From contig NZ_JAFUAG010000014.1 of NCBI RefSeq assembly GCF_017464355.1, forward strand, positions 1 to 64,000: DNA of 64,000 nt. Reading direction: 5' to 3'. The translations under genes and the position numbers were made by a program. The first letter of the stretch is position 1. Every line of letters begins with the position of its first letter. Positions 1 to 64,000 of this stretch are shown one piece after another. The notes beneath the pieces are model-generated. The model saw nothing but the letters and a program-made list of their open reading frames with translations, had not been told where the DNA came from and ran no database searches. The stretch comes from Ruminococcus sp. (GTDB lineage Bacteria; Bacillota; Clostridia; Oscillospirales; Ruminococcaceae).

Positions 1-1
1 A

Positions 2-217
2 AAGACTGACAAGCAGGACGAAGCCGATGTGGACGAGTTCATGAGCCGTCTGCGTAAGTATGCAGGAGCTACGGAGCTTACAAGAGAAATGTGCCTTGAT
101 CTGATCGGCTATGTGACCGTTGACGAGAACATGGGCCGCACTAAGCCCCGAAAAATCCATATCTATTACAAGTTCCTTGATAAGGAGCTTGCTGACAAGC
201 ATAACGCCCTTGCGTGA
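2..217 (+). CDS. C-terminal end of a large serine recombinase (partial, enters from left edge)
   Basis: The reading frame is open from the window edge, so only the last 71 codons are present. The sequence (LTREMCLDLIGYVTVDE, then a KPRKIHIYYKFLDK stretch) matches my memory of the C-terminal DUF4368 region of large serine recombinases from clostridial integrative elements such as Tn916/Tn5397 relatives. The catalytic N-terminus is outside the window. In such elements the recombinase is often the last gene before the element end. Here the stop lies 11 bp from the convergent stop of a truncated membrane gene, which suggests that the element's right end is near here. Family assignment is fairly sure; the element boundary is inferred. 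Confidence 0.75.
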   Translation, partial: KTDKQDEADVDEFMSRLRKYAGATELTREMCLDLIGYVTVDENMGRTKPRKIHIYYKFLDKELADKHNALA

Positions 218-228
218 GTGAGGGCGGT

Positions 229-948
229 TTATTCCAACAATTTATAGTGTCCATAAGTGTTCCTTACATTCATAAGCGATTTGACCTCAGCAGGAGTGCG
301 TATCGTTGAAAGCGTAAACTTTACTCCCGATTCTATCATTCTGTTAAGCTCGACCTTATTGAAAGCATTCGCTGAATGATCATCAGGTATCAGAACAGAG
401 TCAATACCGCTGATATAAAGTGTTTCGCTGTCATGCTTTATTGGCAAGTGAAAGTTATTGACCGCAAGACCTATGCCAATGCCGATAAAGGTATCAAGAA
501 CACGGTTTAACACAAACAGGTATGGATTCTCGTCAAAGGAATGTGTCAGTGCGATACTCAGAAATACCACACAAGAAAAGAATGAAGCATTACGATTGTC
601 CGTAATGACTGTAAGGTATATCACAGGAATAATGATGACAGAAGCCAACAGATACACAAGGATAGGCTCGGAAAGTCCGAAAAAGCGGAGCAGTACGATA
701 AAAGCAAGCCCGTATGCAGCTCCGATGAAGGTGCCTGTTGAACGCTGTCCTGCATTGTTCTTTGTGGAATTGGAATACGGCTGTAAGCACCAGAGAGCTG
801 CAAGAGCGCTGTAAAACGGTATGCCGTTCCCGATAGGCAGAAGTGTGCGGAAGAAATATATTACCATACATAATGCTACTGCAACTGATGATTTTATGAT
901 CCTCGCTCCGATAGGCGGGAGCTTTTTCGGAATATCCATTGCTTTCAC
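229..948 (-). CDS. FUSC-family membrane protein with truncated HAD-like C-terminus
   Basis: A 239-residue protein. Residues about 15-165 hold several hydrophobic helices with the FUSC/aromatic-acid-exporter look (IIKSSVAVALCMVIYF, FYSALAALWCLQP, GTFIGAAYGL, LDTFIGIGIGLAVN). From about 175 the chain changes to ETLYISGIDSVLIPDD and IESGVKFTLSTIRTPAE, which resembles the start of a Cof-type HAD hydrolase. I recall full-length Firmicutes proteins with this FUSC-HAD fusion at roughly 400 residues. Here the HAD part stops after about 65 residues and its motif I lacks the usual second acidic residue (IDSVL instead of LDGTL). The stop lies beside a recombinase 3' end, so truncation by element insertion is likely. 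Substrate unknown. Confidence 0.7.
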   Translation of the reverse strand: MKAMDIPKKLPPIGARIIKSSVAVALCMVIYFFRTLLPIGNGIPFYSALAALWCLQPYSNSTKNNAGQRSTGTFIGAAYGLAFIVLLRFFGLSEPILVYLLASVIIIPVIYLTVITDNRNASFFSCVVFLSIALTHSFDENPYLFVLNRVLDTFIGIGIGLAVNNFHLPIKHDSETLYISGIDSVLIPDDHSANAFNKVELNRMIESGVKFTLSTIRTPAEVKSLMNVRNTYGHYKLLE

Positions 949-960
949 CTCAAAACAAAA

Positions 961-989
961 AACGGCACTGAAAAGTTATCAGCGCCGTT
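961..989 (-). terminator. Terminator-like hairpin in the leader of the FUSC gene
   Basis: On the minus strand an 11-bp stem (arms AACGGCGCTGA and TCAGTGCCGTT, one G-T pair) is followed by TTTTGTTTT. It lies 12 bp upstream of the FUSC start codon and downstream of a good promoter at 1009-1038. It therefore looks like a leader attenuator rather than only the end of asnB. Confidence 0.65.
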
Positions 990-1008
990 GCTTATTTAGG
1001 ATAGTATT

Positions 1009-1038
1009 ATTATACCATAGTTATTGCAAAGATATCAA
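1009..1038 (-). promoter_or_regulatory. Promoter for the FUSC gene
   Basis: Minus strand TTGATA (1033-1038), 18-bp spacer, TATAAT (1009-1014). The predicted transcript would begin just before the 961-989 hairpin. Confidence 0.65.
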
Positions 1039-1160
1039 TATGTGTATTTAACAATTATTATTGAAGATATCATTAAATTGTTATCATCATTGCCTTATTT
1101 TCAGCAGTGTGGTAGATATTAACTTCAATATTATGTAATTCTGTGCAGGAGAAAAAGATA

Positions 1161-2741
1161 TTATTTTCCACTCTCACCGTAATTTGAGAGTACACGGGCG
1201 GAGGGATCATTTACATCACAGCCCTCCCAATCTTTATTCGGCATCCAGAAATCAACTACCATTTCGCTGTTATTTGGATAGTATTTCTCAAATATCTCAC
1301 GATAAAGCAATGACTCTTTAGTAAACGGCTTTGCATGGGAATATTTAGTGCATTCAAGTTCAAATTCCTCATCCGAATAAAAATTTTCAGCATACTCTTT
1401 GATATGATCGACCATAGAATGACCTACTGCATCTGAAAAGGCAGCCTTTTCACGGTAGAGTATATCGTGGGGCAGATAATCCCCCTCAAAAGCATGGCGA
1501 AGCAAGTATTTTCCTTTATTGTATTTATTGATCTTCATTTCGGGATCGACAGCCATTACATATTTAACGAAGTCAAGGTCGCCAAAAGGAACTCGTGCTT
1601 CAAGAGAATTTACCGAGATACAACGATCTGCACGGAGGACGTCATACATATGAAGTTCATTTACACGCTTAACGGATTCAGCCTGAAAAGCCTCGGAGGA
1701 CGGCGCAAAATCTGTATACTTATATCCGAAAAGCTCATCGGATATCTCGCCTGTGAGCAGAACACGGATATCGGTCTGTTCATGTATAGCTTTGCATAGC
1801 AGGTACATTCCTATGCTTGCACGAATTGTGGTTATATCATAAGTTCCGAGCAGATGTATGACATCTTCAATAGCAGAGATCACATCATCTTTTGTGATAA
1901 TGATCTCTGTATGATCGCTTCCGATATAGTCTGCCACCTGTTTAGCATATTTTAGGTCGATAGCGTCCGTGTTCATGCCGATAGCGAAGGTCTTTATGGG
2001 CTTGTTGCTCTTTTTCTGTGCTATAGAGCATACAAGTGACGAGTCAAGACCGCCGGATAGTAAAAATCCGACTTTTGCATCAGAGTCGAGACGCTTTTCA
2101 ACGCCTGCCACCAGTTTATCGTGGATATTTCTGCATACTGTGTCGATATCATCACTGATCACTTTGTCAACAGATGTGATATTGCAGTAGCAGTGGAATT
2201 CTCCGTTTTTATAATAATGTCCCGGTGGAAATGGCGTGATCTTTTTACATATCTTTACAAGGTTTTTAGGCTCGCTGGCAAACACCATTGTGCCATCGTC
2301 GGACTTTCCGTAATACAGCGGACGTATGCCTATCGGGTCTCTTGCGGCTATGAATTGACGCTCAACACGATCATATATAACACAGGCAAATTCAGCATCG
2401 AGCAGTGAGAACATATCCGTTCCGTATTCTCTGTATAAGGGAAGAAGAATTTCGCAGTCGCTGTCGCTTCTGAAAATATAGCCCATATCAATGAGCTTGT
2501 CCCTGAGCTTTCGGAAACCATATATCTCGCCGTTACATACTGCAAAATCTCCATCAAGTTCAAAAGGCTGCATTCCCTCGGGAGTAAGTCCCATTATAGA
2601 CAGGCGCTGAAAGCCGAGAACACCGTCGGGTACCTTTACTATCCTTTGATCGTCTGGACCTCGTGAGACTGTAGTCTTTAAACCTTCCATAACTTTTCCT
2701 GTACCCCCGCTGATGCCGCAGTAACACATTATCGTACACAT
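1161..2741 (-). CDS. asnB: Asparagine synthetase (glutamine-hydrolysing)
   Basis: A 526-residue AsnB that makes asparagine from aspartate, ATP and glutamine. The start at 2741 leaves Cys2 as N-terminal nucleophile after Met removal, as the class II glutaminase domain requires, and has GGAGG 9 bp upstream; an earlier in-frame ATG would lie inside the leader hairpin. Glutaminase residues are visible (SRGPDD, FQRLSIMG, CNGEIYGF). The PP-loop of the synthetase domain, SGGLDSS, is at about residues 229-235. E. coli AsnB is 554 residues, so this one is near usual length. It stands alone on the minus strand behind its own promoter and a terminator-like leader hairpin. Confidence 0.93.
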   Translation of the reverse strand: MCTIMCYCGISGGTGKVMEGLKTTVSRGPDDQRIVKVPDGVLGFQRLSIMGLTPEGMQPFELDGDFAVCNGEIYGFRKLRDKLIDMGYIFRSDSDCEILLPLYREYGTDMFSLLDAEFACVIYDRVERQFIAARDPIGIRPLYYGKSDDGTMVFASEPKNLVKICKKITPFPPGHYYKNGEFHCYCNITSVDKVISDDIDTVCRNIHDKLVAGVEKRLDSDAKVGFLLSGGLDSSLVCSIAQKKSNKPIKTFAIGMNTDAIDLKYAKQVADYIGSDHTEIIITKDDVISAIEDVIHLLGTYDITTIRASIGMYLLCKAIHEQTDIRVLLTGEISDELFGYKYTDFAPSSEAFQAESVKRVNELHMYDVLRADRCISVNSLEARVPFGDLDFVKYVMAVDPEMKINKYNKGKYLLRHAFEGDYLPHDILYREKAAFSDAVGHSMVDHIKEYAENFYSDEEFELECTKYSHAKPFTKESLLYREIFEKYYPNNSEMVVDFWMPNKDWEGCDVNDPSARVLSNYGESGK

Positions 2742-2778
2742 TTCTGTATTCCTCCAACGTTTGATAATAATAAAAAAA

Positions 2779-2813
2779 GACGTTCCAACAGACAAATGAT
2801 CTGTTAAAACGTC
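2779..2813 (-). terminator. Intrinsic terminator hairpin in the asnB leader (attenuator candidate)
   Basis: On the minus strand GACGTTTTAACAGA pairs with TCTGTTGGAACGTC, 14 bp with two G-T pairs, and is followed at once by TTTTTTT. It sits between the asnB promoter (2824-2855) and the asnB ribosome site. No minus-strand gene lies upstream that it could terminate. No T-box core was seen. Confidence 0.75.
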
Positions 2814-2823
2814 CTTGTTTTAA

Positions 2824-2855
2824 ATTATATTATCATTTAAAAGCTGAAATGTCAA
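2824..2855 (-). promoter_or_regulatory. asnB promoter
   Basis: Minus strand TTGACA at 2850-2855. The -10 is either TAATAT at 2827-2832 (17-bp spacer) or TATAAT at 2824-2829 (20-bp spacer). Transcription would start directly before the 2779-2813 hairpin. Confidence 0.65.
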
Positions 2856-3375
2856 TGATATTGTGTATAGTTTTAAAAACTTACAATTACTATTTACAAA
2901 TATAAAGTTGAAAATGTATGATATATGTATTCTTAACATACAAACCATAATAATAACTTAAATTGAATAGGAACTTTATCACTTTTTGGGGCATTATACC
3001 AGAATTCACCCTATAAAGTCGATCGACTAAACAGAAAGAGCCTGATTCTACATCGAAATCAGGCTCTTATGATTATTACCTATAATTGCCGATATAAGGT
3101 TCGCTCCGGATATGTGTCCTAAAGTGAAGTGTAACAAAGAACAGCGTATGTCCGACACTTGCGATACTACGCAAGTACAGTGACCTTTCGCCCACCCAGA
3201 ATAGAAGTTTTAGGGAGGGGGTATATGTCAGCATAGCTGATATAGGTGGAGACCCTTTTTCAAAAGGGTCTCCACCAGTAGAACATATAGCTCTCTCAGC
3301 AAGAACTGCCCCCTGCGGTGCTGCGCTTTTTTTTGTGCTGTCACGGGGTCATCACGGGTTTATCCTAAAATTCGC
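2856..3375. other. Gene-less stretch between asnB and dac
   Basis: I see no gene here. It holds an AT-rich part to about 3000, a hairpin at 3036-3067 (AAGAGCCTGATTT-type arms, which could terminate in either direction), a 7-bp perfect hairpin at 3157-3176 (ACTTGCG/CGCAAGT), and the long palindrome at 3245-3276 listed separately. The meaning of these clustered dyads is unknown; a decayed gene or a small RNA is possible. Confidence 0.5.
3245..3276. repeat. Perfect 15-bp palindromic hairpin
   Basis: GGTGGAGACCCTTTT is followed, after TC, by its exact reverse complement. The core GGAGACC-TTT / AAA-GGTCTCC is also found in the inner stem of the foldback at 27444-27538, which suggests a dispersed palindromic element. 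Confidence 0.6.
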
Positions 3376-3404
3376 TTGCAAATGTCACAGAAGTGTGGTA
3401 TACT
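3376..3404 (+). promoter_or_regulatory. Promoter for dac
   Basis: TTGCAA (3376-3381), 17-bp spacer ending in TGTGG, TATACT (3399-3404), 38 bp before the chosen start. Confidence 0.75.
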
Positions 3405-3442
3405 ATATTATGTGTAAAAATAATCTGAAGAGGTATGAGCCA

Positions 3443-4867
3443 ATGAAAATGAAACTTCGTGGAATTGCAGCCCTGCTGTGTGCTTTGCTGGTCATGGTGA
3501 ATGTTACGCTGCCCGCAGCGGCGCTGAGCTTTGCGCCGACGACCTATGATGAGGACGGCCAGCTGAAAGAGGTAAGGCTGTATTCTGAGTGCATATATAT
3601 GGTAAACCTTGACACGGGGGAAGCCATAGTTGACAGGAACAGCGACAAGGAGGTAGCACCTGCCTCGCTGACCAAGATAATGACTGCTGTAGTCATGCTG
3701 GACGAGCTGGGCGGTGACGAGGAAACGCTGAAAAACAAGAGGATGTCTGCGGGAACGGAGGCATTTGATGAGCTGTACGATACAGGGGCTTCCACCGCTG
3801 ATATACAGCCTTTTGAAGAAGTGAGCGCCTACGACCTGCTGGCGGCGAACCTGATACCCTCTGCCTGTGAGGCTTCAAACATCATCGCCATAAACATAGG
3901 GGGCAACATACCCCGCTTTGTGGATATGATGAACGAAAAGGCCGCAGAGCTGGGGCTGAAACACACCCACTTTTCAAATGCCCACGGGCTTTTCACCCAG
4001 CAGCACTTTTCCTCTGCAAAGGATATAGCGAAGATATGCGAGTATGCCATAAGCAAGTATCCCGTTTTCAAGGACCTGGTGAACACCACCTACTTCACCA
4101 TGGACCCCACCGAGTATCACCCCGAGGGCACCTACCTGATCACTACGGACTACATGATAAATGAGCATACCGACTACTACTACACCTACTGCAAGGGCAT
4201 AAAGACAGGCACCACCGATGCCGCAGGCAGATGTTTTGCGAGCTATGCCACCTGTGACGGCACCACCTATCTTACAGTGACGCTGGGTGCGCCTCTGGAT
4301 AAACAGCCTGAGGATATAAAGAAAGGCGAGGAGAACCCCGAGTCCATATATGCGGACGATGTGGTGTACTACAACTTCATAGACCATATCAACCTCTATG
4401 AATGGGCTTTCAACCAGCTGGTGCAGAAGGACTTCATCAACGAGTTCAGCGAGGTACGGGACGTGAAGGTAGAGTACGGCAAAAAGCTTGACTACGCAAA
4501 CCTGAAACCCGCAGGGGGCTACAGCAGGATGTGGCCTTCAAATATATCTGTCGATGAGGTGGAAAAGGTCATAACCGTAAAGGAGCATATAGTCGCACCT
4601 GTGGAAAAGGGCGATGTTCTGGGACAGATGGAGCTTAGATACAACGGCGAGGTGCTGGCGGATATAGACCTTATCTCCACCACAAAGGTGGAACGTTCTC
4701 CTGTAAAGGAGAGGACGAGGGTCATAAAAAGCTACTTCAAATCGAAGCTTTTCAAGGTCACGGCGGGCATAGTCATCGGCGGTATAGCCCTTTACTGTAT
4801 CATAGTTTTCCTCATGGCACAGCGGAAATATCTGCGCAGGCTGAACAGTGACAGGGAAGACCTCTGA
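3443..4867 (+). CDS. D-alanyl-D-alanine carboxypeptidase, DacF-like (peptidase S11)
   Basis: A 474-residue low-molecular-weight penicillin-binding protein that trims the terminal D-Ala from peptidoglycan stems outside the membrane. The start at 3443 follows the promoter and gives a clean signal peptide (residues about 1-28, ending AAALS). The nucleophile motif SLTK is at 75-78 and KTG at 254-256. The SxN motif appears to read SAC (140-142), a variant I recall from clostridial relatives. The C-terminal beta domain is followed by a membrane helix (VTAGIVIGGIALYCIIVFLM) and a short basic tail, so it is probably membrane-anchored. An MBL lipoprotein gene follows after 56 bp, probably co-transcribed. 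Confidence 0.9.
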   Translation: MKMKLRGIAALLCALLVMVNVTLPAAALSFAPTTYDEDGQLKEVRLYSECIYMVNLDTGEAIVDRNSDKEVAPASLTKIMTAVVMLDELGGDEETLKNKRMSAGTEAFDELYDTGASTADIQPFEEVSAYDLLAANLIPSACEASNIIAINIGGNIPRFVDMMNEKAAELGLKHTHFSNAHGLFTQQHFSSAKDIAKICEYAISKYPVFKDLVNTTYFTMDPTEYHPEGTYLITTDYMINEHTDYYYTYCKGIKTGTTDAAGRCFASYATCDGTTYLTVTLGAPLDKQPEDIKKGEENPESIYADDVVYYNFIDHINLYEWAFNQLVQKDFINEFSEVRDVKVEYGKKLDYANLKPAGGYSRMWPSNISVDEVEKVITVKEHIVAPVEKGDVLGQMELRYNGEVLADIDLISTTKVERSPVKERTRVIKSYFKSKLFKVTAGIVIGGIALYCIIVFLMAQRKYLRRLNSDREDL

Positions 4868-4923
4868 CAGGGTAAACCGGTAATTTATAGGAGATACAGG
4901 GTAAAAGAAAGGACATGAGAGCT

Positions 4924-5769
4924 ATGTTGAAAAAATACTTCTGTATCGTTATGGCAGCCCTGACGGCTTTGCTGGCAGGCTGCACACAAAAGACCGAAAC
5001 CAAGGATATCTCGGAGATAGGTGAGGGGCTGACCATATACTCCTTCAACGCAGGCAAGGCCGATGCCCACCTTATCTACAGCGATGACTGGGCTGTGCTG
5101 ATAGACTGCGGCGAAAAGGGCTTCGGGAAGACCATAACTGCCTATATGCAGGAAAACGGCATTGAAAAGCTGGATTATCTCATCATCACCCATTTCGATA
5201 AGGACCATGTGGGCGGGGCGGCTAAGGTGCTGAAGGAATGGGAAGTCGGTGCGGTGCTGCAAAGCAACAGTCCCAAGGACAGCGATGAGTACGAGAACTA
5301 CCTGAAAGCCCTTGAAAACAAGCAGATGACCGCCGAGACCGTCAGGGAGAGAATGAACTTTACCCTGGGTGAGGCGCAGTTCACCGTTGACCCGCCCAGA
5401 CAGGAAGTGTACGAAAAAGACCCCAGCAATAATTCCTCCCTGATAACTGAGGTCACGCTGGGTGAGGTGAATATGCTCTTTGCAGGGGACGCTGAGGACG
5501 ACAGGCTGGAAGAATATACTGCCTCGGTGGATAAGGTGTACAGCTACGTCAAGGTGCCATACCACGGCCACTGGCAGAAGAACCTGACCGCCTTCGCAGA
5601 CAAGGTTAAGGCGAAGATAGCCGTCATCACCAGCTCCGACGCTGAGCCTGAGGACAATGAAACGGTGGTGCTTTTTGAAAAGCAGGGCGCCGAGGTCTTC
5701 CGTACACGGACGGGCGATGTCATAGTAAAGTGCGACGGGACGGATATAGCGGCGGCTTATGATAAGTGA
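4924..5769 (+). CDS. Secreted MBL-fold hydrolase lipoprotein (ComEC C-terminal-like)
   Basis: A 281-residue lipoprotein. The second of two close ATGs (4924) is preferred because AAAGGA lies 10 bp upstream. The signal ends in the lipobox LLAGC, with lipidated Cys at residue 20. The metallo-beta-lactamase core is visible: THFDKDHVGG, the variant of HxHxDH usual in ComEC-like proteins, then FAGDAEDD and VPYHGH. Such proteins are outer-face hydrolases, in several cases thought to act on nucleic acid or phosphodiesters, but the substrate is not shown here. It follows dac closely; no terminator was seen between them. Confidence 0.8.
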   Translation: MLKKYFCIVMAALTALLAGCTQKTETKDISEIGEGLTIYSFNAGKADAHLIYSDDWAVLIDCGEKGFGKTITAYMQENGIEKLDYLIITHFDKDHVGGAAKVLKEWEVGAVLQSNSPKDSDEYENYLKALENKQMTAETVRERMNFTLGEAQFTVDPPRQEVYEKDPSNNSSLITEVTLGEVNMLFAGDAEDDRLEEYTASVDKVYSYVKVPYHGHWQKNLTAFADKVKAKIAVITSSDAEPEDNETVVLFEKQGAEVFRTRTGDVIVKCDGTDIAAAYDK

Positions 5770-5806
5770 GCCTGATGTCGCAAATGTAAAATTTGTGTGA
5801 ACTCTA

Positions 5807-5835
5807 TTTACAAATGTGATGATATCGTGTATAAT
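5807..5835 (+). promoter_or_regulatory. rpsO promoter
   Basis: TTTACA (5807-5812), 17-bp spacer, TATAAT (5830-5835). It leaves a leader of about 125 nt before rpsO. S15 represses its own synthesis through leader RNA in several bacteria; I could not identify a specific binding motif here. Confidence 0.8.
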
Positions 5836-5969
5836 AAATAAGTCGTATTGTGCGGTGAGCGCACAGGCATAAATATCCCTGCGGCAGAATACGGGTCACG
5901 CTTCGGTAAGAAGAATGTACCTGCCGTGTTCTTCCACAGCGGAAAAATTCAAGAAAGAGGTACAAAAAT

Positions 5970-6236
5970 ATGCTGAGAAAAGACGAAAAGACAGCCGTTA
6001 TCGAGGCTAACAGAACTCATGACACCGACACAGGTTCCCCTGAGGTACAGATCGCTATCCTGACCAGAAGGATATCTGACCTGACCGAGCACCTGAAGGT
6101 ACACAAGAAGGATAACCACTCCAGAAGAGGTATGTACAAGATGATCGGTAAGAGAAGAAATCTTCTCAACTACCTGAAGAAGAACGACATCGAGAGATAC
6201 AGAGCAGTTATCGAGAAGCTGGGTATCCGTAAGTAA
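5970..6236 (+). CDS. rpsO: 30S ribosomal protein S15
   Basis: An 88-residue, full-length S15, which binds 16S rRNA helices 20-22 and nucleates assembly of the small-subunit platform. The family signature is clear: [20 protein letters not shown] near the N-terminus, then [13 protein letters not shown] and a basic C-terminal half with RRNLLNYL. The start has AGAGG upstream (AAGAAAGAGGTACAAAAAT). The pnp gene follows after 167 bp, the same order as in E. coli and many Firmicutes, with a hairpin of doubtful terminator strength between the two. Confidence 0.97.
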
Positions 6237-6254
6237 ATTCTGTAAATTTGCCGG

Positions 6255-6281
6255 GGCAGAGGTGCGTCTTGCGCCACTGCC
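6255..6281 (+). terminator. Hairpin after rpsO
   Basis: GGCAG-A-GGTGC pairs with GCGCC-A-CTGCC (one A-A mismatch), followed by a broken T tract. It may terminate part of the rpsO transcription or act as a processing site before pnp. Confidence 0.45.
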
Positions 6282-6330
6282 TTTCGGTGTTTTATTAAGT
6301 GTTCGTGTGACGGTCGTTTAGCATTGACCG

Positions 6331-6391
6331 GAGGGCGGGAAAACTCCTGTTCTGCGCTTATTGCTAAAAGCCCTCGCCGAGCATGACGAGG
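6331..6391 (+). promoter_or_regulatory. pnp leader with two mutually exclusive pairings at the ribosome site
   Basis: GAGGGC (6331-6336) can pair with GCCCTC (6370-6375). Alternatively CCTCG (6372-6376) can pair with CGAGG (6387-6391), which overlaps the Shine-Dalgarno region (GAGGAGG). The two pairings share bases 6372-6375, so only one can form. PNPase is known to control its own mRNA through a leader in E. coli; a similar role here is inferred. Confidence 0.4.
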
Positions 6392-6403
6392 AGGAAATAA
6401 AAA

Positions 6404-8518
6404 ATGTTTGAGAACGCAAGAACTTTTGAGACCACCTACGCAGGCAGACCTGTAGTAGTCGAAACAGGCAAGACCTGCGGGCTTTCCAACGGCTCCTGCT
6501 GGGTAAGATACGGCGAGACCGTTGTTATGGCGAACGTTACCGCTTCCAAGAAGCCCCGTGAGGGCGTGGATTTCTTCCCGCTTTCCGTTGACTTCGAGGA
6601 GAAGATGTACTCTGTGGGCAGGATACCCGGCTCTTTCACCAAGCGTGAGGGCAAGGCCAGCGACAAGGCTATACTGACTTCCAGATGTGTTGACAGACCT
6701 ATCAGACCTCTGTTCCCCAAGGACATGAGAAACGATGTTACCGTTGTTATGACAGTTCTGTCCGTTGACCCCGATAATTCTCCCGAGATAACTGGCATGA
6801 TCGCAGCGGCTATCGCTATATCCATTTCCGATATCCCCTGGAACGGCCCTGTGGCTTCCATAAACGTAGGCTACGTTGACGGTGAGCTGGTGCTGAACCC
6901 CACACTGGAGCAGAGAGCCAAGAACAAGCTGAACCTGACAGTTGCAGGCTCTGCCGAGAAGATAGTTATGATCGAGGCAGGCGCTGATGAGATACCCGAT
7001 GATCTCATGCTCAAGGCTATAGAAACAGGCCACGAGGAGATCAAGAAGATGGTAGAGTTCATCAAGGGCATTCAGGCTGAGATAGGCAAGCCCAAGTTTG
7101 AATTTGAGTCCATGGAAGTTGACCACGACCTCTTCGATGAGATCGAGGCTATGGTAGGCGAGGACGTAAAGAAGGCTCTCGATACCGATGACAAGAATGT
7201 AAGAGATGCAAGAATGCAGCCTATATATGACGCTGTTCACGAGAAGTATGACGAGCAGTATCCCGACCAGGGCGCTATGCTGGAGGAAGTCCTCTATAAG
7301 CTGCAGAAGAAGATAGTAAGAAACTGGCTGTACGAAGGCAAGCGTGTTGACGGCAGAGGTATCGACGAGATAAGACCTCTGGCTGCCGAGGTAGGCGTTC
7401 TGCCCAGGGTACACGGCTCAGGTATATTCACCCGAGGCCAGACCCAGGTAATGACAGTCTGCACACTGGGCCCTGTATCCGATGCACAGAAGCTCGACGG
7501 TCTTGATGAGGAGACCAGCAAGAGATATATGCACCAGTACAACTTCCCCAGCTACTCTGTAGGCGAGACAAGACCTTCAAGAGGCCCCGGAAGACGTGAG
7601 ATAGGCCACGGCGCACTGGCTGAGAGGGCACTGGTACCCGTGCTGCCCAGCGTTGATGAGTTCCCCTACGCTATCAGATGCGTATCTGAGGTGCTTTCTT
7701 CCAACGGTTCTACTTCCCAAGGCTCTATCTGCGGCTCTACACTGGCTCTTATGGACGCAGGCGTGCCTATCAAGGAACCTGTTGCAGGTATCTCCTGCGG
7801 CCTGATAACCAAGGAAGACGGCAGCTGGATGACTATGGTAGATATCCAGGGCCTGGAAGATTTCTACGGCGATATGGACTTCAAGGTAGGCGGCACCAAG
7901 AACGGTATCACCGCTATACAGGTGGATATCAAGGTAGACGGTCTGACTATGGATATCATAGCGAGCGCTTTCGAGAAGACCAGAAAAGCAAGAATGTACA
8001 TTCTTGATGAGATAATGCTCAAGGCTATCCCCGAGGTAAGACCCGAGGTAAGCAAGTGGGCTCCCAAGATGCTTTCCACCAAGGTGCCTGTAGACAAGAT
8101 AAGAGAAGTCATCGGTTCAGGCGGAAAGGTCATCCAGAAGATCAGCGCCGAGTGCGATGTCAAGATCGATATCAACGAAGACGGCAGCGTATTCGTTTCG
8201 GGTCTGGACAAGGAGAAGGCGCAGGCTGCTATCAATATCATCAATACTATCGCCAACGATCCCGAGATCGGTTCTATCTACAAGGGCAAGGTCGTTCGTA
8301 TCATGAACTTCGGTGCGTTTGTTGAGATAGCTCCCGGTAAGGACGGTCTGGTACACATCTCCAAGCTGGATAAGCAGAGAGTTGAAAAGGTAGAGGACGT
8401 TGTTTCCATAGGCGACGAGATAGTTGTCAAGGTAATGGAGATAGACGACCAGGGCAGGATCAACCTGTCCCGTAAGGACGCTCTGGCTGATCTCGCCAAG
8501 AGAAATGCAAACAAGTAA
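6404..8518 (+). CDS. pnp: Polyribonucleotide nucleotidyltransferase (PNPase)
   Basis: A 704-residue trimeric 3'-5' phosphorolytic exoribonuclease that degrades mRNA to nucleoside diphosphates. Domain order is complete: a first RNase PH domain (about 10-145), a helical linker, a second RNase PH domain (about 310-540, with FPSYSVGETRPSRGPGRREI), a KH domain (IREVIGSGGKVIQKI, about 565) and an S1 domain (GKVVRIMNFGAFVEIAPGKD, about 630-695). The length matches the family norm of about 700. The ribosome site AGGAGG lies 9 bp before the ATG. It follows rpsO and probably shares its promoter in part. Confidence 0.97.
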   Translation: MFENARTFETTYAGRPVVVETGKTCGLSNGSCWVRYGETVVMANVTASKKPREGVDFFPLSVDFEEKMYSVGRIPGSFTKREGKASDKAILTSRCVDRPIRPLFPKDMRNDVTVVMTVLSVDPDNSPEITGMIAAAIAISISDIPWNGPVASINVGYVDGELVLNPTLEQRAKNKLNLTVAGSAEKIVMIEAGADEIPDDLMLKAIETGHEEIKKMVEFIKGIQAEIGKPKFEFESMEVDHDLFDEIEAMVGEDVKKALDTDDKNVRDARMQPIYDAVHEKYDEQYPDQGAMLEEVLYKLQKKIVRNWLYEGKRVDGRGIDEIRPLAAEVGVLPRVHGSGIFTRGQTQVMTVCTLGPVSDAQKLDGLDEETSKRYMHQYNFPSYSVGETRPSRGPGRREIGHGALAERALVPVLPSVDEFPYAIRCVSEVLSSNGSTSQGSICGSTLALMDAGVPIKEPVAGISCGLITKEDGSWMTMVDIQGLEDFYGDMDFKVGGTKNGITAIQVDIKVDGLTMDIIASAFEKTRKARMYILDEIMLKAIPEVRPEVSKWAPKMLSTKVPVDKIREVIGSGGKVIQKISAECDVKIDINEDGSVFVSGLDKEKAQAAINIINTIANDPEIGSIYKGKVVRIMNFGAFVEIAPGKDGLVHISKLDKQRVEKVEDVVSIGDEIVVKVMEIDDQGRINLSRKDALADLAKRNANK

Positions 8519-8551
8519 ATCATAGTTACATGAAGTAACTATTCAGCGGGG

Positions 8552-8596
8552 TATGCAGGACGTGTCTGTTATGGTAAAACAGGTGTGCCCTGCATA
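8552..8596 (+). other. Structured stretch downstream of pnp
   Basis: TATGCAGG (8552-8559) pairs exactly with CCTGCATA (8589-8596), with an inner CTGTT/AACAG pairing. It has no T tract. It lies in the 270-bp gap between pnp and the zinc-ribbon genes, in which I found no convincing promoter or gene. Confidence 0.4.
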
Positions 8597-8788
8597 GCTG
8601 TATACGGCTGAACACACGGTCATTATGGGGAGAGAAAATGCTGTACCGAAGTTTTTTCGGGGCAGCGGAGGGTGTGTTCGGACGAGGGAAAATAATAAAG
8701 TCGGGGCTGCCCGCAGACAGGGTGTCTTCAAAAGAAAAAAAGAAGAACGGGCGGCAGTGGTAAAAATTATTTAAAGGAGTAACAGAAT

Positions 8789-9619
8789 ATGAATTGTCCA
8801 ATGTGCGGTTCGCCCTTAGGCGACAGCGATCTGATGTGCAATGCCTGCGGCACAAAGCGCAGCGAAATGGGTCCTGCTTTCAACAATGCAGGCGGTGCAG
8901 CAAACAGCTACGGAAGCAGCGGAAATTACGGCAATACCAATAACTACGGAAATTACGGCAATACCAATAATTACGGTAATACCAATAACTACGGCAATTA
9001 CGGCAATACAAACAACTACGGGAACAGCTTCGGGCGGCAGAACAGCTTCGGAGGAGGGGCAGGCACCCGTGAGGCACAGAGAGCCCACAGAGTAGCTTCT
9101 TCCCTCTCTACAAGGACCATGATCAGGCTCATAGCTTTGCTGGTGGTGATAGTTGTCGCTATCTTCGGCAAGATAAACAGCAGACCTGTTACCAAGGATT
9201 TCGGCGATTTTACAGCAACTGTACCAAGCTCCCTGAAAGAAGATAATGACGACCTGTTCAACGATAACGACGGTGTTGACAGCGGCTGTTATCGCTGCTC
9301 GGATTACTATTTCGCATATATCAAGTATGATATAAGCGAGGCGCTGGAGGGCTCAACAGGTGACAGCCTTGAAAAACTGTTTGTTTCCACCATGGACACA
9401 AGCCTCAGCACGGGCCTTGACAACTACCATAAGGACCTGCTTATGGATAATATGCTCAGGTTCAATTTCAGGGAAGACGGCGAGAAGTACCATGCGATCA
9501 TCAAGGGTGAGGTACACGGCAAGGCAATGTATATGCTGGTCACATACTGCACCGACAAGAACGCAAACAGCAAGCGTACCAAAATGGCCAAAATGCTCGA
9601 CACCATAAAGTTCAAGTAA
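8789..9619 (+). CDS. Zinc-ribbon membrane protein with NYGNT repeats (paralogue 1 of 3)
   Basis: A 276-residue protein of unknown role. Residues 1-25 form a zinc ribbon with Cys at 3, 6, 17 and 20. A low-complexity stretch rich in Asn, Tyr and Gly follows (about 30-85), built on NYGNT and NYGNYGNT units. A single transmembrane helix (IRLIALLVVIVVAIFGKI) lies at about 108-126. The remaining about 150 residues, probably outside the membrane, share with the next two genes an FxAYIKYD-like motif and a similar C-terminal end (KMAKMLDTIKFK). The ribosome site is AAAGGAG. Two paralogues follow directly, so this is a small operon of one protein family. No enzyme motif was recognised. Confidence 0.8.
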   Translation: MNCPMCGSPLGDSDLMCNACGTKRSEMGPAFNNAGGAANSYGSSGNYGNTNNYGNYGNTNNYGNTNNYGNYGNTNNYGNSFGRQNSFGGGAGTREAQRAHRVASSLSTRTMIRLIALLVVIVVAIFGKINSRPVTKDFGDFTATVPSSLKEDNDDLFNDNDGVDSGCYRCSDYYFAYIKYDISEALEGSTGDSLEKLFVSTMDTSLSTGLDNYHKDLLMDNMLRFNFREDGEKYHAIIKGEVHGKAMYMLVTYCTDKNANSKRTKMAKMLDTIKFK

Positions 9620-9631
9620 GGGGGTGCTGAT

Positions 9632-10402
9632 ATGAATTGTCCTATATGCGGCACACCTCTTGGGGACGGTGATATGATGTGCAAAAACTGCGGCACAAAG
9701 CGCAGTGAGATGGGTGCAGCCTACAACAACCCCGCACCCTCGGGCAGCAGGTACGGCGGAAATTACGGCGGCTATGGCAGCAACGGCGGCTACGGCGGCA
9801 ACGGTTACGGAAACAACGGCAGTTACGGCAATATGGGCATGGGACAGAGCGCCTCGCCTGTATACCACAAAAACTCAGGCATTGGCGGAAAGCTCATCGG
9901 TCTGATCGTGGTGATAGTCATGGTGCTGATAGGCGGCGTGATATATTATGTAAGGAACAATACCCCCGTTACCCAGAAGGTCGGCGACATCACAGTGATT
10001 TTCCCCCAGCCCCTGAAAAAGGGCACCGACAGAGTGTTTGCCCTGACAGATGCCGACGGCGGAGAGTTCTACCACAACAACAAGCTGGCTTTTGCCTATA
10101 TGAAATTCGACCTGGAAGACCTTGGTATGTCAAGCTCGGATATCTCGGGCTTTGAAAGCGCTTTCATGACAGAGATGCACGAACAGTTCGAGCATGACCT
10201 GAAAGGCTACCAGCGAAAGGACCAGTTAGGCGAGCATCTTAGGTTCTATTTTACCAACGAGGGCACTAAGTTTTTCGCGGATATGAAGCTGGAGAACCAT
10301 GACGAAAGCCTGTATATGTACATAACCTACTGCAGGGCTTCGGACGAGGGCAAGTATATAACAAAGATGAGAAAGATGTTCGACTCGATAAAATATAACT
10401 AG
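9632..10402 (+). CDS. Zinc-ribbon membrane protein with glycine-rich linker (paralogue 2 of 3)
   Basis: A 256-residue paralogue of the preceding gene, starting 12 bp after its stop with a GGGGGTG ribosome site. The zinc ribbon has the same spacing (Cys 3, 6, 17, 20), followed by the identical CGTKRSEMG turn. The linker (about 35-75) is rich in Gly, Tyr and Asn (GGYGSNGG, YGNNGSYG). One membrane helix (KLIGLIVVIVMVLIGGVIYYV) lies at about 88-109, then an extracytoplasmic domain with FAYMKFDLED and an end like KMRKMFDSIKYN. The near-identical first 28 residues suggest recent duplication or gene conversion, while the C-terminal domains have diverged. Function unknown. Confidence 0.8.
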   Translation: MNCPICGTPLGDGDMMCKNCGTKRSEMGAAYNNPAPSGSRYGGNYGGYGSNGGYGGNGYGNNGSYGNMGMGQSASPVYHKNSGIGGKLIGLIVVIVMVLIGGVIYYVRNNTPVTQKVGDITVIFPQPLKKGTDRVFALTDADGGEFYHNNKLAFAYMKFDLEDLGMSSSDISGFESAFMTEMHEQFEHDLKGYQRKDQLGEHLRFYFTNEGTKFFADMKLENHDESLYMYITYCRASDEGKYITKMRKMFDSIKYN

Positions 10403-10440
10403 AGCATTTTTGCGTTAAACGAACAGACAGGAGGATAAGG

Positions 10441-11214
10441 ATGATCTGCAAAACGTGTGGACAGGAACTGCAGGAGGGCGCAAAGGCCTGCGGCAACTGC
10501 GGTATGACCCTGGCGGAAATGGGGATCTTTGAGAAAAAAGAGATACCCGGCAATATCAGCGATTTTGAAAAGCGGGCACAGCGCTTCGGCGGTGTAACGG
10601 TCAAGGAGAAAAAGGCCAGTGCTTTCTCGAATGTTGACCCGAAGATAGTCAGCATAGTGCTGCCGCTGATATTTATACTGATATTTATTGTAGGCTATGT
10701 CATCGTGTCCAGCAAGAAGATAACCGCTGATATGGTGGATTATTCCGTGGTACTGCCTGCAACTCTGAAAAAGGTCGATGATAGATCTTTTGAAGTAATG
10801 GATTCGTTCAGCTGTGAGTCTTATGCCAACAATACTATGGAGTTCACCTGTGTCAAGTACGATGCGAGCGAACTGCTGCCCGATCTACAGCTTATGCCCA
10901 CAGATGACGATATCGAAGCTATGAATCGTTATTATTCAGCCCAGAACGAACTGCTGACACTTGATGACAGCTTCACCGATGAACTTGATGAGACCTTTGC
11001 GGAGGATCTGAAAAAGTACAAGTGCATAAAACATGAAGGCAACCAGCTGGAATTTACTTACAGCGACGGCGCAATGGCAGATAACTATGTTTGGGTGCGT
11101 GTGATAGTCAAGGACGAGACCATATACCAGTTCAGCCTGCTTTGCTCGGAGGATTACAAGGATAAGTACAGAAGTAAATTTGACGAGATATACAGATCCA
11201 TACAATTTAAGTGA
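10441..11214 (+). CDS. Zinc-ribbon membrane protein (paralogue 3 of 3)
   Basis: A 257-residue, more distant third paralogue. It keeps the zinc ribbon spacing (Cys 3, 6, 17, 20; MICKTCGQEL, ACGNCG) and the MTLAEMG turn, but the Gly/Asn repeat is replaced by a short charged linker. A single membrane helix (IVSIVLPLIFILIFIVGYVI) at about 64-85 leads to the C-terminal domain with FTCVKYDASE and the end KFDEIYRSIQFK, matching the ends of the other two. GGAGGATAAGG lies before the ATG. A strong terminator follows directly, closing the three-gene unit. Function not recognised. Confidence 0.78.
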   Translation: MICKTCGQELQEGAKACGNCGMTLAEMGIFEKKEIPGNISDFEKRAQRFGGVTVKEKKASAFSNVDPKIVSIVLPLIFILIFIVGYVIVSSKKITADMVDYSVVLPATLKKVDDRSFEVMDSFSCESYANNTMEFTCVKYDASELLPDLQLMPTDDDIEAMNRYYSAQNELLTLDDSFTDELDETFAEDLKKYKCIKHEGNQLEFTYSDGAMADNYVWVRVIVKDETIYQFSLLCSEDYKDKYRSKFDEIYRSIQFK

Positions 11215-11219
11215 TGACA

Positions 11220-11252
11220 CCCCCGATACCCGAAAAATGCGGGTGTCGGGGG
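11220..11252 (+). terminator. Terminator of the zinc-ribbon cluster
   Basis: A 13-bp GC-rich stem (CCCCCGATACCCG with CGGGTGTCGGGGG), then AACATTTTT. Confidence 0.85.
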
Positions 11253-11296
11253 AACATTTTTGACCCCGCCGCATATGATACAGCGGGGGTGATACT

Positions 11297-11647
11297 GTGG
11301 CGGCAGCAGTGATAGTCATGGTGCTGGTGCTTTTGTCTACGGCGGCGGCGCTGGGGGCAGGGGCAGTTCTGCGGAAGAAGCCTTGCTGCGGCGGGGCAGT
11401 TGCTGTGGAGGATAAGGGCAGCGAGGAATTTAAAGAGAATGTCATCTCGCTTATGCGGGAGGAAGAAGCGGGCGGCGGCAGAAAAGTCGTCATAATAGGC
11501 GGAGATAAGGGCTTTTCTGCCCAGGCGCTGTGGCTTGAAAAAAGCTTTGATGGAATAAGACTTGTGAAGAAAGAAATGCCTGCGGGGCAGATATTTGCAG
11601 GGGAGGACGAAGATGAACCAACTGGAACGGATAGAGGGCGAAGTTGA
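11297..11647 (+). CDS. Small membrane-anchored protein of unknown function
   Basis: A 116-residue ORF with a GTG start and GGGGG 7 bp upstream. Residues about 2-24 form a hydrophobic helix (VIVMVLVLLSTAAALGAGAVL), then RKKPCCGG and a soluble part with KVVIIGGDKG. It overlaps the start of recD2 by 35 bp in another frame. The ribosome site, hydrophobic start and position directly after a terminator favour a real gene translated together with recD2, but I recognise no family and the overlap leaves some doubt. Confidence 0.5.
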   Translation: MAAAVIVMVLVLLSTAAALGAGAVLRKKPCCGGAVAVEDKGSEEFKENVISLMREEEAGGGRKVVIIGGDKGFSAQALWLEKSFDGIRLVKKEMPAGQIFAGEDEDEPTGTDRGRS

Positions 11648-13862
11648 CAGAGTAAAATTCAAGAACGACGACGGAAGCTTCTGCGTGATATATGTAAAGA
11701 CCGAGGAAGACCTGGTATGCGCAGTGGGGGCGCTGGGCAACGTTGAAGAGGGCGAGATGGTCATACTGACAGGGGAGTACCAGCAGAATGACATCTACGG
11801 CAAGCAGCTGCGGGTTAAGATGTTCGAGCGGAGCCTGCCCACTACCGAGGCCGCCATACTGCGCTATCTTTCCAGCGGCGCACTGGAATCGGTGAAGCCC
11901 CTCATAGCCAAGCGGCTGGTGACTGAGTTCGGGGATAAGACCCTGGAAGTCATCGAGAATGAGCCCAACAAGCTCCTGGAAATAAAAGGCATGGATCAGA
12001 AAAGAGTTGACGCTATCAGGGAGGATTTCAAGAAGACCTTTGCGGCCAGAACGCTCATGGTCTACATGAGCAAGAACGAGGTGCCGACCAAGTATACTGT
12101 CCGCGCCTGGAAAAAACTGGGCGACTATGCGGAGGAAGAGATCAAAAAGGATCCCTACATCATGTGCAGCGACGGAATTGATCTGCCCTTTAAAAAGGCC
12201 GATGAGATAGCGGAAAACGAGGATATCCCCCGTGACAGCGAGCAGCGCGTGCGGGCCGGCATAAGGTTCGCACTTCGGCAGGTAGCCCGAGAATACGGCC
12301 ACACCTGTATCGCCATGGAGGCGCTTAAGCAGGACGTTCTGCAGCTGCTGGAGATAGAGGGCGAGCTGTTCGACAAGGTGAAAATGGTTTCCCTGAGAGA
12401 GCAGGATATTTACGAAATTAAGATAAATGACGAAAGTTTCGTAATGCTGAATACCTACTACAAGGCGGAGGAATATATTTCCAGAAGGCTTGAGGTCATG
12501 AAGTCCATAGCCTATGACAACAAGATCGACTACTCTTCTATCATCGACCTTGAGCAGCAGCAGACAGGTATCGAGTATGCCGAGTTGCAGCGAAAAGCCA
12601 TAAATCTCGCCCTTTCAGAGGGCTTTCTCGTGCTGACAGGCGGCCCCGGTACAGGCAAGACCACTACCCTGAATGCCATAATTTCCCTGTACGAACAGCA
12701 GGGTCTGGACGTGATGATAGCCGCCCCCACAGGCCGTGCGGCCAAGAGGATCTCCGACCTGACAGGCTGCGAAGCGAAAACGATTCACCGAATGCTGGAG
12801 GTAATGCCCTCAGACGGTGACGAAATGGTTTTCGTACATGACGAAGATGACCTGCTGGAATGCGACGTCATGGTGGTCGATGAGATGTCCATGGTGGACA
12901 GCGTGCTGTTTGAGGCGCTGCTGCGGGCGCTCAGCGTGACCTGCAAGCTAGTCCTGGTAGGGGATAGCGACCAGCTGCCCCCTGTAGGCCCGGGGAACGT
13001 CCTGCAGGACATAATCGACAGCGGGGTGATGTCGGTAGTCCGCCTGACAGAGGTGTTCAGGCAGGCGCAGCAGTCTGATATCGTCATGAATGCCCACAGG
13101 ATAGTGGCGGGGAAAATGATAGATATCAAAAAGCGCGATAACGATTTCGTTTATATGTTCCGCCAGACACCCGAGGATATCTACGACACCCTGGTGGAGC
13201 TGTGCAGCGAACGTCTGCCAAACAAGTACGGTTTTTCACCCATAAAGGACATTCAGGTGCTTTCGCCCACCAAGCAAGGGCGCATAGGTACGCCCGAATT
13301 GAACAAACTTTTGCAGAGCAGCCTGAACAAAGCGAAAGCGAATAAGAAAGAGCTGAAAACGGTCTACAACATCTACCGCGAGGGCGACAAGGTAATGCAG
13401 ACACGAAACAATTACGAAATTAGCTGGACTAAGACCGAGCCGAACGGCAAGGAAGAACTGGGAAAGGGCGTATTTAATGGGGATATCGGCATCGTGAGGT
13501 CGGTGAACACCACTCTGAAAACGGTTTCGATAGATTTTGAGGGACGCATAGCCGAGTACCACGGCGAAATGCTCGATGACCTGGAACTGGCCTATGCCGT
13601 TACCGTACATAAAAGCCAGGGCTCAGAGTATGATGCTGTTATACTCACACTATATGAGGGTATGGACAACCTCTACTACCGCAACTTGTTGTATACGGCG
13701 GTGACAAGGGCGAAAAAGCTGCTGGTAATACTTGGTACAGCGAAGCGGGTGGCTTTCATGATAATGAACAACGGGAAGAACCGCCGCTTCACCGCGCTGG
13801 GCACAATGCTCAGGCAAAGCGCTTACCAGAGCGAACTGGAAAGCGCCGAAAACGACGAATAA
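11613..13862 (+). CDS. recD2: RecD2-like ATP-dependent DNA helicase
   Basis: A 749-residue superfamily 1B helicase, 5'-3', of the RecD2 type found in bacteria without RecBC. The start ATG at 11613 has GGGGAGGA upstream. An N-terminal OB-like region (EGEVDRVKFKNDDGSFCVIYV) and helix-hairpin-helix segments (LLEIKGMDQKRVDAI) come first. Walker A GGPGTGKTTTL is at about residue 347, followed by APTGRAAKRI, the DEMSM motif II and GDSDQLPPVGPGN. The C-terminal SF1 motif YAVTVHKSQGSEYDAVI and YTAVTRAKKLL are intact. It probably acts in DNA repair or replication-fork processing. Confidence 0.93.
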   Translation: MNQLERIEGEVDRVKFKNDDGSFCVIYVKTEEDLVCAVGALGNVEEGEMVILTGEYQQNDIYGKQLRVKMFERSLPTTEAAILRYLSSGALESVKPLIAKRLVTEFGDKTLEVIENEPNKLLEIKGMDQKRVDAIREDFKKTFAARTLMVYMSKNEVPTKYTVRAWKKLGDYAEEEIKKDPYIMCSDGIDLPFKKADEIAENEDIPRDSEQRVRAGIRFALRQVAREYGHTCIAMEALKQDVLQLLEIEGELFDKVKMVSLREQDIYEIKINDESFVMLNTYYKAEEYISRRLEVMKSIAYDNKIDYSSIIDLEQQQTGIEYAELQRKAINLALSEGFLVLTGGPGTGKTTTLNAIISLYEQQGLDVMIAAPTGRAAKRISDLTGCEAKTIHRMLEVMPSDGDEMVFVHDEDDLLECDVMVVDEMSMVDSVLFEALLRALSVTCKLVLVGDSDQLPPVGPGNVLQDIIDSGVMSVVRLTEVFRQAQQSDIVMNAHRIVAGKMIDIKKRDNDFVYMFRQTPEDIYDTLVELCSERLPNKYGFSPIKDIQVLSPTKQGRIGTPELNKLLQSSLNKAKANKKELKTVYNIYREGDKVMQTRNNYEISWTKTEPNGKEELGKGVFNGDIGIVRSVNTTLKTVSIDFEGRIAEYHGEMLDDLELAYAVTVHKSQGSEYDAVILTLYEGMDNLYYRNLLYTAVTRAKKLLVILGTAKRVAFMIMNNGKNRRFTALGTMLRQSAYQSELESAENDE

Positions 13863-13925
13863 CAGTGTAAAACGTTTTCGATGAAAAAAGCAAGGGATAG
13901 TGCGTAAATACGAGGAGGGAAAGCT

Positions 13926-14975
13926 ATGCCATTTAACATTATACGGGCTGACATCACAAAAGTTTCGGCCGACGCGATAATCAATGCGGCCAACGAGTCA
14001 CTGCTGGGCGGCGGGGGTGTTGACGGCGCCATACATCGGGCGGCAGGCCCCGGACTCCTGGAAGAGTGCAGGACTCTCGGCGGCTGTAGAACGGGCGAAG
14101 CCAAGGCGACAAAGGGTTATAATTTGGATAGTAAATTTGTGATACACACCGTCGGCCCCATATGGCGGGGCGGCCGTAACGGCGAAGAATCGCTGCTTCG
14201 CAGCTGTTACCGCAACTCGTTTGAACTGGCAGTAAAGCTTGGCTGTGAGAGCGTAGCTTTCCCGCTGATCTCGGCAGGGGTCTATGGCTATCCTCTAAGG
14301 GAGGCTATCAGCATAGCCACCGATGAAGCGAAAAAGTTTCTGAACGAAAACGATATCGAAATAACTATGGTGGTCTTCGACAGGAGCAGCTTTGACATAA
14401 GCGCTGAGCGTTTCACGGATATCCGCAGATACATCGACGACGCCTACGCAGAGGAGCAAAAGCGTGCAGACGGCCGAAGAACGGCCTTTTCCAACAGGGC
14501 GGCAGCTGCTGCGCCTTCTGCCTTGCGCCGTGAAAACAAGCTTTTTGCAGGAAGACTGAAAGCTTCCGAAAGTGTTTGTATGTCTGAAAACGTTTGCGAT
14601 GATCTGTCCGCAGCCGATATGTTTGCTGAGCGTGACGAGTCATTCTCACAGGCGCTGCTGCGTATGATAGATGAGCGCGGCATGACCGACGCCCAGACCT
14701 ACAAGCTTGCCAACATCGACCGCAAGCTTTTCTCGAAAATACGCGGTGATACGCACTATAAGCCCAAAAAGCAGACGGCTGTGGCCTTTGCTGTGGCGCT
14801 GAAACTTGACCTGCCTGAAACGGAAAAATTCCTGGCCAAAGCAGGTTATGCACTGTCCAATTCTTTGGACTTTGACCTTATAATCAAGTATCATATCGCC
14901 CACGGCATTTACGATATTTTCGTAATTAACGAGGCTTTGTTCAGATTTGACCAGACTTTGCTGGGACAAAACTAA
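13926..14975 (+). CDS. Macro domain protein with a C-terminal helical (HTH-like) domain
   Basis: A 349-residue protein. Residues 1 to about 170 are a macro domain, which binds ADP-ribose or removes it or its O-acetyl form: [20 protein letters not shown], the HTVGP strand and SAGVYGYP are all present. A variable linker (about 175-235) joins a C-terminal domain of about 115 residues ([45 protein letters not shown]) that looks like a helix-turn-helix fold related to Cro/C1 proteins. I recall this C-terminal domain alone or fused in other clostridial proteins. A DNA-binding ADP-ribose sensor is possible but unproven. It follows recD2 by 63 bp. Confidence 0.8.
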
Positions 14976-14981
14976 AAATAT

Positions 14982-15013
14982 TCCCCTTTGCTATTTCTTC
15001 TGCAAAGGGGAAC
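14982..15013. terminator. Bidirectional terminator between macro gene and GH127
   Basis: An 11-bp perfect stem TTCCCCTTTGC / GCAAAGGGGAA. On the minus strand it is followed by TATTTTTAG, serving GH127. On the plus strand it closes the macro gene. Confidence 0.8.
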
Positions 15014-15020
15014 TGTTCGT

Positions 15021-16841
15021 TTAATTGGACTTGTTTTTATCCGTAAAATACACCGTATAGACCTCGTCTTTGATCTCGTAAAGCGGCTTGAATTCGATGT
15101 TTACGGGCTGTCGGCGGGTAACATAATTGCTCTGCTTCCAGACATATGTGCTGTACTCGTGGGTAGTTCTGTGCTGAAGGAAGCTTTCGGGTTCGGCCAT
15201 ATCTCCCACCAGACCGATATCGTTTTCGGTAAGTCCTGCCAGCACGATAGGACCCTCCAGCAGCGCGGTCATTTCGGGCATATCAGCAAGATTTTCCGTA
15301 TAAAGTCTTGGCTGCAGCAATAATTGAATGGTACTGTTTTCCCAGAGTCTGGAAATTATTATATAATTATCCGCAATTTTTGGCGCGATGTTTTCTCCGT
15401 CTATGGCAAGTACGGGTCCGTCCTTTATCCACTTGGGCACACGAAGTTTCAGGGCGAATTCAGTTGGCTCATCGCAGCTGATTTCTATTTTTATCGACCA
15501 GCGTGTCTTCTCGCCGCCCTCGTTCTCATCGAAGAATACCTGATTATTCAGGTTTTTCAGCTCTGTTGCCTGCCTTAGCCTGACTTTCTTTCCGCCTATC
15601 TCAACTTCCGCCTCGGAGGGTATGTACTGCGCCAGGGTCACGCTGTTTTCGTCGGTGTACCATATGAGCCGCGGGTAGAGGGTCTGTGCCTGCACCATTG
15701 TGCCGTGACAGCACCAGAAATCATGCCGCTTTGACCCCCATTTCTTGCGGGAACCTGACTTCAATGGCAGGTAATAAGCGGGCATACCGCTGTGCATATT
15801 TTGCTGCGCCAGGAAGCCGTTGTACAGCGCCCTTTCGATGTAGTCTGCGTACTTTGTATCGCCTGTTCTTCTGTACAGAAAATCGGCCAGACGCACCATA
15901 TTGTAAACTGTGCAGAACTCCTGATCCACGTCACTGAGATAGCTGCCCTGACGGTGGGGCGGAACCCAGAATTCCCCTGAATTTGCCCCTGTTGTGGCAT
16001 ACATACCCCGCTTGTCCACTGCCCATTCCCAGAAGCGTTCGCTGATGACCTTCCACCTGTCATCACCGTATAATTCGTACATAGCCGCCGCCCCGTGGGA
16101 AAGGGGGATACTTGCGTTGGCATGGTCGTCCGTCAGCGGGTCCTTGTCCTGCTCCAACTGGTGATATAAACCGTTTTCGGTGTAAGCGTCCATCAGTTCC
16201 TTGTACTTGGGGTCGCCCGTCAGCCCGAAAAGTATGCACCATTCCTCCAGCATACCGCCCTGTTCGCCCTTAAATACTGCGAAAGGCGTGGTTTTTTTGA
16301 TCGACCTCGTCCACTCCAGGTACCAGTCGGCCAGGTTGTCGGCGATAGTCAGCGCCTTCTCTATACCCGCGTAACGGTAAGCGTCCACCAGCCCCATGAG
16401 GGTCTTGTGCATGGTGTACTGGGGCGACCAGATATAGTCCTCGCCCGCCATAAAGGTGAAGTATTTCTCGGGTATCGAACCTACCCATTTTCCGCCGTTT
16501 CGCTGCTGGCAGCGTTCCAATTCGTCCACTATATCGGACAGCTTTGCTCTTATCTCCACGTCCCCGTCACTGGCGGAAAGCATTGCCGCCGCTGACATCC
16601 AGTGTCCAAGAAAATGCCCTCGTAACTGGCAGGCAGGCGACTCCCACCCCCAGTGCAGCCCGGCTTTCTCAGGTTCGCTGATGACCTGCAGCCCCGGCAT
16701 GATCAGCCCCGCTTCAAGGTAAAAATTCTGTAGTAAACTCAGACTTTTCAGCTCCATAAGGTAGCTTCTGTTGACGTTCATCCTGTCGCGGAAAATTCCG
16801 CCCGTAACTCTGCATGAGCCTGTTTTCGGTGCTTTCAGCAT
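15021..16841 (-). CDS. Glycoside hydrolase family 127 (beta-L-arabinofuranosidase-like)
   Basis: A 606-residue GH127/DUF1680 enzyme, predicted to release beta-L-arabinofuranose from plant glycans or hydroxyproline glycoproteins. The N-terminal start FRDRMNVNRSYLMELK and WESPACQLRGHFLGHWMSA are typical of the (alpha/alpha)6 barrel. The zinc and catalytic residues known from HypBA1 are visible as E-x-C in DQEFCTVYN and the double Cys in DFWCCHGTM. No signal peptide is seen, so it is probably cytoplasmic and acts on imported oligosaccharides. GGAGG lies 9 bp before the ATG. No transporter or regulator for arabinose adjoins it. Confidence 0.9.
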   Translation of the reverse strand: MLKAPKTGSCRVTGGIFRDRMNVNRSYLMELKSLSLLQNFYLEAGLIMPGLQVISEPEKAGLHWGWESPACQLRGHFLGHWMSAAAMLSASDGDVEIRAKLSDIVDELERCQQRNGGKWVGSIPEKYFTFMAGEDYIWSPQYTMHKTLMGLVDAYRYAGIEKALTIADNLADWYLEWTRSIKKTTPFAVFKGEQGGMLEEWCILFGLTGDPKYKELMDAYTENGLYHQLEQDKDPLTDDHANASIPLSHGAAAMYELYGDDRWKVISERFWEWAVDKRGMYATTGANSGEFWVPPHRQGSYLSDVDQEFCTVYNMVRLADFLYRRTGDTKYADYIERALYNGFLAQQNMHSGMPAYYLPLKSGSRKKWGSKRHDFWCCHGTMVQAQTLYPRLIWYTDENSVTLAQYIPSEAEVEIGGKKVRLRQATELKNLNNQVFFDENEGGEKTRWSIKIEISCDEPTEFALKLRVPKWIKDGPVLAIDGENIAPKIADNYIIISRLWENSTIQLLLQPRLYTENLADMPEMTALLEGPIVLAGLTENDIGLVGDMAEPESFLQHRTTHEYSTYVWKQSNYVTRRQPVNIEFKPLYEIKDEVYTVYFTDKNKSN

Positions 16842-16960
16842 ATCATATTACCTCCGTTCCATTGCACTTCTGCTGTTGATATGATACCATATCCCGACCC
16901 TTTTGTGGGTGGACATATCCGATATCACGAAGGCATTTTCCGCTTTATTGCAAAAAAATA

Positions 16961-16986
16961 TCCCGCAGACGAACTTGCCTGCGGGA
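16961..16986 (-). terminator. Terminator of the tRNA-Thr gene
   Basis: On the minus strand TCCCGCAG pairs with CTGCGGGA, and a T-rich tail (ATATTTTTTTG) follows, directly downstream of the tRNA. Confidence 0.85.
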
Positions 16987-16989
16987 AAA

Positions 16990-17062
16990 AGCTGGTAGTC
17001 GGACTCGAACCGACGGCCTGCTCATTACGAATGAGCTGCTCTACCAACTGAGCCATACCAGC
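16990..17062 (-). tRNA. tRNA-Thr (anticodon CGT)
   Basis: On the minus strand the acceptor stem GCTGGTA/TACCAGC is perfect, the T-loop reads GTTCGAGTC, and the anticodon arm is GCTCA-TTCGTAA-TGAGC, giving anticodon CGT (codon ACG). CCA is not encoded. It has its own promoter and terminator. Confidence 0.95.
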
Positions 17063-17085
17063 GTCACTGAACTGACAGCGTTAAC

Positions 17086-17114
17086 ATTATACTATATTTT
17101 TCAGCTTTTGTCAA
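17086..17114 (-). promoter_or_regulatory. tRNA-Thr promoter
   Basis: Minus strand TTGACA (17109-17114), 17-bp spacer, TATAAT (17086-17091), 23 bp before the mature tRNA. Confidence 0.85.
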
Positions 17115-17178
17115 GGGGCGCCGCTGAAATTCTCCCGAAGAAATGGTGGGCGCTGATGTGAAAAGTTTGTGTAAGTAC

Positions 17179-17207
17179 TTGCAAAATGCTTTTGTATATG
17201 GTATAAT
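17179..17207 (+). promoter_or_regulatory. Promoter for the Asp23-FakA pair
   Basis: TTGCAA (17179-17184), 17-bp spacer, TATAAT (17202-17207). It diverges from the tRNA promoter. Confidence 0.8.
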
Positions 17208-17249
17208 ATTCTGTGATAAATTGTAACGTTGATCTAGGGAGGCGTTAGT

Positions 17250-17597
17250 ATGATCAAAATCAAGAACCATCTGGGAACAATAGGTATTTCCACAGGCTAT
17301 CTCAGACAGCTCATCTCCGCCACGGCTGAAAGCTGTTTCGGTGTCGCTGGTCTGAACGCATACGGCGCTAAGCAGGGCGTTTATGCCATGCTGAAAAGGG
17401 AGAATACCACCAAGGGCGTTATCATCGAGCAGGACGGCGATGAGCTGGTGGTCGATCTTCATATCACCGTGACATACGGCGTCAATGTGGGCGCTATCGT
17501 TGACAGCATTATCCATAAGGTAAATTATGTGCTGACTAACGAGGCAGGCGTTACTGTCAAGTCTGTAAACGTTTATGTTGATGAGATGACTGACTGA
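17250..17597 (+). CDS. Asp23/Gls24 family protein
   Basis: A 115-residue Asp23/Gls24 (YloU-type) protein. The family pattern is visible: an N-terminal GTIGISTGYLRQLISATAE strand-helix, a DLHITVTYGVNVGAIVDSI strand-helix, and a C-terminal VTVKSVNVYVDEM strand. Members sit on the inner face of the membrane and are tied to envelope stress and, through their usual partner, to fatty-acid use. It has AGGGAGGCG before the ATG and is followed after 54 bp by the DhaL/FakA-like gene. The same pair (yloU-yloV) occurs across Firmicutes, so the context supports the call. Confidence 0.93.
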   Translation: MIKIKNHLGTIGISTGYLRQLISATAESCFGVAGLNAYGAKQGVYAMLKRENTTKGVIIEQDGDELVVDLHITVTYGVNVGAIVDSIIHKVNYVLTNEAGVTVKSVNVYVDEMTD

Positions 17598-17651
17598 CGG
17601 CGCTGTTTTCTTATGCGATCTTTCAGATCATAGAATTAGGAGGTAACCGTA

Positions 17652-19307
17652 GTGATAAACGGAAATATGCTGCGCCGTGCTTTCATCAGCGGTGCGCACA
17701 GTATCACCAATAAGAAGAAATCTGTGGACGAGCTCAATGTCTTCCCCGTACCTGACGGAGATACAGGCTCAAATATGTCCATGACCATAAATAACTCGGT
17801 GGCAGAACTGGAAAATCTTGAAGAGAATGTGCCCTGCAGCACTGTTGCAAGCACTGCAGCTTCCTGCCTGCTGAGGGGTGCCAGGGGCAACTCGGGCGTT
17901 ATCCTCTCGCTGATATTCAGGGGCTTCTCCAAGGGGCTGGCAGGCAAGGCTGAAATGTCTGCTGAGGATCTGGTCAATTCGCTGGAGCTTGGTGTCCAGG
18001 GGGCATACAAGTCCGTAATGAAGCCTACTGAGGGCACGATACTTACCGTAGCCCGTGAGGCTGCCGAAAAGGCAAGAGAATCCCTGAGGTCCACCAATGA
18101 TGTAAGGGCGATAATGTCCGATATATGCAGGCAGGCCAGAGAAACTCTGGACAAGACCCCCACGCTGCTCCCCGCACTGGCTAAGGCAGGTGTCGTTGAC
18201 GCAGGCGGCATGGGTCTGGTAATAATTTTTGAGGCTATGCGCGATGTCTTCGACGGCGGCGAGATAGTCGAGCAGGAGGCTCAGGCTAACGCACCTGTCA
18301 CCACTGAGGCTGTAGGCGCTGTTACGGTAGATACTTTCTCGTCAGTGGTAGGCCAGTATGATACTGTTATACACTTCACCTACTGCACCGAGATGCTCAT
18401 AACCAAAAAGCCCGACTGCGATGACCCCATAAAGCTCAGGGCTTACCTTGAAACTATCGGCGACTGCGTTGTGGTAGTTGACGATGACGAGATAATCAAG
18501 GTACACGTCCATACCAACAACCCCGGCAAGGCTATCGAAAAAGGCCTTGAATTCGGTTATATAAACTTCCCCAAGGTGGAGAATATGAAGCTTCAGCACG
18601 AGAAGGAGCAGAAGAAGGCGAAGTCCGCTTTCGTTCCCGCTGAGCAGGTAAATGACTTCGGCTTTGTGGCAGTGGCAGCAGGCAGCGGTATAGAATCGCT
18701 GTTCAAGGACGTTGGCGTTGACTGCGTTGTAAAGGGCGGCCAGACCATGAACCCCTCTACTCAGGATATCCTTGAGGCCATAATGTCCTGCCCCGCCAAG
18801 ACAGTTTTCGTTCTGCCCAATAACAAGAACATCATCATGGCCGCTGAACAGGCCGTTAAACTGGCTGACAGACGTGTGTGCGTCCTCCAGACCAGAACTA
18901 TCCCCCAGGGTATGTCAGCTATGCTGGCCTTTGACCCCGAGGCTGATTTCAATACCAACCGTATTGAAATGACTGCGGCTATCGAGAGAGTATCCACAGG
19001 CCAGATAACCTTTGCTGCCCGTGACTCCGACTACGAGGGCAAGGATATCAAACAGGGCGAGATACTTGCCATGGATAACGGCAAGCTCTCTTTCGTGGAG
19101 AAAGACCTGGCTAAGGCTGCTTTCAAGCTGACCAAAAAGCTGGTCAAGGGCGACAGCTCATATATCACTATCATCTACGGCGCCGATGTCACCGATGATG
19201 ACGCAGAAGCCCTCCATAAGCAGATAAGCGCTAAGTTCTCAAACCTCGATGTTAACCTGATAAACGGCGGACAGCCCGTTTATTACTACATCATCTCAGT
19301 TGAATAA
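17652..19307 (+). CDS. fakA: DAK2-domain protein, FakA-like fatty acid kinase
   Basis: A 551-residue two-part kinase of the YloV/FakA family, which phosphorylates fatty acids held by a FakB/DegV-type binding protein. The N-terminal DhaL-like ATP domain carries PVPDGDTGSNMSMT (about 32-45), LLRGARGNSGVI (about 76) and DAGGMGLVI. A middle and a C-terminal DegV-like region follow (VVVDDDEIIKVHVHTNNPG, KTVFVLPNNKNI). The GTG start has AGGAGGT 8 bp upstream. A terminator follows. No fakB gene is seen in this window. Confidence 0.9.
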   Translation: MINGNMLRRAFISGAHSITNKKKSVDELNVFPVPDGDTGSNMSMTINNSVAELENLEENVPCSTVASTAASCLLRGARGNSGVILSLIFRGFSKGLAGKAEMSAEDLVNSLELGVQGAYKSVMKPTEGTILTVAREAAEKARESLRSTNDVRAIMSDICRQARETLDKTPTLLPALAKAGVVDAGGMGLVIIFEAMRDVFDGGEIVEQEAQANAPVTTEAVGAVTVDTFSSVVGQYDTVIHFTYCTEMLITKKPDCDDPIKLRAYLETIGDCVVVVDDDEIIKVHVHTNNPGKAIEKGLEFGYINFPKVENMKLQHEKEQKKAKSAFVPAEQVNDFGFVAVAAGSGIESLFKDVGVDCVVKGGQTMNPSTQDILEAIMSCPAKTVFVLPNNKNIIMAAEQAVKLADRRVCVLQTRTIPQGMSAMLAFDPEADFNTNRIEMTAAIERVSTGQITFAARDSDYEGKDIKQGEILAMDNGKLSFVEKDLAKAAFKLTKKLVKGDSSYITIIYGADVTDDDAEALHKQISAKFSNLDVNLINGGQPVYYYIISVE

Positions 19308-19312
19308 AAAAT

Positions 19313-19341
19313 CAAGAGCCGTGTCCCGCACACGGCTCTTG
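19313..19341 (+). terminator. Terminator after fakA
   Basis: A 12-bp perfect stem CAAGAGCCGTGT / ACACGGCTCTTG. The T tract is weak on the plus strand. On the minus strand it is followed by ATTTTTT, so it may mainly end the yfbR transcript. Confidence 0.7.
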
Positions 19342-19375
19342 TTGCGTAATAATACCCTGCGGAGGCAGGGGTGTT

Positions 19376-19954
19376 TTATGCCTGTTCGTCCAGGGTGAGG
19401 TCGTAGGCGGGGATAAATTCTTCCATGAAGACTTCGACCTCGGGGATAGCGAGTTTATGTATAGCTTCGACGGTAGCCTTTTCGGCGGAGGCGAAATCTG
19501 CATTGCCCATTTTGCGTTCCTCAATGCACTTTATCAGGGCGGACAGCTTGTCGGCGCCCTTTACCAGCCGCCACAGCTCGGCTTCCTCCTCGGTGGGGCT
19601 GAGGAGGGGTTCATAGTATTTTTTCAGGTCATCGGGCAGGTAGGCGATAAGGGTGTTTTTGGCCTTTTCCTCCACCTCGTCATAGGCACCCTTTATCTCC
19701 TTGCTGTAGTATTTTATAGGTGTGGGGAGGTCTCCTGTGATTATCTCGGTGGTGTCGTGGAACATGGCCAGCAGGGCGCAGCGCTCGGGGTCAACGCTGC
19801 CGCCGAACCTCTCGTTGCGCAGCAGCGCCAGCGCATGGGCGATAAAAGCTACCTCCAGCGAATGCTCGCTGATGTTCTCCTTTATGGTGTTGCGCATGAG
19901 CGCCCAGCGGTTGATGTATTTCATTCGTGATATGACTGCAAAAAATCTGTCCAT
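19376..19954 (-). CDS. HD-domain 5'-deoxynucleotidase, YfbR-like
   Basis: A 192-residue HD phosphohydrolase of the YfbR type, which removes phosphate from deoxynucleoside 5'-monophosphates. The metal-binding H...HD...D pattern is visible: ENISEHSLEVAFIAHAL (about 28-43), LAMFHDTTEIITGDLPTPIK (about 63-82) and VKGADKLSALIKC (about 133). The length fits the family (E. coli YfbR is 199). It lies 25 bp downstream of the AraC-type regulator on the same strand and may share its transcript, although the two have no obvious functional link. Confidence 0.88.
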   Translation of the reverse strand: MDRFFAVISRMKYINRWALMRNTIKENISEHSLEVAFIAHALALLRNERFGGSVDPERCALLAMFHDTTEIITGDLPTPIKYYSKEIKGAYDEVEEKAKNTLIAYLPDDLKKYYEPLLSPTEEEAELWRLVKGADKLSALIKCIEERKMGNADFASAEKATVEAIHKLAIPEVEVFMEEFIPAYDLTLDEQA

Positions 19955-19979
19955 AATTATGTACTCCTTCCGTGGGATA

Positions 19980-20774
19980 TTACCTTGCCCTGTACTCCGA
20001 GGGCGTCATGCCCGTGGACTTCCTGAATGCCCGGGCGAAGTATTTTTCATCTGCGAACCCGCAGGAATAGGCCGTTTCCTTAATGCTCACCGTTTCGTTG
20101 GAAAGCAGGCTCTTCGCCAGCTCTATGCGGCATTCGTTCAGGAAGACCGAAAGGGTAGCCCCCGTTTCCCTGCGAAATCTGGCAGAGAGATAGTCCGCTG
20201 AATAGTGAAAGCGCTTTGCTATCGCCGCCACTGTCAGCCTGCGGTGGCAGTTCTGCCGCACCCAGAGAGATACCTGCTGTACCAGCTCGCTTGTCCTGGG
20301 GCTGACGCTGTCTGCCTGGGCGGTAAGCTCCAGCAGTAAAAGCCGCAGGGCGCACACCGCCATATCCTCCGCATTTTTGCACCCCCGCTGAGAGCTTTGC
20401 AGCACCAGCTCAAAAAGCCGCCGCAGCCGTGAAGGGCTGTCTGCCGTGTATTTCTCGGGGATATGGAATGTCCACTCCTCTGTCGGTGCGGTATCCCAGA
20501 GGTCATCTGTACAAAAATGTACCCACAAATACGAGAGCCGCCCCTTGCTCGCCCTGGTGCCGTAATGCTCCATTCCCGCGGCCATCAGGAAGGTCTCTCC
20601 CGCACCTACATCAAAGTCCCTGCCGCCCTGGGTGATGTGCAGGGTGCCCTCCAGCACCAGTATCAGCACATGGCAGTCCGGCACCCGCCGCATATGTATG
20701 AAGCCGTTTTCGGCCAGGAGATTTCCGCATACCAGAAAGCGCAGGCTGTCGGCCTTATCAGTATAAAAGTCCAG
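19980..20774 (-). CDS. AraC-family transcriptional regulator (probable CTG start)
   Basis: A 264-residue regulator with an N-terminal cupin-like sensor (LEGTLHITQGG, GAGETFLMAAGMEHYG) and a C-terminal double HTH (LTVAAIAKRFHYSADYLSARF, SIKETAYSCGFADEKYFARAF, then MTPSEYRAR). The first ATG in frame (20693) would cut 27 residues that fit the family (LRFLVCGNLLAENGF). A TGA at 20788-20790 closes the frame upstream. Between the two, the only plausible start is CTG at 20774, with GAGGGGG 7 bp upstream and a promoter just before. Target genes unknown; yfbR follows. Confidence 0.85.
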   Translation of the reverse strand: MDFYTDKADSLRFLVCGNLLAENGFIHMRRVPDCHVLILVLEGTLHITQGGRDFDVGAGETFLMAAGMEHYGTRASKGRLSYLWVHFCTDDLWDTAPTEEWTFHIPEKYTADSPSRLRRLFELVLQSSQRGCKNAEDMAVCALRLLLLELTAQADSVSPRTSELVQQVSLWVRQNCHRRLTVAAIAKRFHYSADYLSARFRRETGATLSVFLNECRIELAKSLLSNETVSIKETAYSCGFADEKYFARAFRKSTGMTPSEYRAR

Positions 20775-20813
20775 AAAAACACCCCCTCATGCAAAGCAAT
20801 GGTATACGCAGAT

Positions 20814-20842
20814 ATTATACCACACCCCCGCAGTGCTGTCAA
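20814..20842 (-). promoter_or_regulatory. Promoter for the AraC-type regulator
   Basis: Minus strand TTGACA (20837-20842), 17-bp spacer ending in TGTGG, TATAAT (20814-20819). The short distance to the ribosome site at 20782-20788 supports translation from 20774. Confidence 0.88.
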
Positions 20843-20892
20843 CATTAAAAACAGGCGGCTAAACCTTGCAGAAAATTTGTGTATAATAAAAG

Positions 20893-20921
20893 TTGCATTA
20901 AACGCTGAGATGTGTTATAAT
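20893..20921 (+). promoter_or_regulatory. Promoter for the flippase gene
   Basis: TTGCAT (20893-20898), 17-bp spacer, TATAAT (20916-20921). It diverges from the AraC promoter. Confidence 0.8.
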
Positions 20922-20982
20922 ATATAATGTATTTCTGTGGGGCGCAGGCTGCGTCCCGGATCGAAATTGAGGGATCATAATA

Positions 20983-22983
20983 ATGCAAGAGAAAAAGATC
21001 GGTTCAAGCTACGGCAAGCTGATGATGAATACCATTATCTTCGCCATAGGCTCTTTCAGCTCGAAGATACTGGTGCTGCTGCTTGTGCCAATATATACCA
21101 AGTATCTTACAGATGCCGAGCAGGGCAAGACCGATAACCTGACCATGATCGCCAACTGGATAATACCCCTTGCCACCCTTACTATCAGTGAGGCTATTAT
21201 CCGTTTCGGCCTGGACAAGGCTTACGATAAGAAGAAGGTCTTCACCCTGGGCAACATCGCCTGCGGCTTTGGTATGCTGTGCTTCGGGGCAGTGCTGGGG
21301 CTGGTGCGGCTCATAGGTGTGGCGGATAAGTGGATAAGCGGCTACACCATACTGCTGTTTTTCTATGTGCTTATGTCAGGTGTGAAGACCCTGTACACCA
21401 CCTTTGTGCGTGCCATGGAAAAGGTCAAGCTTTTCGCCTTTGCGGGCATGGTGGCGTCATTTTTCACCCTGTTTTTCATGGTCATGTTCTACCTGGTGCT
21501 GCCGAAGGATTTCCTGGGGGCAAACACGGGCATAGAGAAATATCTGCTGTGTACCATTCTGGCGGATACCATAACTGCGGTGTTCGTCACCTTTGCGGCA
21601 AAGCTGTGGAGGTATATAGATATCAGGAATATCGACCGTGAGCTGCTAAGCACTATGCTGCAGTATTCCACCCCGCTGATACCCGCCCAGCTGCTCTGGC
21701 TGATAACCAACGGCTCTGACAGCTTCATGACTACCCATTATCTGGGTCTTGGCAGGAACGGCGTGCTGGCAGCGGCTTACAAGATACCAAACCTCGTGGC
21801 CACTGTTTATATGATGTTCGGCCAGGCCTGGAATATGTCGGCCATAACCGAGAATGACTCTGAGGACAGAGACCGCTTTTACGAGAAGGTCTTCGACTTT
21901 AACCAGAGTTTGCTCTATATACTGGCGGCAGGGTGCCTGCTGGTGGTGCAGCCTATAACCCGTATCTGGATAGGCGCTTCGGTGCGTGAATGCGTGAATT
22001 ATTCACCGCTGCTCATCTACTCCACCATATTCTCCTGCCTGACCACTTTCATGGGCAGCATATACCTGGCCTCCAAAAAGACCAAGCGCTCGCTGTTCAC
22101 AAGCCTTATCTCAGGCCTTATCAACGTGGGGCTGAACATTGTGCTGATACCCACCATAGGTCTTTACGGCCCGCCCCTTTCCACGGTGGCGGCTTATATG
22201 ACCGTATTCATCATACGGGCGGTGGACTCCCGCAAGATAGTGCCTTTCAAGATAGACCTGCGCAAGATGATAGTCAGCAATGTGCTGCTCATCATCATGA
22301 CCTGCCTGCTGCTCATTGAGACAGACCTGTGGCACAATAAGCTGATGTACCTGCTGGTGCTGGCGCTGTTCTGCGCAGTGTTCGTTATCAATATGGAGTC
22401 TATAAGCGCCCTGTTCTTCCGCTTTATGCCCAAGCGCATAGCCGAGAAGCTTACAGGCCTGGGCACCAGGAAGCTTTCCCTGGCCGCCGCGGCAGTGGTG
22501 GCCTTTGCAGGACTTAACGTACTGTTCAAGGCTATCCCCCTGATGATAGTGCTGGCCGCAGGCTACGGCCTCGGCATACGCATAGATGCCCCTAAGATAC
22601 TCATTTCCTGCGGTGTGCTTTGCTCACTGCTCATGGGTGCGATGATACACCCCATTCTCGGGACGGGTATGCTGTTCGTCATCTGGGCGGCGCCTATAGT
22701 CAGATACCGCAAAAAACGCTATATCGTCGGGGCTGTGATCTCGCTGGATATTTTCCTGGGCACACTGGTAATGCCTGAACTGGGCTGGTTCCTCTTCTGT
22801 CTGGAGCTGATAACCATGCTCATCATCGACCGCAGGAATTTTGCGGATTTCGTGCAGGACTATATCGAGTACGGCACGCTGGGTCCCATAGATAAGGTGA
22901 CAGAGAAGATACCCCACCGTAACAGGACAGCCGATGAGGCTGAAAATGAAGAAGCTGATAAGACCGAGGGCGAAAATGCCTGA
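20983..22983 (+). CDS. Polysaccharide flippase (Wzx/MATE-like) with extra C-terminal membrane segments
   Basis: A 666-residue polytopic membrane protein. The first about 480 residues have the layout of the MVF/oligosaccharide flippase superfamily, moving lipid-linked sugars across the membrane: GSFSSKILVLLLVPIYTKYLT at the N-terminus, YSTPLIPAQLLWLI and LGLGRNGVLAAAYKIPNL in the middle. Two blocks of further hydrophobic helices follow (about 505-625), then a hydrophilic tail of about 40 residues rich in Glu. The usual flippase length is about 450-500, so the C-terminal extension is unusual. No glycosyltransferase genes adjoin it; the short YdbC gene follows after 30 bp. Confidence 0.85.
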   Translation: MQEKKIGSSYGKLMMNTIIFAIGSFSSKILVLLLVPIYTKYLTDAEQGKTDNLTMIANWIIPLATLTISEAIIRFGLDKAYDKKKVFTLGNIACGFGMLCFGAVLGLVRLIGVADKWISGYTILLFFYVLMSGVKTLYTTFVRAMEKVKLFAFAGMVASFFTLFFMVMFYLVLPKDFLGANTGIEKYLLCTILADTITAVFVTFAAKLWRYIDIRNIDRELLSTMLQYSTPLIPAQLLWLITNGSDSFMTTHYLGLGRNGVLAAAYKIPNLVATVYMMFGQAWNMSAITENDSEDRDRFYEKVFDFNQSLLYILAAGCLLVVQPITRIWIGASVRECVNYSPLLIYSTIFSCLTTFMGSIYLASKKTKRSLFTSLISGLINVGLNIVLIPTIGLYGPPLSTVAAYMTVFIIRAVDSRKIVPFKIDLRKMIVSNVLLIIMTCLLLIETDLWHNKLMYLLVLALFCAVFVINMESISALFFRFMPKRIAEKLTGLGTRKLSLAAAAVVAFAGLNVLFKAIPLMIVLAAGYGLGIRIDAPKILISCGVLCSLLMGAMIHPILGTGMLFVIWAAPIVRYRKKRYIVGAVISLDIFLGTLVMPELGWFLFCLELITMLIIDRRNFADFVQDYIEYGTLGPIDKVTEKIPHRNRTADEAENEEADKTEGENA

Positions 22984-23013
22984 GGTCAAATATACATCAA
23001 GGAGAGATATAAA

Positions 23014-23262
23014 ATGGCAGAACTGAAATTTGAGATCGTTGAGCACATAGGTGTGCTTTCCGAGAACGCAAAGGGCTGGACCAAGGAACTTAACAAGGTA
23101 AGCTGGGGCGAGCACGCCGCAAAGTACGACATCAGAGACTGGTCCCCCGACCACACCAGAATGGCTAAGGGCGTTACCCTTACCGATGAGGAGCTGGAAG
23201 CCCTCAAGGCTATCCTGAACGGCGAAGTCGAGGACGACATCGACGAATCCCAGATGCTGTAA
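23014..23262 (+). CDS. YdbC/PC4-like single-stranded nucleic-acid-binding protein
   Basis: An 82-residue protein of the YdbC family, the bacterial relatives of the eukaryotic coactivator PC4. It shows the expected motifs: FEIVEHIGVLSE, GWTKELNKVSWG, KYDIRDWSPDH and MAKGVTLTDEEL. Family members bind single-stranded DNA or RNA as dimers. AAGGAGAG lies before the ATG, and it probably shares the flippase transcript. The C-terminus is acidic (VEDDIDES). Confidence 0.9.
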   Translation: MAELKFEIVEHIGVLSENAKGWTKELNKVSWGEHAAKYDIRDWSPDHTRMAKGVTLTDEELEALKAILNGEVEDDIDESQML

Positions 23263-23329
23263 CATAAAAAAGCCCGTTCAGGCTGTGTGCCGTTTGTGAT
23301 ACACAGCAGGCTCGGATAATAACAGGAAA

Positions 23330-23361
23330 CCCCGCACTGTCAGGCAATGCGGGGTCTTTTT
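23330..23361 (+). terminator. Terminator after the YdbC gene
   Basis: CCCCGCA pairs with TGCGGGG around an 11-nt loop, then TCTTTTT. Confidence 0.85.
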
Positions 23362-23366
23362 ATGCT

Positions 23367-25448
23367 CTAGTTTTCTGCTTCGGCGGAGTTCATGTACTTA
23401 TTCTCAAAGTCACTCAATGGCATGGCTTTGTCAAAGAGCCAGCCCTGGGCTTTGGTGTAGCCGCTCTGGCAGAGGATAGCAGCCTGGGCATCGGTCTCAA
23501 CGCCCTCAAAGATGATATCCTTCTTGGCGGTGTCGATGAGACTGCACATATTGGCCACGAAATCCCTGTCGCTCTTGTTGCGCTCGATGTTGTCGATGAA
23601 GGACTTGTCTATCTTGACGATATCTACAGGTGCATTCATAAGCACGCTAAGGGTCGAATAGCCTATGCCGAAGTCATCTATGCTGACCTTGAAGCCCTCA
23701 TTGCGCAGCCTGTCCATTACCGAGAACAGCACCTGGGTGTCCCCCGAAAAACAGGACTCGGTTATCTCCAGCTCAACGAAAGCCTTGTCCACATCGTAGC
23801 TGTTGGCCGTGTTGATGATGTTCTCAACGAACTTTGGCTGGGTGATATGGTGCTGGCTGAAATTTACAGAAACAGGCAGCAGCCTGTGGCCGCACTTCTT
23901 CCACTTTTCCAGCGTCCGCAAAACCTCTTCATAAATGAAGAAATCCAGCTCGTCTATGTAGCCCACCTTTTCCAGCACAGGTATGAACTCAAAGGGCATT
24001 TTGTAGGTGCCGTTGGGGTTGCGCCACCTCGCCAGTGCCTCCGCCCCGATGATGACCCTTTTCTCCAGGTGGAACTTGGGCTGCAGGAACATCTCTATCT
24101 GCCTGTTGTTCAGCGCCGCGTGCAGCTCGTTGCAGATAGACTGCTCATAAAGCTTCTGCATACGCATACGCTGAGAATATATACCGCAGAGAATACTGCT
24201 CGAATGCTTTACGCTGCGCCTTGCAAGGTTGGCATTGTCGATAGCCGTGTTCAGCTCCACCTCGCCCTCGGGCAGCACAAACATACCGCAGGCCACACGG
24301 ATATCGCCTGAGGGGAACTTCTTCTTCTGCAGGGCAGTAAATCCCAGGTTCTGCTGTTCAATGCTCTTTATAAGCTCCGCCCTGGACTTCGCCCTGCAAA
24401 GGCAGATGAAAAAGTCCGAATAAATGCGGCAGCCCATAACATAGGTATCACTGCTCTTAAGACATTCGGTGTAGTCCCTCAGCATGGTGTTGCCTGTTTC
24501 GTAGCCGAAATTCTCATTGACATAGGAAAAATCGTTTATATCCGAATATACCAGCGCATACACATAGCCCTCCTCGCGGTGGGTAAGGTGTATAGAGGCT
24601 TGCTGGGTAAAGCCCTTGCGGTTGTACAGCCCCGTCAGCTGGTCTGACTGCAGCAGGAACTTTATGTACTCCGAGTCGCTGTCTGCCTTGCTGGTCAGTG
24701 TTTTCAGCTTTTGTATATTTGCCAGCCTGCCGAAGACCTCGGTTATCTCGCCCTTGTCGTTGGCGAAGCTGATGTAAGCGTCGCTGTACCAGCAGTAGTC
24801 GTCATCATAGGCCTTTGTGCGGAACTCCATAGTACCCCTGCTGGGCTTTTCCAGAGCCTTCTCCCATTCGCTGTAATAGTTGTCCACATCATCGGGGTGC
24901 AGAAATTCCTCCGCCGCCCTGCTTTTCAGGAAATTCTCCAGACAGTTGTCGTAGTCCAGCCTGAAGCGGGTTATGCTCACCGTCAGCCGCAAAACATCAT
25001 TCTTCACATCGTAGTCGTAATAAACGTCATCGGTGTTCTCTGATATCATGCGCAGCTTTTCCCGCTGCTCGGTTATCTCGCGCACCAGCTTTTTCTGGGC
25101 GCCGTCAAGCCTGTCGTGGCAGCGGCAGTCGCTGAAAAAGATATCAACACTGCGCTTGTCACTGACAAGCCCCGTGCAGTGTACGAAAAGCGGTCTGCCG
25201 TCACGGGCATTCATGGGCTGCCTTATGCAGAAGACCTTGTGCTCGGCCGCCGAGTCGCTCAGCGCTTCCTCGGTATTCTCGCGGTAGGCCTTGTCAAAAA
25301 GTGAGTATATGGTGATCCCGTTCTCTTTGAGATAGTCAAGACTATATCCCGTAAAATCAAAGAAATCCCTGTCGCAATAGGTTATCAGACCGCCCTTTGT
25401 CAGGTCAGCCCTGCACACACCTGCTTTCAATCTGTAAGTATCGTCCAT
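23367..25448 (-). CDS. PAS - degenerate GGDEF - EAL cyclic-di-GMP phosphodiesterase
   Basis: A 693-residue signalling protein with no membrane segment. PAS-like sensor regions fill residues 1 to about 240 (LITYCDRDFFDFTG; FLHPDDVDNYYSEW). A GGDEF-type domain follows (LTGLYNRKGF), but its active-site loop reads YSDFF instead of GGDEF, so cyclase activity is unlikely. The C-terminal EAL domain looks intact: EALARWRNP, SVNFS, LEITES, DDFGIGYSTLSVL and KIDKSFI. Hydrolysis of c-di-GMP to pGpG, tuned by the PAS domains, is the likely role. The start at 25448 has a GGGGG ribosome site; its own promoter is at 25496-25524. Confidence 0.88.
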   Translation of the reverse strand: MDDTYRLKAGVCRADLTKGGLITYCDRDFFDFTGYSLDYLKENGITIYSLFDKAYRENTEEALSDSAAEHKVFCIRQPMNARDGRPLFVHCTGLVSDKRSVDIFFSDCRCHDRLDGAQKKLVREITEQREKLRMISENTDDVYYDYDVKNDVLRLTVSITRFRLDYDNCLENFLKSRAAEEFLHPDDVDNYYSEWEKALEKPSRGTMEFRTKAYDDDYCWYSDAYISFANDKGEITEVFGRLANIQKLKTLTSKADSDSEYIKFLLQSDQLTGLYNRKGFTQQASIHLTHREEGYVYALVYSDINDFSYVNENFGYETGNTMLRDYTECLKSSDTYVMGCRIYSDFFICLCRAKSRAELIKSIEQQNLGFTALQKKKFPSGDIRVACGMFVLPEGEVELNTAIDNANLARRSVKHSSSILCGIYSQRMRMQKLYEQSICNELHAALNNRQIEMFLQPKFHLEKRVIIGAEALARWRNPNGTYKMPFEFIPVLEKVGYIDELDFFIYEEVLRTLEKWKKCGHRLLPVSVNFSQHHITQPKFVENIINTANSYDVDKAFVELEITESCFSGDTQVLFSVMDRLRNEGFKVSIDDFGIGYSTLSVLMNAPVDIVKIDKSFIDNIERNKSDRDFVANMCSLIDTAKKDIIFEGVETDAQAAILCQSGYTKAQGWLFDKAMPLSDFENKYMNSAEAEN

Positions 25449-25495
25449 ACCCTCACCCCCGCTGCTGCAAGGCACAAATTTGTTTTTCTCAAATC

Positions 25496-25524
25496 ATTAT
25501 AACATATTATTATAATATTTTCAA
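25496..25524 (-). promoter_or_regulatory. Promoter for the EAL protein
   Basis: Minus strand TTGAAA (25519-25524), 17-bp spacer, TATAAT (25496-25501). Confidence 0.75.
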
Positions 25525-25573
25525 GAGGGGTGATAAAATTTATTTGTTTTAGACAATTCTAACTGTAGAATTT

Positions 25574-26086
25574 TTACAGTTTGCCAAAGGTAAACTTTCC
25601 GCTTTCAAGAATGAGATAGCTGTGGTCAGAACCCTCCTTGGGTATGGATACCGAGCCGGGGTTGACATAGGTGTAGTCTCCCATGTCCTTTATCACAGGC
25701 ACATGGGTGTGTCCGTGGAGGAGTATATCCCCCTTGCTGAGAGGCGGCAGGTTATCGTTATTGAAAACATGGCCGTGGGTGGCAAATATTGTCAGGCCGT
25801 CAGCGTATATCAGGGCATATTCTGCCAGTATAGGGAAATTCAGCACCATCTGGTCAACCTCAGTATCGCAGTTGCCCCTCACGCAGAGTATCCTGTCTTT
25901 CAGGGGCGCCAGCAGGGATATGACCTTTTTTGGCGCATACTCATCGGGTAGGTCGTTCCTCGGCCCGTGGTAGAGTATATCCCCCAGCAGCACCAGCTTT
26001 TCGGCACCGCTTTCCTCGAAGGCCTTTATCATTTTCTCGCACCAAAAAGCCGAGCCGTGAATGTCAGAAGCTATAAATAATTTCAT
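25574..26086 (-). CDS. YfcE-like metallophosphoesterase
   Basis: A 170-residue calcineurin-like phosphodiesterase of the YfcE/MJ0936 group. The metal ligands are all visible in order: SDIHGS (about 8-13), LGDILYHGP (about 35), VRGNCD (about 72), FATHGH (about 104) and LHGHTHVP (about 123). Members cleave phosphodiesters in vitro; the cellular substrate is uncertain. It follows folC on the same strand after 55 bp and may share its transcript. Confidence 0.9.
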   Translation of the reverse strand: MKLFIASDIHGSAFWCEKMIKAFEESGAEKLVLLGDILYHGPRNDLPDEYAPKKVISLLAPLKDRILCVRGNCDTEVDQMVLNFPILAEYALIYADGLTIFATHGHVFNNDNLPPLSKGDILLHGHTHVPVIKDMGDYTYVNPGSVSIPKEGSDHSYLILESGKFTFGKL

Positions 26087-26141
26087 AATATATCCTTTCT
26101 ATGGCGCACCGCGCCTACGGGTCTGCCTGCCCGCATTTAAC

Positions 26142-27413
26142 TTATTTTATATTACTGTGAAGCACCTCAGTTACCAGGTACAGCGAGCCGCATATAAGGG
26201 TGAGCCCCTCGGGGTTCTCCGTCTGCAGCCTTGCAGTTTCCTCAGCCAAGGTCTTTTCAGCGGGAACAGCCTTTCCCCCCAGGGAATTTATCAGCGCCGC
26301 CAGCTCCTCCTTGTTTTCCGCCCTGTCCGAGAAGCCGTCCACCGTAACAAAGCTGTCCACATGGGGTATAAGCACCCTCAGGGCTTCATGGAGGTTCTTG
26401 TCTTTGCACATACCTATCACAGCATGGCAGGGACGCTGCCCCTCGATGACCCTTGCCAGCGCCCGCACACCGTCGGGGTTGTGGCCGCCGTCCAGTATGG
26501 TAAGGGGCTTTTCGCAGAGAACTTCTGTCCGCCCGTGCAGCACAGCGTCCTCTATACCCTTTGAGATATCCTCATCGGTCAGGTCAAAATGCTCCCGTAG
26601 AACATAGCAGCCCTCTATGACAGAAAGGGCATTCATCACCTGATGTACCCCCGCCATGGAGGTGCAGAAATGTCCGCCCCTGTAGGTGAAGAAAGTCTTG
26701 TTCAGGCGGACTTCCTCTATCTCCGCCAGCCTGTCATCGGGTATCACCAGCTGCGAGCCTGTTTCACGGGTCTTTTGCAGAACTATCTCCCTCACCGACC
26801 TGCGGTTGCCCGCACTCAGCACACAGGGCACGCCCTCCTTGATTATGCCCGCTTTCTGCCTGGCTATCTTCTCAATGGTGTCCCCCAGGATAGCAGTGTG
26901 GTCAAGGTCAACTTTGGTTATCACCGTCAGCAGGGGAGTGGTGATGACATTAGTGCAGTCCAGCAGCCCTCCTAGCCCAGTTTCCAGCACCACGATGTCG
27001 CAGCCCTGTTCCTCAAAGTACAGAAAAGCGATAGCCTGGGTTATCTCAAACTGCGAAAATCCCAGTTCCTCAGGCAGAGAATTCACCGCCCTGCGCACCT
27101 TTTCCGCCAGACGTCCCAGGTCTTCTGCGGGGATATTCTTGTCGTTCACCTGTATGCGGTCGGCGTACTCCATTATAAAAGGCGAGGTAAAAAGCCCGGT
27201 TTTCAGCCCTGCACGGACGAACACCCCGTCAAACATACGGGCGGTCGAACCCTTGCCGTTGGTGCCCGCTATATGCACAAATCTCAGCCTGTCCTGGGGA
27301 TCGCCCAGCGCTTTCAGCAGTACCCTGCTCCTGCCCAGATCCCGCACAGGCTTTCCCGAATGGGAAAACCCGAATATGTATGCCAGCGCAGGATCATTGT
27401 TGTATTCAAACAT
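26142..27413 (-). CDS. folC: Folylpolyglutamate synthase / dihydrofolate synthase
   Basis: A 423-residue Mur-ligase-type enzyme that adds glutamate to folates, and in many bacteria also to dihydropteroate. The ATP loop AGTNGKGST is at about residue 45, followed by PFIMEYADRIQVN, LETGLGGLLDCTNVI, KVDLDHTAILGDT (carbamylated-Lys region) and the C-terminal LDGGHNPDG. The start at 27413 has GAGGTGA 6 bp upstream. A longer frame exists, but it would translate a palindromic foldback (27444-27538) and is rejected. Confidence 0.93.
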   Translation of the reverse strand: MFEYNNDPALAYIFGFSHSGKPVRDLGRSRVLLKALGDPQDRLRFVHIAGTNGKGSTARMFDGVFVRAGLKTGLFTSPFIMEYADRIQVNDKNIPAEDLGRLAEKVRRAVNSLPEELGFSQFEITQAIAFLYFEEQGCDIVVLETGLGGLLDCTNVITTPLLTVITKVDLDHTAILGDTIEKIARQKAGIIKEGVPCVLSAGNRRSVREIVLQKTRETGSQLVIPDDRLAEIEEVRLNKTFFTYRGGHFCTSMAGVHQVMNALSVIEGCYVLREHFDLTDEDISKGIEDAVLHGRTEVLCEKPLTILDGGHNPDGVRALARVIEGQRPCHAVIGMCKDKNLHEALRVLIPHVDSFVTVDGFSDRAENKEELAALINSLGGKAVPAEKTLAEETARLQTENPEGLTLICGSLYLVTEVLHSNIK

Positions 27414-27443
27414 CTGTATCACCTCAAAAAATATCTCCGAGCC

Positions 27444-27538
27444 GTGGGCGGTGCTTATAAAGAGGTCAGGGGGATGACCTTTCATCAGAAAGGTCTCCCC
27501 CGATAAAATACATAAACTTCTTTATAAGTACCGCCCGC
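27444..27538. repeat. Long foldback between the ROK gene and folC
   Basis: The outer arms 27444-27465 and 27517-27538 pair over 22 bp with a few G-T pairs (GGGCGGTGCTTATAAAGA against its near complement). An inner stem of about 13 bp (27469-27501, GGGGGA-GACCTTT with AAAGGTC-TCCCCC) lies within. The inner core resembles the palindrome at 3245-3276. It has no T tract typical of a terminator and lies in the folC leader. Confidence 0.7.
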
Positions 27539-27556
27539 AGCTTCGGGGAAATAAGC

Positions 27557-28804
27557 TTATGCGTTTGCGTCAAAACCGCCGCGGTTGAAGAACAGTTCTC
27601 TGATAGCCAGAGCGCAGCCCGAGAGGAAGCGGTGCTTGTCCTCGATGATAGAGGTCTCTATCTTGCCTGCGACCAGGGGGCCGCCTATCTCGTTCAGTGC
27701 GTTTCTGATACGGTTGAAGTCGTTCTCGTTATTTGTATGGTTAGTGAAGTGGTGCAGCACTATCTTCTGGGGATTAGTTGAGAAATAGAGGTTGTTTATC
27801 AGCACAGCGGTCAGCTTTATCTCGCTGTCGATGACCTCTTTCAGTGCAGGGTCGTCCTTGTCATAGGCGGTCTGAACCATGTCCATATTAACGTTCTTGA
27901 AGCTGCCCTTTGAAGCCTCGTACAGGTAGGGCGTGCCGTCAGGAGAATATACCTCGCTCAGCTTCACAAATGTAGCGGCGGGGGTTATCTCGTTTTCAAC
28001 GCAACCTCTTCTGCCGCACTTTTCACATACTCTGTCGCTGTAGGGATTAATTATCATCTTGTCAACGAAGCCTGTTCTGTTATCGTAAGAGAATATAGGC
28101 TCGTTCAGGTTGGTAACAACGAAGTTCATGTTGTTGCCGTACTGCAGGAAAGCTATGTTCTGTCTGTTGGGGTCCTTGGTCTTAAGGAAGTCTATGTTCG
28201 CCATAGCTGTACCCTTTACCGAGTTATCGAACACCAGGGGCAGGTCAGTGTAGTTCCTGATAATATTGCGCACCTTGGTGTAGTCGGGGATACCGTCCTT
28301 GACCTCAATGCCCAGCTTTTCGTACATGGTCGGGAAAATGCCGAAGCCTACGCCCAGGATAGAGTTCTTGTCCAGGCAGTTGTCAGCCAGCACTTCCTTT
28401 ATGGACTTGCGTACAAAATCGAAAATAGCGTTGTACTCAATGGTGTGGTCGATAGAAAGATTTCTCTTGTCCAGCACAGCACCTGCCAGAGTTGAAAGGC
28501 CTACGCTGACGATATCTTCCTCAATGGTCACACCGATAACGAACTTGTAGTGGTGGTTGATATCTATAAGTATCTTCTTTCTGCCGCGGGGCGCCTTTTC
28601 GGTGACGTGCTTGTATTCGCCTATCTCCTGAATTATGCCCTGCTCTATCATCTCATTGGTGATGATAGTTACAGCCGCCCTTGTAAGTTCAAGGGTGCCT
28701 GCAATGTCTATTCTTGATGTGGGGCCTCTCTGCTTGAGAATTTTGAGGACCTGCATTCTGTTGCGTCTTTTCAGATCGAGCTTACTTATACCATGCTGCT
28801 CCAT
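27557..28804 (-). CDS. ROK-family transcriptional repressor (NagC/XylR type)
   Basis: A 415-residue regulator. An N-terminal winged HTH (LKILKQRGPTSRIDIAGTL, AAVTIITNEMIEQGII) precedes a ROK domain (about 90-400). The structural zinc motif C-x2-C-x4-C is visible (CEKCGRRGC, about 260), as is VFDNSVKGTAMAN. The ATP-binding DxGxT motif of ROK kinases is replaced (IGVTIEEDIVSVG), so it is a repressor rather than a sugar kinase. The start at 28804 has GGAGG 11 bp upstream. The inducer is probably a sugar, but no sugar operon adjoins it. Confidence 0.87.
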   Translation of the reverse strand: MEQHGISKLDLKRRNRMQVLKILKQRGPTSRIDIAGTLELTRAAVTIITNEMIEQGIIQEIGEYKHVTEKAPRGRKKILIDINHHYKFVIGVTIEEDIVSVGLSTLAGAVLDKRNLSIDHTIEYNAIFDFVRKSIKEVLADNCLDKNSILGVGFGIFPTMYEKLGIEVKDGIPDYTKVRNIIRNYTDLPLVFDNSVKGTAMANIDFLKTKDPNRQNIAFLQYGNNMNFVVTNLNEPIFSYDNRTGFVDKMIINPYSDRVCEKCGRRGCVENEITPAATFVKLSEVYSPDGTPYLYEASKGSFKNVNMDMVQTAYDKDDPALKEVIDSEIKLTAVLINNLYFSTNPQKIVLHHFTNHTNNENDFNRIRNALNEIGGPLVAGKIETSIIEDKHRFLSGCALAIRELFFNRGGFDANA

Positions 28805-29086
28805 AATCCGTGATTCCTCCAAGATGTAGTTATTTATTCCCCGATGAGCCTTCACACTCAGGCTAAGCGCCCTTAAGTGCCCGTCCCACCGAGCCGATCA
28901 TACAATAATCATTGGATTTAATTATATCAGATAATTATTAACCTAATATGAACATTCAATTATCATTTAACCATCACTGCAAGTTTTACATTTTGTTAAA
29001 ATTCTTTTCGGTTTAGTATATATTGACTAAAATTTCTTTCCCAATTTGTGAGATAATGACAAACACATGGTCATTTTACCAAAAAA
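28805..29086. other. Gene-less leader and promoter region of the ROK gene
   Basis: On the minus strand the part next to the gene (about 28830-28900) is G-rich and can fold (AGCCT/AGGCT hairpin near 28850), while the part further away is very AT-rich. TATAAT occurs at about 28918-28923 on the minus strand, but I could not assign a good -35 box. A long leader with secondary structure before a regulator may be a control site; no known riboswitch was recognised. Confidence 0.45.
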
Positions 29087-29113
29087 GAACGTCCCCGAAA
29101 AACGGGAACGTCC
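29087..29113 (-). terminator. Terminator of the ddl-murI-argS operon
   Basis: On the minus strand an 11-bp stem (GGACGTTCCCG with CGGGGACGTTC, two G-T pairs, loop TTTTT) is followed by TTTTTT. It lies about 130 bp past the argS stop, beyond repeat copy A. Confidence 0.8.
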
Positions 29114-29126
29114 TGAAAATATTTTA

Positions 29127-29226
29127 TCCCAATTTGGTTGTGTATTGTTTCCCCCGCCGAAGGCGGGGGAAACAATACGAAAAAAAAGCCATTCTGTATT
29201 ATCAGCAATACACTTCAAAATTGGGA
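29127..29226 (-). repeat. Dispersed palindromic repeat, copy A (100 bp)
   Basis: Ends are inverted (TCCCAATTT ... AAATTGGGA). On the minus strand it holds a small hairpin GTATT-GCTGAT-AATAC, the block AGAATGGC plus a T run, and a large GC-rich hairpin with TTTCCCCCGCC / GGCGGGGGAAA arms flanked by GTATTG / CAATAC. It lies in the 3' untranslated part of argS, between the stop codon and the terminator. Copies B and C share its sequence. Confidence 0.85.
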
Positions 29227-29240
29227 GAAAAATTTTTAGC

Positions 29241-31010
29241 TTACATACTCTCGGGGCAGTCTATCTTCAGCATACCCAGTATATTGCTGAGTATCTGCTT
29301 AACAGCCAGCGACAGCGAGAGCCTTGCCTGCATAACGTCCTCGGGCTCGCCCTTTATGCGGCAGGCATTGTAGAACTTGTGGTAGAGGGTAGCTATGTCC
29401 ACCACATACTTAGTCACCTTAGCGGGGTCGTAAGCCTTAGCGGCCTCGTTTATGGTCGAGGGCAGATCTGCCATGAGCTTTACCAGCTCCAGCTCCTCAG
29501 ATGTTGTAAGGGCAGCAGCCATATCAGCGGTAAAGGGCCTGGCCTCGATGTTCTCCTCTTTCAGCTTCTTTATTACCGAGCAGATACGCGCATGGGCGTA
29601 CTGTACATAGTAAACAGGGTTCTGGCTGGTGTTGGATATAGCCAGATCCAGGTCAAAGTCGAACTGAGAATTAGGCTCACGCAGGTTGAAGAAGAACCTT
29701 GCCGCGTCAATGGGTATCTCTTCCAGCAGGGTGTTCAGGGTAATGGCCTTGCCCGAACGCTTTGAGAGCTTGTAGGTCTCGCCGTTCTTCACGAGCCTTA
29801 CCATCTGCATGATAACTACGTCAAGCTTCTTTTCGTCAACGCCCAGGGCTGTCATGGCAGCCTTAAGTCTGGGGATATAGCCGTGGTGATCCGCACCGAA
29901 GATATCTATAGCCTTATCGAACTTACGCTCGGCCAGCTTGTTGTAGTGGTAAGCGATGTCAGGCACGAAGTAGGTGGGTATGCCGTTGTCACGCACCAGT
30001 ACCCTGTCCTTCTCGTCACCGAATTCAGTTGTCCTGAACCACAGTGCGCCGTCCTGCTCGTAGGTGTAGCCGCTGGCCTTCAGCTTTTCTATGACCTTAG
30101 CCACCGAGCCGTCGTTGTGCAGTGTGCTTTCCCTGAACCAGGTGTCATACTCAATGCGGTACTTAGCCAGGTCCCTGTGCAGGCCGTCGATGTTCTTGGG
30201 CAGCGCATAGTCAACCAGAGCCTTCTTGCACTCGTCCTCGGGCTGGGCGCTGGCCACCATGCCGTACTCATCAAAGAAATTCTTTGCGTGGGCGATTATA
30301 TCCATACCCAGGTAAACGTCATCGGGCATGGGGAATTCGGGACGGTTGCCGTCATCGCCGTATATCTCCTTGCAGAAAGCGTCCATATCCAGATCTTTAG
30401 CAACTATCTCCTGACCCGCATCGCTGCATATCTGCATATAGCGCAGCCTCAGGGACTTGCCGAACTTCTCTATCTGGTTGCCTGCGTCGTTTATGTAGAA
30501 CTCACGCTCCACATCGTAGCCCGCATATTCCAGCACCGCCGCCAGACAGTCGCCTATAGCGCCGCCTCTGGCATTGCCTATGTGCATGGGGCCTGTGGGG
30601 TTTGCAGAAACAAATTCCACCAGGGCACGCTTGCCCTTGCCCAGCTCGGTCCTGCCGTAATCAGCGCCGTCCTCCAGCACTGCCTTTACCACATCAGCAT
30701 ACCAGCTCTTGTCGTAGAAGAAGTTTATGAACCCGGGGCCTGCTATCTCAACTTTCTCGAAGCAGGTGCCTGCGGTGTCCAGCTTTTCAACTATAGCCTC
30801 AGCTATCTTGCGGGGCGCGTTCCTGAAAGGCTTTGCGCACACCATGGCCGCATTGGTGGAAACATCGCCGTTCTTCGGGTCGGCAGGTGTTTCGATATTA
30901 AAAGCAGGCACAGCCTCAGCAGGGAAGACTTCCTCAGCCACCAGCTGTCCCAGTGCATTCATCACAAGCTCCCTGGCCTGCGAGAATGATTCATTTATCA
31001 GATCGTGCAT
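29241..31010 (-). CDS. argS: Arginyl-tRNA synthetase
   Basis: A 589-residue class I synthetase that charges tRNA-Arg. The N-terminal additional domain is followed by the HIGH motif as HIGNARGGAIGD, after FVSANPTGP (about 120-140). The catalytic core includes YINDAGNQIEKFGKSL and FGADHHGYIPRLKAAM. The KMSKS equivalent reads KLSKRSGKAITL. The C-terminal anticodon-binding helical domain has YYVQYAHARICS. The start is set at 31010, where GGAGG is 8 bp upstream; an ATG 6 bp earlier is too close to it. It is the last gene of the operon that begins with ddl. Confidence 0.96.
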   Translation of the reverse strand: MHDLINESFSQARELVMNALGQLVAEEVFPAEAVPAFNIETPADPKNGDVSTNAAMVCAKPFRNAPRKIAEAIVEKLDTAGTCFEKVEIAGPGFINFFYDKSWYADVVKAVLEDGADYGRTELGKGKRALVEFVSANPTGPMHIGNARGGAIGDCLAAVLEYAGYDVEREFYINDAGNQIEKFGKSLRLRYMQICSDAGQEIVAKDLDMDAFCKEIYGDDGNRPEFPMPDDVYLGMDIIAHAKNFFDEYGMVASAQPEDECKKALVDYALPKNIDGLHRDLAKYRIEYDTWFRESTLHNDGSVAKVIEKLKASGYTYEQDGALWFRTTEFGDEKDRVLVRDNGIPTYFVPDIAYHYNKLAERKFDKAIDIFGADHHGYIPRLKAAMTALGVDEKKLDVVIMQMVRLVKNGETYKLSKRSGKAITLNTLLEEIPIDAARFFFNLREPNSQFDFDLDLAISNTSQNPVYYVQYAHARICSVIKKLKEENIEARPFTADMAAALTTSEELELVKLMADLPSTINEAAKAYDPAKVTKYVVDIATLYHKFYNACRIKGEPEDVMQARLSLSLAVKQILSNILGMLKIDCPESM

Positions 31011-31026
31011 TTTCATTTCCTCCGTT

Positions 31027-31461
31027 TTATCTCAGCTTCACTTCGACCTCTATCTCAAAAAGCCCTAAATAGCTGGAATTTATATCCACCACATAAGAGA
31101 AGAACAGCCTTCCGCCCTTCTCTGTCAGATCATTGACTATCTTCCTGGCCTCAACGCCCACCTCAAAGTTCCCGTAAAGGGTACCGTAGATGCAGTGGTG
31201 CTTTTCGCCCGTGTGTACCACCATGTTTGATGTGACCGAGCCCGTCCTTGACATTATGACTTTACCCGTGCCGAAGCTTTCCAGCCTTGTCACAGCGCCC
31301 TCGTAGCCTGTGGCTTCGCTTTCCTCATACTCTATCCCGAAGCCCTCTTCCGTCACCTCAAAGGTGCCCTGGGACATTACCTCGGTCTGCTCCGCCTCAG
31401 CGCCCTCGCTCTCGAACTGTCGGCTTATGAGCCTGATATCAGCTTCCTTTTTCAAATCCAT
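31027..31461 (-). CDS. DUF1934 (YwiB-like) protein
   Basis: A 144-residue beta-rich protein of the DUF1934/YwiB family with a calycin-like barrel. The family pattern is present: the start of the barrel (IRLISRQFESEGAEAEQTEVM), GFGIEYEESEATGY, HTGEKHHCIYGTLYGNFEVG and the C-terminal LGLFEIEVEVKL. The biochemical role is unknown. The position between murI and argS is informative, because ywiB also precedes argS in Bacillus, so the pairing is conserved over long distances. AAAGGAAA lies before the ATG. Confidence 0.88.
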   Translation of the reverse strand: MDLKKEADIRLISRQFESEGAEAEQTEVMSQGTFEVTEEGFGIEYEESEATGYEGAVTRLESFGTGKVIMSRTGSVTSNMVVHTGEKHHCIYGTLYGNFEVGVEARKIVNDLTEKGGRLFFSYVVDINSSYLGLFEIEVEVKLR

Positions 31462-31470
31462 TTTCCTTTC

Positions 31471-32289
31471 CTAGGTGTTCAGACTGCACTTTTCCACAGT
31501 GCCCGAAAAGCTCTCTCCCAGAAAACGCTCCACGTTCTCCGAGAACAGCTCAACGCTGTCGGTGCAGTAGAGCTGCTGCCTGCCCGCTTCCTCTCTCTCA
31601 GCCAGTTCATCGTTGAAGGTCAGGGTCTTCACCGCGAACCTTGCCAGCTCTGCACTGGAGGATATGAGCTTCACATCAGCCCCCATTATGTCGGATATGA
31701 CATCTGCCAGATGAGGGTAATGGGTGCAGCCCAGTATAAGGGTGTCCACCTGTTCACGCTTCATGCATTCAAGGTATTCCTCAGCGAAAAATCTGGTGGG
31801 AGGACAATCCTTCCCCACATAGCCGTTTTCCACCAGGGGCACGAACATGGGACAGGCCTTGCCCACTACCTTTGCGCCCGGGGCAATGCTGCGTATGACC
31901 TTGCCGTAGCTGCCGCTGCGGATAGTGGCCCCTGTGGCGATAACTCCTATTTTCCCGTTTTTGGTGGCGGCGCAGGCCGCATGGGCCGCAGGTATTACCA
32001 CACCGCTGTAGCTTGGCTCTGTCTTCCCCGAAAACTCAGGGCTAGACATTATCACCGATGAAGCAGTGCCGCAGGCCACCAGTATCATCTTCACATTGAA
32101 ACCCCGCAGGAACTCCATATCCTGGGAGGTATAGCGTGCTATCGTTTCCTTGCTCCTGGTGCCGTAGGGCACGCGGGCGGTGTCGCCCAGGTACACGATA
32201 TCCTCATGGGGCAGCAGCTTAGCCAGCTCCTTGACACAGGTAAGTCCGCCAACGCCCGAGTCAAACACGCCTATGGGTGCATTATTCAT
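31471..32289 (-). CDS. murI: Glutamate racemase
   Basis: A 272-residue cofactor-independent racemase giving D-glutamate for peptidoglycan. All catalytic landmarks are visible: FDSGVGGLT (about 9), YLGDTARVPYG, the first catalytic Cys in VACGTAS (about 73) and the second in GCTHYPHL (about 185). It overlaps the end of ddl by 8 bp, so the two are translationally coupled. Having ddl and murI together places D-Ala-D-Ala and D-Glu supply under one promoter. Confidence 0.96.
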   Translation of the reverse strand: MNNAPIGVFDSGVGGLTCVKELAKLLPHEDIVYLGDTARVPYGTRSKETIARYTSQDMEFLRGFNVKMILVACGTASSVIMSSPEFSGKTEPSYSGVVIPAAHAACAATKNGKIGVIATGATIRSGSYGKVIRSIAPGAKVVGKACPMFVPLVENGYVGKDCPPTRFFAEEYLECMKREQVDTLILGCTHYPHLADVISDIMGADVKLISSSAELARFAVKTLTFNDELAEREEAGRQQLYCTDSVELFSENVERFLGESFSGTVEKCSLNT

Positions 32290-33367
32290 AATCCACTTCC
32301 GATCTGTCGAGCGCCAGCTTTATCAGCCTGTCCTCCTGCTCGGCATAGCTTATACCGTCGTGAGCCATAAGCATGGGGAACATACTTATCTTTGTGTGCC
32401 CCGGAAGTGTGTTTATCTCATTGAGTATTACCTCGCCGTCCTCTCTCAGGAAGAAATCCGCCCTTGAAAGACCGCTGCAGCCCATGGCCTTGTAAGCCTT
32501 CACAGCCGTCTTCTTCACGGTTTCCATCACTTCCTCGGAAACTCTTGCGGGTATGTAGGTGAGGGAGCCCTCATCGTTGTACTTTGCGTCATAATCATAG
32601 AATTCGTTGGCAGGGCTTATCTCGCCTACCGTTGAAGCGAAGGGCTCATCGTTGCCCATTACGGCGCATTCAAGCTCGATGCCCTTTACCTCCTGCTCGA
32701 CAATGACCTTCTGGTCGTGGGAGAAAGCAGCCTTTATGCCCGCTTTCAGCTCCTCGTAGTTGTGTGCCTTCGATATACCCACAGAAGAACCGCAGTTAGC
32801 AGGCTTTACATACATGGGGTAGCCCAGCTCCTGCTCCATTTCCCTGCAGCGTTCCTCCAGCTTTGCCATATCGCGGTAGATCATGCTTTGCCACTTTGCG
32901 GTCTTTATGCCGTGGGCTTCAAGTATAGTGTGGGTAACGTCCTTGTCCATGCAGCAGGCAGATGAAAGCAGGTCGCAGCCCACAAAGGGTATCTCGCCCA
33001 TCTGGAAAATGCCCTGTATAGTGCCGTCCTCGCCGTTCTTGCCGTGCAGTACGGGGAACACAGCGTCCACCTTGACATTTGAGTAGGTGCCGTCGTCCTC
33101 CAGCTGTATAAAACCTCTGTGAACGGGGTCGGGGCTGAAAATGCAGGCTGTGTTGTCAGGATGCTCTGCCCACTTGCCGTTCTCGATGTCCTCCACACTG
33201 CCGATATATCTCAGCCAGTGGCCTTTCTTGGTAATGCCGATGCAAATGACCTCATAGCGGTCGGAATTTTCATTGATACTGCGGATAACGTGTGCCGCCG
33301 ATACCACGGAAACATCATGTTCGTTTGATTTTCCGCCGAATACCACGGCGATCTTAAGCTTTGCCAT
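32282..33367 (-). CDS. ddl: D-alanine--D-alanine ligase
   Basis: A 361-residue ATP-grasp ligase making D-Ala-D-Ala for peptidoglycan. The N-terminal FGGKSNEHDVSVVSA, the central glycine loop NCGSSVGISKAHN, VKGIELECAVMG and the C-terminal NEINTLPGHTKISMFP fit the Ddl family. The last motif has the Tyr/Phe region of a D-Ala-D-Ala rather than a D-Ala-D-Lac enzyme only by inference. It is the first gene of ddl-murI-DUF1934-argS, with a good promoter 42 bp upstream. Confidence 0.95.
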   Translation of the reverse strand: MAKLKIAVVFGGKSNEHDVSVVSAAHVIRSINENSDRYEVICIGITKKGHWLRYIGSVEDIENGKWAEHPDNTACIFSPDPVHRGFIQLEDDGTYSNVKVDAVFPVLHGKNGEDGTIQGIFQMGEIPFVGCDLLSSACCMDKDVTHTILEAHGIKTAKWQSMIYRDMAKLEERCREMEQELGYPMYVKPANCGSSVGISKAHNYEELKAGIKAAFSHDQKVIVEQEVKGIELECAVMGNDEPFASTVGEISPANEFYDYDAKYNDEGSLTYIPARVSEEVMETVKKTAVKAYKAMGCSGLSRADFFLREDGEVILNEINTLPGHTKISMFPMLMAHDGISYAEQEDRLIKLALDRSEVDYE

Positions 33368-33408
33368 AACAAATACGTCCTTTCGTATACAGATTACGTC
33401 AATTTAAT

Positions 33409-33437
33409 ATTATACCACATATTTATGATAATTGCAA
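33409..33437 (-). promoter_or_regulatory. Promoter of the ddl operon
   Basis: TTGCAA (33432-33437), 17-bp spacer ending in TGTGG, TATAAT (33409-33414), all on the minus strand. Confidence 0.85.
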
Positions 33438-33530
33438 ACGATTATCCCAAAACATAAAAATTTTACATTTAAGAAAAACTGTAAATAAAAGGCAAAAGCG
33501 GACAGCCGCTGCCGTCCGCCGTGGATATCC

Positions 33531-34730
33531 TTATTCTTCCGCCTTTTCAGCAGGCTTTTTCAGCACTATCTCGTAGAGGGTCTTCTGTATGCCCGCAGGG
33601 TCATCTATCAGGCTGATGACACCGCCGTGGGCTTCAACTATCCTCTTGCTTATGGCCAGCCCCAGCCCCGAGCCCTTGTTGGCAGTACGGGATCTGCTGC
33701 CCACCACGAAAGGCTCAAAAATAGTCTCCCTCAGCTCCTTGGGGATACCCTTGCCGTTGTCGCCTATGTGTATGACCACCGCATTTCTGTCATCGGTGAT
33801 AGAGGCGAAAATGGTGGTGCCCGCCTTGTTGTGCCTGAAGGAATTCGTTATCAGGTTCTCGAACACCCGCTTGAACTGCTGATGGTCAAAGGTGAAGATT
33901 ATAGGCTCATCGGGAAGCTCTGCCTCCAGCTCGAAGCCTGCCAGGTCAAGCTCCTCATACTTCATAGCCAGGTATTCGCGGAAGTATTCGCAGAGGTTCC
34001 CCTCCTTCATCTCAAAACCGAACTGAGGGTGATCCAGCTTTGAATATTCGTGGAAAGTATCTATCAGCTCCGCTACCATTTCCGTCTTGGTGTAAATGGC
34101 ATCAAGGTATTTCTGCTGAGCCTCCTCATCTGTCACACCGTCGCTGAGAGCCTTGGCATAGCCCCGTATGACGGTTATGGGCGTTTTCAGGTCATGGGAG
34201 ATATCCGCCGTCATCTGCCGCCGCTGACCCTCCAGCCTGCTCCGTGACTGCTCACTTTTCTGCAGTCTTTCGACCATGCGGTTGTAGCTGTGGCATATGC
34301 TGTCGAACTCCTTTATATCGGAGTTTATTGTCAGCACCTCCCAGTCCTCCACCTCCACATCGGATATGCTGTCCAGTGCGGTCTCGAAGCTGTGCAGCTC
34401 ACTGTGGACTTTTTTTAGTATTATCCACATGAACATGGTGATAGTCAGCACCATGATGATTATCTGGAATATCAGGTCGTAGCTGTTGTATTTCCATATA
34501 ACGTCCTGGGTAGCAGGAGAATACTCGTTCAGCAGCGCCTGATCTGCCATCTCCATAGTGGCGCCCTCATGCTCGGAAATATATATCTGCTTTGCCTCTT
34601 CGATGAGTTTTGTCTGCAATATATCAGATGTGATATTTATAGCTATGATTATGAACAGTATCATCATCACCACATTACTGATGACAAAAAAAGATAAACT
34701 TCGCCTTCCTTTTTTTCTAACTTTTTTCAA
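33531..34730 (-). CDS. Membrane sensor histidine kinase
   Basis: A 399-residue kinase. TM1 (about 12-34) and TM2 (about 84-107, IIIMVLTITMFMWIIL) enclose an extracytoplasmic segment of about 50 residues. A HAMP-like region precedes the HisKA box (ADISHDLKTPITVIRGYAKA, phospho-His about 177). The HATPase boxes follow (NLITNSFRHN, GDNGKGIP, GSGLGLAISKRI). It overlaps the response regulator gene by 14 bp and forms a two-component pair with it. The signal is unknown; the pair lies upstream of the ddl operon on the same strand, so a cell-wall role is possible but not shown. Confidence 0.92.
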   Translation of the reverse strand: MKKVRKKGRRSLSFFVISNVVMMILFIIIAINITSDILQTKLIEEAKQIYISEHEGATMEMADQALLNEYSPATQDVIWKYNSYDLIFQIIIMVLTITMFMWIILKKVHSELHSFETALDSISDVEVEDWEVLTINSDIKEFDSICHSYNRMVERLQKSEQSRSRLEGQRRQMTADISHDLKTPITVIRGYAKALSDGVTDEEAQQKYLDAIYTKTEMVAELIDTFHEYSKLDHPQFGFEMKEGNLCEYFREYLAMKYEELDLAGFELEAELPDEPIIFTFDHQQFKRVFENLITNSFRHNKAGTTIFASITDDRNAVVIHIGDNGKGIPKELRETIFEPFVVGSRSRTANKGSGLGLAISKRIVEAHGGVISLIDDPAGIQKTLYEIVLKKPAEKAEE

Positions 34731-35415
34731 TTTTGTATCCCAGTCCTCTCACTGTTTTAAGATACTTGGGGTTCTTGCTGTCGTCCCCAAGCTTTTCGCG
34801 GAGTTTTGAGATATGCACCATCATGGTATTGTCGTCATTTTCAAAATATTCACCGTTTATGCGCTCGTATATCTGCGCCTTGGTGAAGACCCTCCCGGGC
34901 TTCTCCATAAGCGTTGCCAGTATCTTGAACTCGGTGGGGGTCAGCTGTATCTCCTCGTCGTTCTTTTTCAGGGTGAACTTCTTGGTGTCCAGCGAAAGCT
35001 CGCCAACTACCAGTGTTTCGCCGCCTGCTGTGCCTGCGCTGCCGTCCAGCTTGTACTTCCTGCGGAGATTTGACTGCACCCTTGCCACTACCTCCAGGGG
35101 GTTGAAAGGCTTGGTAATGTAGTCATCAGCACCGATATCCAGCCCCAGTATCTTGTCGCTGTCAGAGTTCATGGCAGACAGTATGATTATGGGTATATTG
35201 CTTGTCATGCGTACCCTTTTGGTAAGCTCAAAGCCGTTCAGCTCAGGCATCATTATATCGAAGATAGCCAGGTCGGGCTTGTGGGTGCCCAGCAGTTCAT
35301 AAGCCTGCCTGCCGTTGTCAGCGGCCAGTACAGTGAAGCCTGCATTTTCAAGGTAAAGGCGCAGTACCTCCTGTATATCCGTATCATCTTCAGCGACCAG
35401 TATTTTGTATGACAT
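34717..35415 (-). CDS. OmpR/PhoB-family response regulator
   Basis: A 232-residue regulator. The receiver domain has AEDDTD, the phosphoacceptor Asp in AIFDIMMPELNG (about 53) and the Lys in YITKPFNPLEV (about 103). The C-terminal winged helix (about 135-230) has LTPTEFKILATLMEKPGRV, TMMVHISKLREKLG and VRGLGYKIE. The start at 35415 has AAGGAG 9 bp upstream; an ATG 9 bp earlier lies too close. It is the first gene of the pair with the kinase at 33531. Confidence 0.95.
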   Translation of the reverse strand: MSYKILVAEDDTDIQEVLRLYLENAGFTVLAADNGRQAYELLGTHKPDLAIFDIMMPELNGFELTKRVRMTSNIPIIILSAMNSDSDKILGLDIGADDYITKPFNPLEVVARVQSNLRRKYKLDGSAGTAGGETLVVGELSLDTKKFTLKKNDEEIQLTPTEFKILATLMEKPGRVFTKAQIYERINGEYFENDDNTMMVHISKLREKLGDDSKNPKYLKTVRGLGYKIEKS

Positions 35416-35450
35416 GGTGTACATCTCCTTGTCTTATCTCTTTCGGGAAT

Positions 35451-35479
35451 ATTATAGCATATTTTTTCCCGTTCGTAAA
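35451..35479 (-). promoter_or_regulatory. Promoter of the two-component pair
   Basis: Minus strand TTTACG (35474-35479), 17-bp spacer, TATAAT (35451-35456). Confidence 0.75.
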
Positions 35480-35660
35480 GACCTTGCGGTGAAATTTCCC
35501 TCTGCCCCCCCCGCAGGCAGACTTTGTTCCCGCTGCCCGAAAACAGTGTCTCTCGCTCACATCTGCCTGTGCCTGCGGGTCCTTGAATGCTGGGGGTCGG
35601 TTTTTTGTACTTGAATTCTGTACCCTAAAATGTACCATTAATAATGTAATAAATATGTAA

Positions 35661-35689
35661 TTGACAAATCGCGTTCATTGTTTTATAAT
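35661..35689 (+). promoter_or_regulatory. Promoter for the DUF4272 gene
   Basis: TTGACA (35661-35666), 17-bp spacer, TATAAT (35684-35689). Repeat copy B lies between this promoter and the ribosome site. The rest of the 376-bp intergenic region (35480-35660) shows no gene. Confidence 0.85.
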
Positions 35690-35711
35690 ATTTTTAGACA
35701 TATTAAATAAA

Positions 35712-35770
35712 TCCCGATTTTGAAGCGTATCGCTGATGATACAGAATGGCTTTTTTTCGTATTGGGATTT
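35712..35770 (+). repeat. Dispersed palindromic repeat, copy B (short form, about 59 bp)
   Basis: It matches copy A from TCCCGATTTTGAAG through GTATC-GCTGAT-GATAC, AGAATGGC and a 7-T run, then jumps to ATTGGGATTT. The GC-rich hairpin arm is missing. The small stem has C-G where copy A has T-A, so pairing is kept. Here the unit lies in sense in a 5' leader. Confidence 0.8.
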
Positions 35771-35791
35771 AAATGATCAGAGGTGATACCC

Positions 35792-36460
35792 ATGAAAACT
35801 CCCGCGGAGAGAAAAGCTGAAAACGATAAGAAGATAGCTTCACTGGATATAACCGTGAACACTCACCTGCCCACTGTTGAGGGCGAGGACGAGGTCACGC
35901 TTAAAAGCCTTGATGATATCTGCGGCCGTGCGGTGGCAGCACTGCTCGTGATACAGCTGGCACTGGACTGCAGCAGAGGCGGGTACGATGAGAGCATTGA
36001 GATCATCAGCGGCGCCCTGGAGCGCTACGGTGTAAAGGGATATCTCAATGCTGCGGAAAAGCAGGTGTTCGACAATAATTATCCCGAACAGGCTCTGCCT
36101 GCGGTGGTGTGGGAATATGAGTGCTACTGGTCGCTGGTATGGGCGCTGGGACTTATCGGTGACGATGAGCTTGAAGCCGTCGCTGAGATATGCAACTGCG
36201 AGAAGGCCATAAACCTGGTGGTATCCTGTGAGGATATGGCAGCTTTCAGGGAGAAATGCACCCTCAGGAGCAAGAGCGAAATACTGGATAAGCTGGACTT
36301 TTTCTACCGCCTGCACTGGGCTTGTGTGGAAAACAGGGTGAACTCGGGTGGCGCCTCCATAGGTTACATGAATGAAGAAGTAGTCATGGAAAGGCGCAGG
36401 GGTCTTGAATGGCTGGTCTCTGAGGAAGCTGACTGGTTCGATATATCCCTTGACACCTGA
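35792..36460 (+). CDS. DUF4272 domain protein
   Basis: A 222-residue soluble protein of the DUF4272 family, whose role is unknown. Visible features are RAVAALLVIQLALDCSRGG near residue 50, VVWEYECYWSLVWALGLI (about 112-129), and a C-terminal RRRGLEWLVSEEADWFDISLDT. These Trp-rich ends are what I recall of the family. The ATG at 35792 has AGAGGTGA upstream. It is the first gene of a plus-strand series with the kinase-like gene 32 bp downstream. Its leader contains repeat copy B. Confidence 0.78.
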   Translation: MKTPAERKAENDKKIASLDITVNTHLPTVEGEDEVTLKSLDDICGRAVAALLVIQLALDCSRGGYDESIEIISGALERYGVKGYLNAAEKQVFDNNYPEQALPAVVWEYECYWSLVWALGLIGDDELEAVAEICNCEKAINLVVSCEDMAAFREKCTLRSKSEILDKLDFFYRLHWACVENRVNSGGASIGYMNEEVVMERRRGLEWLVSEEADWFDISLDT

Positions 36461-36492
36461 TAAATAAAGAAGTATCGGAAGGAGAATAGAGT

Positions 36493-37086
36493 ATGGCAAA
36501 GATAAAGGTAGTTACCATAGGCAGACTTTACTGCTCGGGCGGCAGCGACATAGGCAAGCTGGTGGCAGAAAGACTGGGCGTGCCCTGCTATGACAGGGAA
36601 ATAATAGAAATGGCAGCGGAGAAAAGCGGCATTTCCATGGCGGAGATAAAGAAGTATGAAGAGAGCATACTCAATCCCCTGAAAAAGCCCATAAACTTCT
36701 TCGGCACCGCTGAGGATATCACCGAGAAGATATTTGCAGCCGAAACAGAGGTGGTACATGAACTGGTGGACAAGGGTCCCTGCGTCATAGTGGGCAGGTG
36801 TGCGGATTTCATCCTGAAAAACAAGGTGAAGACCCTGAACGTGTTCATATATTCTTCCCCCGATAAGCGCCGCCAGACGGCCATGAGCCCCAAGCATAAT
36901 ATCCCCGAGGAAGATGTGGACAATATGCTGAAAAAGTACGACAAAAAGCGCGGGGACTACTACAATGCCAACACCAATAAAAAATGGGGCACCAAGACCA
37001 GCTATGACCTCTGCCTTGACAGCGGCACCCTGGGCTATGATATGTGCGCTGAGATAATCGCCCATGCGGTGGAGGTATCAAAGTAA
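36493..37086 (+). CDS. Cytidylate-kinase-like protein
   Basis: A 197-residue protein of the cytidylate kinase-like family common in clostridia and Bacteroides. The N-terminus has VVTIGRLYCSGGSDIGKLVA, a P-loop-like stretch (GRxYxSGGSxIG), then ERLGVPCYDREIIEMAAEKSG. PCVIVGRCADFIL and FIYSSPDKRR match the core and lid parts. It is not the essential Cmk of pyrimidine salvage by sequence, and its substrate is unknown. AAGGAGAAT lies before the ATG. Its stop overlaps the start of ybaK (TAATG). Confidence 0.85.
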   Translation: MAKIKVVTIGRLYCSGGSDIGKLVAERLGVPCYDREIIEMAAEKSGISMAEIKKYEESILNPLKKPINFFGTAEDITEKIFAAETEVVHELVDKGPCVIVGRCADFILKNKVKTLNVFIYSSPDKRRQTAMSPKHNIPEEDVDNMLKKYDKKRGDYYNANTNKKWGTKTSYDLCLDSGTLGYDMCAEIIAHAVEVSK

Positions 37087-37577
37087 TGGCAAAGGAAAAA
37101 GATGTCAAGACCAATGCCATGCGTATACTTGACCGCAATAAGGTCAGCTACAGGGTGAATACCTATGAGTGCGATGAGTTCATCGACGGTGTGCATATAG
37201 CCGATATGCTGGGTCAGCCCCATGACAGCACCTTCAAGACCCTGGTGGCACAGGGCAAAAGCGGGGGATATTACGTCTTCGCCATACCCATTGATGAGGA
37301 GCTTGATATGAAAAAGGCTGCAAAGTCCGTGGGGGAAAAATCGGTGGAGCTGATACACGTCAGGGATATCAATAAGGTAACAGGGTACATCAGGGGAGGC
37401 TGTACTCCTCTGGGCATGAAAAAGCAGTACCCCACCGTGGTGGACAGCCGTGCCTGCGGCTTTGATGAGATGATCATCAGCGGCGGAAGGCTGGGCTCAC
37501 AGATATTCCTTGCCCCCGATGACCTGGTAAGGGTCACGGGCGGAAAGTTCGAGAGCATTATATTTGAACAGGATTGA
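37086..37577 (+). CDS. ybaK: YbaK/EbsC-family Cys-tRNA(Pro) deacylase
   Basis: A 163-residue trans-editing enzyme of the YbaK type, which hydrolyses Cys wrongly attached to tRNA-Pro. Family features are NAMRILDRNKVSYRVNTYE at the start, TFKTLVAQGKSGGYYVFAIP, the conserved GYIRGGCTPLGMKKQYPTV and SGGRLGSQIFLAPDDLV near the end. The length is normal. It is translationally coupled to the kinase-like gene (overlap of one base in TAATG). Confidence 0.93.
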   Translation: MAKEKDVKTNAMRILDRNKVSYRVNTYECDEFIDGVHIADMLGQPHDSTFKTLVAQGKSGGYYVFAIPIDEELDMKKAAKSVGEKSVELIHVRDINKVTGYIRGGCTPLGMKKQYPTVVDSRACGFDEMIISGGRLGSQIFLAPDDLVRVTGGKFESIIFEQD

Positions 37578-37600
37578 GCCTGTTTGCGGAGGAAAGTAAA

Positions 37601-38356
37601 ATGGATAAGATGAAAAGGATATTTGCGCTGGCGCTGACACTGGCGCTGACAGCTGCAGCAGCAGGCTGCGGCAAGGAGATAGGCACTGAGGAGCCTGTTT
37701 CAAAGGCGGAGCAGGAGGCTACCGCGGAGGAAGATGTGGTCACTGAGGCCGAGCCCGAAAGCGTCGCCGAAACTACCACCACCACAGCAGCTGCCACTAC
37801 CACCGCTGCCGAAACAGAGCCCGAGCTGCCTAAGATAGGTCTTGAGGACGCAGCATCGGCGGATTATTCGGTGGAGCTTACCAACGGCACCGAAAAGGAG
37901 ATAACAGGTATCTATATCAGCTACGGTGACAGCGGCTACAGTGAGAACCTTCTGCCTGAGGGCGAGAACTTTGCTGTGGACGAGAAAAGGCTGTTCAGCT
38001 GGTCTGCCCCCGATGACGGCGGTATGGTGATAAGTGACTATAACCTGGAGATAGACTTCGGCAGCGACAGCTTTGTGCTGCACGGTTTCCCGCTGACAGA
38101 TATGCTGTCGGGCGAGATAAGGCTCATGGACGAGTACGCTTTCTTGGTATATGCCAACAGGGTGGGCGATACCAAGGACACCATGGAAAAGGAGTCGAAG
38201 ATAGCCGAGGAGGAGCGCAGGGCTGAGGAGGAAAAGACAGCCACTGCCACCACCACGACCACAGCCTACGAGGAAACCGAGCCCGTCACCGAGACCGAGG
38301 TTCCCGCCCAGACAGAGGCCCCTGCGGATAACGGCTGGGGAGAAGTCTACTACTGA
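37601..38356 (+). CDS. Secreted lipoprotein with Glu/Thr-rich linkers, unknown function
   Basis: A 251-residue lipoprotein. The start at 37601 has GGAGG 9 bp upstream; the signal peptide ends in LTAAAAGCGKE with the lipidated Cys at about residue 20. Two low-complexity stretches rich in Glu, Thr and Ala (about 25-75 and 205-245) flank a folded core of about 120 residues with YSVELTNGTEKEITGIYISY and NLEIDFGSDSFVLHG. The core looks beta-rich and similar to small bacterial surface domains seen beside lipoprotein anchors, but I do not recognise the family. It lies 23 bp after ybaK. Confidence 0.75.
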   Translation: MDKMKRIFALALTLALTAAAAGCGKEIGTEEPVSKAEQEATAEEDVVTEAEPESVAETTTTTAAATTTAAETEPELPKIGLEDAASADYSVELTNGTEKEITGIYISYGDSGYSENLLPEGENFAVDEKRLFSWSAPDDGGMVISDYNLEIDFGSDSFVLHGFPLTDMLSGEIRLMDEYAFLVYANRVGDTKDTMEKESKIAEEERRAEEEKTATATTTTTAYEETEPVTETEVPAQTEAPADNGWGEVYY

Positions 38357-38404
38357 TGTCTTTTGATATGACATATTTTGTCACTGAAAGCAGGAAAGTT
38401 TGAT

Positions 38405-38671
38405 ATGGGTCTTTTTAACAAAAGCAAAAGTACAGATGACTATGCCAATGAGGGCAGCAAGCTTTTTGACGACGGAAAATATGCAGAGGCCATAGAGATA
38501 TGGCTTGAAGCCCCGGACTCACTGGAAAGGCCTCTGAATGCCCGCAGCGAAGCAGTGTGGTTTTTGACAGCTGTGGCTGAATACCTTATGCGCGCCTACA
38601 TGATAGCAGGCGAAGAAATATTTGAAGACGAAGACGAAAAATACTTTGCCCTGATAAAAGACCTGATATGA
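38405..38671 (+). CDS. Small TPR-like helical protein
   Basis: An 88-residue cytoplasmic protein. The core DYANEGSKLFDDGKYAEAIE resembles one tetratricopeptide helix pair, followed by LNARSEAVWFLTAVAEYLM. The ribosome site is AGGAAA 7 bp upstream of the ATG at 38405. A strong terminator follows, ending the series that starts at the DUF4272 gene. I do not recognise a specific family; a role as a small partner protein is only a guess. Confidence 0.65.
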   Translation: MGLFNKSKSTDDYANEGSKLFDDGKYAEAIEIWLEAPDSLERPLNARSEAVWFLTAVAEYLMRAYMIAGEEIFEDEDEKYFALIKDLI

Positions 38672-38701
38672 CCGCTGAGAAACGGCAATGCAGATGTATC
38701 A

Positions 38702-38738
38702 TACTGCCCCGTGGGTGCTGCTGCACCGTGGGGGCAGT
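38702..38738 (+). terminator. Terminator of the DUF4272-to-TPR gene series
   Basis: ACTGCCCC pairs with GGGGCAGT around an inner GGTGC-type stem, then TTTTTTG. Confidence 0.85.
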
Positions 38739-38744
38739 TTTTTG

Positions 38745-38773
38745 TTTACAAATCTGCCCCGGTGTGGTATAAT
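38745..38773 (+). promoter_or_regulatory. Promoter for the 38805 kinase
   Basis: TTTACA (38745-38750), 17-bp spacer ending in TGTGG, TATAAT (38768-38773). Confidence 0.85.
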
Positions 38774-38804
38774 GTAGTCATATAACTGTAAGGGAGGTGC
38801 TGCT

Positions 38805-39686
38805 GTGGTACTGGTAATAACGTCACTGCTGGCGGCGGTGCTGGCTGTCATAGTCATTCTGCAAAGGCGGGAGATGTCATCTGTAAAAAGGCAGCTTAGC
38901 GACATAAGGTCAAAGGATACCAACAACCTGGTAAGGTCGTCAAACGGTCTGGCGGACGACCTTATAAACGAGGTCAATATCCTGCTTAAGGAAATGCGCC
39001 GTGACCGTGCCGAGAACAGCCGCAAGAACCATGCCATGGAGCAGATGATGACCAACATCTCCCACGACCTGCGCACCCCGCTGACCTCAGCCCTGGGGTA
39101 CATAGATATCCTCAGAAGCTCAGATGCCCCCGAGGAGGAAAAGCAGCGGGAGCTGGAGATAATCCGCCAGCGGCTGGGGCGCCTTGAAGAGCTGATAGAC
39201 TCCTTCTTTGAATTTTCAAAGGTCATATCGGGAAGCAAGCTGCCCGACATGGAAGAGCTTGATCTGGTGGGTGTGCTGGAGGAGTCCATAGTACACTACT
39301 ACGATGACTACGAGGGCAGGGGGCGCTCCATAGAGCTTGACTGCCCCCGAAACAGGATAATGACCGTATCTAACCGCAGTATGCTGCTGCGTATCTTCGA
39401 TAACCTCATAGGCAATGCATTGAAGCACGGCACAGGCACCCTTAAAGTCGCGGTGGAACAGGGAAGCGCACTCAGTATATCCTTTGAGAATAGTGCCGAC
39501 CTGGGGGAGCTTGATATCGACCACATCTTCGATGAATTCTACACCACTGATATCTCCCGCACCAGGGGCAACACAGGCCTGGGTCTGGCCATAGCCAAGC
39601 AGTTCACCGAAATGCTGGGGGGCAGTATAACAGCCTCTGCCCAAGGCGATATCTTCACGGTGACAGTGAGTTTTCCCATGAAATAA
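38805..39686 (+). CDS. Sensor histidine kinase without neighbouring regulator
   Basis: A 293-residue kinase with a GTG start and GGGAGGTGCTGCT upstream. One membrane helix (about 2-20) anchors a short coiled region (about 25-75). The HisKA box is NISHDLRTPLTSALGYIDIL (phospho-His about 86), and HATPase boxes NLIGNALKHG and GNTGLGLAIAKQF follow. It has no sensor domain outside the membrane and no response regulator beside it, so it is either an orphan or paired with a distant gene. Relatives with this short layout often sit behind OmpR regulators, as I recall. Confidence 0.88.
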   Translation: MVLVITSLLAAVLAVIVILQRREMSSVKRQLSDIRSKDTNNLVRSSNGLADDLINEVNILLKEMRRDRAENSRKNHAMEQMMTNISHDLRTPLTSALGYIDILRSSDAPEEEKQRELEIIRQRLGRLEELIDSFFEFSKVISGSKLPDMEELDLVGVLEESIVHYYDDYEGRGRSIELDCPRNRIMTVSNRSMLLRIFDNLIGNALKHGTGTLKVAVEQGSALSISFENSADLGELDIDHIFDEFYTTDISRTRGNTGLGLAIAKQFTEMLGGSITASAQGDIFTVTVSFPMK

Positions 39687-39696
39687 TGACAAAAAA

Positions 39697-39726
39697 ACAG
39701 CCTTTCCCCGAAAGAGGAAAGGCTGT
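39697..39726. terminator. Bidirectional terminator between kinase and oadB
   Basis: An 11-bp stem, ACAGCCTTTCC with GGAAAGGCTGT. On the minus strand TTTTTT follows, ending oadB. It also closes the plus-strand kinase gene. Confidence 0.85.
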
Positions 39727-39736
39727 TGATATTTGC

Positions 39737-40978
39737 TTACTTAACTATTGCCAGCAGAACACCTGCAGCAACGGCAGAACCGATAACACCTGCAACGTTA
39801 GGACCCATAGCGTGCATCAGCAGATAGTTGGTAGGAACTTCTTCCTGACCTACCTTCTGGGAGATACGTGCTGCCATAGGTACGGCAGATACACCTGCAG
39901 AACCGATCAGAGGATTGATCTTTCCGCCCGAGATAACGTACATCAGCTTGCCCAGCAGTATACCGCAGGCAGTACCCAGCGAGAATGCAACTACGCCCAG
40001 CAGCATTACCTTGCCGAAGTCAAGGCTTATTACCTTGTCGGCCTGGGTGGTAGCACCAACAGTAACACCAAGGAAAATGGTGATTATGTTCATCAGTTCG
40101 TTCTGCGCGGTCTTTACCAGACGGTCGCAGCAGCCGCTTTCTTTCAGCAGGTTGCCGAACATCAGCATACCTACCAGAGGAGCAGCAGAGGGTATCATCA
40201 GCGCGATGATAAGAGTTACCAGTACAGGGAAGATCAGCTTTTCGAGCCTTGATACAGGTCTCAGCTGACCCATAACTACCGAGCGTTCCTTCTTTGTAGT
40301 CAGCGCCCTCATTATAGGCGGCTGGATAATGGGCACCAGCGCCATGTAGGTGTAAGCTGCCAGCGCTATGGTACCGACCGAGTTAGCACTGTGGGTGGTC
40401 AGCAGCTTTGAAGAAACGTAAATGGAAGTAGGGCCGTCCGCACCGCCGATGATAGCGATGGAAGCGCAGTCCGCAGCACTCATGTTCAGTATAGCCGCAC
40501 CGACAAAGGTGAAGAATATACCGCCCTGTGCGGCAGCGCCCAGCAGGAAGCTTCTGGGAGAAGCTATCAGGGGGCCGAAGTCTGTCATGGCGCCTATGCC
40601 CAGGAATATCAGCGGGGGATATATCTGCAGCTTAACGCCCATGTAGAGGATATCCAGCAATCCTCCGTGTTCAAGAATCCGTTGATAGTCTATGTAGTGG
40701 TCGTTGACCGTGCCTGCGTCTTCCTTGAATTCTTCCACATAGTTCCAGTACTCAGGGTGGTACATCTCAGCGAAAGGCAGGTTTGTCAGCAGCATACCGA
40801 ATGAGATAGGCAGCAGCAGCAGTGGCTCAAAACCCTTGGCAACTGCCAGGTACATGAACACGAATGAGATAAGTATCATTATTATGTTCTTCCAGCCGCC
40901 GTCAGCGAAAAATCCTGCAAAGCCCGATTCCTGTGCCAGCTGAGCCAGAGTGTCCAAAAACGATTGAATTATAGCCAT
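39737..40978 (-). CDS. Na+-translocating decarboxylase beta subunit (OadB/GcdB/MmdB type)
   Basis: A 413-residue polytopic membrane protein of the sodium-pumping decarboxylase family. It is the channel subunit that couples decarboxylation of a biotin-bound carboxyl group to Na+ export. Hallmarks are LLDILYMGVKLQIYPPLIFLG, AADCASIAIIGGADGPTSIY with the essential Asp, and GSAGVSAVPMAARISQK toward the C-terminus. The length is normal (about 370-440). The gamma gene lies just upstream on the same strand (27 bp). The alpha subunit (carboxyltransferase) is not in this window, so oxaloacetate, methylmalonyl-CoA or glutaconyl-CoA cannot be told apart as substrate. Confidence 0.93.
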   Translation of the reverse strand: MAIIQSFLDTLAQLAQESGFAGFFADGGWKNIIMILISFVFMYLAVAKGFEPLLLLPISFGMLLTNLPFAEMYHPEYWNYVEEFKEDAGTVNDHYIDYQRILEHGGLLDILYMGVKLQIYPPLIFLGIGAMTDFGPLIASPRSFLLGAAAQGGIFFTFVGAAILNMSAADCASIAIIGGADGPTSIYVSSKLLTTHSANSVGTIALAAYTYMALVPIIQPPIMRALTTKKERSVVMGQLRPVSRLEKLIFPVLVTLIIALMIPSAAPLVGMLMFGNLLKESGCCDRLVKTAQNELMNIITIFLGVTVGATTQADKVISLDFGKVMLLGVVAFSLGTACGILLGKLMYVISGGKINPLIGSAGVSAVPMAARISQKVGQEEVPTNYLLMHAMGPNVAGVIGSAVAAGVLLAIVK

Positions 40979-41005
40979 TTTATCAGATCACGTTCCTTTC
41001 CAAAG

Positions 41006-41467
41006 CTAAAACGGGCGGGTGTTGTCCATTACGCCCGCAGCAGACCATGCCGATCTCCTCGGCTTGACGGCCTTAACGCCCTTGAGCACGGGCTTTTTGC
41101 CGCTGCCTGCATACATTGCCGAAAGCGCACCCATAATGGCAGCAACTACCTCTTCCTCAATGCCGTCCTCAACAACGGGTGCGGCAGGTGCAGGTGCAGC
41201 CTTGACTTCTTCCTTCTTAGCTTCAGCTGCTTTAGCCTTAGCTTCTTCCTCCGCCTTGGCCTTGGCTTTGGCATCAGCCTTTGCATTGATGACCTCAAAT
41301 ACCTTGCCGTAAAGGGTAACAAGCAGTATCAGTATTATCAGGCCGATGAATACCACGGATATACCCGTGATAACTACCGAAGCTATCGTTCCGCCGTCAA
41401 GGTCTGTCTTATCGGGCGGGATATTGCTGGAAAGCAGCATTGCCAGCGTTGATGGTAAACAACTCAT
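41006..41467 (-). CDS. Decarboxylase gamma subunit, OadG family
   Basis: A 153-residue OadG-type subunit that stabilises the decarboxylase complex at the membrane. A single membrane helix (about 28-52, VVITGISVVFIGLIILILL) is followed by a charged Ala/Lys/Glu stretch (about 60-95) and a short proline-rich hinge (APAPAAP). The C-terminal EEVVAAIMGALSAMYAG and the end PRRSAWSAAGVMDNTRPF are typical. GGAGGAG lies before the ATG. It is first in the pair with the beta gene, from its own promoter. Confidence 0.87.
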   Translation of the reverse strand: MSCLPSTLAMLLSSNIPPDKTDLDGGTIASVVITGISVVFIGLIILILLVTLYGKVFEVINAKADAKAKAKAEEEAKAKAAEAKKEEVKAAPAPAAPVVEDGIEEEVVAAIMGALSAMYAGSGKKPVLKGVKAVKPRRSAWSAAGVMDNTRPF

Positions 41468-41506
41468 ATAAAAACTCCTCCAGGTTTTATTTCAACATAC
41501 ACATTA

Positions 41507-41535
41507 ATTATACACCACATCAAAAAAAATTACAA
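41507..41535 (-). promoter_or_regulatory. Promoter of the decarboxylase gamma-beta pair
   Basis: Minus strand TTGTAA (41530-41535), 17-bp spacer, TATAAT (41507-41512). Confidence 0.8.
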
Positions 41536-41684
41536 GACCTTTTCGCGATTTTTTTATTTTTTTTAATATTTTGTGCTGAAAAGTCCTGTTCTGCCCCAAA
41601 ACGGGGCTTACAGCAGTATGTCTGCCGCCCTGCCAAGGCCGCTGTTCATCAATTATTGCGCTCTTTTCTCCCAAAACACGAGAA

Positions 41685-41709
41685 AACGCCTGTGCTAAAC
41701 ACAGACGTT
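41685..41709 (-). terminator. Terminator of the LRR-dockerin gene
   Basis: On the minus strand AACGTCTGTG pairs with CACAGGCGTT (10 bp with one G-T pair), followed by TTCTCG. The T tract is weak. The rest of the 285-bp gap up to the decarboxylase genes shows no gene. Confidence 0.6.
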
Positions 41710-41752
41710 TCTCTTGGTGAAGGTAATATATATAAGTTTAGGTGAAAGCTTA

Positions 41753-44353
41753 TCAGTATTTCAGGCCGGGTATGGGTCTGATGCCCTTTACATGGGCTGC
41801 CAGCAGAGTCAGGTCGGTAACGTTGATGTCGCCGTCGTTGTTGATATCTGCATTGATGAGTGCATCGTCGCCCTCGATGTTCCTTATGCCCTTTACGTGT
41901 GCGACCAGCTTTGCCAGGTCGGAAACGTCCAGGTTGCCGTCCCCTGTGGTGTCACCCTTTATCTCAGAGGGCTGAGGCTCAGGCTGGGGCTCAGGCTGGG
42001 GTTCTGGCTGGGGCTGGGGCTTGTCGGAGGGTCTTACATAGGGATCCATGCTGTCGTCCTCAAAGGGGGTCTCCTCAAACTTCATCTCGTGAATGAAAGC
42101 GTAATCCTCGGGAAGTGTGCCCTTCACACCGTAAAGCACCACATCTTCGCCGTCCACATTGGTCTCAAAGTAGCTGAATGCGTTTTCATTGATTTCAGTT
42201 ACCTTGTCGCCCACATATACCTTGCTGAGACCTGTGCATTCGCCGAAAGCACCCGAGCCTATCTTAGCTACCGAGTAGGGCAGCTTTACTTCCTTGAGAG
42301 CATAGTCATAACGGAAAGCTTCCTTGGGCAGCTCAGTAAGTCTTCTGCTGAGGGTGACATCGGTGAGCACGGGGCACTCCCTGAATATGGCACTGCCAAT
42401 GGTGGTCACGCTGTCGGGCATAACTACCTTCTGCAGGCTGTCGCAGCCGATGAAGGCCTCAGTACCGATAGTTTCTATGCCCATGGGCAGTGTTATCTCG
42501 GTCAGGGCATCGCAGTTCTTGAATGCATCTGAACCCACCTTTTCGATGACTTCCTTGTCGCTCCAGTTTATGGTGGTCAGGCTCTTGCAGTTATTGAAAG
42601 CAAAGTCGCCTACTGACTTTACAGAGTTGGGTATGGTAACTTCTGTCAGGTCCTCACAGCCTGAGCAGATACCATTTGCAAGCTTGCTTATGCTGTCGGG
42701 GAAAGCTGCGGTGAGAAGGCCTGATTTTGCAAAGCAGTTCTCGCCTATGCTTGTAACGCTTTCGGGAATGTCTATCTTTTCCAGGGCGGTGCAGTCATAG
42801 AAAGCATACTTGTCTATGGTGGTAACAGTTCCGGGGATATTTATGTTCTTGAGGGAAGTAGCCTCGTTGAAGGCATAGCTGTCTATCTCGCCCACCAGTG
42901 CGCCGCAGTTGACGGTGACAAGTGAGGTGGCATTTTCAAAGGCATAGCTGCCTATCTTCACAACGGTGTCGGGGATAGTTATCTCCTTAATGCCGTTGTT
43001 GTAAGCCAGCAGGTTGTTGACTATCTGCAGGGTGCCCTCATCGAAAGTCACCTTGTCCAGAGCTTCACAGCCGATGAAAGGACCGTAGTGGTTAGAAAGG
43101 CCTGTGTCCACAGACTCCAGGGACTTGGGTATGTTTATCTCGATGATAGCGGTGTTCGCAAAGGCAGAGCCGCCCAGAACTTTCAGGTTCTTTGAAAGTG
43201 TCACCTGCTCCAGGGCAGAGCAGTCTTCAAAGGCGTGCAGGCCTATTCTGGTAACGCTGTTGGGTATAACTGCCGACTTAAGGCCCGTGTTCCTGAAAGC
43301 GCCGGCTTTTATGTCGGTAACGGTGGCGGGTATCTCTATGCTCTCGATGGCACCCAGGCCTGCCAGCAGCTTTTCGGGTACGGCTGTCATGCCGTTTTCC
43401 AGTATGACCTCGGTCAGGTCGGGGCAGTTGTAGAAGGGGCCTCTGTCAGAATGGTCAAATGAAGAATCAACTGTCTCAATGCTCTTGGGTATGGTAACGG
43501 TAGTCAGACCCGAATTCTGGAAAGCACATATGCCCAGCTTTTTCAGCTCCTTTGGCAGTTCTGCCTGCTTCAGGGCAGAGCAGTTCTCAAAGGCATGGTT
43601 GCCTATCTCAGTTACCGAGGCGGGTATGGTCACATCCGTAAGGGCGGTGCAGCCCGTAAAGAAATAATCGGGTATCTTGGTCAGTACATCGGGCAGCTTC
43701 ACAGCGGTGATGTTGGGTACGCCTGCCAGCAGTCTTGCGGGAAGAGATACCGAGCTTTCGTCAAAAGTTACCTCTGTCAGCGACTCGCAGCCGTAGAAAG
43801 GTCCCCTTTCGCCGTAGGAGTAGCTGTAGCCCACATCAGTCAGTGAAGCGGGTATGTTCACGCTGCTTATGCTGGTCTTTGCAAAGCACAGCATACCCAG
43901 GCTGGAAATGTTCGCAGGCAGCTCCAGCGAGGTCAGGCCTGAATTGTTGAAAGCGTATGAGCCTATTTTTTCAATGTTGCCGCCGAACTGTACTTCGGTC
44001 AGATCGCTGCAGTTTTCAAAAACGTAGCCGCCTATAGTCTTTACAGAATCGGGTATGACCACCTTGGTTATGCCCTTCTGGTTCTGAAAGAGCTTTTCTC
44101 CTATGGCCACAACAGGGTAGTCGCCGACCATGGCGGGTATAACTACTTCCTCGGGTATGCTCTCGCCGACGAACTTTGTCAGTGTAGCACCCACACCCTC
44201 CTCAACGGTGAACTGATAGTCACCCTCGGTCATAGTATCAGCCGAAGCTGTAACAGCTGCGGTCGGTGCTGTCTTGAAGACCTCAGCGGGTGCCACAGCG
44301 GCTGTGCCGAATACCAGTGTCAGTGCGAGTGCGCTTGCCAGAACTTTTTTCAT
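41753..44353 (-). CDS. Secreted BspA-like leucine-rich-repeat protein with C-terminal dockerin
   Basis: An 866-residue exported protein. The start at 44353 has GGGAGG 8 bp upstream and gives a signal peptide (MKKVLASALALTLVFG..., to about residue 30). Most of the chain is about 25 LRR_5 (BspA-type) repeats with the pattern IGxxAFxxCxxLxxVxIPxxV, for example SVTEIGNHAFENCSALKQ. A Pro-Glu-Gln linker (PQPEPQPEPQ) leads to a type I dockerin (about 800-866) with two calcium repeats, DTTGDGNLDVSDL and DINNDGDINVTDL. The dockerin should bind a cohesin on a scaffoldin. BspA repeats usually mediate binding to surfaces or proteins. No enzyme domain is seen. Its leader is long. Confidence 0.92.
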   Translation of the reverse strand: MKKVLASALALTLVFGTAAVAPAEVFKTAPTAAVTASADTMTEGDYQFTVEEGVGATLTKFVGESIPEEVVIPAMVGDYPVVAIGEKLFQNQKGITKVVIPDSVKTIGGYVFENCSDLTEVQFGGNIEKIGSYAFNNSGLTSLELPANISSLGMLCFAKTSISSVNIPASLTDVGYSYSYGERGPFYGCESLTEVTFDESSVSLPARLLAGVPNITAVKLPDVLTKIPDYFFTGCTALTDVTIPASVTEIGNHAFENCSALKQAELPKELKKLGICAFQNSGLTTVTIPKSIETVDSSFDHSDRGPFYNCPDLTEVILENGMTAVPEKLLAGLGAIESIEIPATVTDIKAGAFRNTGLKSAVIPNSVTRIGLHAFEDCSALEQVTLSKNLKVLGGSAFANTAIIEINIPKSLESVDTGLSNHYGPFIGCEALDKVTFDEGTLQIVNNLLAYNNGIKEITIPDTVVKIGSYAFENATSLVTVNCGALVGEIDSYAFNEATSLKNINIPGTVTTIDKYAFYDCTALEKIDIPESVTSIGENCFAKSGLLTAAFPDSISKLANGICSGCEDLTEVTIPNSVKSVGDFAFNNCKSLTTINWSDKEVIEKVGSDAFKNCDALTEITLPMGIETIGTEAFIGCDSLQKVVMPDSVTTIGSAIFRECPVLTDVTLSRRLTELPKEAFRYDYALKEVKLPYSVAKIGSGAFGECTGLSKVYVGDKVTEINENAFSYFETNVDGEDVVLYGVKGTLPEDYAFIHEMKFEETPFEDDSMDPYVRPSDKPQPQPEPQPEPQPEPQPSEIKGDTTGDGNLDVSDLAKLVAHVKGIRNIEGDDALINADINNDGDINVTDLTLLAAHVKGIRPIPGLKY

Positions 44354-44787
44354 TACATTGTCCTCCCTTTTTGGATCTGTTTTTATCTTGCGTGCCAAAA
44401 TACCACAAAGGCACACAGCTTCTTTTGGTCGGCCACTTCAAGCAGATCATATTGCAAAGCCGTGACTTATCAACAGAGCTTATCTGTTGAAAGCATATCA
44501 AACAATCAGGTCACTTAACGTGTGTTCTTCGCAATAAGACCTTGCTTTCGGTGTCCTCAGCAGTGAGGTTTGGGGTCCTCCCTGTGATGTAATTATAATA
44601 CCACGACCCACCCTTTTTTTCTACCAACCCGACTTTGAACTTGCGCAACTGCGGGTTGCATTTTTGCAAGAATATTCGCATAAAACGCAAAAATATGCAG
44701 GAATATCCTGAAAATAGTGAATATTATCGATAATATAGACCGTGAAATACATCGTCTGCCCCTCTTTGCCGAATTTTCCCTTTGGGG
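44354..44787 (-). promoter_or_regulatory. Long leader and promoter region of the LRR-dockerin gene
   Basis: A 434-bp stretch without a gene. On the minus strand a weak promoter may use TATTAT at 44595-44600, leaving a leader of about 230 nt. That leader contains a perfect hairpin TCAACAGA-TAAGC-TCTGTTGA (44468-44488) and a further dyad near 44395-44415 (GTGTGCC ... GGCACGC). Known riboswitch cores were not recognised. The part beyond 44600 is AT-rich and belongs to the divergent GHKL promoter side. Confidence 0.4.
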
Positions 44788-44816
44788 TTGTAAGATAGAA
44801 AAAAATATGCTATAAT
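44788..44816 (+). promoter_or_regulatory. Promoter for the GHKL kinase
   Basis: TTGTAA (44788-44793), 17-bp spacer, TATAAT (44811-44816). Confidence 0.8.
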
Positions 44817-44861
44817 CAGTGTATATTCCCGAAAAATACAGAAAGACAGGAAGTGCAGACA

Positions 44862-46250
44862 ATGAATACCGAGATAATTGCCGATGTGCTGGTGGTGCTG
44901 ACTGACTACGTGTTCAGCGTGCTTATGACCATAGCCGCCACACTGGTGGTACATTGTTTCTTCGATGACGAGATACAGGTCACAAAAAAGAAGGCCATAG
45001 TCATAGCCGCAGTGTACGGTGCGTTTGAGCTGGCCTTCAATATATTAAGGCGCATAGTGGGCGGCGAGGCCATAGATTCCGGCACGTTCGTAGTATACCT
45101 GGTTGGCGGCATAATAGCCGCATGGGGGCCGAAGACAAGGCGCATAAGGCGCTCGCTGTTCCTGACCCTCGTCATGGTCATGTGCATGATGGTCTGCTTC
45201 GTTATCGCCCAGATGTGCATCTACCTTGCGGGTGTCAGAAATCTGGTGAGCTACGACAGCGTGGAGGAGGCCACAGGTCAGTTCAACTTTACAAACCTCT
45301 TCGCTATACTGTATGTACTGGTCATAATACTTTACCTGATGAAACAGTATGTCCGGAAAGGCAGGGTAATGCCCTTCCGCCGTTCAGACAAGGTGTTCAC
45401 CGCCCTGTACCTGGTGTACATAGTCTGCATGGAGGCCATATACGTCAAGATAGAACAGAACAGCCCCGGCTTTGCCAGGGATTACAAGTCCATAAACATT
45501 TTCACAGCGGTAGTCACCATAGGCATAGCCCTGCTAATACCTGTGCTGATACTCAGGAACCGCCAGACGGATTACTTCAACAGGCTCAGCGAGCAGCACC
45601 AGAATTTTCTGGAGGCTGAGCTGGCGGCCTCAAAGCAGTTCAGGGAGGCTCAGGAGGAGACCCGTGCTTTCAGGCACGATGTACAGAATAACCTGAGCGT
45701 GGTCTCCATGCTGATGAACGAGGGCAAGTTCGCGGAGGCCGAGCAGTACATCAACGATATGCATACCCATGTATCCTCTCTTTCCCCGAAGATAGTCACG
45801 GGGGACGAAATGCTGGATTCCCTCATAGCCGTCAAAATGGCCAAGATAAACGAAGCGGGCATAGACCTGACCATTGACGGTGTGGCCGACGGCGGCATAG
45901 GCTGGAAGCCCATAGACATCTGCACGGTGTTCGCCAATGCCCTTGACAATGCCATAGAGGCCTGCGAGCGCATAGAGGAAAAGGAAAAGCGCTTCATCAG
46001 GCTGGAGATACGCAAGACCGCCCACCAGCGGCTCATAACCATAGCCAACAGCTCTGCTGAGGACGTTGACTGCGAAAAGCTGCTGCACAGCGATATGCAC
46101 GTTACCTCCAAGGAGGATAAAATGCTCCACGGGTACGGCGTGCGCAATATCAGGCGTACTATCGAGAAATACGGCGGTATGCTACGTGTCAGCTGTATCG
46201 GCGGACAGTTCAAGCTGGAGATGATACTGGGCATAAGCAGCGTGGAATAA
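44862..46250 (+). CDS. GHKL-domain sensor histidine kinase (AgrC-like)
   Basis: A 462-residue kinase. The N-terminal about 230 residues hold six or so membrane helices. The phosphoacceptor region reads RAFRHDVQNNLSVVSMLM (about 265), typical of the AgrC/DcuS-like SpoOB-type helix. The GHKL ATP domain has VFANALDNAIEACERI and HGYGVRNIRRTIEKYGG. Such kinases usually act with a LytTR regulator in peptide or quorum sensing, but no such gene adjoins it here. AGGAAG lies 9 bp upstream of the ATG at 44862. Confidence 0.88.
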   Translation: MNTEIIADVLVVLTDYVFSVLMTIAATLVVHCFFDDEIQVTKKKAIVIAAVYGAFELAFNILRRIVGGEAIDSGTFVVYLVGGIIAAWGPKTRRIRRSLFLTLVMVMCMMVCFVIAQMCIYLAGVRNLVSYDSVEEATGQFNFTNLFAILYVLVIILYLMKQYVRKGRVMPFRRSDKVFTALYLVYIVCMEAIYVKIEQNSPGFARDYKSINIFTAVVTIGIALLIPVLILRNRQTDYFNRLSEQHQNFLEAELAASKQFREAQEETRAFRHDVQNNLSVVSMLMNEGKFAEAEQYINDMHTHVSSLSPKIVTGDEMLDSLIAVKMAKINEAGIDLTIDGVADGGIGWKPIDICTVFANALDNAIEACERIEEKEKRFIRLEIRKTAHQRLITIANSSAEDVDCEKLLHSDMHVTSKEDKMLHGYGVRNIRRTIEKYGGMLRVSCIGGQFKLEMILGISSVE

Positions 46251-46261
46251 AAGCTTTTCAG

Positions 46262-46295
46262 AATATCTCTGCTGTCTGCGGGCAGCGGAGATATT
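46262..46295 (+). terminator. Terminator after the GHKL kinase
   Basis: AATATCTC-T-GCTG pairs with CAGC-G-GAGATATT, then TTTGTTTT. Confidence 0.85.
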
Positions 46296-46309
46296 TTTGT
46301 TTTACCCCC

Positions 46310-46338
46310 TTGAAATCCGCCATGGGTCATGTTATAAT
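46310..46338 (+). promoter_or_regulatory. Promoter for the SGNH esterase gene
   Basis: TTGAAA (46310-46315), 17-bp spacer, TATAAT (46333-46338). Confidence 0.8.
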
Positions 46339-46372
46339 AGTATGCAAGGTCTGAAATGAAGGAGTGTCAGTG

Positions 46373-47563
46373 ATGACAAGAAGGATAATATCGCTGCTCT
46401 GCGCTGCCGCAGTATTTGTCGGCATGGCGGGCTGCGGGGCTGAAAAGTCCCCCGCACCTGCGGAAAGTGCGGGCAGTATGGTCAAGGAGGATACGGGTAT
46501 GAAGGGTACAAGGCTTACTGATGAGAATGCAAAGCTTACAGGCAGGGCTTTCCCTGCGGAAAGCGGAACTCTCTGGTGCGCACTCAGCGGCTCGGGCGCT
46601 GAATTTGAATTTACAGGTAAAAACCTGGATATAATGGTGGAGGGCGACGGCGTCAGCCAGTCAGGCCCCAGGGACAACTATGCCCGCATAGCCATTTACG
46701 TTGACGGCGAAAGAGTGGTCGATGACCTGCTCAATGAGGGCATAAAGAAGTATACCCCCATTTCGGGCGACAGCGTTGTCACAAAGACCGTTAAGATAGT
46801 AAAGCTTTCCGAAACGGCTATGTCCTGCTTCGGTATAATGCCCCTCCAGCTGGAGGAGGGGGCTTCTGTAAAGCCCACAGCCCCCAAGGCTCACAGGATC
46901 GAGATAATAGGCGACTCTATCACCTGCGGCTACGGTGTGGACGATGAGGACCCCACCCACAATTTCAAGACCTCCACCGAAGATGTGACAAAGGCATATT
47001 CCTACAAAACGGTGCAGGCGCTGGACGTGGACTACAGCCTGTTCTCCATAAGCGGCTGGGGCGTGATCTCAGGCTGGACAGGGGACGGCACTCAGAAGCC
47101 CGACCAGCAGATACCTCTTTATTATGAGAAGTACGGCTTCACCTACGGCGGCTTCGGCGATACCAAGCCCCAGGATATGGACTGGGATTTCTCCCGCTTT
47201 CAGCCCGAGCTTGTCATAATAAATCTGGGTACCAACGATGACAGCTACTGCGGCACCAATGAGGACAGAAGGGCTGATTATTCCGCAGGCTATGTGGAGT
47301 TCCTGAAGACCGTCCGCCGCTGCAACCCCGATGCCCGCATTCTGTGCGTGCTGGGTATAATGGGCGATGCCCTCTATCCCACCGTGGAAGAAACAGTGGC
47401 AAAGTACAGCGAGGAAACAGGTGATACCAACATATCAGCCTTCCACTTTGAGCCCCAGAAGCCCGAGGACGGCCTGGCAGCCGATTATCACCCCACCGAA
47501 GTCACCCACACCAAGGCCGCCGAAGCCCTTACCGCTGAGGTGAAGAGCATAATGGGGTGGTAA
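46373..47563 (+). CDS. SGNH/CE2-like esterase lipoprotein
   Basis: A 396-residue lipoprotein with lipobox GMAGC (Cys at about residue 21). A beta-rich N-terminal domain (about 40-165) precedes an SGNH hydrolase domain. The catalytic Ser lies in IEIIGDSITCGYGV (about 175), block III is IINLGTNDDSY, and the Asp/His pair region is DYHPTEVTHTKAAEAL near the C-terminus. This two-domain order fits carbohydrate esterase family 2, which removes acetyl groups from xylan or glucomannan. AAGGAG lies 8 bp before the ATG at 46373. A CE4-like lipoprotein gene follows at once. Confidence 0.85.
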   Translation: MTRRIISLLCAAAVFVGMAGCGAEKSPAPAESAGSMVKEDTGMKGTRLTDENAKLTGRAFPAESGTLWCALSGSGAEFEFTGKNLDIMVEGDGVSQSGPRDNYARIAIYVDGERVVDDLLNEGIKKYTPISGDSVVTKTVKIVKLSETAMSCFGIMPLQLEEGASVKPTAPKAHRIEIIGDSITCGYGVDDEDPTHNFKTSTEDVTKAYSYKTVQALDVDYSLFSISGWGVISGWTGDGTQKPDQQIPLYYEKYGFTYGGFGDTKPQDMDWDFSRFQPELVIINLGTNDDSYCGTNEDRRADYSAGYVEFLKTVRRCNPDARILCVLGIMGDALYPTVEETVAKYSEETGDTNISAFHFEPQKPEDGLAADYHPTEVTHTKAAEALTAEVKSIMGW

Positions 47564-47564
47564 T

Positions 47565-48389
47565 ATGAGAAGACTTGCAAAAACGGCGCTGTCCGCCTTT
47601 GTTATGGGCACACTGATGATGACAGGCTGCGGTTCTTCCGTAAGCAGTTCCTCCGTGAAAGAAAGCACTGCCGAAAAGCCCGCAGAGACCTCTGCGGCTG
47701 AAACAACTGCCCCCGAGGAGGTAAAGCCTGTGGTAACAAGCTTCAAGGCACCCGAGGAGTACGGCAAGGTCATAGCCCTGACCTTTGATGACGGCCCCGA
47801 TGCGGTGTCCACCAACATGATACTTGATGTTTTCGAGGAAAATAATGCCAGAGCCAGCTTTTTCCTTATCGGTGACAATATCACCGATGCCACCGCAGAA
47901 ACAGTGAAAAGGGAGGCTCGGCTGGGCTTTGAGATAAACAGCCATTCAAAGACCCATTCGTATATGGATAAGATGACCCCCGAGGAGATAAAGGCGGAAA
48001 TGGACTACACCGACGAGAAGATAAAGGAGCTTACAGGTGTTACACCAAGGTTCTTCCGCCCGCCCTACATAGCGGTCAGCGATACCATGTTCGAGACCAT
48101 TGACAAGCCCTTTATCAACGGCCTTGGCTGCAATGACTGGGACAAGAGCGTTTCTGCTGAGACCATAACCGAAAAGGTGCTTGCCCAGGCCGAGGACGGC
48201 GCTATAATTCTCCTCCATGACGGCGGAAGCAATTTCCGCACCGCTGAAGCCCTGAAGACTATCGTGCCCGAGCTTCAGGCTCAGGGCTATGAACTTGTGA
48301 CAGTGTCGGAGCTTTTCCATGCCAAGGGCATAGAACCTCAGGAGGACAATATTTTGTACAGCAGGGCTGAGCAGACCTCCATGTACTGA
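47565..48389 (+). CDS. Polysaccharide deacetylase (CE4) lipoprotein
   Basis: A 274-residue lipoprotein starting one base after the esterase stop. The signal ends in MMTGCGSS, with the lipidated Cys at about residue 22. A Ser/Glu/Ala linker leads to a NodB-homology domain: motif 1 ALTFDDGPD, motif 2 NSHSKTHSYMDK (metal His pair), motif 3 RFFRPPYIAVS, motif 4 NDWDKSV and motif 5 IILLHDGG. All catalytic residues appear present. It should deacetylate peptidoglycan or an acetylated polysaccharide at the outer face. Pairing with a CE2-like esterase suggests shared de-acetylation of surface or plant glycans. Confidence 0.92.
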   Translation: MRRLAKTALSAFVMGTLMMTGCGSSVSSSSVKESTAEKPAETSAAETTAPEEVKPVVTSFKAPEEYGKVIALTFDDGPDAVSTNMILDVFEENNARASFFLIGDNITDATAETVKREARLGFEINSHSKTHSYMDKMTPEEIKAEMDYTDEKIKELTGVTPRFFRPPYIAVSDTMFETIDKPFINGLGCNDWDKSVSAETITEKVLAQAEDGAIILLHDGGSNFRTAEALKTIVPELQAQGYELVTVSELFHAKGIEPQEDNILYSRAEQTSMY

Positions 48390-48432
48390 GAGCGACAAGG
48401 GAAGAAATGATATATAATAAGGAAGTGTATGA

Positions 48433-48951
48433 ATGAACAAGCTGCTTGAAGCAGGAAAGATAGTATCGGTGTTCGGCCTGAAAGGAGAGGTCAAGGTGCA
48501 GCCCTGGTGCGACACCCCCGATTTCCTATGTGAGTTCGACAGGCTCTATTACAAAAGCGGCACCCCCGTTGATATCGAGCGTGCCAGAGTGCAGAAGAAC
48601 ATCGTGGTCATGAAGATAAAGGGCATCGACTCCGTGGAGGAAGCCCAGAAGATACGCAACCGCGTGCTTTATCTTGACAGGGACGATGTGGAGCTTGATG
48701 AGGACACCTATTTCGTGCAGGACCTCATCGGTCTTAAGGTCATCGACCTTGACAGCGGCAGAGAGTACGGCACCCTGACAGAGGTCAGCGAAACAGGCGC
48801 CAATGATGTATACCATATTAAAAGCGCCGACGGAAAGATGTACTATATCCCCGCCATACCCTCAGTGGTGGCCGAGACCGATGTGGAGGGCGGTGTCATG
48901 AAGATAACCCCCCTTGAGGGACTTTTTGATGACGCGGAGGAGATCCGATGA
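48433..48951 (+). CDS. rimM: 16S rRNA processing protein RimM
   Basis: A 172-residue RimM, which aids maturation of the 30S head through S19. The N-terminal barrel has KIVSVFGLKGEVKVQPW and the PRC-like C-terminal barrel has DLIGLKVIDLDSGREYGTL and YYIPAIPSVV. The length is normal. It overlaps trmD by 4 bp (ATGA). In many bacteria the order is rpsP-rimM-trmD-rplS; here the preceding gene is a deacetylase and the following one encodes HPr, so the ribosomal proteins are elsewhere. Confidence 0.95.
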   Translation: MNKLLEAGKIVSVFGLKGEVKVQPWCDTPDFLCEFDRLYYKSGTPVDIERARVQKNIVVMKIKGIDSVEEAQKIRNRVLYLDRDDVELDEDTYFVQDLIGLKVIDLDSGREYGTLTEVSETGANDVYHIKSADGKMYYIPAIPSVVAETDVEGGVMKITPLEGLFDDAEEIR

Positions 48952-49682
48952 ACATTGATATAGCCACACTTTTTCCCGAAATGCTGGAAAATTACCTGTC
49001 CCAAAGCATCGTGGGGCGGGCAAGGGCAAAGGATATCTTCACGGTGAACTGCCACGATATCCGCGCATATACTAAAGATAAGCACCGCCGTGTTGACGAC
49101 ACACCCTACAGCGAACAGAAGGGTATGCTCATGCAGTGCGACCCTATCTTCAACTGCTATGAGGCCGTGACCGAGGGCAGGCCTAAGCCCCATGTGATAT
49201 ATATGTCGCCTCAGGGGAAGACCCTTACCCAGCAGCGCTGCCGTGAGCTGGCACAGCTGGAGGATATCTTCATTCTCTGCGGACATTATGAGGGCGTGGA
49301 CGAACGTATCATCGAAACACTGGTGGATGAGGAGATATCCATAGGCGACTATGTGCTGACAGGTGGCGAGCTGCCTGCCCTGGTGCTGGTGGACGCTGTG
49401 GTGCGTATGCTGGACGGCACCCTCTCCCAGCCCGACTGCTACGAGGACGAGAGCCATTACAGCGGCCTGCTGGAATATCCCCAGTATACCCGACCCGAGG
49501 TCTGGCACGATATGAAAGTCCCCGAGATACTCCTTTCGGGACATCATGCCAACATCAAAAAATGGCGGCATGAACAGGCACTCATCACCACAGCAAAGAA
49601 GCGCCCCGAATTATTGGAAAAGCTGGAACTCACCGAGGAGGATTTGGCAATAATACACAAAGTTGTCGATTTTGACAAATAA
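48948..49682 (+). CDS. trmD: tRNA (guanine-N1-)-methyltransferase TrmD
   Basis: A 244-residue SPOUT-fold dimeric enzyme that makes m1G37 in tRNAs and prevents frameshifting. The knot region and active site are visible: FTVNCHDIRAYTKDKHRRVDD with the substrate loop, LCGHYEGVDERI (about 107) and the cofactor region SIGDYVLTGGELPALVLVDA (about 130). The C-terminal helical part has HANIKKWRHEQAL. One common motif, GGGPGM near residue 55, reads YSEQKGMLMQCDP here, a variant of the loop. It is coupled to rimM by the ATGA overlap. Confidence 0.95.
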   Translation: MNIDIATLFPEMLENYLSQSIVGRARAKDIFTVNCHDIRAYTKDKHRRVDDTPYSEQKGMLMQCDPIFNCYEAVTEGRPKPHVIYMSPQGKTLTQQRCRELAQLEDIFILCGHYEGVDERIIETLVDEEISIGDYVLTGGELPALVLVDAVVRMLDGTLSQPDCYEDESHYSGLLEYPQYTRPEVWHDMKVPEILLSGHHANIKKWRHEQALITTAKKRPELLEKLELTEEDLAIIHKVVDFDK

Positions 49683-49858
49683 TCGGGGCAGATGTATTGG
49701 GCAATACAGATAAGTATGTTAAAAAGATTTGTACAGAGTGATACAAAAAATATTGACTTATTGTATAAATCAGATAAAGGCACTTGATAATTGTTAACCT
49801 TTTATAGGTGAATGCTACGAAAATCAGACCTGCGGCTGTTGTTTGTCTAAAATTTGCG
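49683..49858. other. Spacer between trmD and the HPr promoter
   Basis: No gene seen. It holds a perfect hairpin TGTATTG-GG-CAATACA at 49693-49708 without a T tract, and AT-rich sequence. With the HPr leader (49888-49978) the gap is 296 bp. Confidence 0.4.
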
Positions 49859-49887
49859 TTGACTAAAGAGGAGTTGTCGGGTATAAT
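49859..49887 (+). promoter_or_regulatory. Promoter for the HPr gene
   Basis: TTGACT (49859-49864), 17-bp spacer, TATAAT (49882-49887), leaving a leader of about 85 nt. Confidence 0.85.
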
Positions 49888-49978
49888 ATATTATGTGAAC
49901 AGGGAGGAAAAACACCCCGCTGCTCACCAAGTTCTATGAAAATGTTTAAGACTTTATAGGGATTGGAGAGATCGCATC

Positions 49979-50251
49979 ATGTTACAGAATACTGTTGTTG
50001 TTCAGAATCAGGTAGGCCTGCACGCACGTCCTGCAACTTTCTTCATTCAGAAGGCTAATGAGTTCAAGTCCTCTATCTGGATAGAGAAGGAAGACAGAAG
50101 AGTAAATGCAAAGAGCCTGCTGGGTATCCTCTCACTGGGTATCGTTGGCGGCACCACTATCAAGATCATCGCTGACGGCGCTGACGAGGAAGAGGCTGTT
50201 AAGGGTCTGGTTGACCTGGTAGACAGCGGCTTTGCTGAGGACGCAAGATAA
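49979..50251 (+). CDS. ptsH: HPr-family phosphocarrier protein
   Basis: A 90-residue HPr. The phosphoacceptor His15 lies in QVGLHARPAT and the regulatory Ser46 in AKSLLGILSLGI, both in the usual context, so it can serve both phosphotransfer and HPr kinase control of CcpA. Crh-like proteins lack His15, so this is HPr rather than Crh. No EI or EII genes adjoin it. In Ruminococcus relatives, which may have few PTS transporters, a mainly regulatory use through Ser46 is possible but not shown here. It is a single-gene transcript with promoter and terminator. Confidence 0.93.
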   Translation: MLQNTVVVQNQVGLHARPATFFIQKANEFKSSIWIEKEDRRVNAKSLLGILSLGIVGGTTIKIIADGADEEEAVKGLVDLVDSGFAEDAR

Positions 50252-50273
50252 TAATAGCTTAGTGGATAAAGTG

Positions 50274-50301
50274 ACAGGCTGTTCCTTCGGGAACGGTCTG
50301 T
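50274..50301 (+). terminator. Terminator of the HPr gene
   Basis: A 12-bp stem (ACAGGCTGTTCC with GGAACGGTCTGT, TTCG loop), then TTTTGTTTTT. Confidence 0.9.
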
Positions 50302-50310
50302 TTTGTTTTT

Positions 50311-50581
50311 ACGGCGCAGGGAAGTTCCGGGGGGCTTTTCACATAATGCTCAAAAACAAATAAGCAAAATGTTCAAAGGTTACAAAACAATTACCTGCCC
50401 ATAGAATTTCATTGGTCGTTTTTGTGGATATTAAACAATAAACCTTTTAATTTTACATTGTGTTCACACATTAAAGAGGAAAATATGTTACAATTTGTAA
50501 CATATCAGGGCATAAAGGATAGCGCCCTGAGGTTCGGTAAAAAGTTTTTTTGGAAAATCCGCACTTTTTACTATAAAACAC
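50311..50581. other. Gene-less AT-rich stretch before the CdaR-like gene
   Basis: No convincing gene. A 63-codon ORF here (50422-50613) has no ribosome site and odd composition. A hairpin TCAGGGC ... GCGCCCTGA lies at about 50504-50525. With the leader of the next gene the gap totals about 436 bp. Confidence 0.4.
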
Positions 50582-50610
50582 TTGCAAAATTCTTTGTTTT
50601 TTGTTATAAT
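50582..50610 (+). promoter_or_regulatory. Promoter for the CdaR-like regulator
   Basis: TTGCAA (50582-50587), 17-bp spacer, TATAAT (50605-50610). Confidence 0.82.
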
Positions 50611-50687
50611 TAATGTAAGCGAATGTTTTGCCGTCAAGAAGGGCAAAACTACTGTGAGAATAAATTGCAAGTAGAGGGGATCAAATT

Positions 50688-51773
50688 ATGTCAAACAGAT
50701 TATTTCAAAGCGTTGTTCATCAGATGCGAGACACTATCGATTGCGTGATCGGCGTCATCGACGAAACTGCGACCATAATCGCCTGCTCTGAGCTGGCACA
50801 GGTCGGCACGACCAATGAGTTCGTATCTCTCGATCTGGGAGACTCCCATGATATCTTCGTGCGCGACGGCTATACCTATAAGCCTTTCGGCGCCCACATG
50901 AAGCCTGACTATGCAGTGTTCGTTGAGGGCACTGATGAGGTGGCTGCAAAGTATGCCAGCATACTGGCTATAACTCTGTCCAGTATCAAGCAGTACTATG
51001 ATGAGAAGTACGATCGCAACAACTTCATCAAGAATGTCGTTCTGGATAACGTGCTGCCCGGTGACGTTCACGTCAAGGCGAGGGAGCTGCATTTCAGCTC
51101 TGACATCTCCAGAGTCGTTCTGCTCATAAGGATAGTATCTTCCAATGACGTTTCCGCTTACGACGTTATACAGAACCTGTTCCCCGATAAGAACAAGGAT
51201 TTCGTGTTCAATATCACTGAGAGCGATATCGTGCTGGTAAAGGAAGTTGCTGCAGGCGTTGAGACCAAGGATCTCGAAAAGCTGGCAAGAAGCATATCCG
51301 ATACTCTGTCCAGCGAGTTCTATACCAGGGTAAACGTTGGTATAGGTACTGTTATCGAGGGTGTCAGGGATCTGGCTAAGTCTTTCAAGGAGGCTCAGGT
51401 GTCTCTTGAAGTCGGCAAGGTCTTCGATACTGACAAGAATATCGTTTCCTATGACGACCTGGGTATCGCAAGGCTGATTTATCATCTGCCTACTACCCTG
51501 TGCGAGACTTTCCTGAAGGAAGTCTTCAAGAAGGGCTCCATAGATTCTCTGGATCACGAAACACTGTTCACTATACAGAAGTTCTTTGAGAACAACCTGA
51601 ACGTTTCTGAGACATCGAGAAAACTGTTCGTACACAGAAATACTCTGGTGTACAGACTTGAAAAGATCAAAAAGCTCACGGGTCTTGACCTGAGAGAGTT
51701 TGACCATGCGATCATCTTCAAGATCGCTCTGATGGTAAAGAAGTATCTTTCCGCCAATCCGGTCAAATTCTGA
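50688..51773 (+). CDS. CdaR/PucR-type transcriptional regulator
   Basis: A 361-residue regulator. The N-terminal about 130 residues look like a small sensor domain (DTIDCVIGVIDETATIIACSE). A middle GGDEF-like fold of the CdaR type follows (about 140-280, VNVGIGTVIEGVRDLAKSFKEAQ). The C-terminal PucR helix-turn-helix has NLNVSETSRKLFVHRNTLVYRLEKI and ends at about residue 350. Relatives respond to sugar diacids or other metabolites. It lies directly upstream of ftsEX, with 57 bp between, but no functional tie is known. AGAGGGG lies before the ATG. Confidence 0.85.
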   Translation: MSNRLFQSVVHQMRDTIDCVIGVIDETATIIACSELAQVGTTNEFVSLDLGDSHDIFVRDGYTYKPFGAHMKPDYAVFVEGTDEVAAKYASILAITLSSIKQYYDEKYDRNNFIKNVVLDNVLPGDVHVKARELHFSSDISRVVLLIRIVSSNDVSAYDVIQNLFPDKNKDFVFNITESDIVLVKEVAAGVETKDLEKLARSISDTLSSEFYTRVNVGIGTVIEGVRDLAKSFKEAQVSLEVGKVFDTDKNIVSYDDLGIARLIYHLPTTLCETFLKEVFKKGSIDSLDHETLFTIQKFFENNLNVSETSRKLFVHRNTLVYRLEKIKKLTGLDLREFDHAIIFKIALMVKKYLSANPVKF

Positions 51774-51830
51774 GGAAAAGCCTATGAGCAGCGGACGCCT
51801 GCGTCCGTAAACTTTAAGGCGGTGTAAATT

Positions 51831-52520
51831 TTGGTAGAGTTTCAGGACGTGTCCGTCACCTATAATTCAAGCGGTGTGGACGCGCTAAACAAAGTCAATC
51901 TTAAGATCAATGACGGCGACTTCGCGTTCGTTGTCGGCCCCTCGGGTGCGGGCAAATCCACCCTCATCAAGCTGGTACTGAAAGAGATAGACGCGACCAG
52001 CGGTACAGTCCTGGTAAACGGCTTCAACCTCAGAAAGCTGAGGAGGAGCAAGGTGCCTGCGCTGAGAAGAACTATCGGCGTGGTGTTCCAGGATTTCAGA
52101 CTTATACCCACAATGACGGTGTATGAGAACGTGGCTTTCGTGCTGCGTGTTATAGATGCTCCCGCAAAGTATATCAGGAGCAGAGTACCCTATGTTATCA
52201 GCCTTGTAGGGCTTTCTGACAAGGCAAAGTGTTACCCCACCGAGCTTTCGGGCGGTGAGCAGCAGCGTGTGGCGCTGGCGAGGGCTCTTGTCAATGACCC
52301 CAAGCTGATAATCGCGGACGAGCCTACGGGTAATATCGACCCCGCACTTTCCTATGAGATAGTTGAACTGCTCAAGGGTATAAATGAGTGCGGCACGACC
52401 ATACTCATGGTCACTCATGAGCATGACCTGGTGCGCTATTTCGGCGGACGTATAATCAATATCAATAAGGGTAGTATTGATTTCGACGAGGTAGTAGGAG
52501 GTGCGCAGAGTGAAAGTTAG
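51831..52520 (+). CDS. ftsE: Cell-division ABC ATPase FtsE
   Basis: A 229-residue ABC ATPase of the FtsEX complex, which couples ATP use to activation of cell-wall hydrolases at the septum. Walker [13 protein letters not shown] is at about residue 36, the Q-loop [21 protein letters not shown] follows, then signature [15 protein letters not shown] and Walker [14 protein letters not shown]. The start is TTG (51831) with AAGGCGG 8 bp upstream; no ATG fits before [10 protein letters not shown]. It overlaps ftsX by 11 bp. Confidence 0.95.
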
Positions 52521-53415
52521 CAGCTTCCGTTACCTGGTACATCAGGGCGTTTCAGGCATCTGGAAAAACAGGATGATGACCTTCGCCTCCTTCTGCATAC
52601 TGCTGGTAAGTCTGCTCATGGTAGGTATCGCAAGCCTTACGGCTATCAACCTTACCAGGATAATCAGCGGCATCGAGGATAAGAGTGAGGTCGTGGTCGT
52701 TATAAACGACAACGCTGATAAGGAGAACGAAAAGCAGCTCAAGGAGCAGCTGGCAGCTATCCCGAACATCAATTCGATAGAGCTTTACAGCAAGGAAGAA
52801 GCCTGGAACGGTATGCTCGACAGCATGACCGAGGAGGAAAGGGCGTTCTTCAAGTACGCTGACGAGAACCCTCTGCCTGATACTTACAGACTTACTGTAA
52901 AGGATATTGAGCTGATGAGCGAAACTACCGCGCAGATCGAAACTCTGGATTTCGTTGATTCGACCCAGTCCCCTACGACCTTTGCGGACGTTCTTATCAG
53001 TATCAGGAGGATATTCACCATAATCGCCACAGCAGTTGTGGCTGCCCTTGTGGTGGTGAGCCTCGTTATCATCTCGAATACTACGAGAGCCAGCGTTTTC
53101 GCAAGACGTAAAGAGATCAATATCATGAAATACGTCGGCGCGACCAACGCATTTATCAGGATACCGTTCTTCGTTGAGGGCATGATCGTGGGCATAGTTG
53201 CCGCCATAGGCGCACTGCTCATGACTAAGTTCGCTTACGAAGGTGTGTATAATATCTTCAATGATGACTCGGCTATCTGGGTCGTTATGGGAATGAAGAA
53301 GCTCTATTCCTTCAAGGAACTGCTGTTCCCCGTGAGCGTATCATATCTTGCAGCAGGCGCTGTTATCGGCGCGTTGGGCACTTCGATAAGTACAGGCAAG
53401 CACCTTAAGGTGTAA
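52510..53415 (+). CDS. ftsX: Cell-division membrane protein FtsX
   Basis: A 301-residue permease-like partner of FtsE. It has one membrane helix near 22-44, an extracellular domain (about 55-165), and three further helices, the first near IFTIIATAVVAALVVVSLVII. ARRKEINIMKYVGATNAFIRIPFFVEGM is the typical coupling motif after the second helix. The GTG at 52510 is chosen because AGGAGG is 8 bp upstream; a GTG 9 bp earlier overlaps that site. A terminator and then two M23 hydrolase genes follow, which are the likely targets of FtsEX. Confidence 0.95.
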   Translation: MKVSSFRYLVHQGVSGIWKNRMMTFASFCILLVSLLMVGIASLTAINLTRIISGIEDKSEVVVVINDNADKENEKQLKEQLAAIPNINSIELYSKEEAWNGMLDSMTEEERAFFKYADENPLPDTYRLTVKDIELMSETTAQIETLDFVDSTQSPTTFADVLISIRRIFTIIATAVVAALVVVSLVIISNTTRASVFARRKEINIMKYVGATNAFIRIPFFVEGMIVGIVAAIGALLMTKFAYEGVYNIFNDDSAIWVVMGMKKLYSFKELLFPVSVSYLAAGAVIGALGTSISTGKHLKV

Positions 53416-53436
53416 GCATGATAATTTTGACAACAT

Positions 53437-53471
53437 ATGGCAGGGGACGGGGGACACACGTTTCCTGCCAT
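53437..53471 (+). terminator. Terminator after ftsX
   Basis: ATGGCAGG pairs with CCTGCCAT, then TTTGTGTTT. The next gene has a possible TATAAT at 53519-53524 without a clear -35. Confidence 0.7.
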
Positions 53472-53561
53472 TTTGTGTTTAACAGGCAAAACTGACAAAT
53501 TGTGTAAAAATGCTGCGGTATAATATATACAGAGAGCCGCAGTCTGACGGAGGAATTCTTA

Positions 53562-55157
53562 ATGAATAAACTGACAGGCTTTAAGAAGCTCGTCGCGTGT
53601 ACCGCGGCGGTGCTTATCTGTGCGTCTGCTTTTTCGGGCGCGGACAGCTTTGTTATGAAAGCAGATGTTGCAAATGCAGCCAGTAAAGAGCTGAAAGAAA
53701 ACAAGCAAAATATAACCGATACACAGGCAAGCATCGAAGAGCTTATCGCCAAGCAGGAAGAACTTGATAAAAAAATAGCCGAGACCAAGGACGATATCTC
53801 CGCTGAGGAGGAAAACAAGGCGGCTATCGAGGAGCAGATAATCACTGTTCAGAAGACTGTAATGTCCCTGACAGATGTCATCTCTCAGACTAACGACGAG
53901 ATAAAGGCTCTTGAAGCTTCTATCGCCGAAAAGGAAGTGCAGGTAGAGGAAAAGCACGAGCAGATAGTCGAAGGCGTAGGCGAATTCAAGGAAAGACTGA
54001 AAGCGATGTACGTCGCAGGCAACAATACATATTCAGATATCATCATCGGTTCTTCCGACTTCTATGATATGCTCATGAAAGTCGAGCTGGTCAAAAGGGT
54101 GGCTGAGCACGATGATAATATGATAGACAGCCTTATCGAACTGAAGGATCAGTACGAGGCTGATGAGGCTGAGCTCAATGCCGAAAAGGCTGAGCTTGAA
54201 GTAAAGCAGGAAGATCTTGAGACCAAGAAACAGGCTCATGAGAACCAGAGGGACAAGCTGCAGATGCTGTTTGAAGAAAGCGAGATCGCTCTGGACGACA
54301 TGAATGCCAATAAGGAGATCTACGAGAACAACCTGGCCATGATCGAGCAGAACAAGAAAGAGTTTGAAAAGGAACTGGACGCTCTGTTTGAAGAGAGAAT
54401 GGCCATACAGGCAGAGGAAAAGAGGAAAGCTGACGAGGAGAAGGCTCGTCAGGAAGAATTACGCAGACAGGAAGAAGAACGTAAACGTCAGGAAGAGGAA
54501 AAACAAAGACAGGAAGAAGCCGAGAGGGCAAGACAGGAAGCTGAAAAGGCAAATCAGGCAGCTGCTGAAAGTCAGTCGGACAGCAGCTCTGATAACAGCA
54601 GCAGTACCGACAGCAGCAGCATAGATACTTCGGAGAGCATAGCTTCCGAGGTGACTGAGAACCTGTCAGACACCCCCTCCGATAACCTGAGCAAGAATGC
54701 CCAGAACGGCTATCAGGAGATATCCAGGTTCACCTGGCCCGTACCCGGTCATTACCATGTCTCCTACGGCTTCGGCTACAGAAATGCAGGTGTGCTGACG
54801 GGCAACCACGGCGGTATCGACATCTACGACGCCAACATCTACAATGCAGAGATAGTTGCGGCTGACGCAGGTACTGTCATAAGGGTGGAGAACTATTGTA
54901 CCCATGACTTCGGCAAGAACTACGACTGCGGCTGCGGCGGCGGTTACGGCAGATACTGCATCATCGATCATGGTGACGGTGTATGGACAGTTTACGGCCA
55001 CGCAAACAATATCGTTGTATCCACAAACCAGTACGTTGAAAAGGGTCAGGTCCTTGGCTATGTTGGCTCTACAGGCCATTCCACAGGCCCCCACACCCAC
55101 TTCGAGGTACAGATCAACAGAGTAAAGCAGGACCCCGCTAACTACCTTTCATACTAA
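53562..55157 (+). CDS. Coiled-coil M23 peptidoglycan hydrolase (EnvC/PcsB-like), first copy
   Basis: A 531-residue secreted protein. A signal peptide (to about residue 40) precedes a long coiled coil (about 45-335) containing a central hinge (VGEFKERLKAMYVAGNNTY, SDIIIGSSDFYDMLMKVEL). A charged RQEEERKRQEEEKQRQ stretch and a Ser-rich linker (SQSDSSSDNSSS) follow. The C-terminal LytM/M23 domain keeps the zinc ligands: H and D in NHGGIDIYD, and HTHFE in GPHTHFEV. A Cys-rich insert (CTHDFGKNYDCGCGGGYGRYC) is unusual in the domain. By position after ftsEX it is the probable FtsEX-activated septal hydrolase. Confidence 0.9.
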   Translation: MNKLTGFKKLVACTAAVLICASAFSGADSFVMKADVANAASKELKENKQNITDTQASIEELIAKQEELDKKIAETKDDISAEEENKAAIEEQIITVQKTVMSLTDVISQTNDEIKALEASIAEKEVQVEEKHEQIVEGVGEFKERLKAMYVAGNNTYSDIIIGSSDFYDMLMKVELVKRVAEHDDNMIDSLIELKDQYEADEAELNAEKAELEVKQEDLETKKQAHENQRDKLQMLFEESEIALDDMNANKEIYENNLAMIEQNKKEFEKELDALFEERMAIQAEEKRKADEEKARQEELRRQEEERKRQEEEKQRQEEAERARQEAEKANQAAAESQSDSSSDNSSSTDSSSIDTSESIASEVTENLSDTPSDNLSKNAQNGYQEISRFTWPVPGHYHVSYGFGYRNAGVLTGNHGGIDIYDANIYNAEIVAADAGTVIRVENYCTHDFGKNYDCGCGGGYGRYCIIDHGDGVWTVYGHANNIVVSTNQYVEKGQVLGYVGSTGHSTGPHTHFEVQINRVKQDPANYLSY

Positions 55158-55212
55158 CTACGTTTCATTTTCCTGATAGTTCTTTTCTTCGCTTCCCGTA
55201 AAGGAGAGTATG

Positions 55213-57009
55213 ATGAATAAGCGCAAAGGCTTTTTTAAGATCATGTCAATGGCTGCGGCACTGTGTGTGACTTTCACAGTGGCAGGCAGCACCATTGAAG
55301 CCACAAAGGCTGACGCATATTATGACGGCAGCGATTACAGCGGCTATGACTACGGCGGCTATGGCACCGATTACGGCTATGGCTATGACAGCGGCTATGG
55401 CTACGACAGCGGTTATGGTTACGACAGCGGCTACGGCTATGACGGAGGCTATGGCTATGACAGCGGCTACGACGACGGAAGCTATGACTATAACTCAGGC
55501 TGGACAGACCCCAACGCGGGCTGGACAGACCCCAACGCAGGCTATGACAGCCAGACGGGCTGGACGGACCCAAATGCTGCGGCACAGACCGATGACAGCA
55601 CGGCTGACAGCGAGAACGGTACTTCCGCCGATGATGTCTACGAGCCGCTGACCGTCACGGATATATCAGGCTATGCCGAAGCACTCAGGGATATCATCGG
55701 CAAGCAGTCGGAGCTCAAGGTGGAGATATCCGATGCGGACACCGCTATCCGTGAGGAAGAAAAAATGCTCAAAAGCATAAAGAAGCGCACCGAAGAGCTG
55801 GATAACGAGCTTTATATACTCAACTGCTCCATGTCCATGCTGGAAGTAAGGGTGGGCAGCAACAAACGTGAGCTTGACAGGATAAACGAGCAGATAGAGG
55901 ACGGCACCGAGCGCCTGAAAAAGCGCCTGAGAGCCATGTATCTCTCAGGCTCCGATTCCTATACCACCGTGCTGCTTGAGTCGGACAGCTTCTATGATGT
56001 GCTTATGCGCATGGAGCTGATAAAGCGTGTGGCCGAGCATGATGACAATATCATAGATGAGCTTTACGGGCTGCAGGAAAAGGTCGAGGTAAAGCAGGCT
56101 GACCTTGATGCACAGCAGGCTGAGCTTGATAAGCAGTATGCCCTCTTTGATACAAAAAAGGCAAAGCTGGATGAGATATATAATTCCTCCGCCCAGGCTA
56201 GGACGCTGCTGGAGGAAAAGCAGAAAAAGCTGAAGGAGCAGGAGGCTCAGTTCAAGCTTGAAAAGATGAAGGCAGCCGAGGAACTCAGCGGTCTGCTGAA
56301 ACAGCCCTCGGGTACCACCTCCTTCGATGAAGAGGTCGCAGCCACCATGGTGCTGGCCGATGAAAGGCTGGAGGAGCTGCATGAAGAGATACGCGAGCGT
56401 ATCAAAAATGACGAAGAACTGGGCGAGGACGAGCCGACCTATACCTTTGCATGGCCCGTGCCCCTCTGCTATACGATAAACTCAGGCGTGGGCGCCCGCT
56501 GGGGCACCTACCACAAGGGCATAGATATCGGCGGCGAACACGGCTATCCTATCCATGCCAGCGAAACAGGTACGGTCGTAAAGATCAATACCTCCTGCGT
56601 GCATGACTACGGCAAGTATGAGAGCTGCGGCTGCGGCGATGGCTACGGAAACTACGTCATCATCGACCACGGCAATGATTTCATTACGCTGTACGGCCAC
56701 ATGACCCAGGTGCTGGTGGAGGTCGGCGACCAGGTAAAGCAGGGCGATGTCATCGGCCTTATGGGCTCAACAGGCTTCTCCACAGGCGACCACCTGCATT
56801 TCGAGATACGCTATCAGGGCTATGTGCTCAACCCCACCTACTATGTTGACCTGACTATCAACACCGAGGAAGGCGACGAAGCATCGCGCTTCAGGGACAG
56901 GGATGATAACGAGCCTGACAGGGAACTGACGGTTGTTGAACGTGAGCCTGAAAATGCCGACAGCACCGTGACCCTTGAAACGGAGAACGACAGCTCGGGC
57001 AGTTCATGA
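55213..57009 (+). CDS. Coiled-coil M23 hydrolase, second copy, with Tyr-Gly repeats
   Basis: A 598-residue paralogue of the preceding gene. After the signal peptide there is a low-complexity region (about 35-95) of GYGYDSGYGYDSG repeats and three GWTDPNAG units, absent from the first copy. The coiled coil (about 150-390) contains the same hinge (RLKKRLRAMYLSGSDSY, LESDSFYDVLMRMEL). The M23 domain has KGIDIGGEHG (His, Asp ligands), the same Cys-rich insert (CVHDYGKYESCGCGDGYGN) and GDHLHFEIRY. A charged tail follows. The tyrosine-rich repeats could hold the protein in the wall or at the surface. The ATG at 55213 has AGGAGAG upstream. Confidence 0.9.
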   Translation: MNKRKGFFKIMSMAAALCVTFTVAGSTIEATKADAYYDGSDYSGYDYGGYGTDYGYGYDSGYGYDSGYGYDSGYGYDGGYGYDSGYDDGSYDYNSGWTDPNAGWTDPNAGYDSQTGWTDPNAAAQTDDSTADSENGTSADDVYEPLTVTDISGYAEALRDIIGKQSELKVEISDADTAIREEEKMLKSIKKRTEELDNELYILNCSMSMLEVRVGSNKRELDRINEQIEDGTERLKKRLRAMYLSGSDSYTTVLLESDSFYDVLMRMELIKRVAEHDDNIIDELYGLQEKVEVKQADLDAQQAELDKQYALFDTKKAKLDEIYNSSAQARTLLEEKQKKLKEQEAQFKLEKMKAAEELSGLLKQPSGTTSFDEEVAATMVLADERLEELHEEIRERIKNDEELGEDEPTYTFAWPVPLCYTINSGVGARWGTYHKGIDIGGEHGYPIHASETGTVVKINTSCVHDYGKYESCGCGDGYGNYVIIDHGNDFITLYGHMTQVLVEVGDQVKQGDVIGLMGSTGFSTGDHLHFEIRYQGYVLNPTYYVDLTINTEEGDEASRFRDRDDNEPDRELTVVEREPENADSTVTLETENDSSGSS

Positions 57010-57021
57010 TCTTGATATATG

Positions 57022-57043
57022 AGGGAGCAGGCAGCTGCTCCCT
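57022..57043 (+). terminator. Terminator of the second M23 gene
   Basis: AGGGAGCA pairs with TGCTCCCT, then TTTTTGTT. Confidence 0.9.
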
Positions 57044-57069
57044 TTTTGTTATGCGGGAAAAGCCAAGGG

Positions 57070-57098
57070 TTGACTTAGCCCTCGGAATATGTTATAAT
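57070..57098 (+). promoter_or_regulatory. Promoter for ilvB
   Basis: TTGACT (57070-57075), 17-bp spacer, TATAAT (57093-57098). The leader to ilvB is about 170 nt and contains repeat copy C. No T-box core or leader peptide rich in Leu/Val/Ile was seen. Confidence 0.85.
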
Positions 57099-57152
57099 TA
57101 TATAAATTTTTACCTGTGAGGAAAATGCTTTCTGCGGTAAAGAAAAATAGGA

Positions 57153-57250
57153 TCCCAGTTTGGTCGTGTATTGTTTCCCCCGCCGAAGGCGGGGGAAACA
57201 ATACTAAAAAAGCCATTCTGTATCATTAGCAATACACTTCAAAATTGGGA
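57153..57250 (-). repeat. Dispersed palindromic repeat, copy C (98 bp)
   Basis: Near-identical to copy A: TCCCAGTTTGG ... AAAATTGGGA ends on the plus strand, the GC-rich hairpin (TTTCCCCCGCC / GGCGGGGGAAA) with GTATTG/CAATAC flanks, and AGCCATTCTG plus GTATC-ATTAGC-AATAC. It fills most of the ilvB leader, ending 29 bp before the start codon, and in the transcript it reads antisense to copies A and B. Confidence 0.85.
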
Positions 57251-57279
57251 AAAAATAGAAAATAAGGAGGTAGTATCAT

Positions 57280-58917
57280 ATGAAAATGACAGTTAGTCAG
57301 GCTATGGTCGAATGCTTGAAGGCGGAGGGGATCAAGGTCGTCTACGGCTACCCGGGCGCAGCTATCTGCCCTTTTTACGATGCCCTGCTTGACGCTGAAA
57401 AGGACATTAAACACGTACTTGTAAGACATGAGGCGAACGGCGGCCACGCTGCCAGCGGCTATGCCCGTATCTCGGGAAAGCCTGCGGTGTGCATAGCCAC
57501 CTCGGGCCCCGGGGCGGTAAATCTCATAACCGCTATCGCTACGGCCTACGCCGATTCTATACCGATAGTCTGCATAACGGGTCAGGTCAATACCGACCAG
57601 ATCGGTTCAGATGTTTTTCAGGAGGCTGACGTAACAGGGGCGGCTGAGCCCTTTGTGAAGCACAGCTACCTGCTCAAGGACCCCGCTGATGTGGGCAGGG
57701 TCTTCAAGGAAGCTTTCTATATAGCAGGCAGCGGCAGACCCGGCCCTGTGCTGATAGATGTGCCTATGGACGTCCAGAAGATGACAGTGGATCTCAAATA
57801 TCCCAAGACCTGCGAGATACGCAGCTATAAGCCCACAGGCAAGGGCAATGCTTTGCAGGTAAAGCGTGTTACCGAGGCTCTGCGTTCGGCGGAAAAGCCC
57901 CTTATCTGCATAGGCGGCGGTGTGTTCGCCTCAAATGCCCAGGCAGAGGTAGTAGCGCTTTCCGAAAAGCTGAATATCCCCGTTATCACCACCATGATGG
58001 GCATTTCCGTCTTCTCTGATGACAACCCCCTGTTCGTGGGCATGATAGGCACCCACGGCACACCCATAGCCAACTATGCGGTCAATGCCTGCGATACCCT
58101 GTTCCTCGTAGGTGCAAGGGTGGGGGACAGAGCTGTCAAAACTCCTCTGGCACTGGAAAAGACTACCAAGATACTCCATATAGATATCGACCCCGCCGAG
58201 ATAGGCAAAAATATCGGCGCCGACCTGCCCCTGGTAGGTGACGCAAAGCTGGTGCTGCAGCAGATGCTGGCTTATATCGAAAAGCACCCCGAGGGTACTG
58301 CCGACCACGCTGAATGGCTCTCGCAGATAGCTGAGAACCGCAAGCCCGTCAAGTTTGCAAAGGTGCCCAGAGGTACCGTGAACCCCAAGGAGTTTTTGCA
58401 GAAGCTGGCCGAGCGTATGCCCGCTGATGTAAATATCTGCGCCGATGTTGGCCAGAACCAGATCTGGACCAGCAGATACTATTTCAAGCGCGGGGGACGT
58501 TTCCTGACCTCAGGCGGCATGGGTACCATGGGCTATTCGCTGCCCTGTGCTATAGGCGCCCGCATGGCCGATGAAACCAGACCCACTATCGCCATATGCG
58601 GCGATGGCGGCTTCCAGATGAATATGATGGAGCTGGCCACCGCTGTGCAGTATGGGGTGGATATAAAGGTCATCGTGTTCACCAACACCCGCCTGGGCAT
58701 GGTCCGTGAACTTCAGACCAAGGGCTACAACGACAGACAGATAGCTGTCTTCCTGGACGGCTCCCCTGATTTCGTAAAGCTGGCCGCCGCCTACGGTATA
58801 CCCGCCGTCCGCGTCAAGGACAGAAAGTCCGCTGATAAGGCCATTGAAATGCTGGCAGAGGAAAAGGGTATGCTGCTGTGCGAGGTAGTAGTCGATAAGG
58901 ATTTCCCGACACTGTAA
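57280..58917 (+). CDS. ilvB: Acetolactate synthase large subunit
   Basis: A 545-residue ThDP enzyme, first step of branched-chain amino acid synthesis. The N-terminal YGYPGAAICPFYDAL, the HEANGGHAASGYARISG region with the catalytic Glu substitute, GPGAVNLITAIATAYADSIP, the FAD-binding middle domain, and the ThDP motif CGDGGFQMNMMELATA with VFTNTRLGMVRELQ are all present. Catabolic ALS lacks the small subunit; here ilvH follows, which favours the biosynthetic type. In the first motif the family usually has Glu in HEQ/HEAN; it is present here. AAGGAGG lies 10 bp before the ATG. Confidence 0.95.
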   Translation: MKMTVSQAMVECLKAEGIKVVYGYPGAAICPFYDALLDAEKDIKHVLVRHEANGGHAASGYARISGKPAVCIATSGPGAVNLITAIATAYADSIPIVCITGQVNTDQIGSDVFQEADVTGAAEPFVKHSYLLKDPADVGRVFKEAFYIAGSGRPGPVLIDVPMDVQKMTVDLKYPKTCEIRSYKPTGKGNALQVKRVTEALRSAEKPLICIGGGVFASNAQAEVVALSEKLNIPVITTMMGISVFSDDNPLFVGMIGTHGTPIANYAVNACDTLFLVGARVGDRAVKTPLALEKTTKILHIDIDPAEIGKNIGADLPLVGDAKLVLQQMLAYIEKHPEGTADHAEWLSQIAENRKPVKFAKVPRGTVNPKEFLQKLAERMPADVNICADVGQNQIWTSRYYFKRGGRFLTSGGMGTMGYSLPCAIGARMADETRPTIAICGDGGFQMNMMELATAVQYGVDIKVIVFTNTRLGMVRELQTKGYNDRQIAVFLDGSPDFVKLAAAYGIPAVRVKDRKSADKAIEMLAEEKGMLLCEVVVDKDFPTL

Positions 58918-58927
58918 GAGGTGGGCT

Positions 58928-59485
58928 ATGCTGCATTATAAAATAATGAGCTATGAGAGCGACTACGACTGGGGACAGCTGGTGGATATGACCTCCCTGA
59001 GAGATAAGAATTCTATCGAGAGGGAGTTTGTGAAAAGACTTAACGATAACCTGAACGATGAACCCTTTGCCGATGAGCTGTCAGATAAGCTTATGGCAGA
59101 GCTGGATAATTCCCGCAGAACAGGGGAGTATGCGGTGATAACGCCAAGGGGCAAGGGCTGTATAACCTGCCTGGGTACAGGCATAAAGTTCGGGCTTATG
59201 GTGATAGACCTGGCCGCACGGGGCAAAAGCGCCATAACCAAGCCCTATGCCGCAGGCATGGATGTGCTTGAATGGCTCTCCCGCCACGGGGAGCATACCC
59301 TGGTGCTTACGGATAACGAGTGCGACCGTTCTGTAAAAGAGGTGCTGACACTGGTGAATAACGGCGCGGCTGACCTGGAGTATATGGGGCAGACTTACTC
59401 TGCCTACAGCCTGAGAGAATGCATGGCCGCCCTGGCGCCCCTTATCGCAAAGAATGAGGGCTCGGTGGAGGACGATACCTTCTGA
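58928..59485 (+). CDS. Unknown protein encoded inside the ilv cluster
   Basis: A 185-residue soluble protein starting 10 bp after ilvB with an AGAGGTG ribosome site. I do not recognise its family. It has an acidic N-terminal half (REFVKRLNDNLNDEPFADE), a central VITPRGKGCITCLGTGIKFG, and a C-terminal HTLVLTDNECDRSVKEVL. The CxxC (CITC, about 80) and the GTGIKFG loop are the only distinctive motifs. The tight spacing after ilvB suggests co-translation and a role linked to acetolactate synthase, but nothing in the sequence shows it. Confidence 0.65.
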   Translation: MLHYKIMSYESDYDWGQLVDMTSLRDKNSIEREFVKRLNDNLNDEPFADELSDKLMAELDNSRRTGEYAVITPRGKGCITCLGTGIKFGLMVIDLAARGKSAITKPYAAGMDVLEWLSRHGEHTLVLTDNECDRSVKEVLTLVNNGAADLEYMGQTYSAYSLRECMAALAPLIAKNEGSVEDDTF

Positions 59486-59621
59486 AAAGGCTGTTTGCTG
59501 TAATAATTATGATACAGCTGCGTTGTTAATTTTATCGTGTTAAAAAGTTAAAGAAATATCCATAATATAATAGTATAATGAATGAGTGTGGAATTTATTT
59601 CCGAAAAACGGAGGTTTTAAT

Positions 59622-61201
<1,580 letters not shown>

Positions 61202-61233
61202 GCTTGCTGCTTCTGCAAAGTATAGATCTTACA

Positions 61234-61262
61234 AGACCCGAAGGCCTCACGCTTTCGGGTCT
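61234..61262 (+). terminator. Terminator of the ilv cluster
   Basis: AGACCCGAA pairs with TTCGGGTCT, then TTTTTG. Confidence 0.9.
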
Positions 61263-61356
61263 TTTTGCAGACTTTTCCCGCCTTACTTCAAATGTACAAA
61301 AATTATGAACAAAAGCGTACACTATGCACAAATTTCGCTGCGATTTATCCCGATGA

Positions 61357-61385
61357 TTGACAAGCATGACAAAACGTGTTATACT
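61357..61385 (+). promoter_or_regulatory. Promoter for the PP2C gene
   Basis: TTGACA (61357-61362), 17-bp spacer, TATACT (61380-61385). It rules out the upstream in-frame ATG at 61305 as start. Confidence 0.85.
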
Positions 61386-61436
61386 TTTAATGTGGGCGCT
61401 TGCGCGCGTAATGTGGAAAAATTTGGGGCAATGTCT

Positions 61437-62492
61437 ATGAGATATTATATTTACGGATATACCGACACAGGCGGAAGAGATAATAATGAAGACGCTGTGC
61501 TGGTCAATAAAGAGGTCATAAATGAAGGCTTCTGTGAGGCGGTCGTTGACGCACCGTTCATCACAGCGGTCTGCGACGGCGTGGGCGGAGAAAAGGCAGG
61601 GGAGCTGGCCTCCCGTATGTGCCTGCAGCTGCTCTCTCTGGTGAACTATACGGCCTCCTGCGACCTGAAACAGGCGCTTCTGGAAATACATGAGAAGATA
61701 AGGAAGAAAAGCTCCCGCGACCGTGCCGCCAGGGATATGCAGACCACCGTCTGCGCACTGGCAGTGGACGAGCAGGGCAGGGGCCTCTGCGTAAATGTGG
61801 GGGACAGCAGGCTCTACCGCTTCGTCAACGGCACCATAAGGCAGATATCTTCCGACCAGAGCTACGGGCAGTATATGTATAATAAAGGCGAGATAGACTC
61901 TGCTCAGGAGCTGGAGCCAAAGTACCGCAGCGCCATAATCTCCGCCATAGGCAGCCCCCACAGTGAGCCTGACGTGGCTCAGACGCCCCTGGTGAGCGAG
62001 TTCGGGGCTGAACCCGATGATATGATAATTATCACTACAGACGGCGTTTCCGACTTTATCAGCGATAACGAGTTCGAGGTGGGGCTGTCCATGGACCTGC
62101 CTATCTCCGAAAAACTGGTGGCGCTGGCCAAGCTGGCGCTCATGAACGGCAGCAAGGATAATGTTTCCATAATCGGTATCAAGCCCTTCCTGGATTTTGA
62201 AGAGCTGGCTGCCCTTACTCGGCATGACGCTGTCAGCGAGACCGTTAACGTCATGGAAATGCTGGGCGAGCATGAAGAACCCGCCGAGGAAAAGGACGAA
62301 CTCAGCGATATACTCACCATCGACCTGGGAGATATCATCGGCAAAAACAAGCCCGCACCTCCCCCCGAGGAACACCATGAGATAGCCACCCGCGAGGATA
62401 TCGAGCTTGAAGCCCATGACCTCTTCATGCAGGCGCAGGCCTCACTTTCGAGATTGTCAAGCCTTTTCCCCAACAAGAAAAAGTCCGATTAA
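61437..62492 (+). CDS. PP2C-family serine/threonine phosphatase
   Basis: A 351-residue phosphatase. The start at 61437 lies downstream of the promoter and 8 bp from GGGG. Catalytic motifs of bacterial PP2C are visible: TDTGGRDNNEDAVLV (about 8-22), VCDGVGGEKAGELAS (about 43), VNVGDSRLYRFVNG (about 120), ITTDGVSDFISD (about 200) and GSKDNVSIIGIKP (about 237). After about residue 245 comes a C-terminal extension of about 105 residues, acidic in part, with no recognised domain. No partner Ser/Thr kinase adjoins it. It is probably cytoplasmic; the substrate is unknown. Confidence 0.9.
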   Translation: MRYYIYGYTDTGGRDNNEDAVLVNKEVINEGFCEAVVDAPFITAVCDGVGGEKAGELASRMCLQLLSLVNYTASCDLKQALLEIHEKIRKKSSRDRAARDMQTTVCALAVDEQGRGLCVNVGDSRLYRFVNGTIRQISSDQSYGQYMYNKGEIDSAQELEPKYRSAIISAIGSPHSEPDVAQTPLVSEFGAEPDDMIIITTDGVSDFISDNEFEVGLSMDLPISEKLVALAKLALMNGSKDNVSIIGIKPFLDFEELAALTRHDAVSETVNVMEMLGEHEEPAEEKDELSDILTIDLGDIIGKNKPAPPPEEHHEIATREDIELEAHDLFMQAQASLSRLSSLFPNKKKSD

Positions 62493-62620
62493 TTAGGCAA
62501 AACATTTAAATAAATGCGGCAATACGGGGTTTTTCTTAGAATTATTAGGTAATAATGATAAATTTTTTCCTGCCGAAATTGTTAGTTTACGGTAAAACGA
62601 TGAATAATGACCCCGATGTC

Positions 62621-62649
62621 TTGACAAATCCATTTATATGTTGTAAAAT
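62621..62649 (+). promoter_or_regulatory. Promoter for the secreted dockerin protein
   Basis: TTGACA (62621-62626), 17-bp spacer, TAAAAT (62644-62649). Confidence 0.85.
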
Positions 62650-62714
62650 GGTTATTGAAATAGACAAGGTAGGTCTATTTGAGACTTTTACGAAACGAAT
62701 TGGAGGAATTTGAG

Positions 62715-63485
62715 ATGAAGAATTCAAAGATCGTTGCAGCTATGACTGCTGCAGCAATGGTAGTTTCTATGTCAGCTATGGTTGCTTCCGCAGCTGAGGT
62801 TGACGACATTTTTGATGAAGTTGGCGTTAACGACTACAACGCATATGAGTGGGATATCACTGACCTGGAAGCTTTCTTCGAGGATGAGGACGCTGTAGTT
62901 GTTATTACTTACACTGATGAGCACGACGGCTGGGGTGATCTCGCTTTCGGTTTCAGCGTTGACGGCACCTGGAAGTCTGCTACTTTCTCAAACGATGCCG
63001 GCGAGGATGCTGAGTTCGAGGTAAGCGTTGCTGATGTTATCGCAGCTGTTGAGATCGAGGATGCTTCTACTGCTTCTTTCGGTAAGGTAGAGGGCTACAA
63101 TGGCTGCACTATCTCTAAGATCGTTCTGAAGACAGCTGACGCTGAGCCTTCTGATGACGACGAGCCTGCTGATGACGATGTAGCTACTGACGACGAGACC
63201 ACTGCTGATGATGACGTTACTACAGGTGAAGAGACCACCACAGGTGATGACGACACTACTGGTGACGAGACCACTACTGAGGAAGAGTACACCACTGGTG
63301 ATATCAACGGCGACGGCAACGTTGACGTAACTGACCTGATGGCAATTGCTGCTCACGTTAAGACTATCAGACCTCTGACTAAGGCTGGCGAGAAGGCTGC
63401 TGACGTTAACGGAGACGGCAATGTTGACGTAACTGACCTGATGGCAGTTGCTGCTCACGTTAAGGCTATCAGACCTCTGTACTAA
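62715..63485 (+). CDS. Small secreted protein with C-terminal dockerin
   Basis: A 256-residue exported protein. The start at 62715 has GGAGG 8 bp upstream and gives a signal peptide ending MVASAAEV. Residues about 28-145 form one beta-rich domain, aromatic and acidic (YEWDITDLEAFFEDED, GWGDLAFGFSVDGTWKSATF), which looks like a carbohydrate-binding module but which I cannot place in a family. A Thr/Asp/Glu linker of about 45 residues (DDETTADDDVTTGEETTTG) leads to a type I dockerin with two calcium repeats (DINGDGNVDVTDLMAIAAHV, DVNGDGNVDVTDLMAVAAHV). It has no catalytic domain. Codon use resembles highly expressed genes. Confidence 0.88.
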   Translation: MKNSKIVAAMTAAAMVVSMSAMVASAAEVDDIFDEVGVNDYNAYEWDITDLEAFFEDEDAVVVITYTDEHDGWGDLAFGFSVDGTWKSATFSNDAGEDAEFEVSVADVIAAVEIEDASTASFGKVEGYNGCTISKIVLKTADAEPSDDDEPADDDVATDDETTADDDVTTGEETTTGDDDTTGDETTTEEEYTTGDINGDGNVDVTDLMAIAAHVKTIRPLTKAGEKAADVNGDGNVDVTDLMAVAAHVKAIRPLY

Positions 63486-63523
63486 TTTCTTGACGAAATA
63501 TATACAGTTCAAGCTGTAACGAT

Positions 63524-63553
63524 AAAAGCGGACGTTTCAAAGCGTCCGCTTTT
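63524..63553 (+). terminator. Terminator of the dockerin gene
   Basis: AAAAGCGGACG pairs with CGTCCGCTTTT, then TT and ATG. The T tract is continuous with the stem end. Confidence 0.88.
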
Positions 63554-63599
63554 TTATGCATGAAAAACCTCCGCAGCCCGGCTGGCCGCGGAGGTGCTT

Positions 63600-64000
63600 T
63601 TATTTCTCTGTCGGTTTGAATTCGATGTCTCTCGGTATGTAGTTGGCAACAACGTTCCCGCTGCGGTTCTTTATAAATAAGACCGTGCCTGTCCCATAGG
63701 GTATGCAGTTTTCGCCCTCATTCTCAAGGACCTCCTGTACGCTCATATAATAGTAATCGTTCCAGCACCTGCCGTACAGCTCCCCGGGGGCGGCCACAAA
63801 GGCCTTGTCTGTCATCGAGAAACCTACCACATCAGCATATATCTTCCCGTCGATCTCACGGGCGTAGTCCACCAGCACCAGCTTGTCGCCGTCAGGCTCG
63901 CGGTACTTTTCTGAGAGATCGATCTTTGTCTTCAACAGGTAGAAATATCCTGTGCTTTCATCAACAAATGAACCTTTCAGCTGCCCGCTGTAGTCTGAGG
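63600..64000 (-). CDS. Unknown protein, partial (runs off the right edge)
   Basis: A minus-strand frame open to the window end, giving at least 133 residues. Apparent starts such as TTG at 63935 are probably internal, since the frame continues with plausible sequence (LKGSFVDESTGYFYLLKTKID). It shows FSMTDKAFVAAPGELYGRC and a C-terminal GTVLFIKNRSGNVVANYIPRDI. I do not recognise the family. The remaining N-terminus is outside the window. Confidence 0.6.
   Translation of the reverse strand, partial: SDYSGQLKGSFVDESTGYFYLLKTKIDLSEKYREPDGDKLVLVDYAREIDGKIYADVVGFSMTDKAFVAAPGELYGRCWNDYYYMSVQEVLENEGENCIPYGTGTVLFIKNRSGNVVANYIPRDIEFKPTEK

Follow-up and report, generated by a model that had tools for sequence, protein, structure and literature searches.

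Among the short palindromic repeats found in bacteria, ERIC (enterobacterial repetitive intergenic consensus) and REP copies occur in E. coli genomes; ERIC inserts without a classical target duplication, and REP copies are palindromes without target duplication that are moved by the RAYT (Y1) transposase. Bacterial miniature inverted-repeat transposable elements (MITEs) are reviewed as short intergenic sequences with terminal inverted repeats and target direct repeats that fold in transcripts (PMC10969869). RUP, BOX and SPRITE of Streptococcus pneumoniae are described as small multicopy folding repeats, of which RUP and BOX carry terminal repeats and target duplications and SPRITE resembles a terminator (PMC3049150). 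Template switching is reported to be recognisable by homogenised arms together with an inverted spacer (PMC8604942).

The window analysed here is the whole stretch of 64,000 nucleotides at positions 1 to 64,000 of contig NZ_JAFUAG010000014.1 from Ruminococcus sp. A preliminary description of this DNA reported three copies of a palindromic repeat of about 100 bp, likened them to ERIC or MITE sequences, and read a change in both partners of a small stem as compensatory. The observation of a repeat family is confirmed in this work, and its interpretation is partly supported. The family is almost certainly a MITE of about 100 bp; neither Rfam nor E. coli gave a match to it, and no description of such a Ruminococcus element was found in a literature search that had subscription papers mostly outside its reach.

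Repeat copies in the window

The three copies lie where the preliminary description had placed them. The coordinates of copies A and C were exact; for copy B the start at 35712 was right, and the end, given as 35770, is in fact 35767. The common inverted ends, the small stem and the block AGAATGGC with its T run are all present, as is the GC-rich hairpin nested in GTATTG/CAATAC in copies A and C. The canonical orientation is the minus strand for copies A and C and the plus strand for copy B. The features are listed below, with the strand where assigned.

29114-29086, minus strand: terminator-like hairpin on the other flank of copy A
29118..29125 (aatatttt): target-duplication remnant of copy A; partner 29228-29235 (aaaaattt), 6/8 identical, decayed
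29126..29227, minus strand: copy A, full-length; core 29127-29226 plus one outer base per side
29142..29178: copy A, perfect GC-rich hairpin with arms of 17 bp and a loop of 3 nt
29196..29211, minus strand: small stem of copy A, GTATT-GCTGAT-AATAC, with an exceptional U-A closing pair
29241-31016, minus strand: arginyl-tRNA synthetase gene, its stop codon flanking copy A
35661-35689: sigma-70-like promoter (12/12) before copy B
35703..35710 (ttaaataa): target duplication of copy B; partner 35769-35776 (ttaaatga), 7/8
35712..35767, plus strand: copy B, a short form of 56 nt that lacks the GC hairpin and the inner part on the right
35792: ATG of the DUF4272 gene that starts after copy B
57070-57098: sigma-70-like promoter (11/12) by copy C
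57144..57151 (aaaatagg): target duplication of copy C; partner 57252-57259 (aaaataga), 7/8
57152..57251, minus strand: copy C, full-length; core 57153-57250 plus outer bases
57168..57204: copy C, perfect GC-rich hairpin with arms of 17 bp and a loop of 3 nt
57280-58917: acetolactate-synthase-like TPP enzyme gene; copy C lies between the 11/12 promoter and its start

The internal junction of copy B reads CGTATTGGGA, and ATTG microhomology is found there.

Element ends and target duplication

The element has the structure (C)TCCCAATTTTGAAGTGTATTG...CACAACCAAATTGGGA(T), where the bracketed letters are the outer bases. Its terminal inverted repeats are 21 bp long and imperfect, with 18/21 positions matching in the consensus from the genome that contains the window (own genome). 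A set of 172 elements was gathered by a pattern that required a right end no more than about 135 nt from a left end, which misses diverged copies, truncated copies and copies of the copy B type; the outer bases are C in 153/172 and T in 166/172 copies. The core length in this set is 46-124 nt, too short for a transposase gene.

The target duplication is 8 bp long and A+T-rich. It is perfect in 99 of the 172 copies and matches at 7/8 or better in 140, while 32 copies, copy A (6/8) included, fall below 7/8; in the own genome alone, 34/49 copies reach at least 7/8. The two 8-bp flanks agree at 87.5% per base over the 172 elements, compared with 37% after random re-pairing and a maximum of 41% among 200 flank shuffles, and just beyond the 8 bp the next base agrees in 43% of cases on one flank and in 18% on the opposite one. 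A first impression of a 9-bp duplication was dropped for 8 bp on counting. Short forms retain both ends, and in 33/37 of them the duplication matches at 7/8 or better. The element would have been moved by a transposase that works on its ends in trans, and from the fixed 8-bp duplication we infer one of the DDE type.

Copy number, hosts and empty sites

The search for further copies in the genome, proposed in the preliminary description, found many: at least 40 near-full-length matches of 92-100% identity (the best 40 of 127 candidates). With up to 3 mismatches, the 21-nt end pattern occurs 88+83 times (171) in the own genome, against 2+0 for the reversed pattern; for AGAATGGCTTTTT with at most one mismatch the counts are 28+38 against 5+5. 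The MITE is present also in R. albus 8 and in MAG RUG10798, where a degenerate pattern gave 423 matches. Carriers number at most 11/396 and at most 12/27 in two genome surveys; these are upper values because five loci (L249, L250, L288, L290 and L291) look like lone coding-sequence matches. Similar ends surround other noncoding cargos in three further genera; at L253, L267 and L257 the duplication is 8/8. Plasmid and phage searches gave no informative match to the element, and viral contigs gave 0 matches in one search and 3 in another, each carrying a single end.

Occupied and empty sites were compared, and the empty sites align without a gap at the junction, which indicates precise insertion. 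Two RUG10798 elements (L170 and L212) sit within a second repeat family, of which unoccupied copies align: L157, L103 and R. albus 8 L165 (at the same place as L072) in a first set, and L156, L141 and L137 in a second. L127 likewise agrees with the empty L103, and L018, an insertion in the own genome, corresponds to an unoccupied site in RUG10798, L131, at 71% identity. This support excludes the pairs L050/L114, L136/L057, L160/L008 and L145/L246 or L199, whose junctions are not cleanly aligned. The earlier MITE-like assignment is thus upheld by the inverted repeats at the ends, the 8-bp target duplications, the many dispersed copies and the empty sites, and the element now has defined ends, a fixed length of duplication, a host range and differences in copy number.

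Insertion beside terminator-like U-tracts

The copies lie mostly outside long reading frames, ORF, gene-context and terminator calls being mechanical throughout. A terminator-like U-tract occurs within 30 bp of 30/170 restored junctions, compared with 89/2000 controls (Fisher p 2e-9). After A/T-run matching the odds remain raised 2.5-fold (21/100 vs 194/2000) and 3.9-fold (10/70 vs 82/2000), and in 25/31 matches the start of the U-tract lies 4-20 nt ahead of the duplicated target's far edge. Insertions would persist mainly outside long reading frames, often by terminator U-tracts, either through a preference of the transposase for such DNA or through harmlessness there. That the transposase truly chooses intrinsic terminators, rather than harmless insertions surviving there, is a tentative reading to which we give somewhat less than an even chance: the excess that outlasts A/T-run matching and the usual placing of the U-tract speak for it, and against it, purifying selection likewise favours 3' gene ends, the targets are A+T-rich anyway, and the terminator and ORF calls are mechanical. 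The excess at U-tracts might explain how a high copy number is reached with little harm.

Search for a transposase

UPF0236, ISL3, IS1595, IS256/Mutator and DDE_Tnp_1 loci were searched in 29, 8, 8, 12 and 13 genomes, respectively, and none of the matches listed had such ends within the flanks checked (1.5 kb or less to either side, shorter at contig ends). UPF0236 makes 9-bp duplications; its single weak match in 29 genomes (G026 contig 133) is ISL3-type by score, and the locus (L103) is without the present ends. The sole DDE_Tnp_1 match of the own genome is flanked by repeats TAAGGCAACACCGCA instead. In RUG10798, L140 has perfect ends 2123 bp apart, which belong to two separate elements with genes between them that, named from their translations, are presumably pheA- and ispF-like. 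End pairs 0.7-3.5 kb apart number 22 among the collected loci, and the wide pairs without an obvious near partner look like separate elements or diverged copies. The transposase of the present family may be lost or unsampled.

It is unlikely that an IS1595-family transposase moves the element, as one apparently does for the second repeat family. The second family, with ends TATGACTATCCC...GGGATAATCACA, is apparently linked to IS1595-family transposases and has the same duplication size, and at four IS1595-family loci (two in R. albus 8, one each in RUG10798 and G063) an end repeat like that of the second family adjoins the gene end. The ends of the present family, TCCCAATTT...TGTATTGC, have just a short ATCCC in common with the IS1595-adjacent repeat; the four IS1595 loci carry second-family ends and none in common with the present family; no IS1595 gene lies beside the present ends in the checked loci; and there is no IS1595 match in the own genome, whose assembly is 91% complete.

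A broader proposal, which we hold to be rather improbable, is that TCCCAATTTnGnnnTGTATTGC ends and the 8-bp duplication mark a Ruminococcaceae transposon lineage that carries noncoding cargos, unrelated to one another, across four genera and has a transposase of an unrecognised or untested kind that prefers intrinsic terminator U-tracts, the hairpin being a natural case of template switching alone mimicking RNA covariation.

Covariation and a possible RNA function

The window copies probably sit in transcribed leader or trailer regions, leaving room for an RNA effect. On a rival reading the hairpin would work in mRNA leaders and trailers (in stability, as an RNase III target or in regulation), and selection would keep its pairing. 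The long copies A and C indeed fold very stably on both strands (z -5.9 to -7.4; copy B, z only -1.6), copies B and C each have a strong promoter-like site on one side and a start codon on the other, a setting where strain expression differences could be checked, and copy A lies between a gene and that gene's terminator-like hairpin. Against such a role, promoter-like sites lie upstream of 20/164 copies and 510/3000 controls, which is no enrichment and led us to reject promoter-proximal insertion as a rule. Tandem gene pairs hold both orientations (42 opposite, 23 same; p 0.025, uncorrected). Rfam scanning of the window gave no family above the gathering threshold except a tRNA, and all 22 relaxed matches in a 300-base stretch around copy A were below the gathering score.

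The compensatory change read in the preliminary description does not hold, although the stem letters quoted for it are correct. The pair in question reads U.G in 47 of the 49 distinct long copies that were aligned, and the two exceptions are copy A, with U-A, and L032, with C-G; since copies A and B are each one independent step from the wobble pair, their apparent paired change is a coincidence. No two-sided change was found in any of the 5 small-stem pairs (49 copies), in 670 small-stem cells (134 copies) or in 1206 outer-stem cells (134 copies). The covariation sought across many copies is found in the GC-rich hairpin only. Here 15 two-sided cells were counted against 2.2 expected (134 copies), 13 of them still paired; with 49 rows there are 8 against a shuffled mean of 1.6. 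Partners slid by one column, a control that keeps relatedness, gave 5 cells in 3 pairs compared with the real 8 in 5. Compensatory change thus occurs in 5/17 hairpin pairs, with template switching as an alternative cause. Only 7 distinct changes underlie the 13 paired cells, which means that related copies enter the count repeatedly; a G.U route is possible for 8 of the 13, a point in favour of selection, and for none of the other 5 (two change types).

Cell counts were made on those 134 of the 172 elements that are 95-104 long, and the 49-copy analysis drew on an alignment of 52 of the 134 (46 own-genome, 6 from genome G026). The label group 'G018etc', assigned by locus number, is mostly RUG10798 and also includes R. 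albus 8 loci L191, L198, L199, L206 and L222 and other MAGs; the cell counts on the 134 elements depend on genome labels only for the split of own plus G026 from the rest.

Co-change in the hairpin fits template switching between the arms better than RNA selection, as we infer, because the loop is inverted (GAA or GCA in place of TTC or TGC) in 13/135 copies examined and single changes that break a pair (71) outnumber those that leave G.U (31). The same excess of pair-breaking changes and the lack of two-sided change in the small and outer stems make a selected RNA element very unlikely. A UUCG tetraloop was ruled out, as the register leaves a 3-nt loop. In the template-switching reading, the central GC-rich hairpin would be passive cargo; template switching and slippage in replication would re-match the arms, flip the loop and sometimes delete the hairpin, and such re-matching would yield RNA-like covariation without selection on an RNA. 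A structure-finder could count this covariation as RNA support, and the many similar copies let selection on pairing be told from mechanical re-matching of arms. The attractive lead of a new RNA with a compensatory change proves wrong, and a defined mobile element takes its place.

Comparison with known systems

That the family is an ERIC- or REP-like repeat, as the preliminary description had in part suggested, is hardly credible: it is palindromic, multicopy and mainly outside long reading frames, but it has terminal inverted repeats with 8-bp target duplications, and a search in distant mode at E 0.01 matched it to none of 20,395 E. coli records. Like ERIC, it is a palindromic intergenic repeat of roughly 100 bp, and it differs from ERIC in its fixed 8-bp target duplication and lack of an E. 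coli match; from REP/RAYT palindromes it differs in having a target duplication. The second repeat family shares the 8-bp target duplication, a GC hairpin cargo and the same genomes, and the two families insert into each other; the second family has other terminal repeats, and only its end is seen beside a transposase gene. RUP, BOX and SPRITE, compared by description, are likewise small folding multicopy repeats of Firmicutes, in another organism; SPRITE is itself terminator-like in that text, whereas the present element tends to adjoin terminator-like hairpins (PMC3049150). The present family differs from bacterial MITEs in having a long GC-rich hairpin between its ends and no identified parent IS, and it shares with them small size, terminal inverted repeats, target direct repeats, intergenic position and folding in transcripts (PMC10969869).

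Copies in the window and structure of the element

The three palindromic repeats of the window are real and were correctly placed in the preliminary description, apart from the end of copy B, which was set at 35770; its start at 35712 stands and its true end is 35767.

29127-29226, minus strand: copy A, full-length element
35712-35767, plus strand: copy B, short form
57153-57250, minus strand: copy C, full-length element

The own-genome consensus (GCF_017464355.1) reads, in canonical orientation, TCCCAATTTTGAAGTGTATTG CTGATGATACAGAATGGC T7 CGTATTGTTTCCCCCGCC TTC GGCGGGGGAAACAATAC ACAACCAAATTGGGA, and the left and right 21-nt ends of the MITE are identical at 18 of 21 positions. Among 172 collected elements the preceding base is C in 153 and the following base is T in 166; outside these two bases lies an 8-bp direct repeat that is perfect in 99 elements and matches at 7 or more of 8 positions in 140 (34/49 when own-genome copies only are counted). 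The per-base identity of the 8-bp flanks is 87.5%, against 37% after random re-pairing, and the final target base is A or T in 170/172 elements. Two other sets of repeats in the window lie within coding-like sequence (read by eye): at 63137-63479 acidic repeats precede dockerin-like units, and 8787-9729 holds a zinc-ribbon-like segment in duplicate.

Copy number and distribution

The genome search proposed in the preliminary description yielded many further copies in the own genome and its relatives. Copy A found at least 40 near-full-length matches in the own genome at 92-100% identity (40 of 127 candidates scored). The 21-nt end pattern gave 171 matches there with up to three mismatches, versus 2 with the reversed pattern; assuming two end matches per full copy and one per short form, we estimate, rather than count, about 85-100 insertions in 3.48 Mb. 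Within the genus, copy A was matched in 10 of 29 genomes, own genome included (E 0.001 or better), and the degenerate end pattern (up to two mismatches) in 12 of 27; the end-pattern search of G001 and G002 (assemblies of 2 and 5 contigs) gave zero matches. The MAG RUG10798 (4.1 Mb) carries 423 matches of the degenerate pattern (up to two mismatches) and the own genome 114 (at most one mismatch); we read the high number in RUG10798 as a lineage-specific burst. Across the wider family, matches at one mismatch or fewer occurred in 11 of 396 genomes. Five single matches within the 12/27 and 11/396 surveys look like chance matches in coding sequence. No prior description of this MITE family was found in the literature searched, where most subscription papers were not covered.

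Insertion sites, a second repeat family and short forms

A second MITE-like family, with ends TATGACTATCCCTTTAGCACACCA / TGGTGTRTCAGCGGGATAAYCACA and its own GC hairpin, occurs in R. albus 8, RUG10798 and a further genome of the genus, G026 (L072, L085, L087, L093, L220, L222, L223, L298 and other loci). Its length is commonly 163 bp (111-217 bp among 25 copies listed); 76 copies from the fetched loci have an 8-bp target duplication with 86% per-base identity, and the two families nest within each other in both directions.

Occupied and empty sites were compared, as the preliminary description had suggested, by joining the flanks after removal of the element and one repeat and aligning them to unoccupied copies. 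For L170 and L212, elements inside the second family, and likewise for L127, the restored site gives a gap-free junction alignment, and so does the own-genome insertion L018 with its empty RUG10798 counterpart L131 (71% identity). L165 and L072 represent a single place in R. albus 8. Four further elements, whose junction alignments were not clean, count neither for nor against insertion.

Short forms of 46-79 nt that keep both ends number 37; the duplication matches at 7 or more of 8 positions in 33 and falls below in 4. The junction CGTATTGGGA is shared by seven elements of the copy B type, four from the own genome and three from RUG10798. Possibly this junction was inherited from a common older origin. 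The interiors match the type of their respective genome, and an identical junction with differing interiors suggests that deletion recurred at the ATTG microhomology flanking the hairpin.

Candidate transposase partners

No transposase with matching ends was found within at most 1.5 kb on each side of UPF0236, ISL3, IS1595, IS256/Mutator and DDE_Tnp_1 loci (8-29 genomes each). The only DDE_Tnp_1 match of the own genome (L321 1468-2445, contig 33) encodes a 325-aa IS5-like transposase, with flanking repeats TAAGGCAACACCGCA.

Noncoding cargos unrelated to the present element are bounded by similar 22-nt ends in three further Ruminococcaceae genera (g71, g36 and g28) and in the Ruminococcus genomes G025 and G015 (loci L253/L228, L229/L267, L262, L257, L259, L292 and L296, taken together). 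These cargos measure about 100-420 bp, and GTGCATTGTG-type repeats or terminator-like hairpins occur in some of them. The target duplication is 8/8 at L253, L267 and L257; at other loci, e.g., L262 and L248, it is poor or unclear. One transposase lineage may thus have served many cargos.

A repeat resembling the second-family ends is present at four IS1595-family transposase loci, about 10 bp past the gene end in L280, L281 and L283:

L280, 2270-2293: second-family-like repeat
L281, 2160-2183: second-family-like repeat
L282, 612-635: second-family-like repeat
L283, 387-410: second-family-like repeat

The left end of the second family was not found beside these four loci. The sequence arrangement suggests that an IS1595 transposase may move the second family, and from this an IS1595-like partner for the present MITE is a guess.

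Placement relative to genes and terminators

No reading frame extends 60 bp or more past both sides in 131/172 elements, and 10/172 lie inside a spanning frame of at least 250 codons. A terminator-like U-tract lies within 30 bp of the restored junction in 30/170 cases, versus 89/2000 control positions (13/49 in the own genome alone). The excess may reflect survival of harmless insertions; the association itself survives matching for nearby A/T runs (21/100 versus 194/2000, and 10/70 versus 82/2000) and can be tested. Enrichment downstream of promoter-like sites was not detected (20/164 versus 510/3000 controls); copies B and C themselves are both downstream of such sites. Where the neighbouring genes form a tandem pair, the element's canonical strand is opposite to them in 42/65 cases (p 0.025, uncorrected).

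Pairing in the small stem and the GC-rich hairpin

The long copies were aligned in 52 rows, 49 of them distinct. The paired base change described earlier in the small stem (columns 20 and 27 of the alignment) is absent as one event: the pair is U.G in 47/49 distinct copies, U-A in copy A and C-G in L032. Copies A and B each departed from the same U.G wobble by changing a different partner; this appeared as one paired event because two derived copies were compared without the rest of the family. No small-stem or outer-stem pair of this alignment has a two-sided change, and among 134 long copies there is none in 670 small-stem and 1206 outer-stem cells.

Covariation is found in the GC-rich hairpin instead. 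The same 134 copies have 15 two-sided cells, versus 2.2 expected from the single-arm rate; 13 still pair, representing 7 distinct changes. Of these 13 cells, 5 (U-A to A-U, G-C to U-A) could not have passed through G.U and 8 could have. In the 52-row alignment, 8 two-sided cells fall over 5 pairs (shuffled mean 1.6; 0/500 shuffles reach 8). Because the shuffles ignore relatedness and a control with partners slid by one column retains 5 cells over 3 pairs, the excess is real but modest. Single changes break the pair in 71 cases versus 31 that leave G.U, so pairing is not strongly protected.

Of the 121 loop triplets recognised, 118 are TTC, TGC, GAA, GCA or TAC, i.e., GNA on one strand, as in the hairpins at 29142-29178 (copy A) and 57168-57204 (copy C) and those of other copies. 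In DNA, d(GNA) triloops have unusual stability, a property that may promote extrusion of the hairpin. Among 135 copies examined, 13 have an inverted 3-nt loop, with GAA or GCA in place of TTC or TGC, and L057 combines an inverted loop with a left end in right-end form. The inverted loops and L057 fit the signature reported for template switching between inverted repeats in yeast, namely arm homogenisation together with spacer inversion (PMC8604942); RNA hairpins are also reported to be created and maintained by template switching (PMC8794818). We infer that the hairpin covariation is probably mechanical, arising by template switching. As a type of element, the repeat family is an ordinary MITE.
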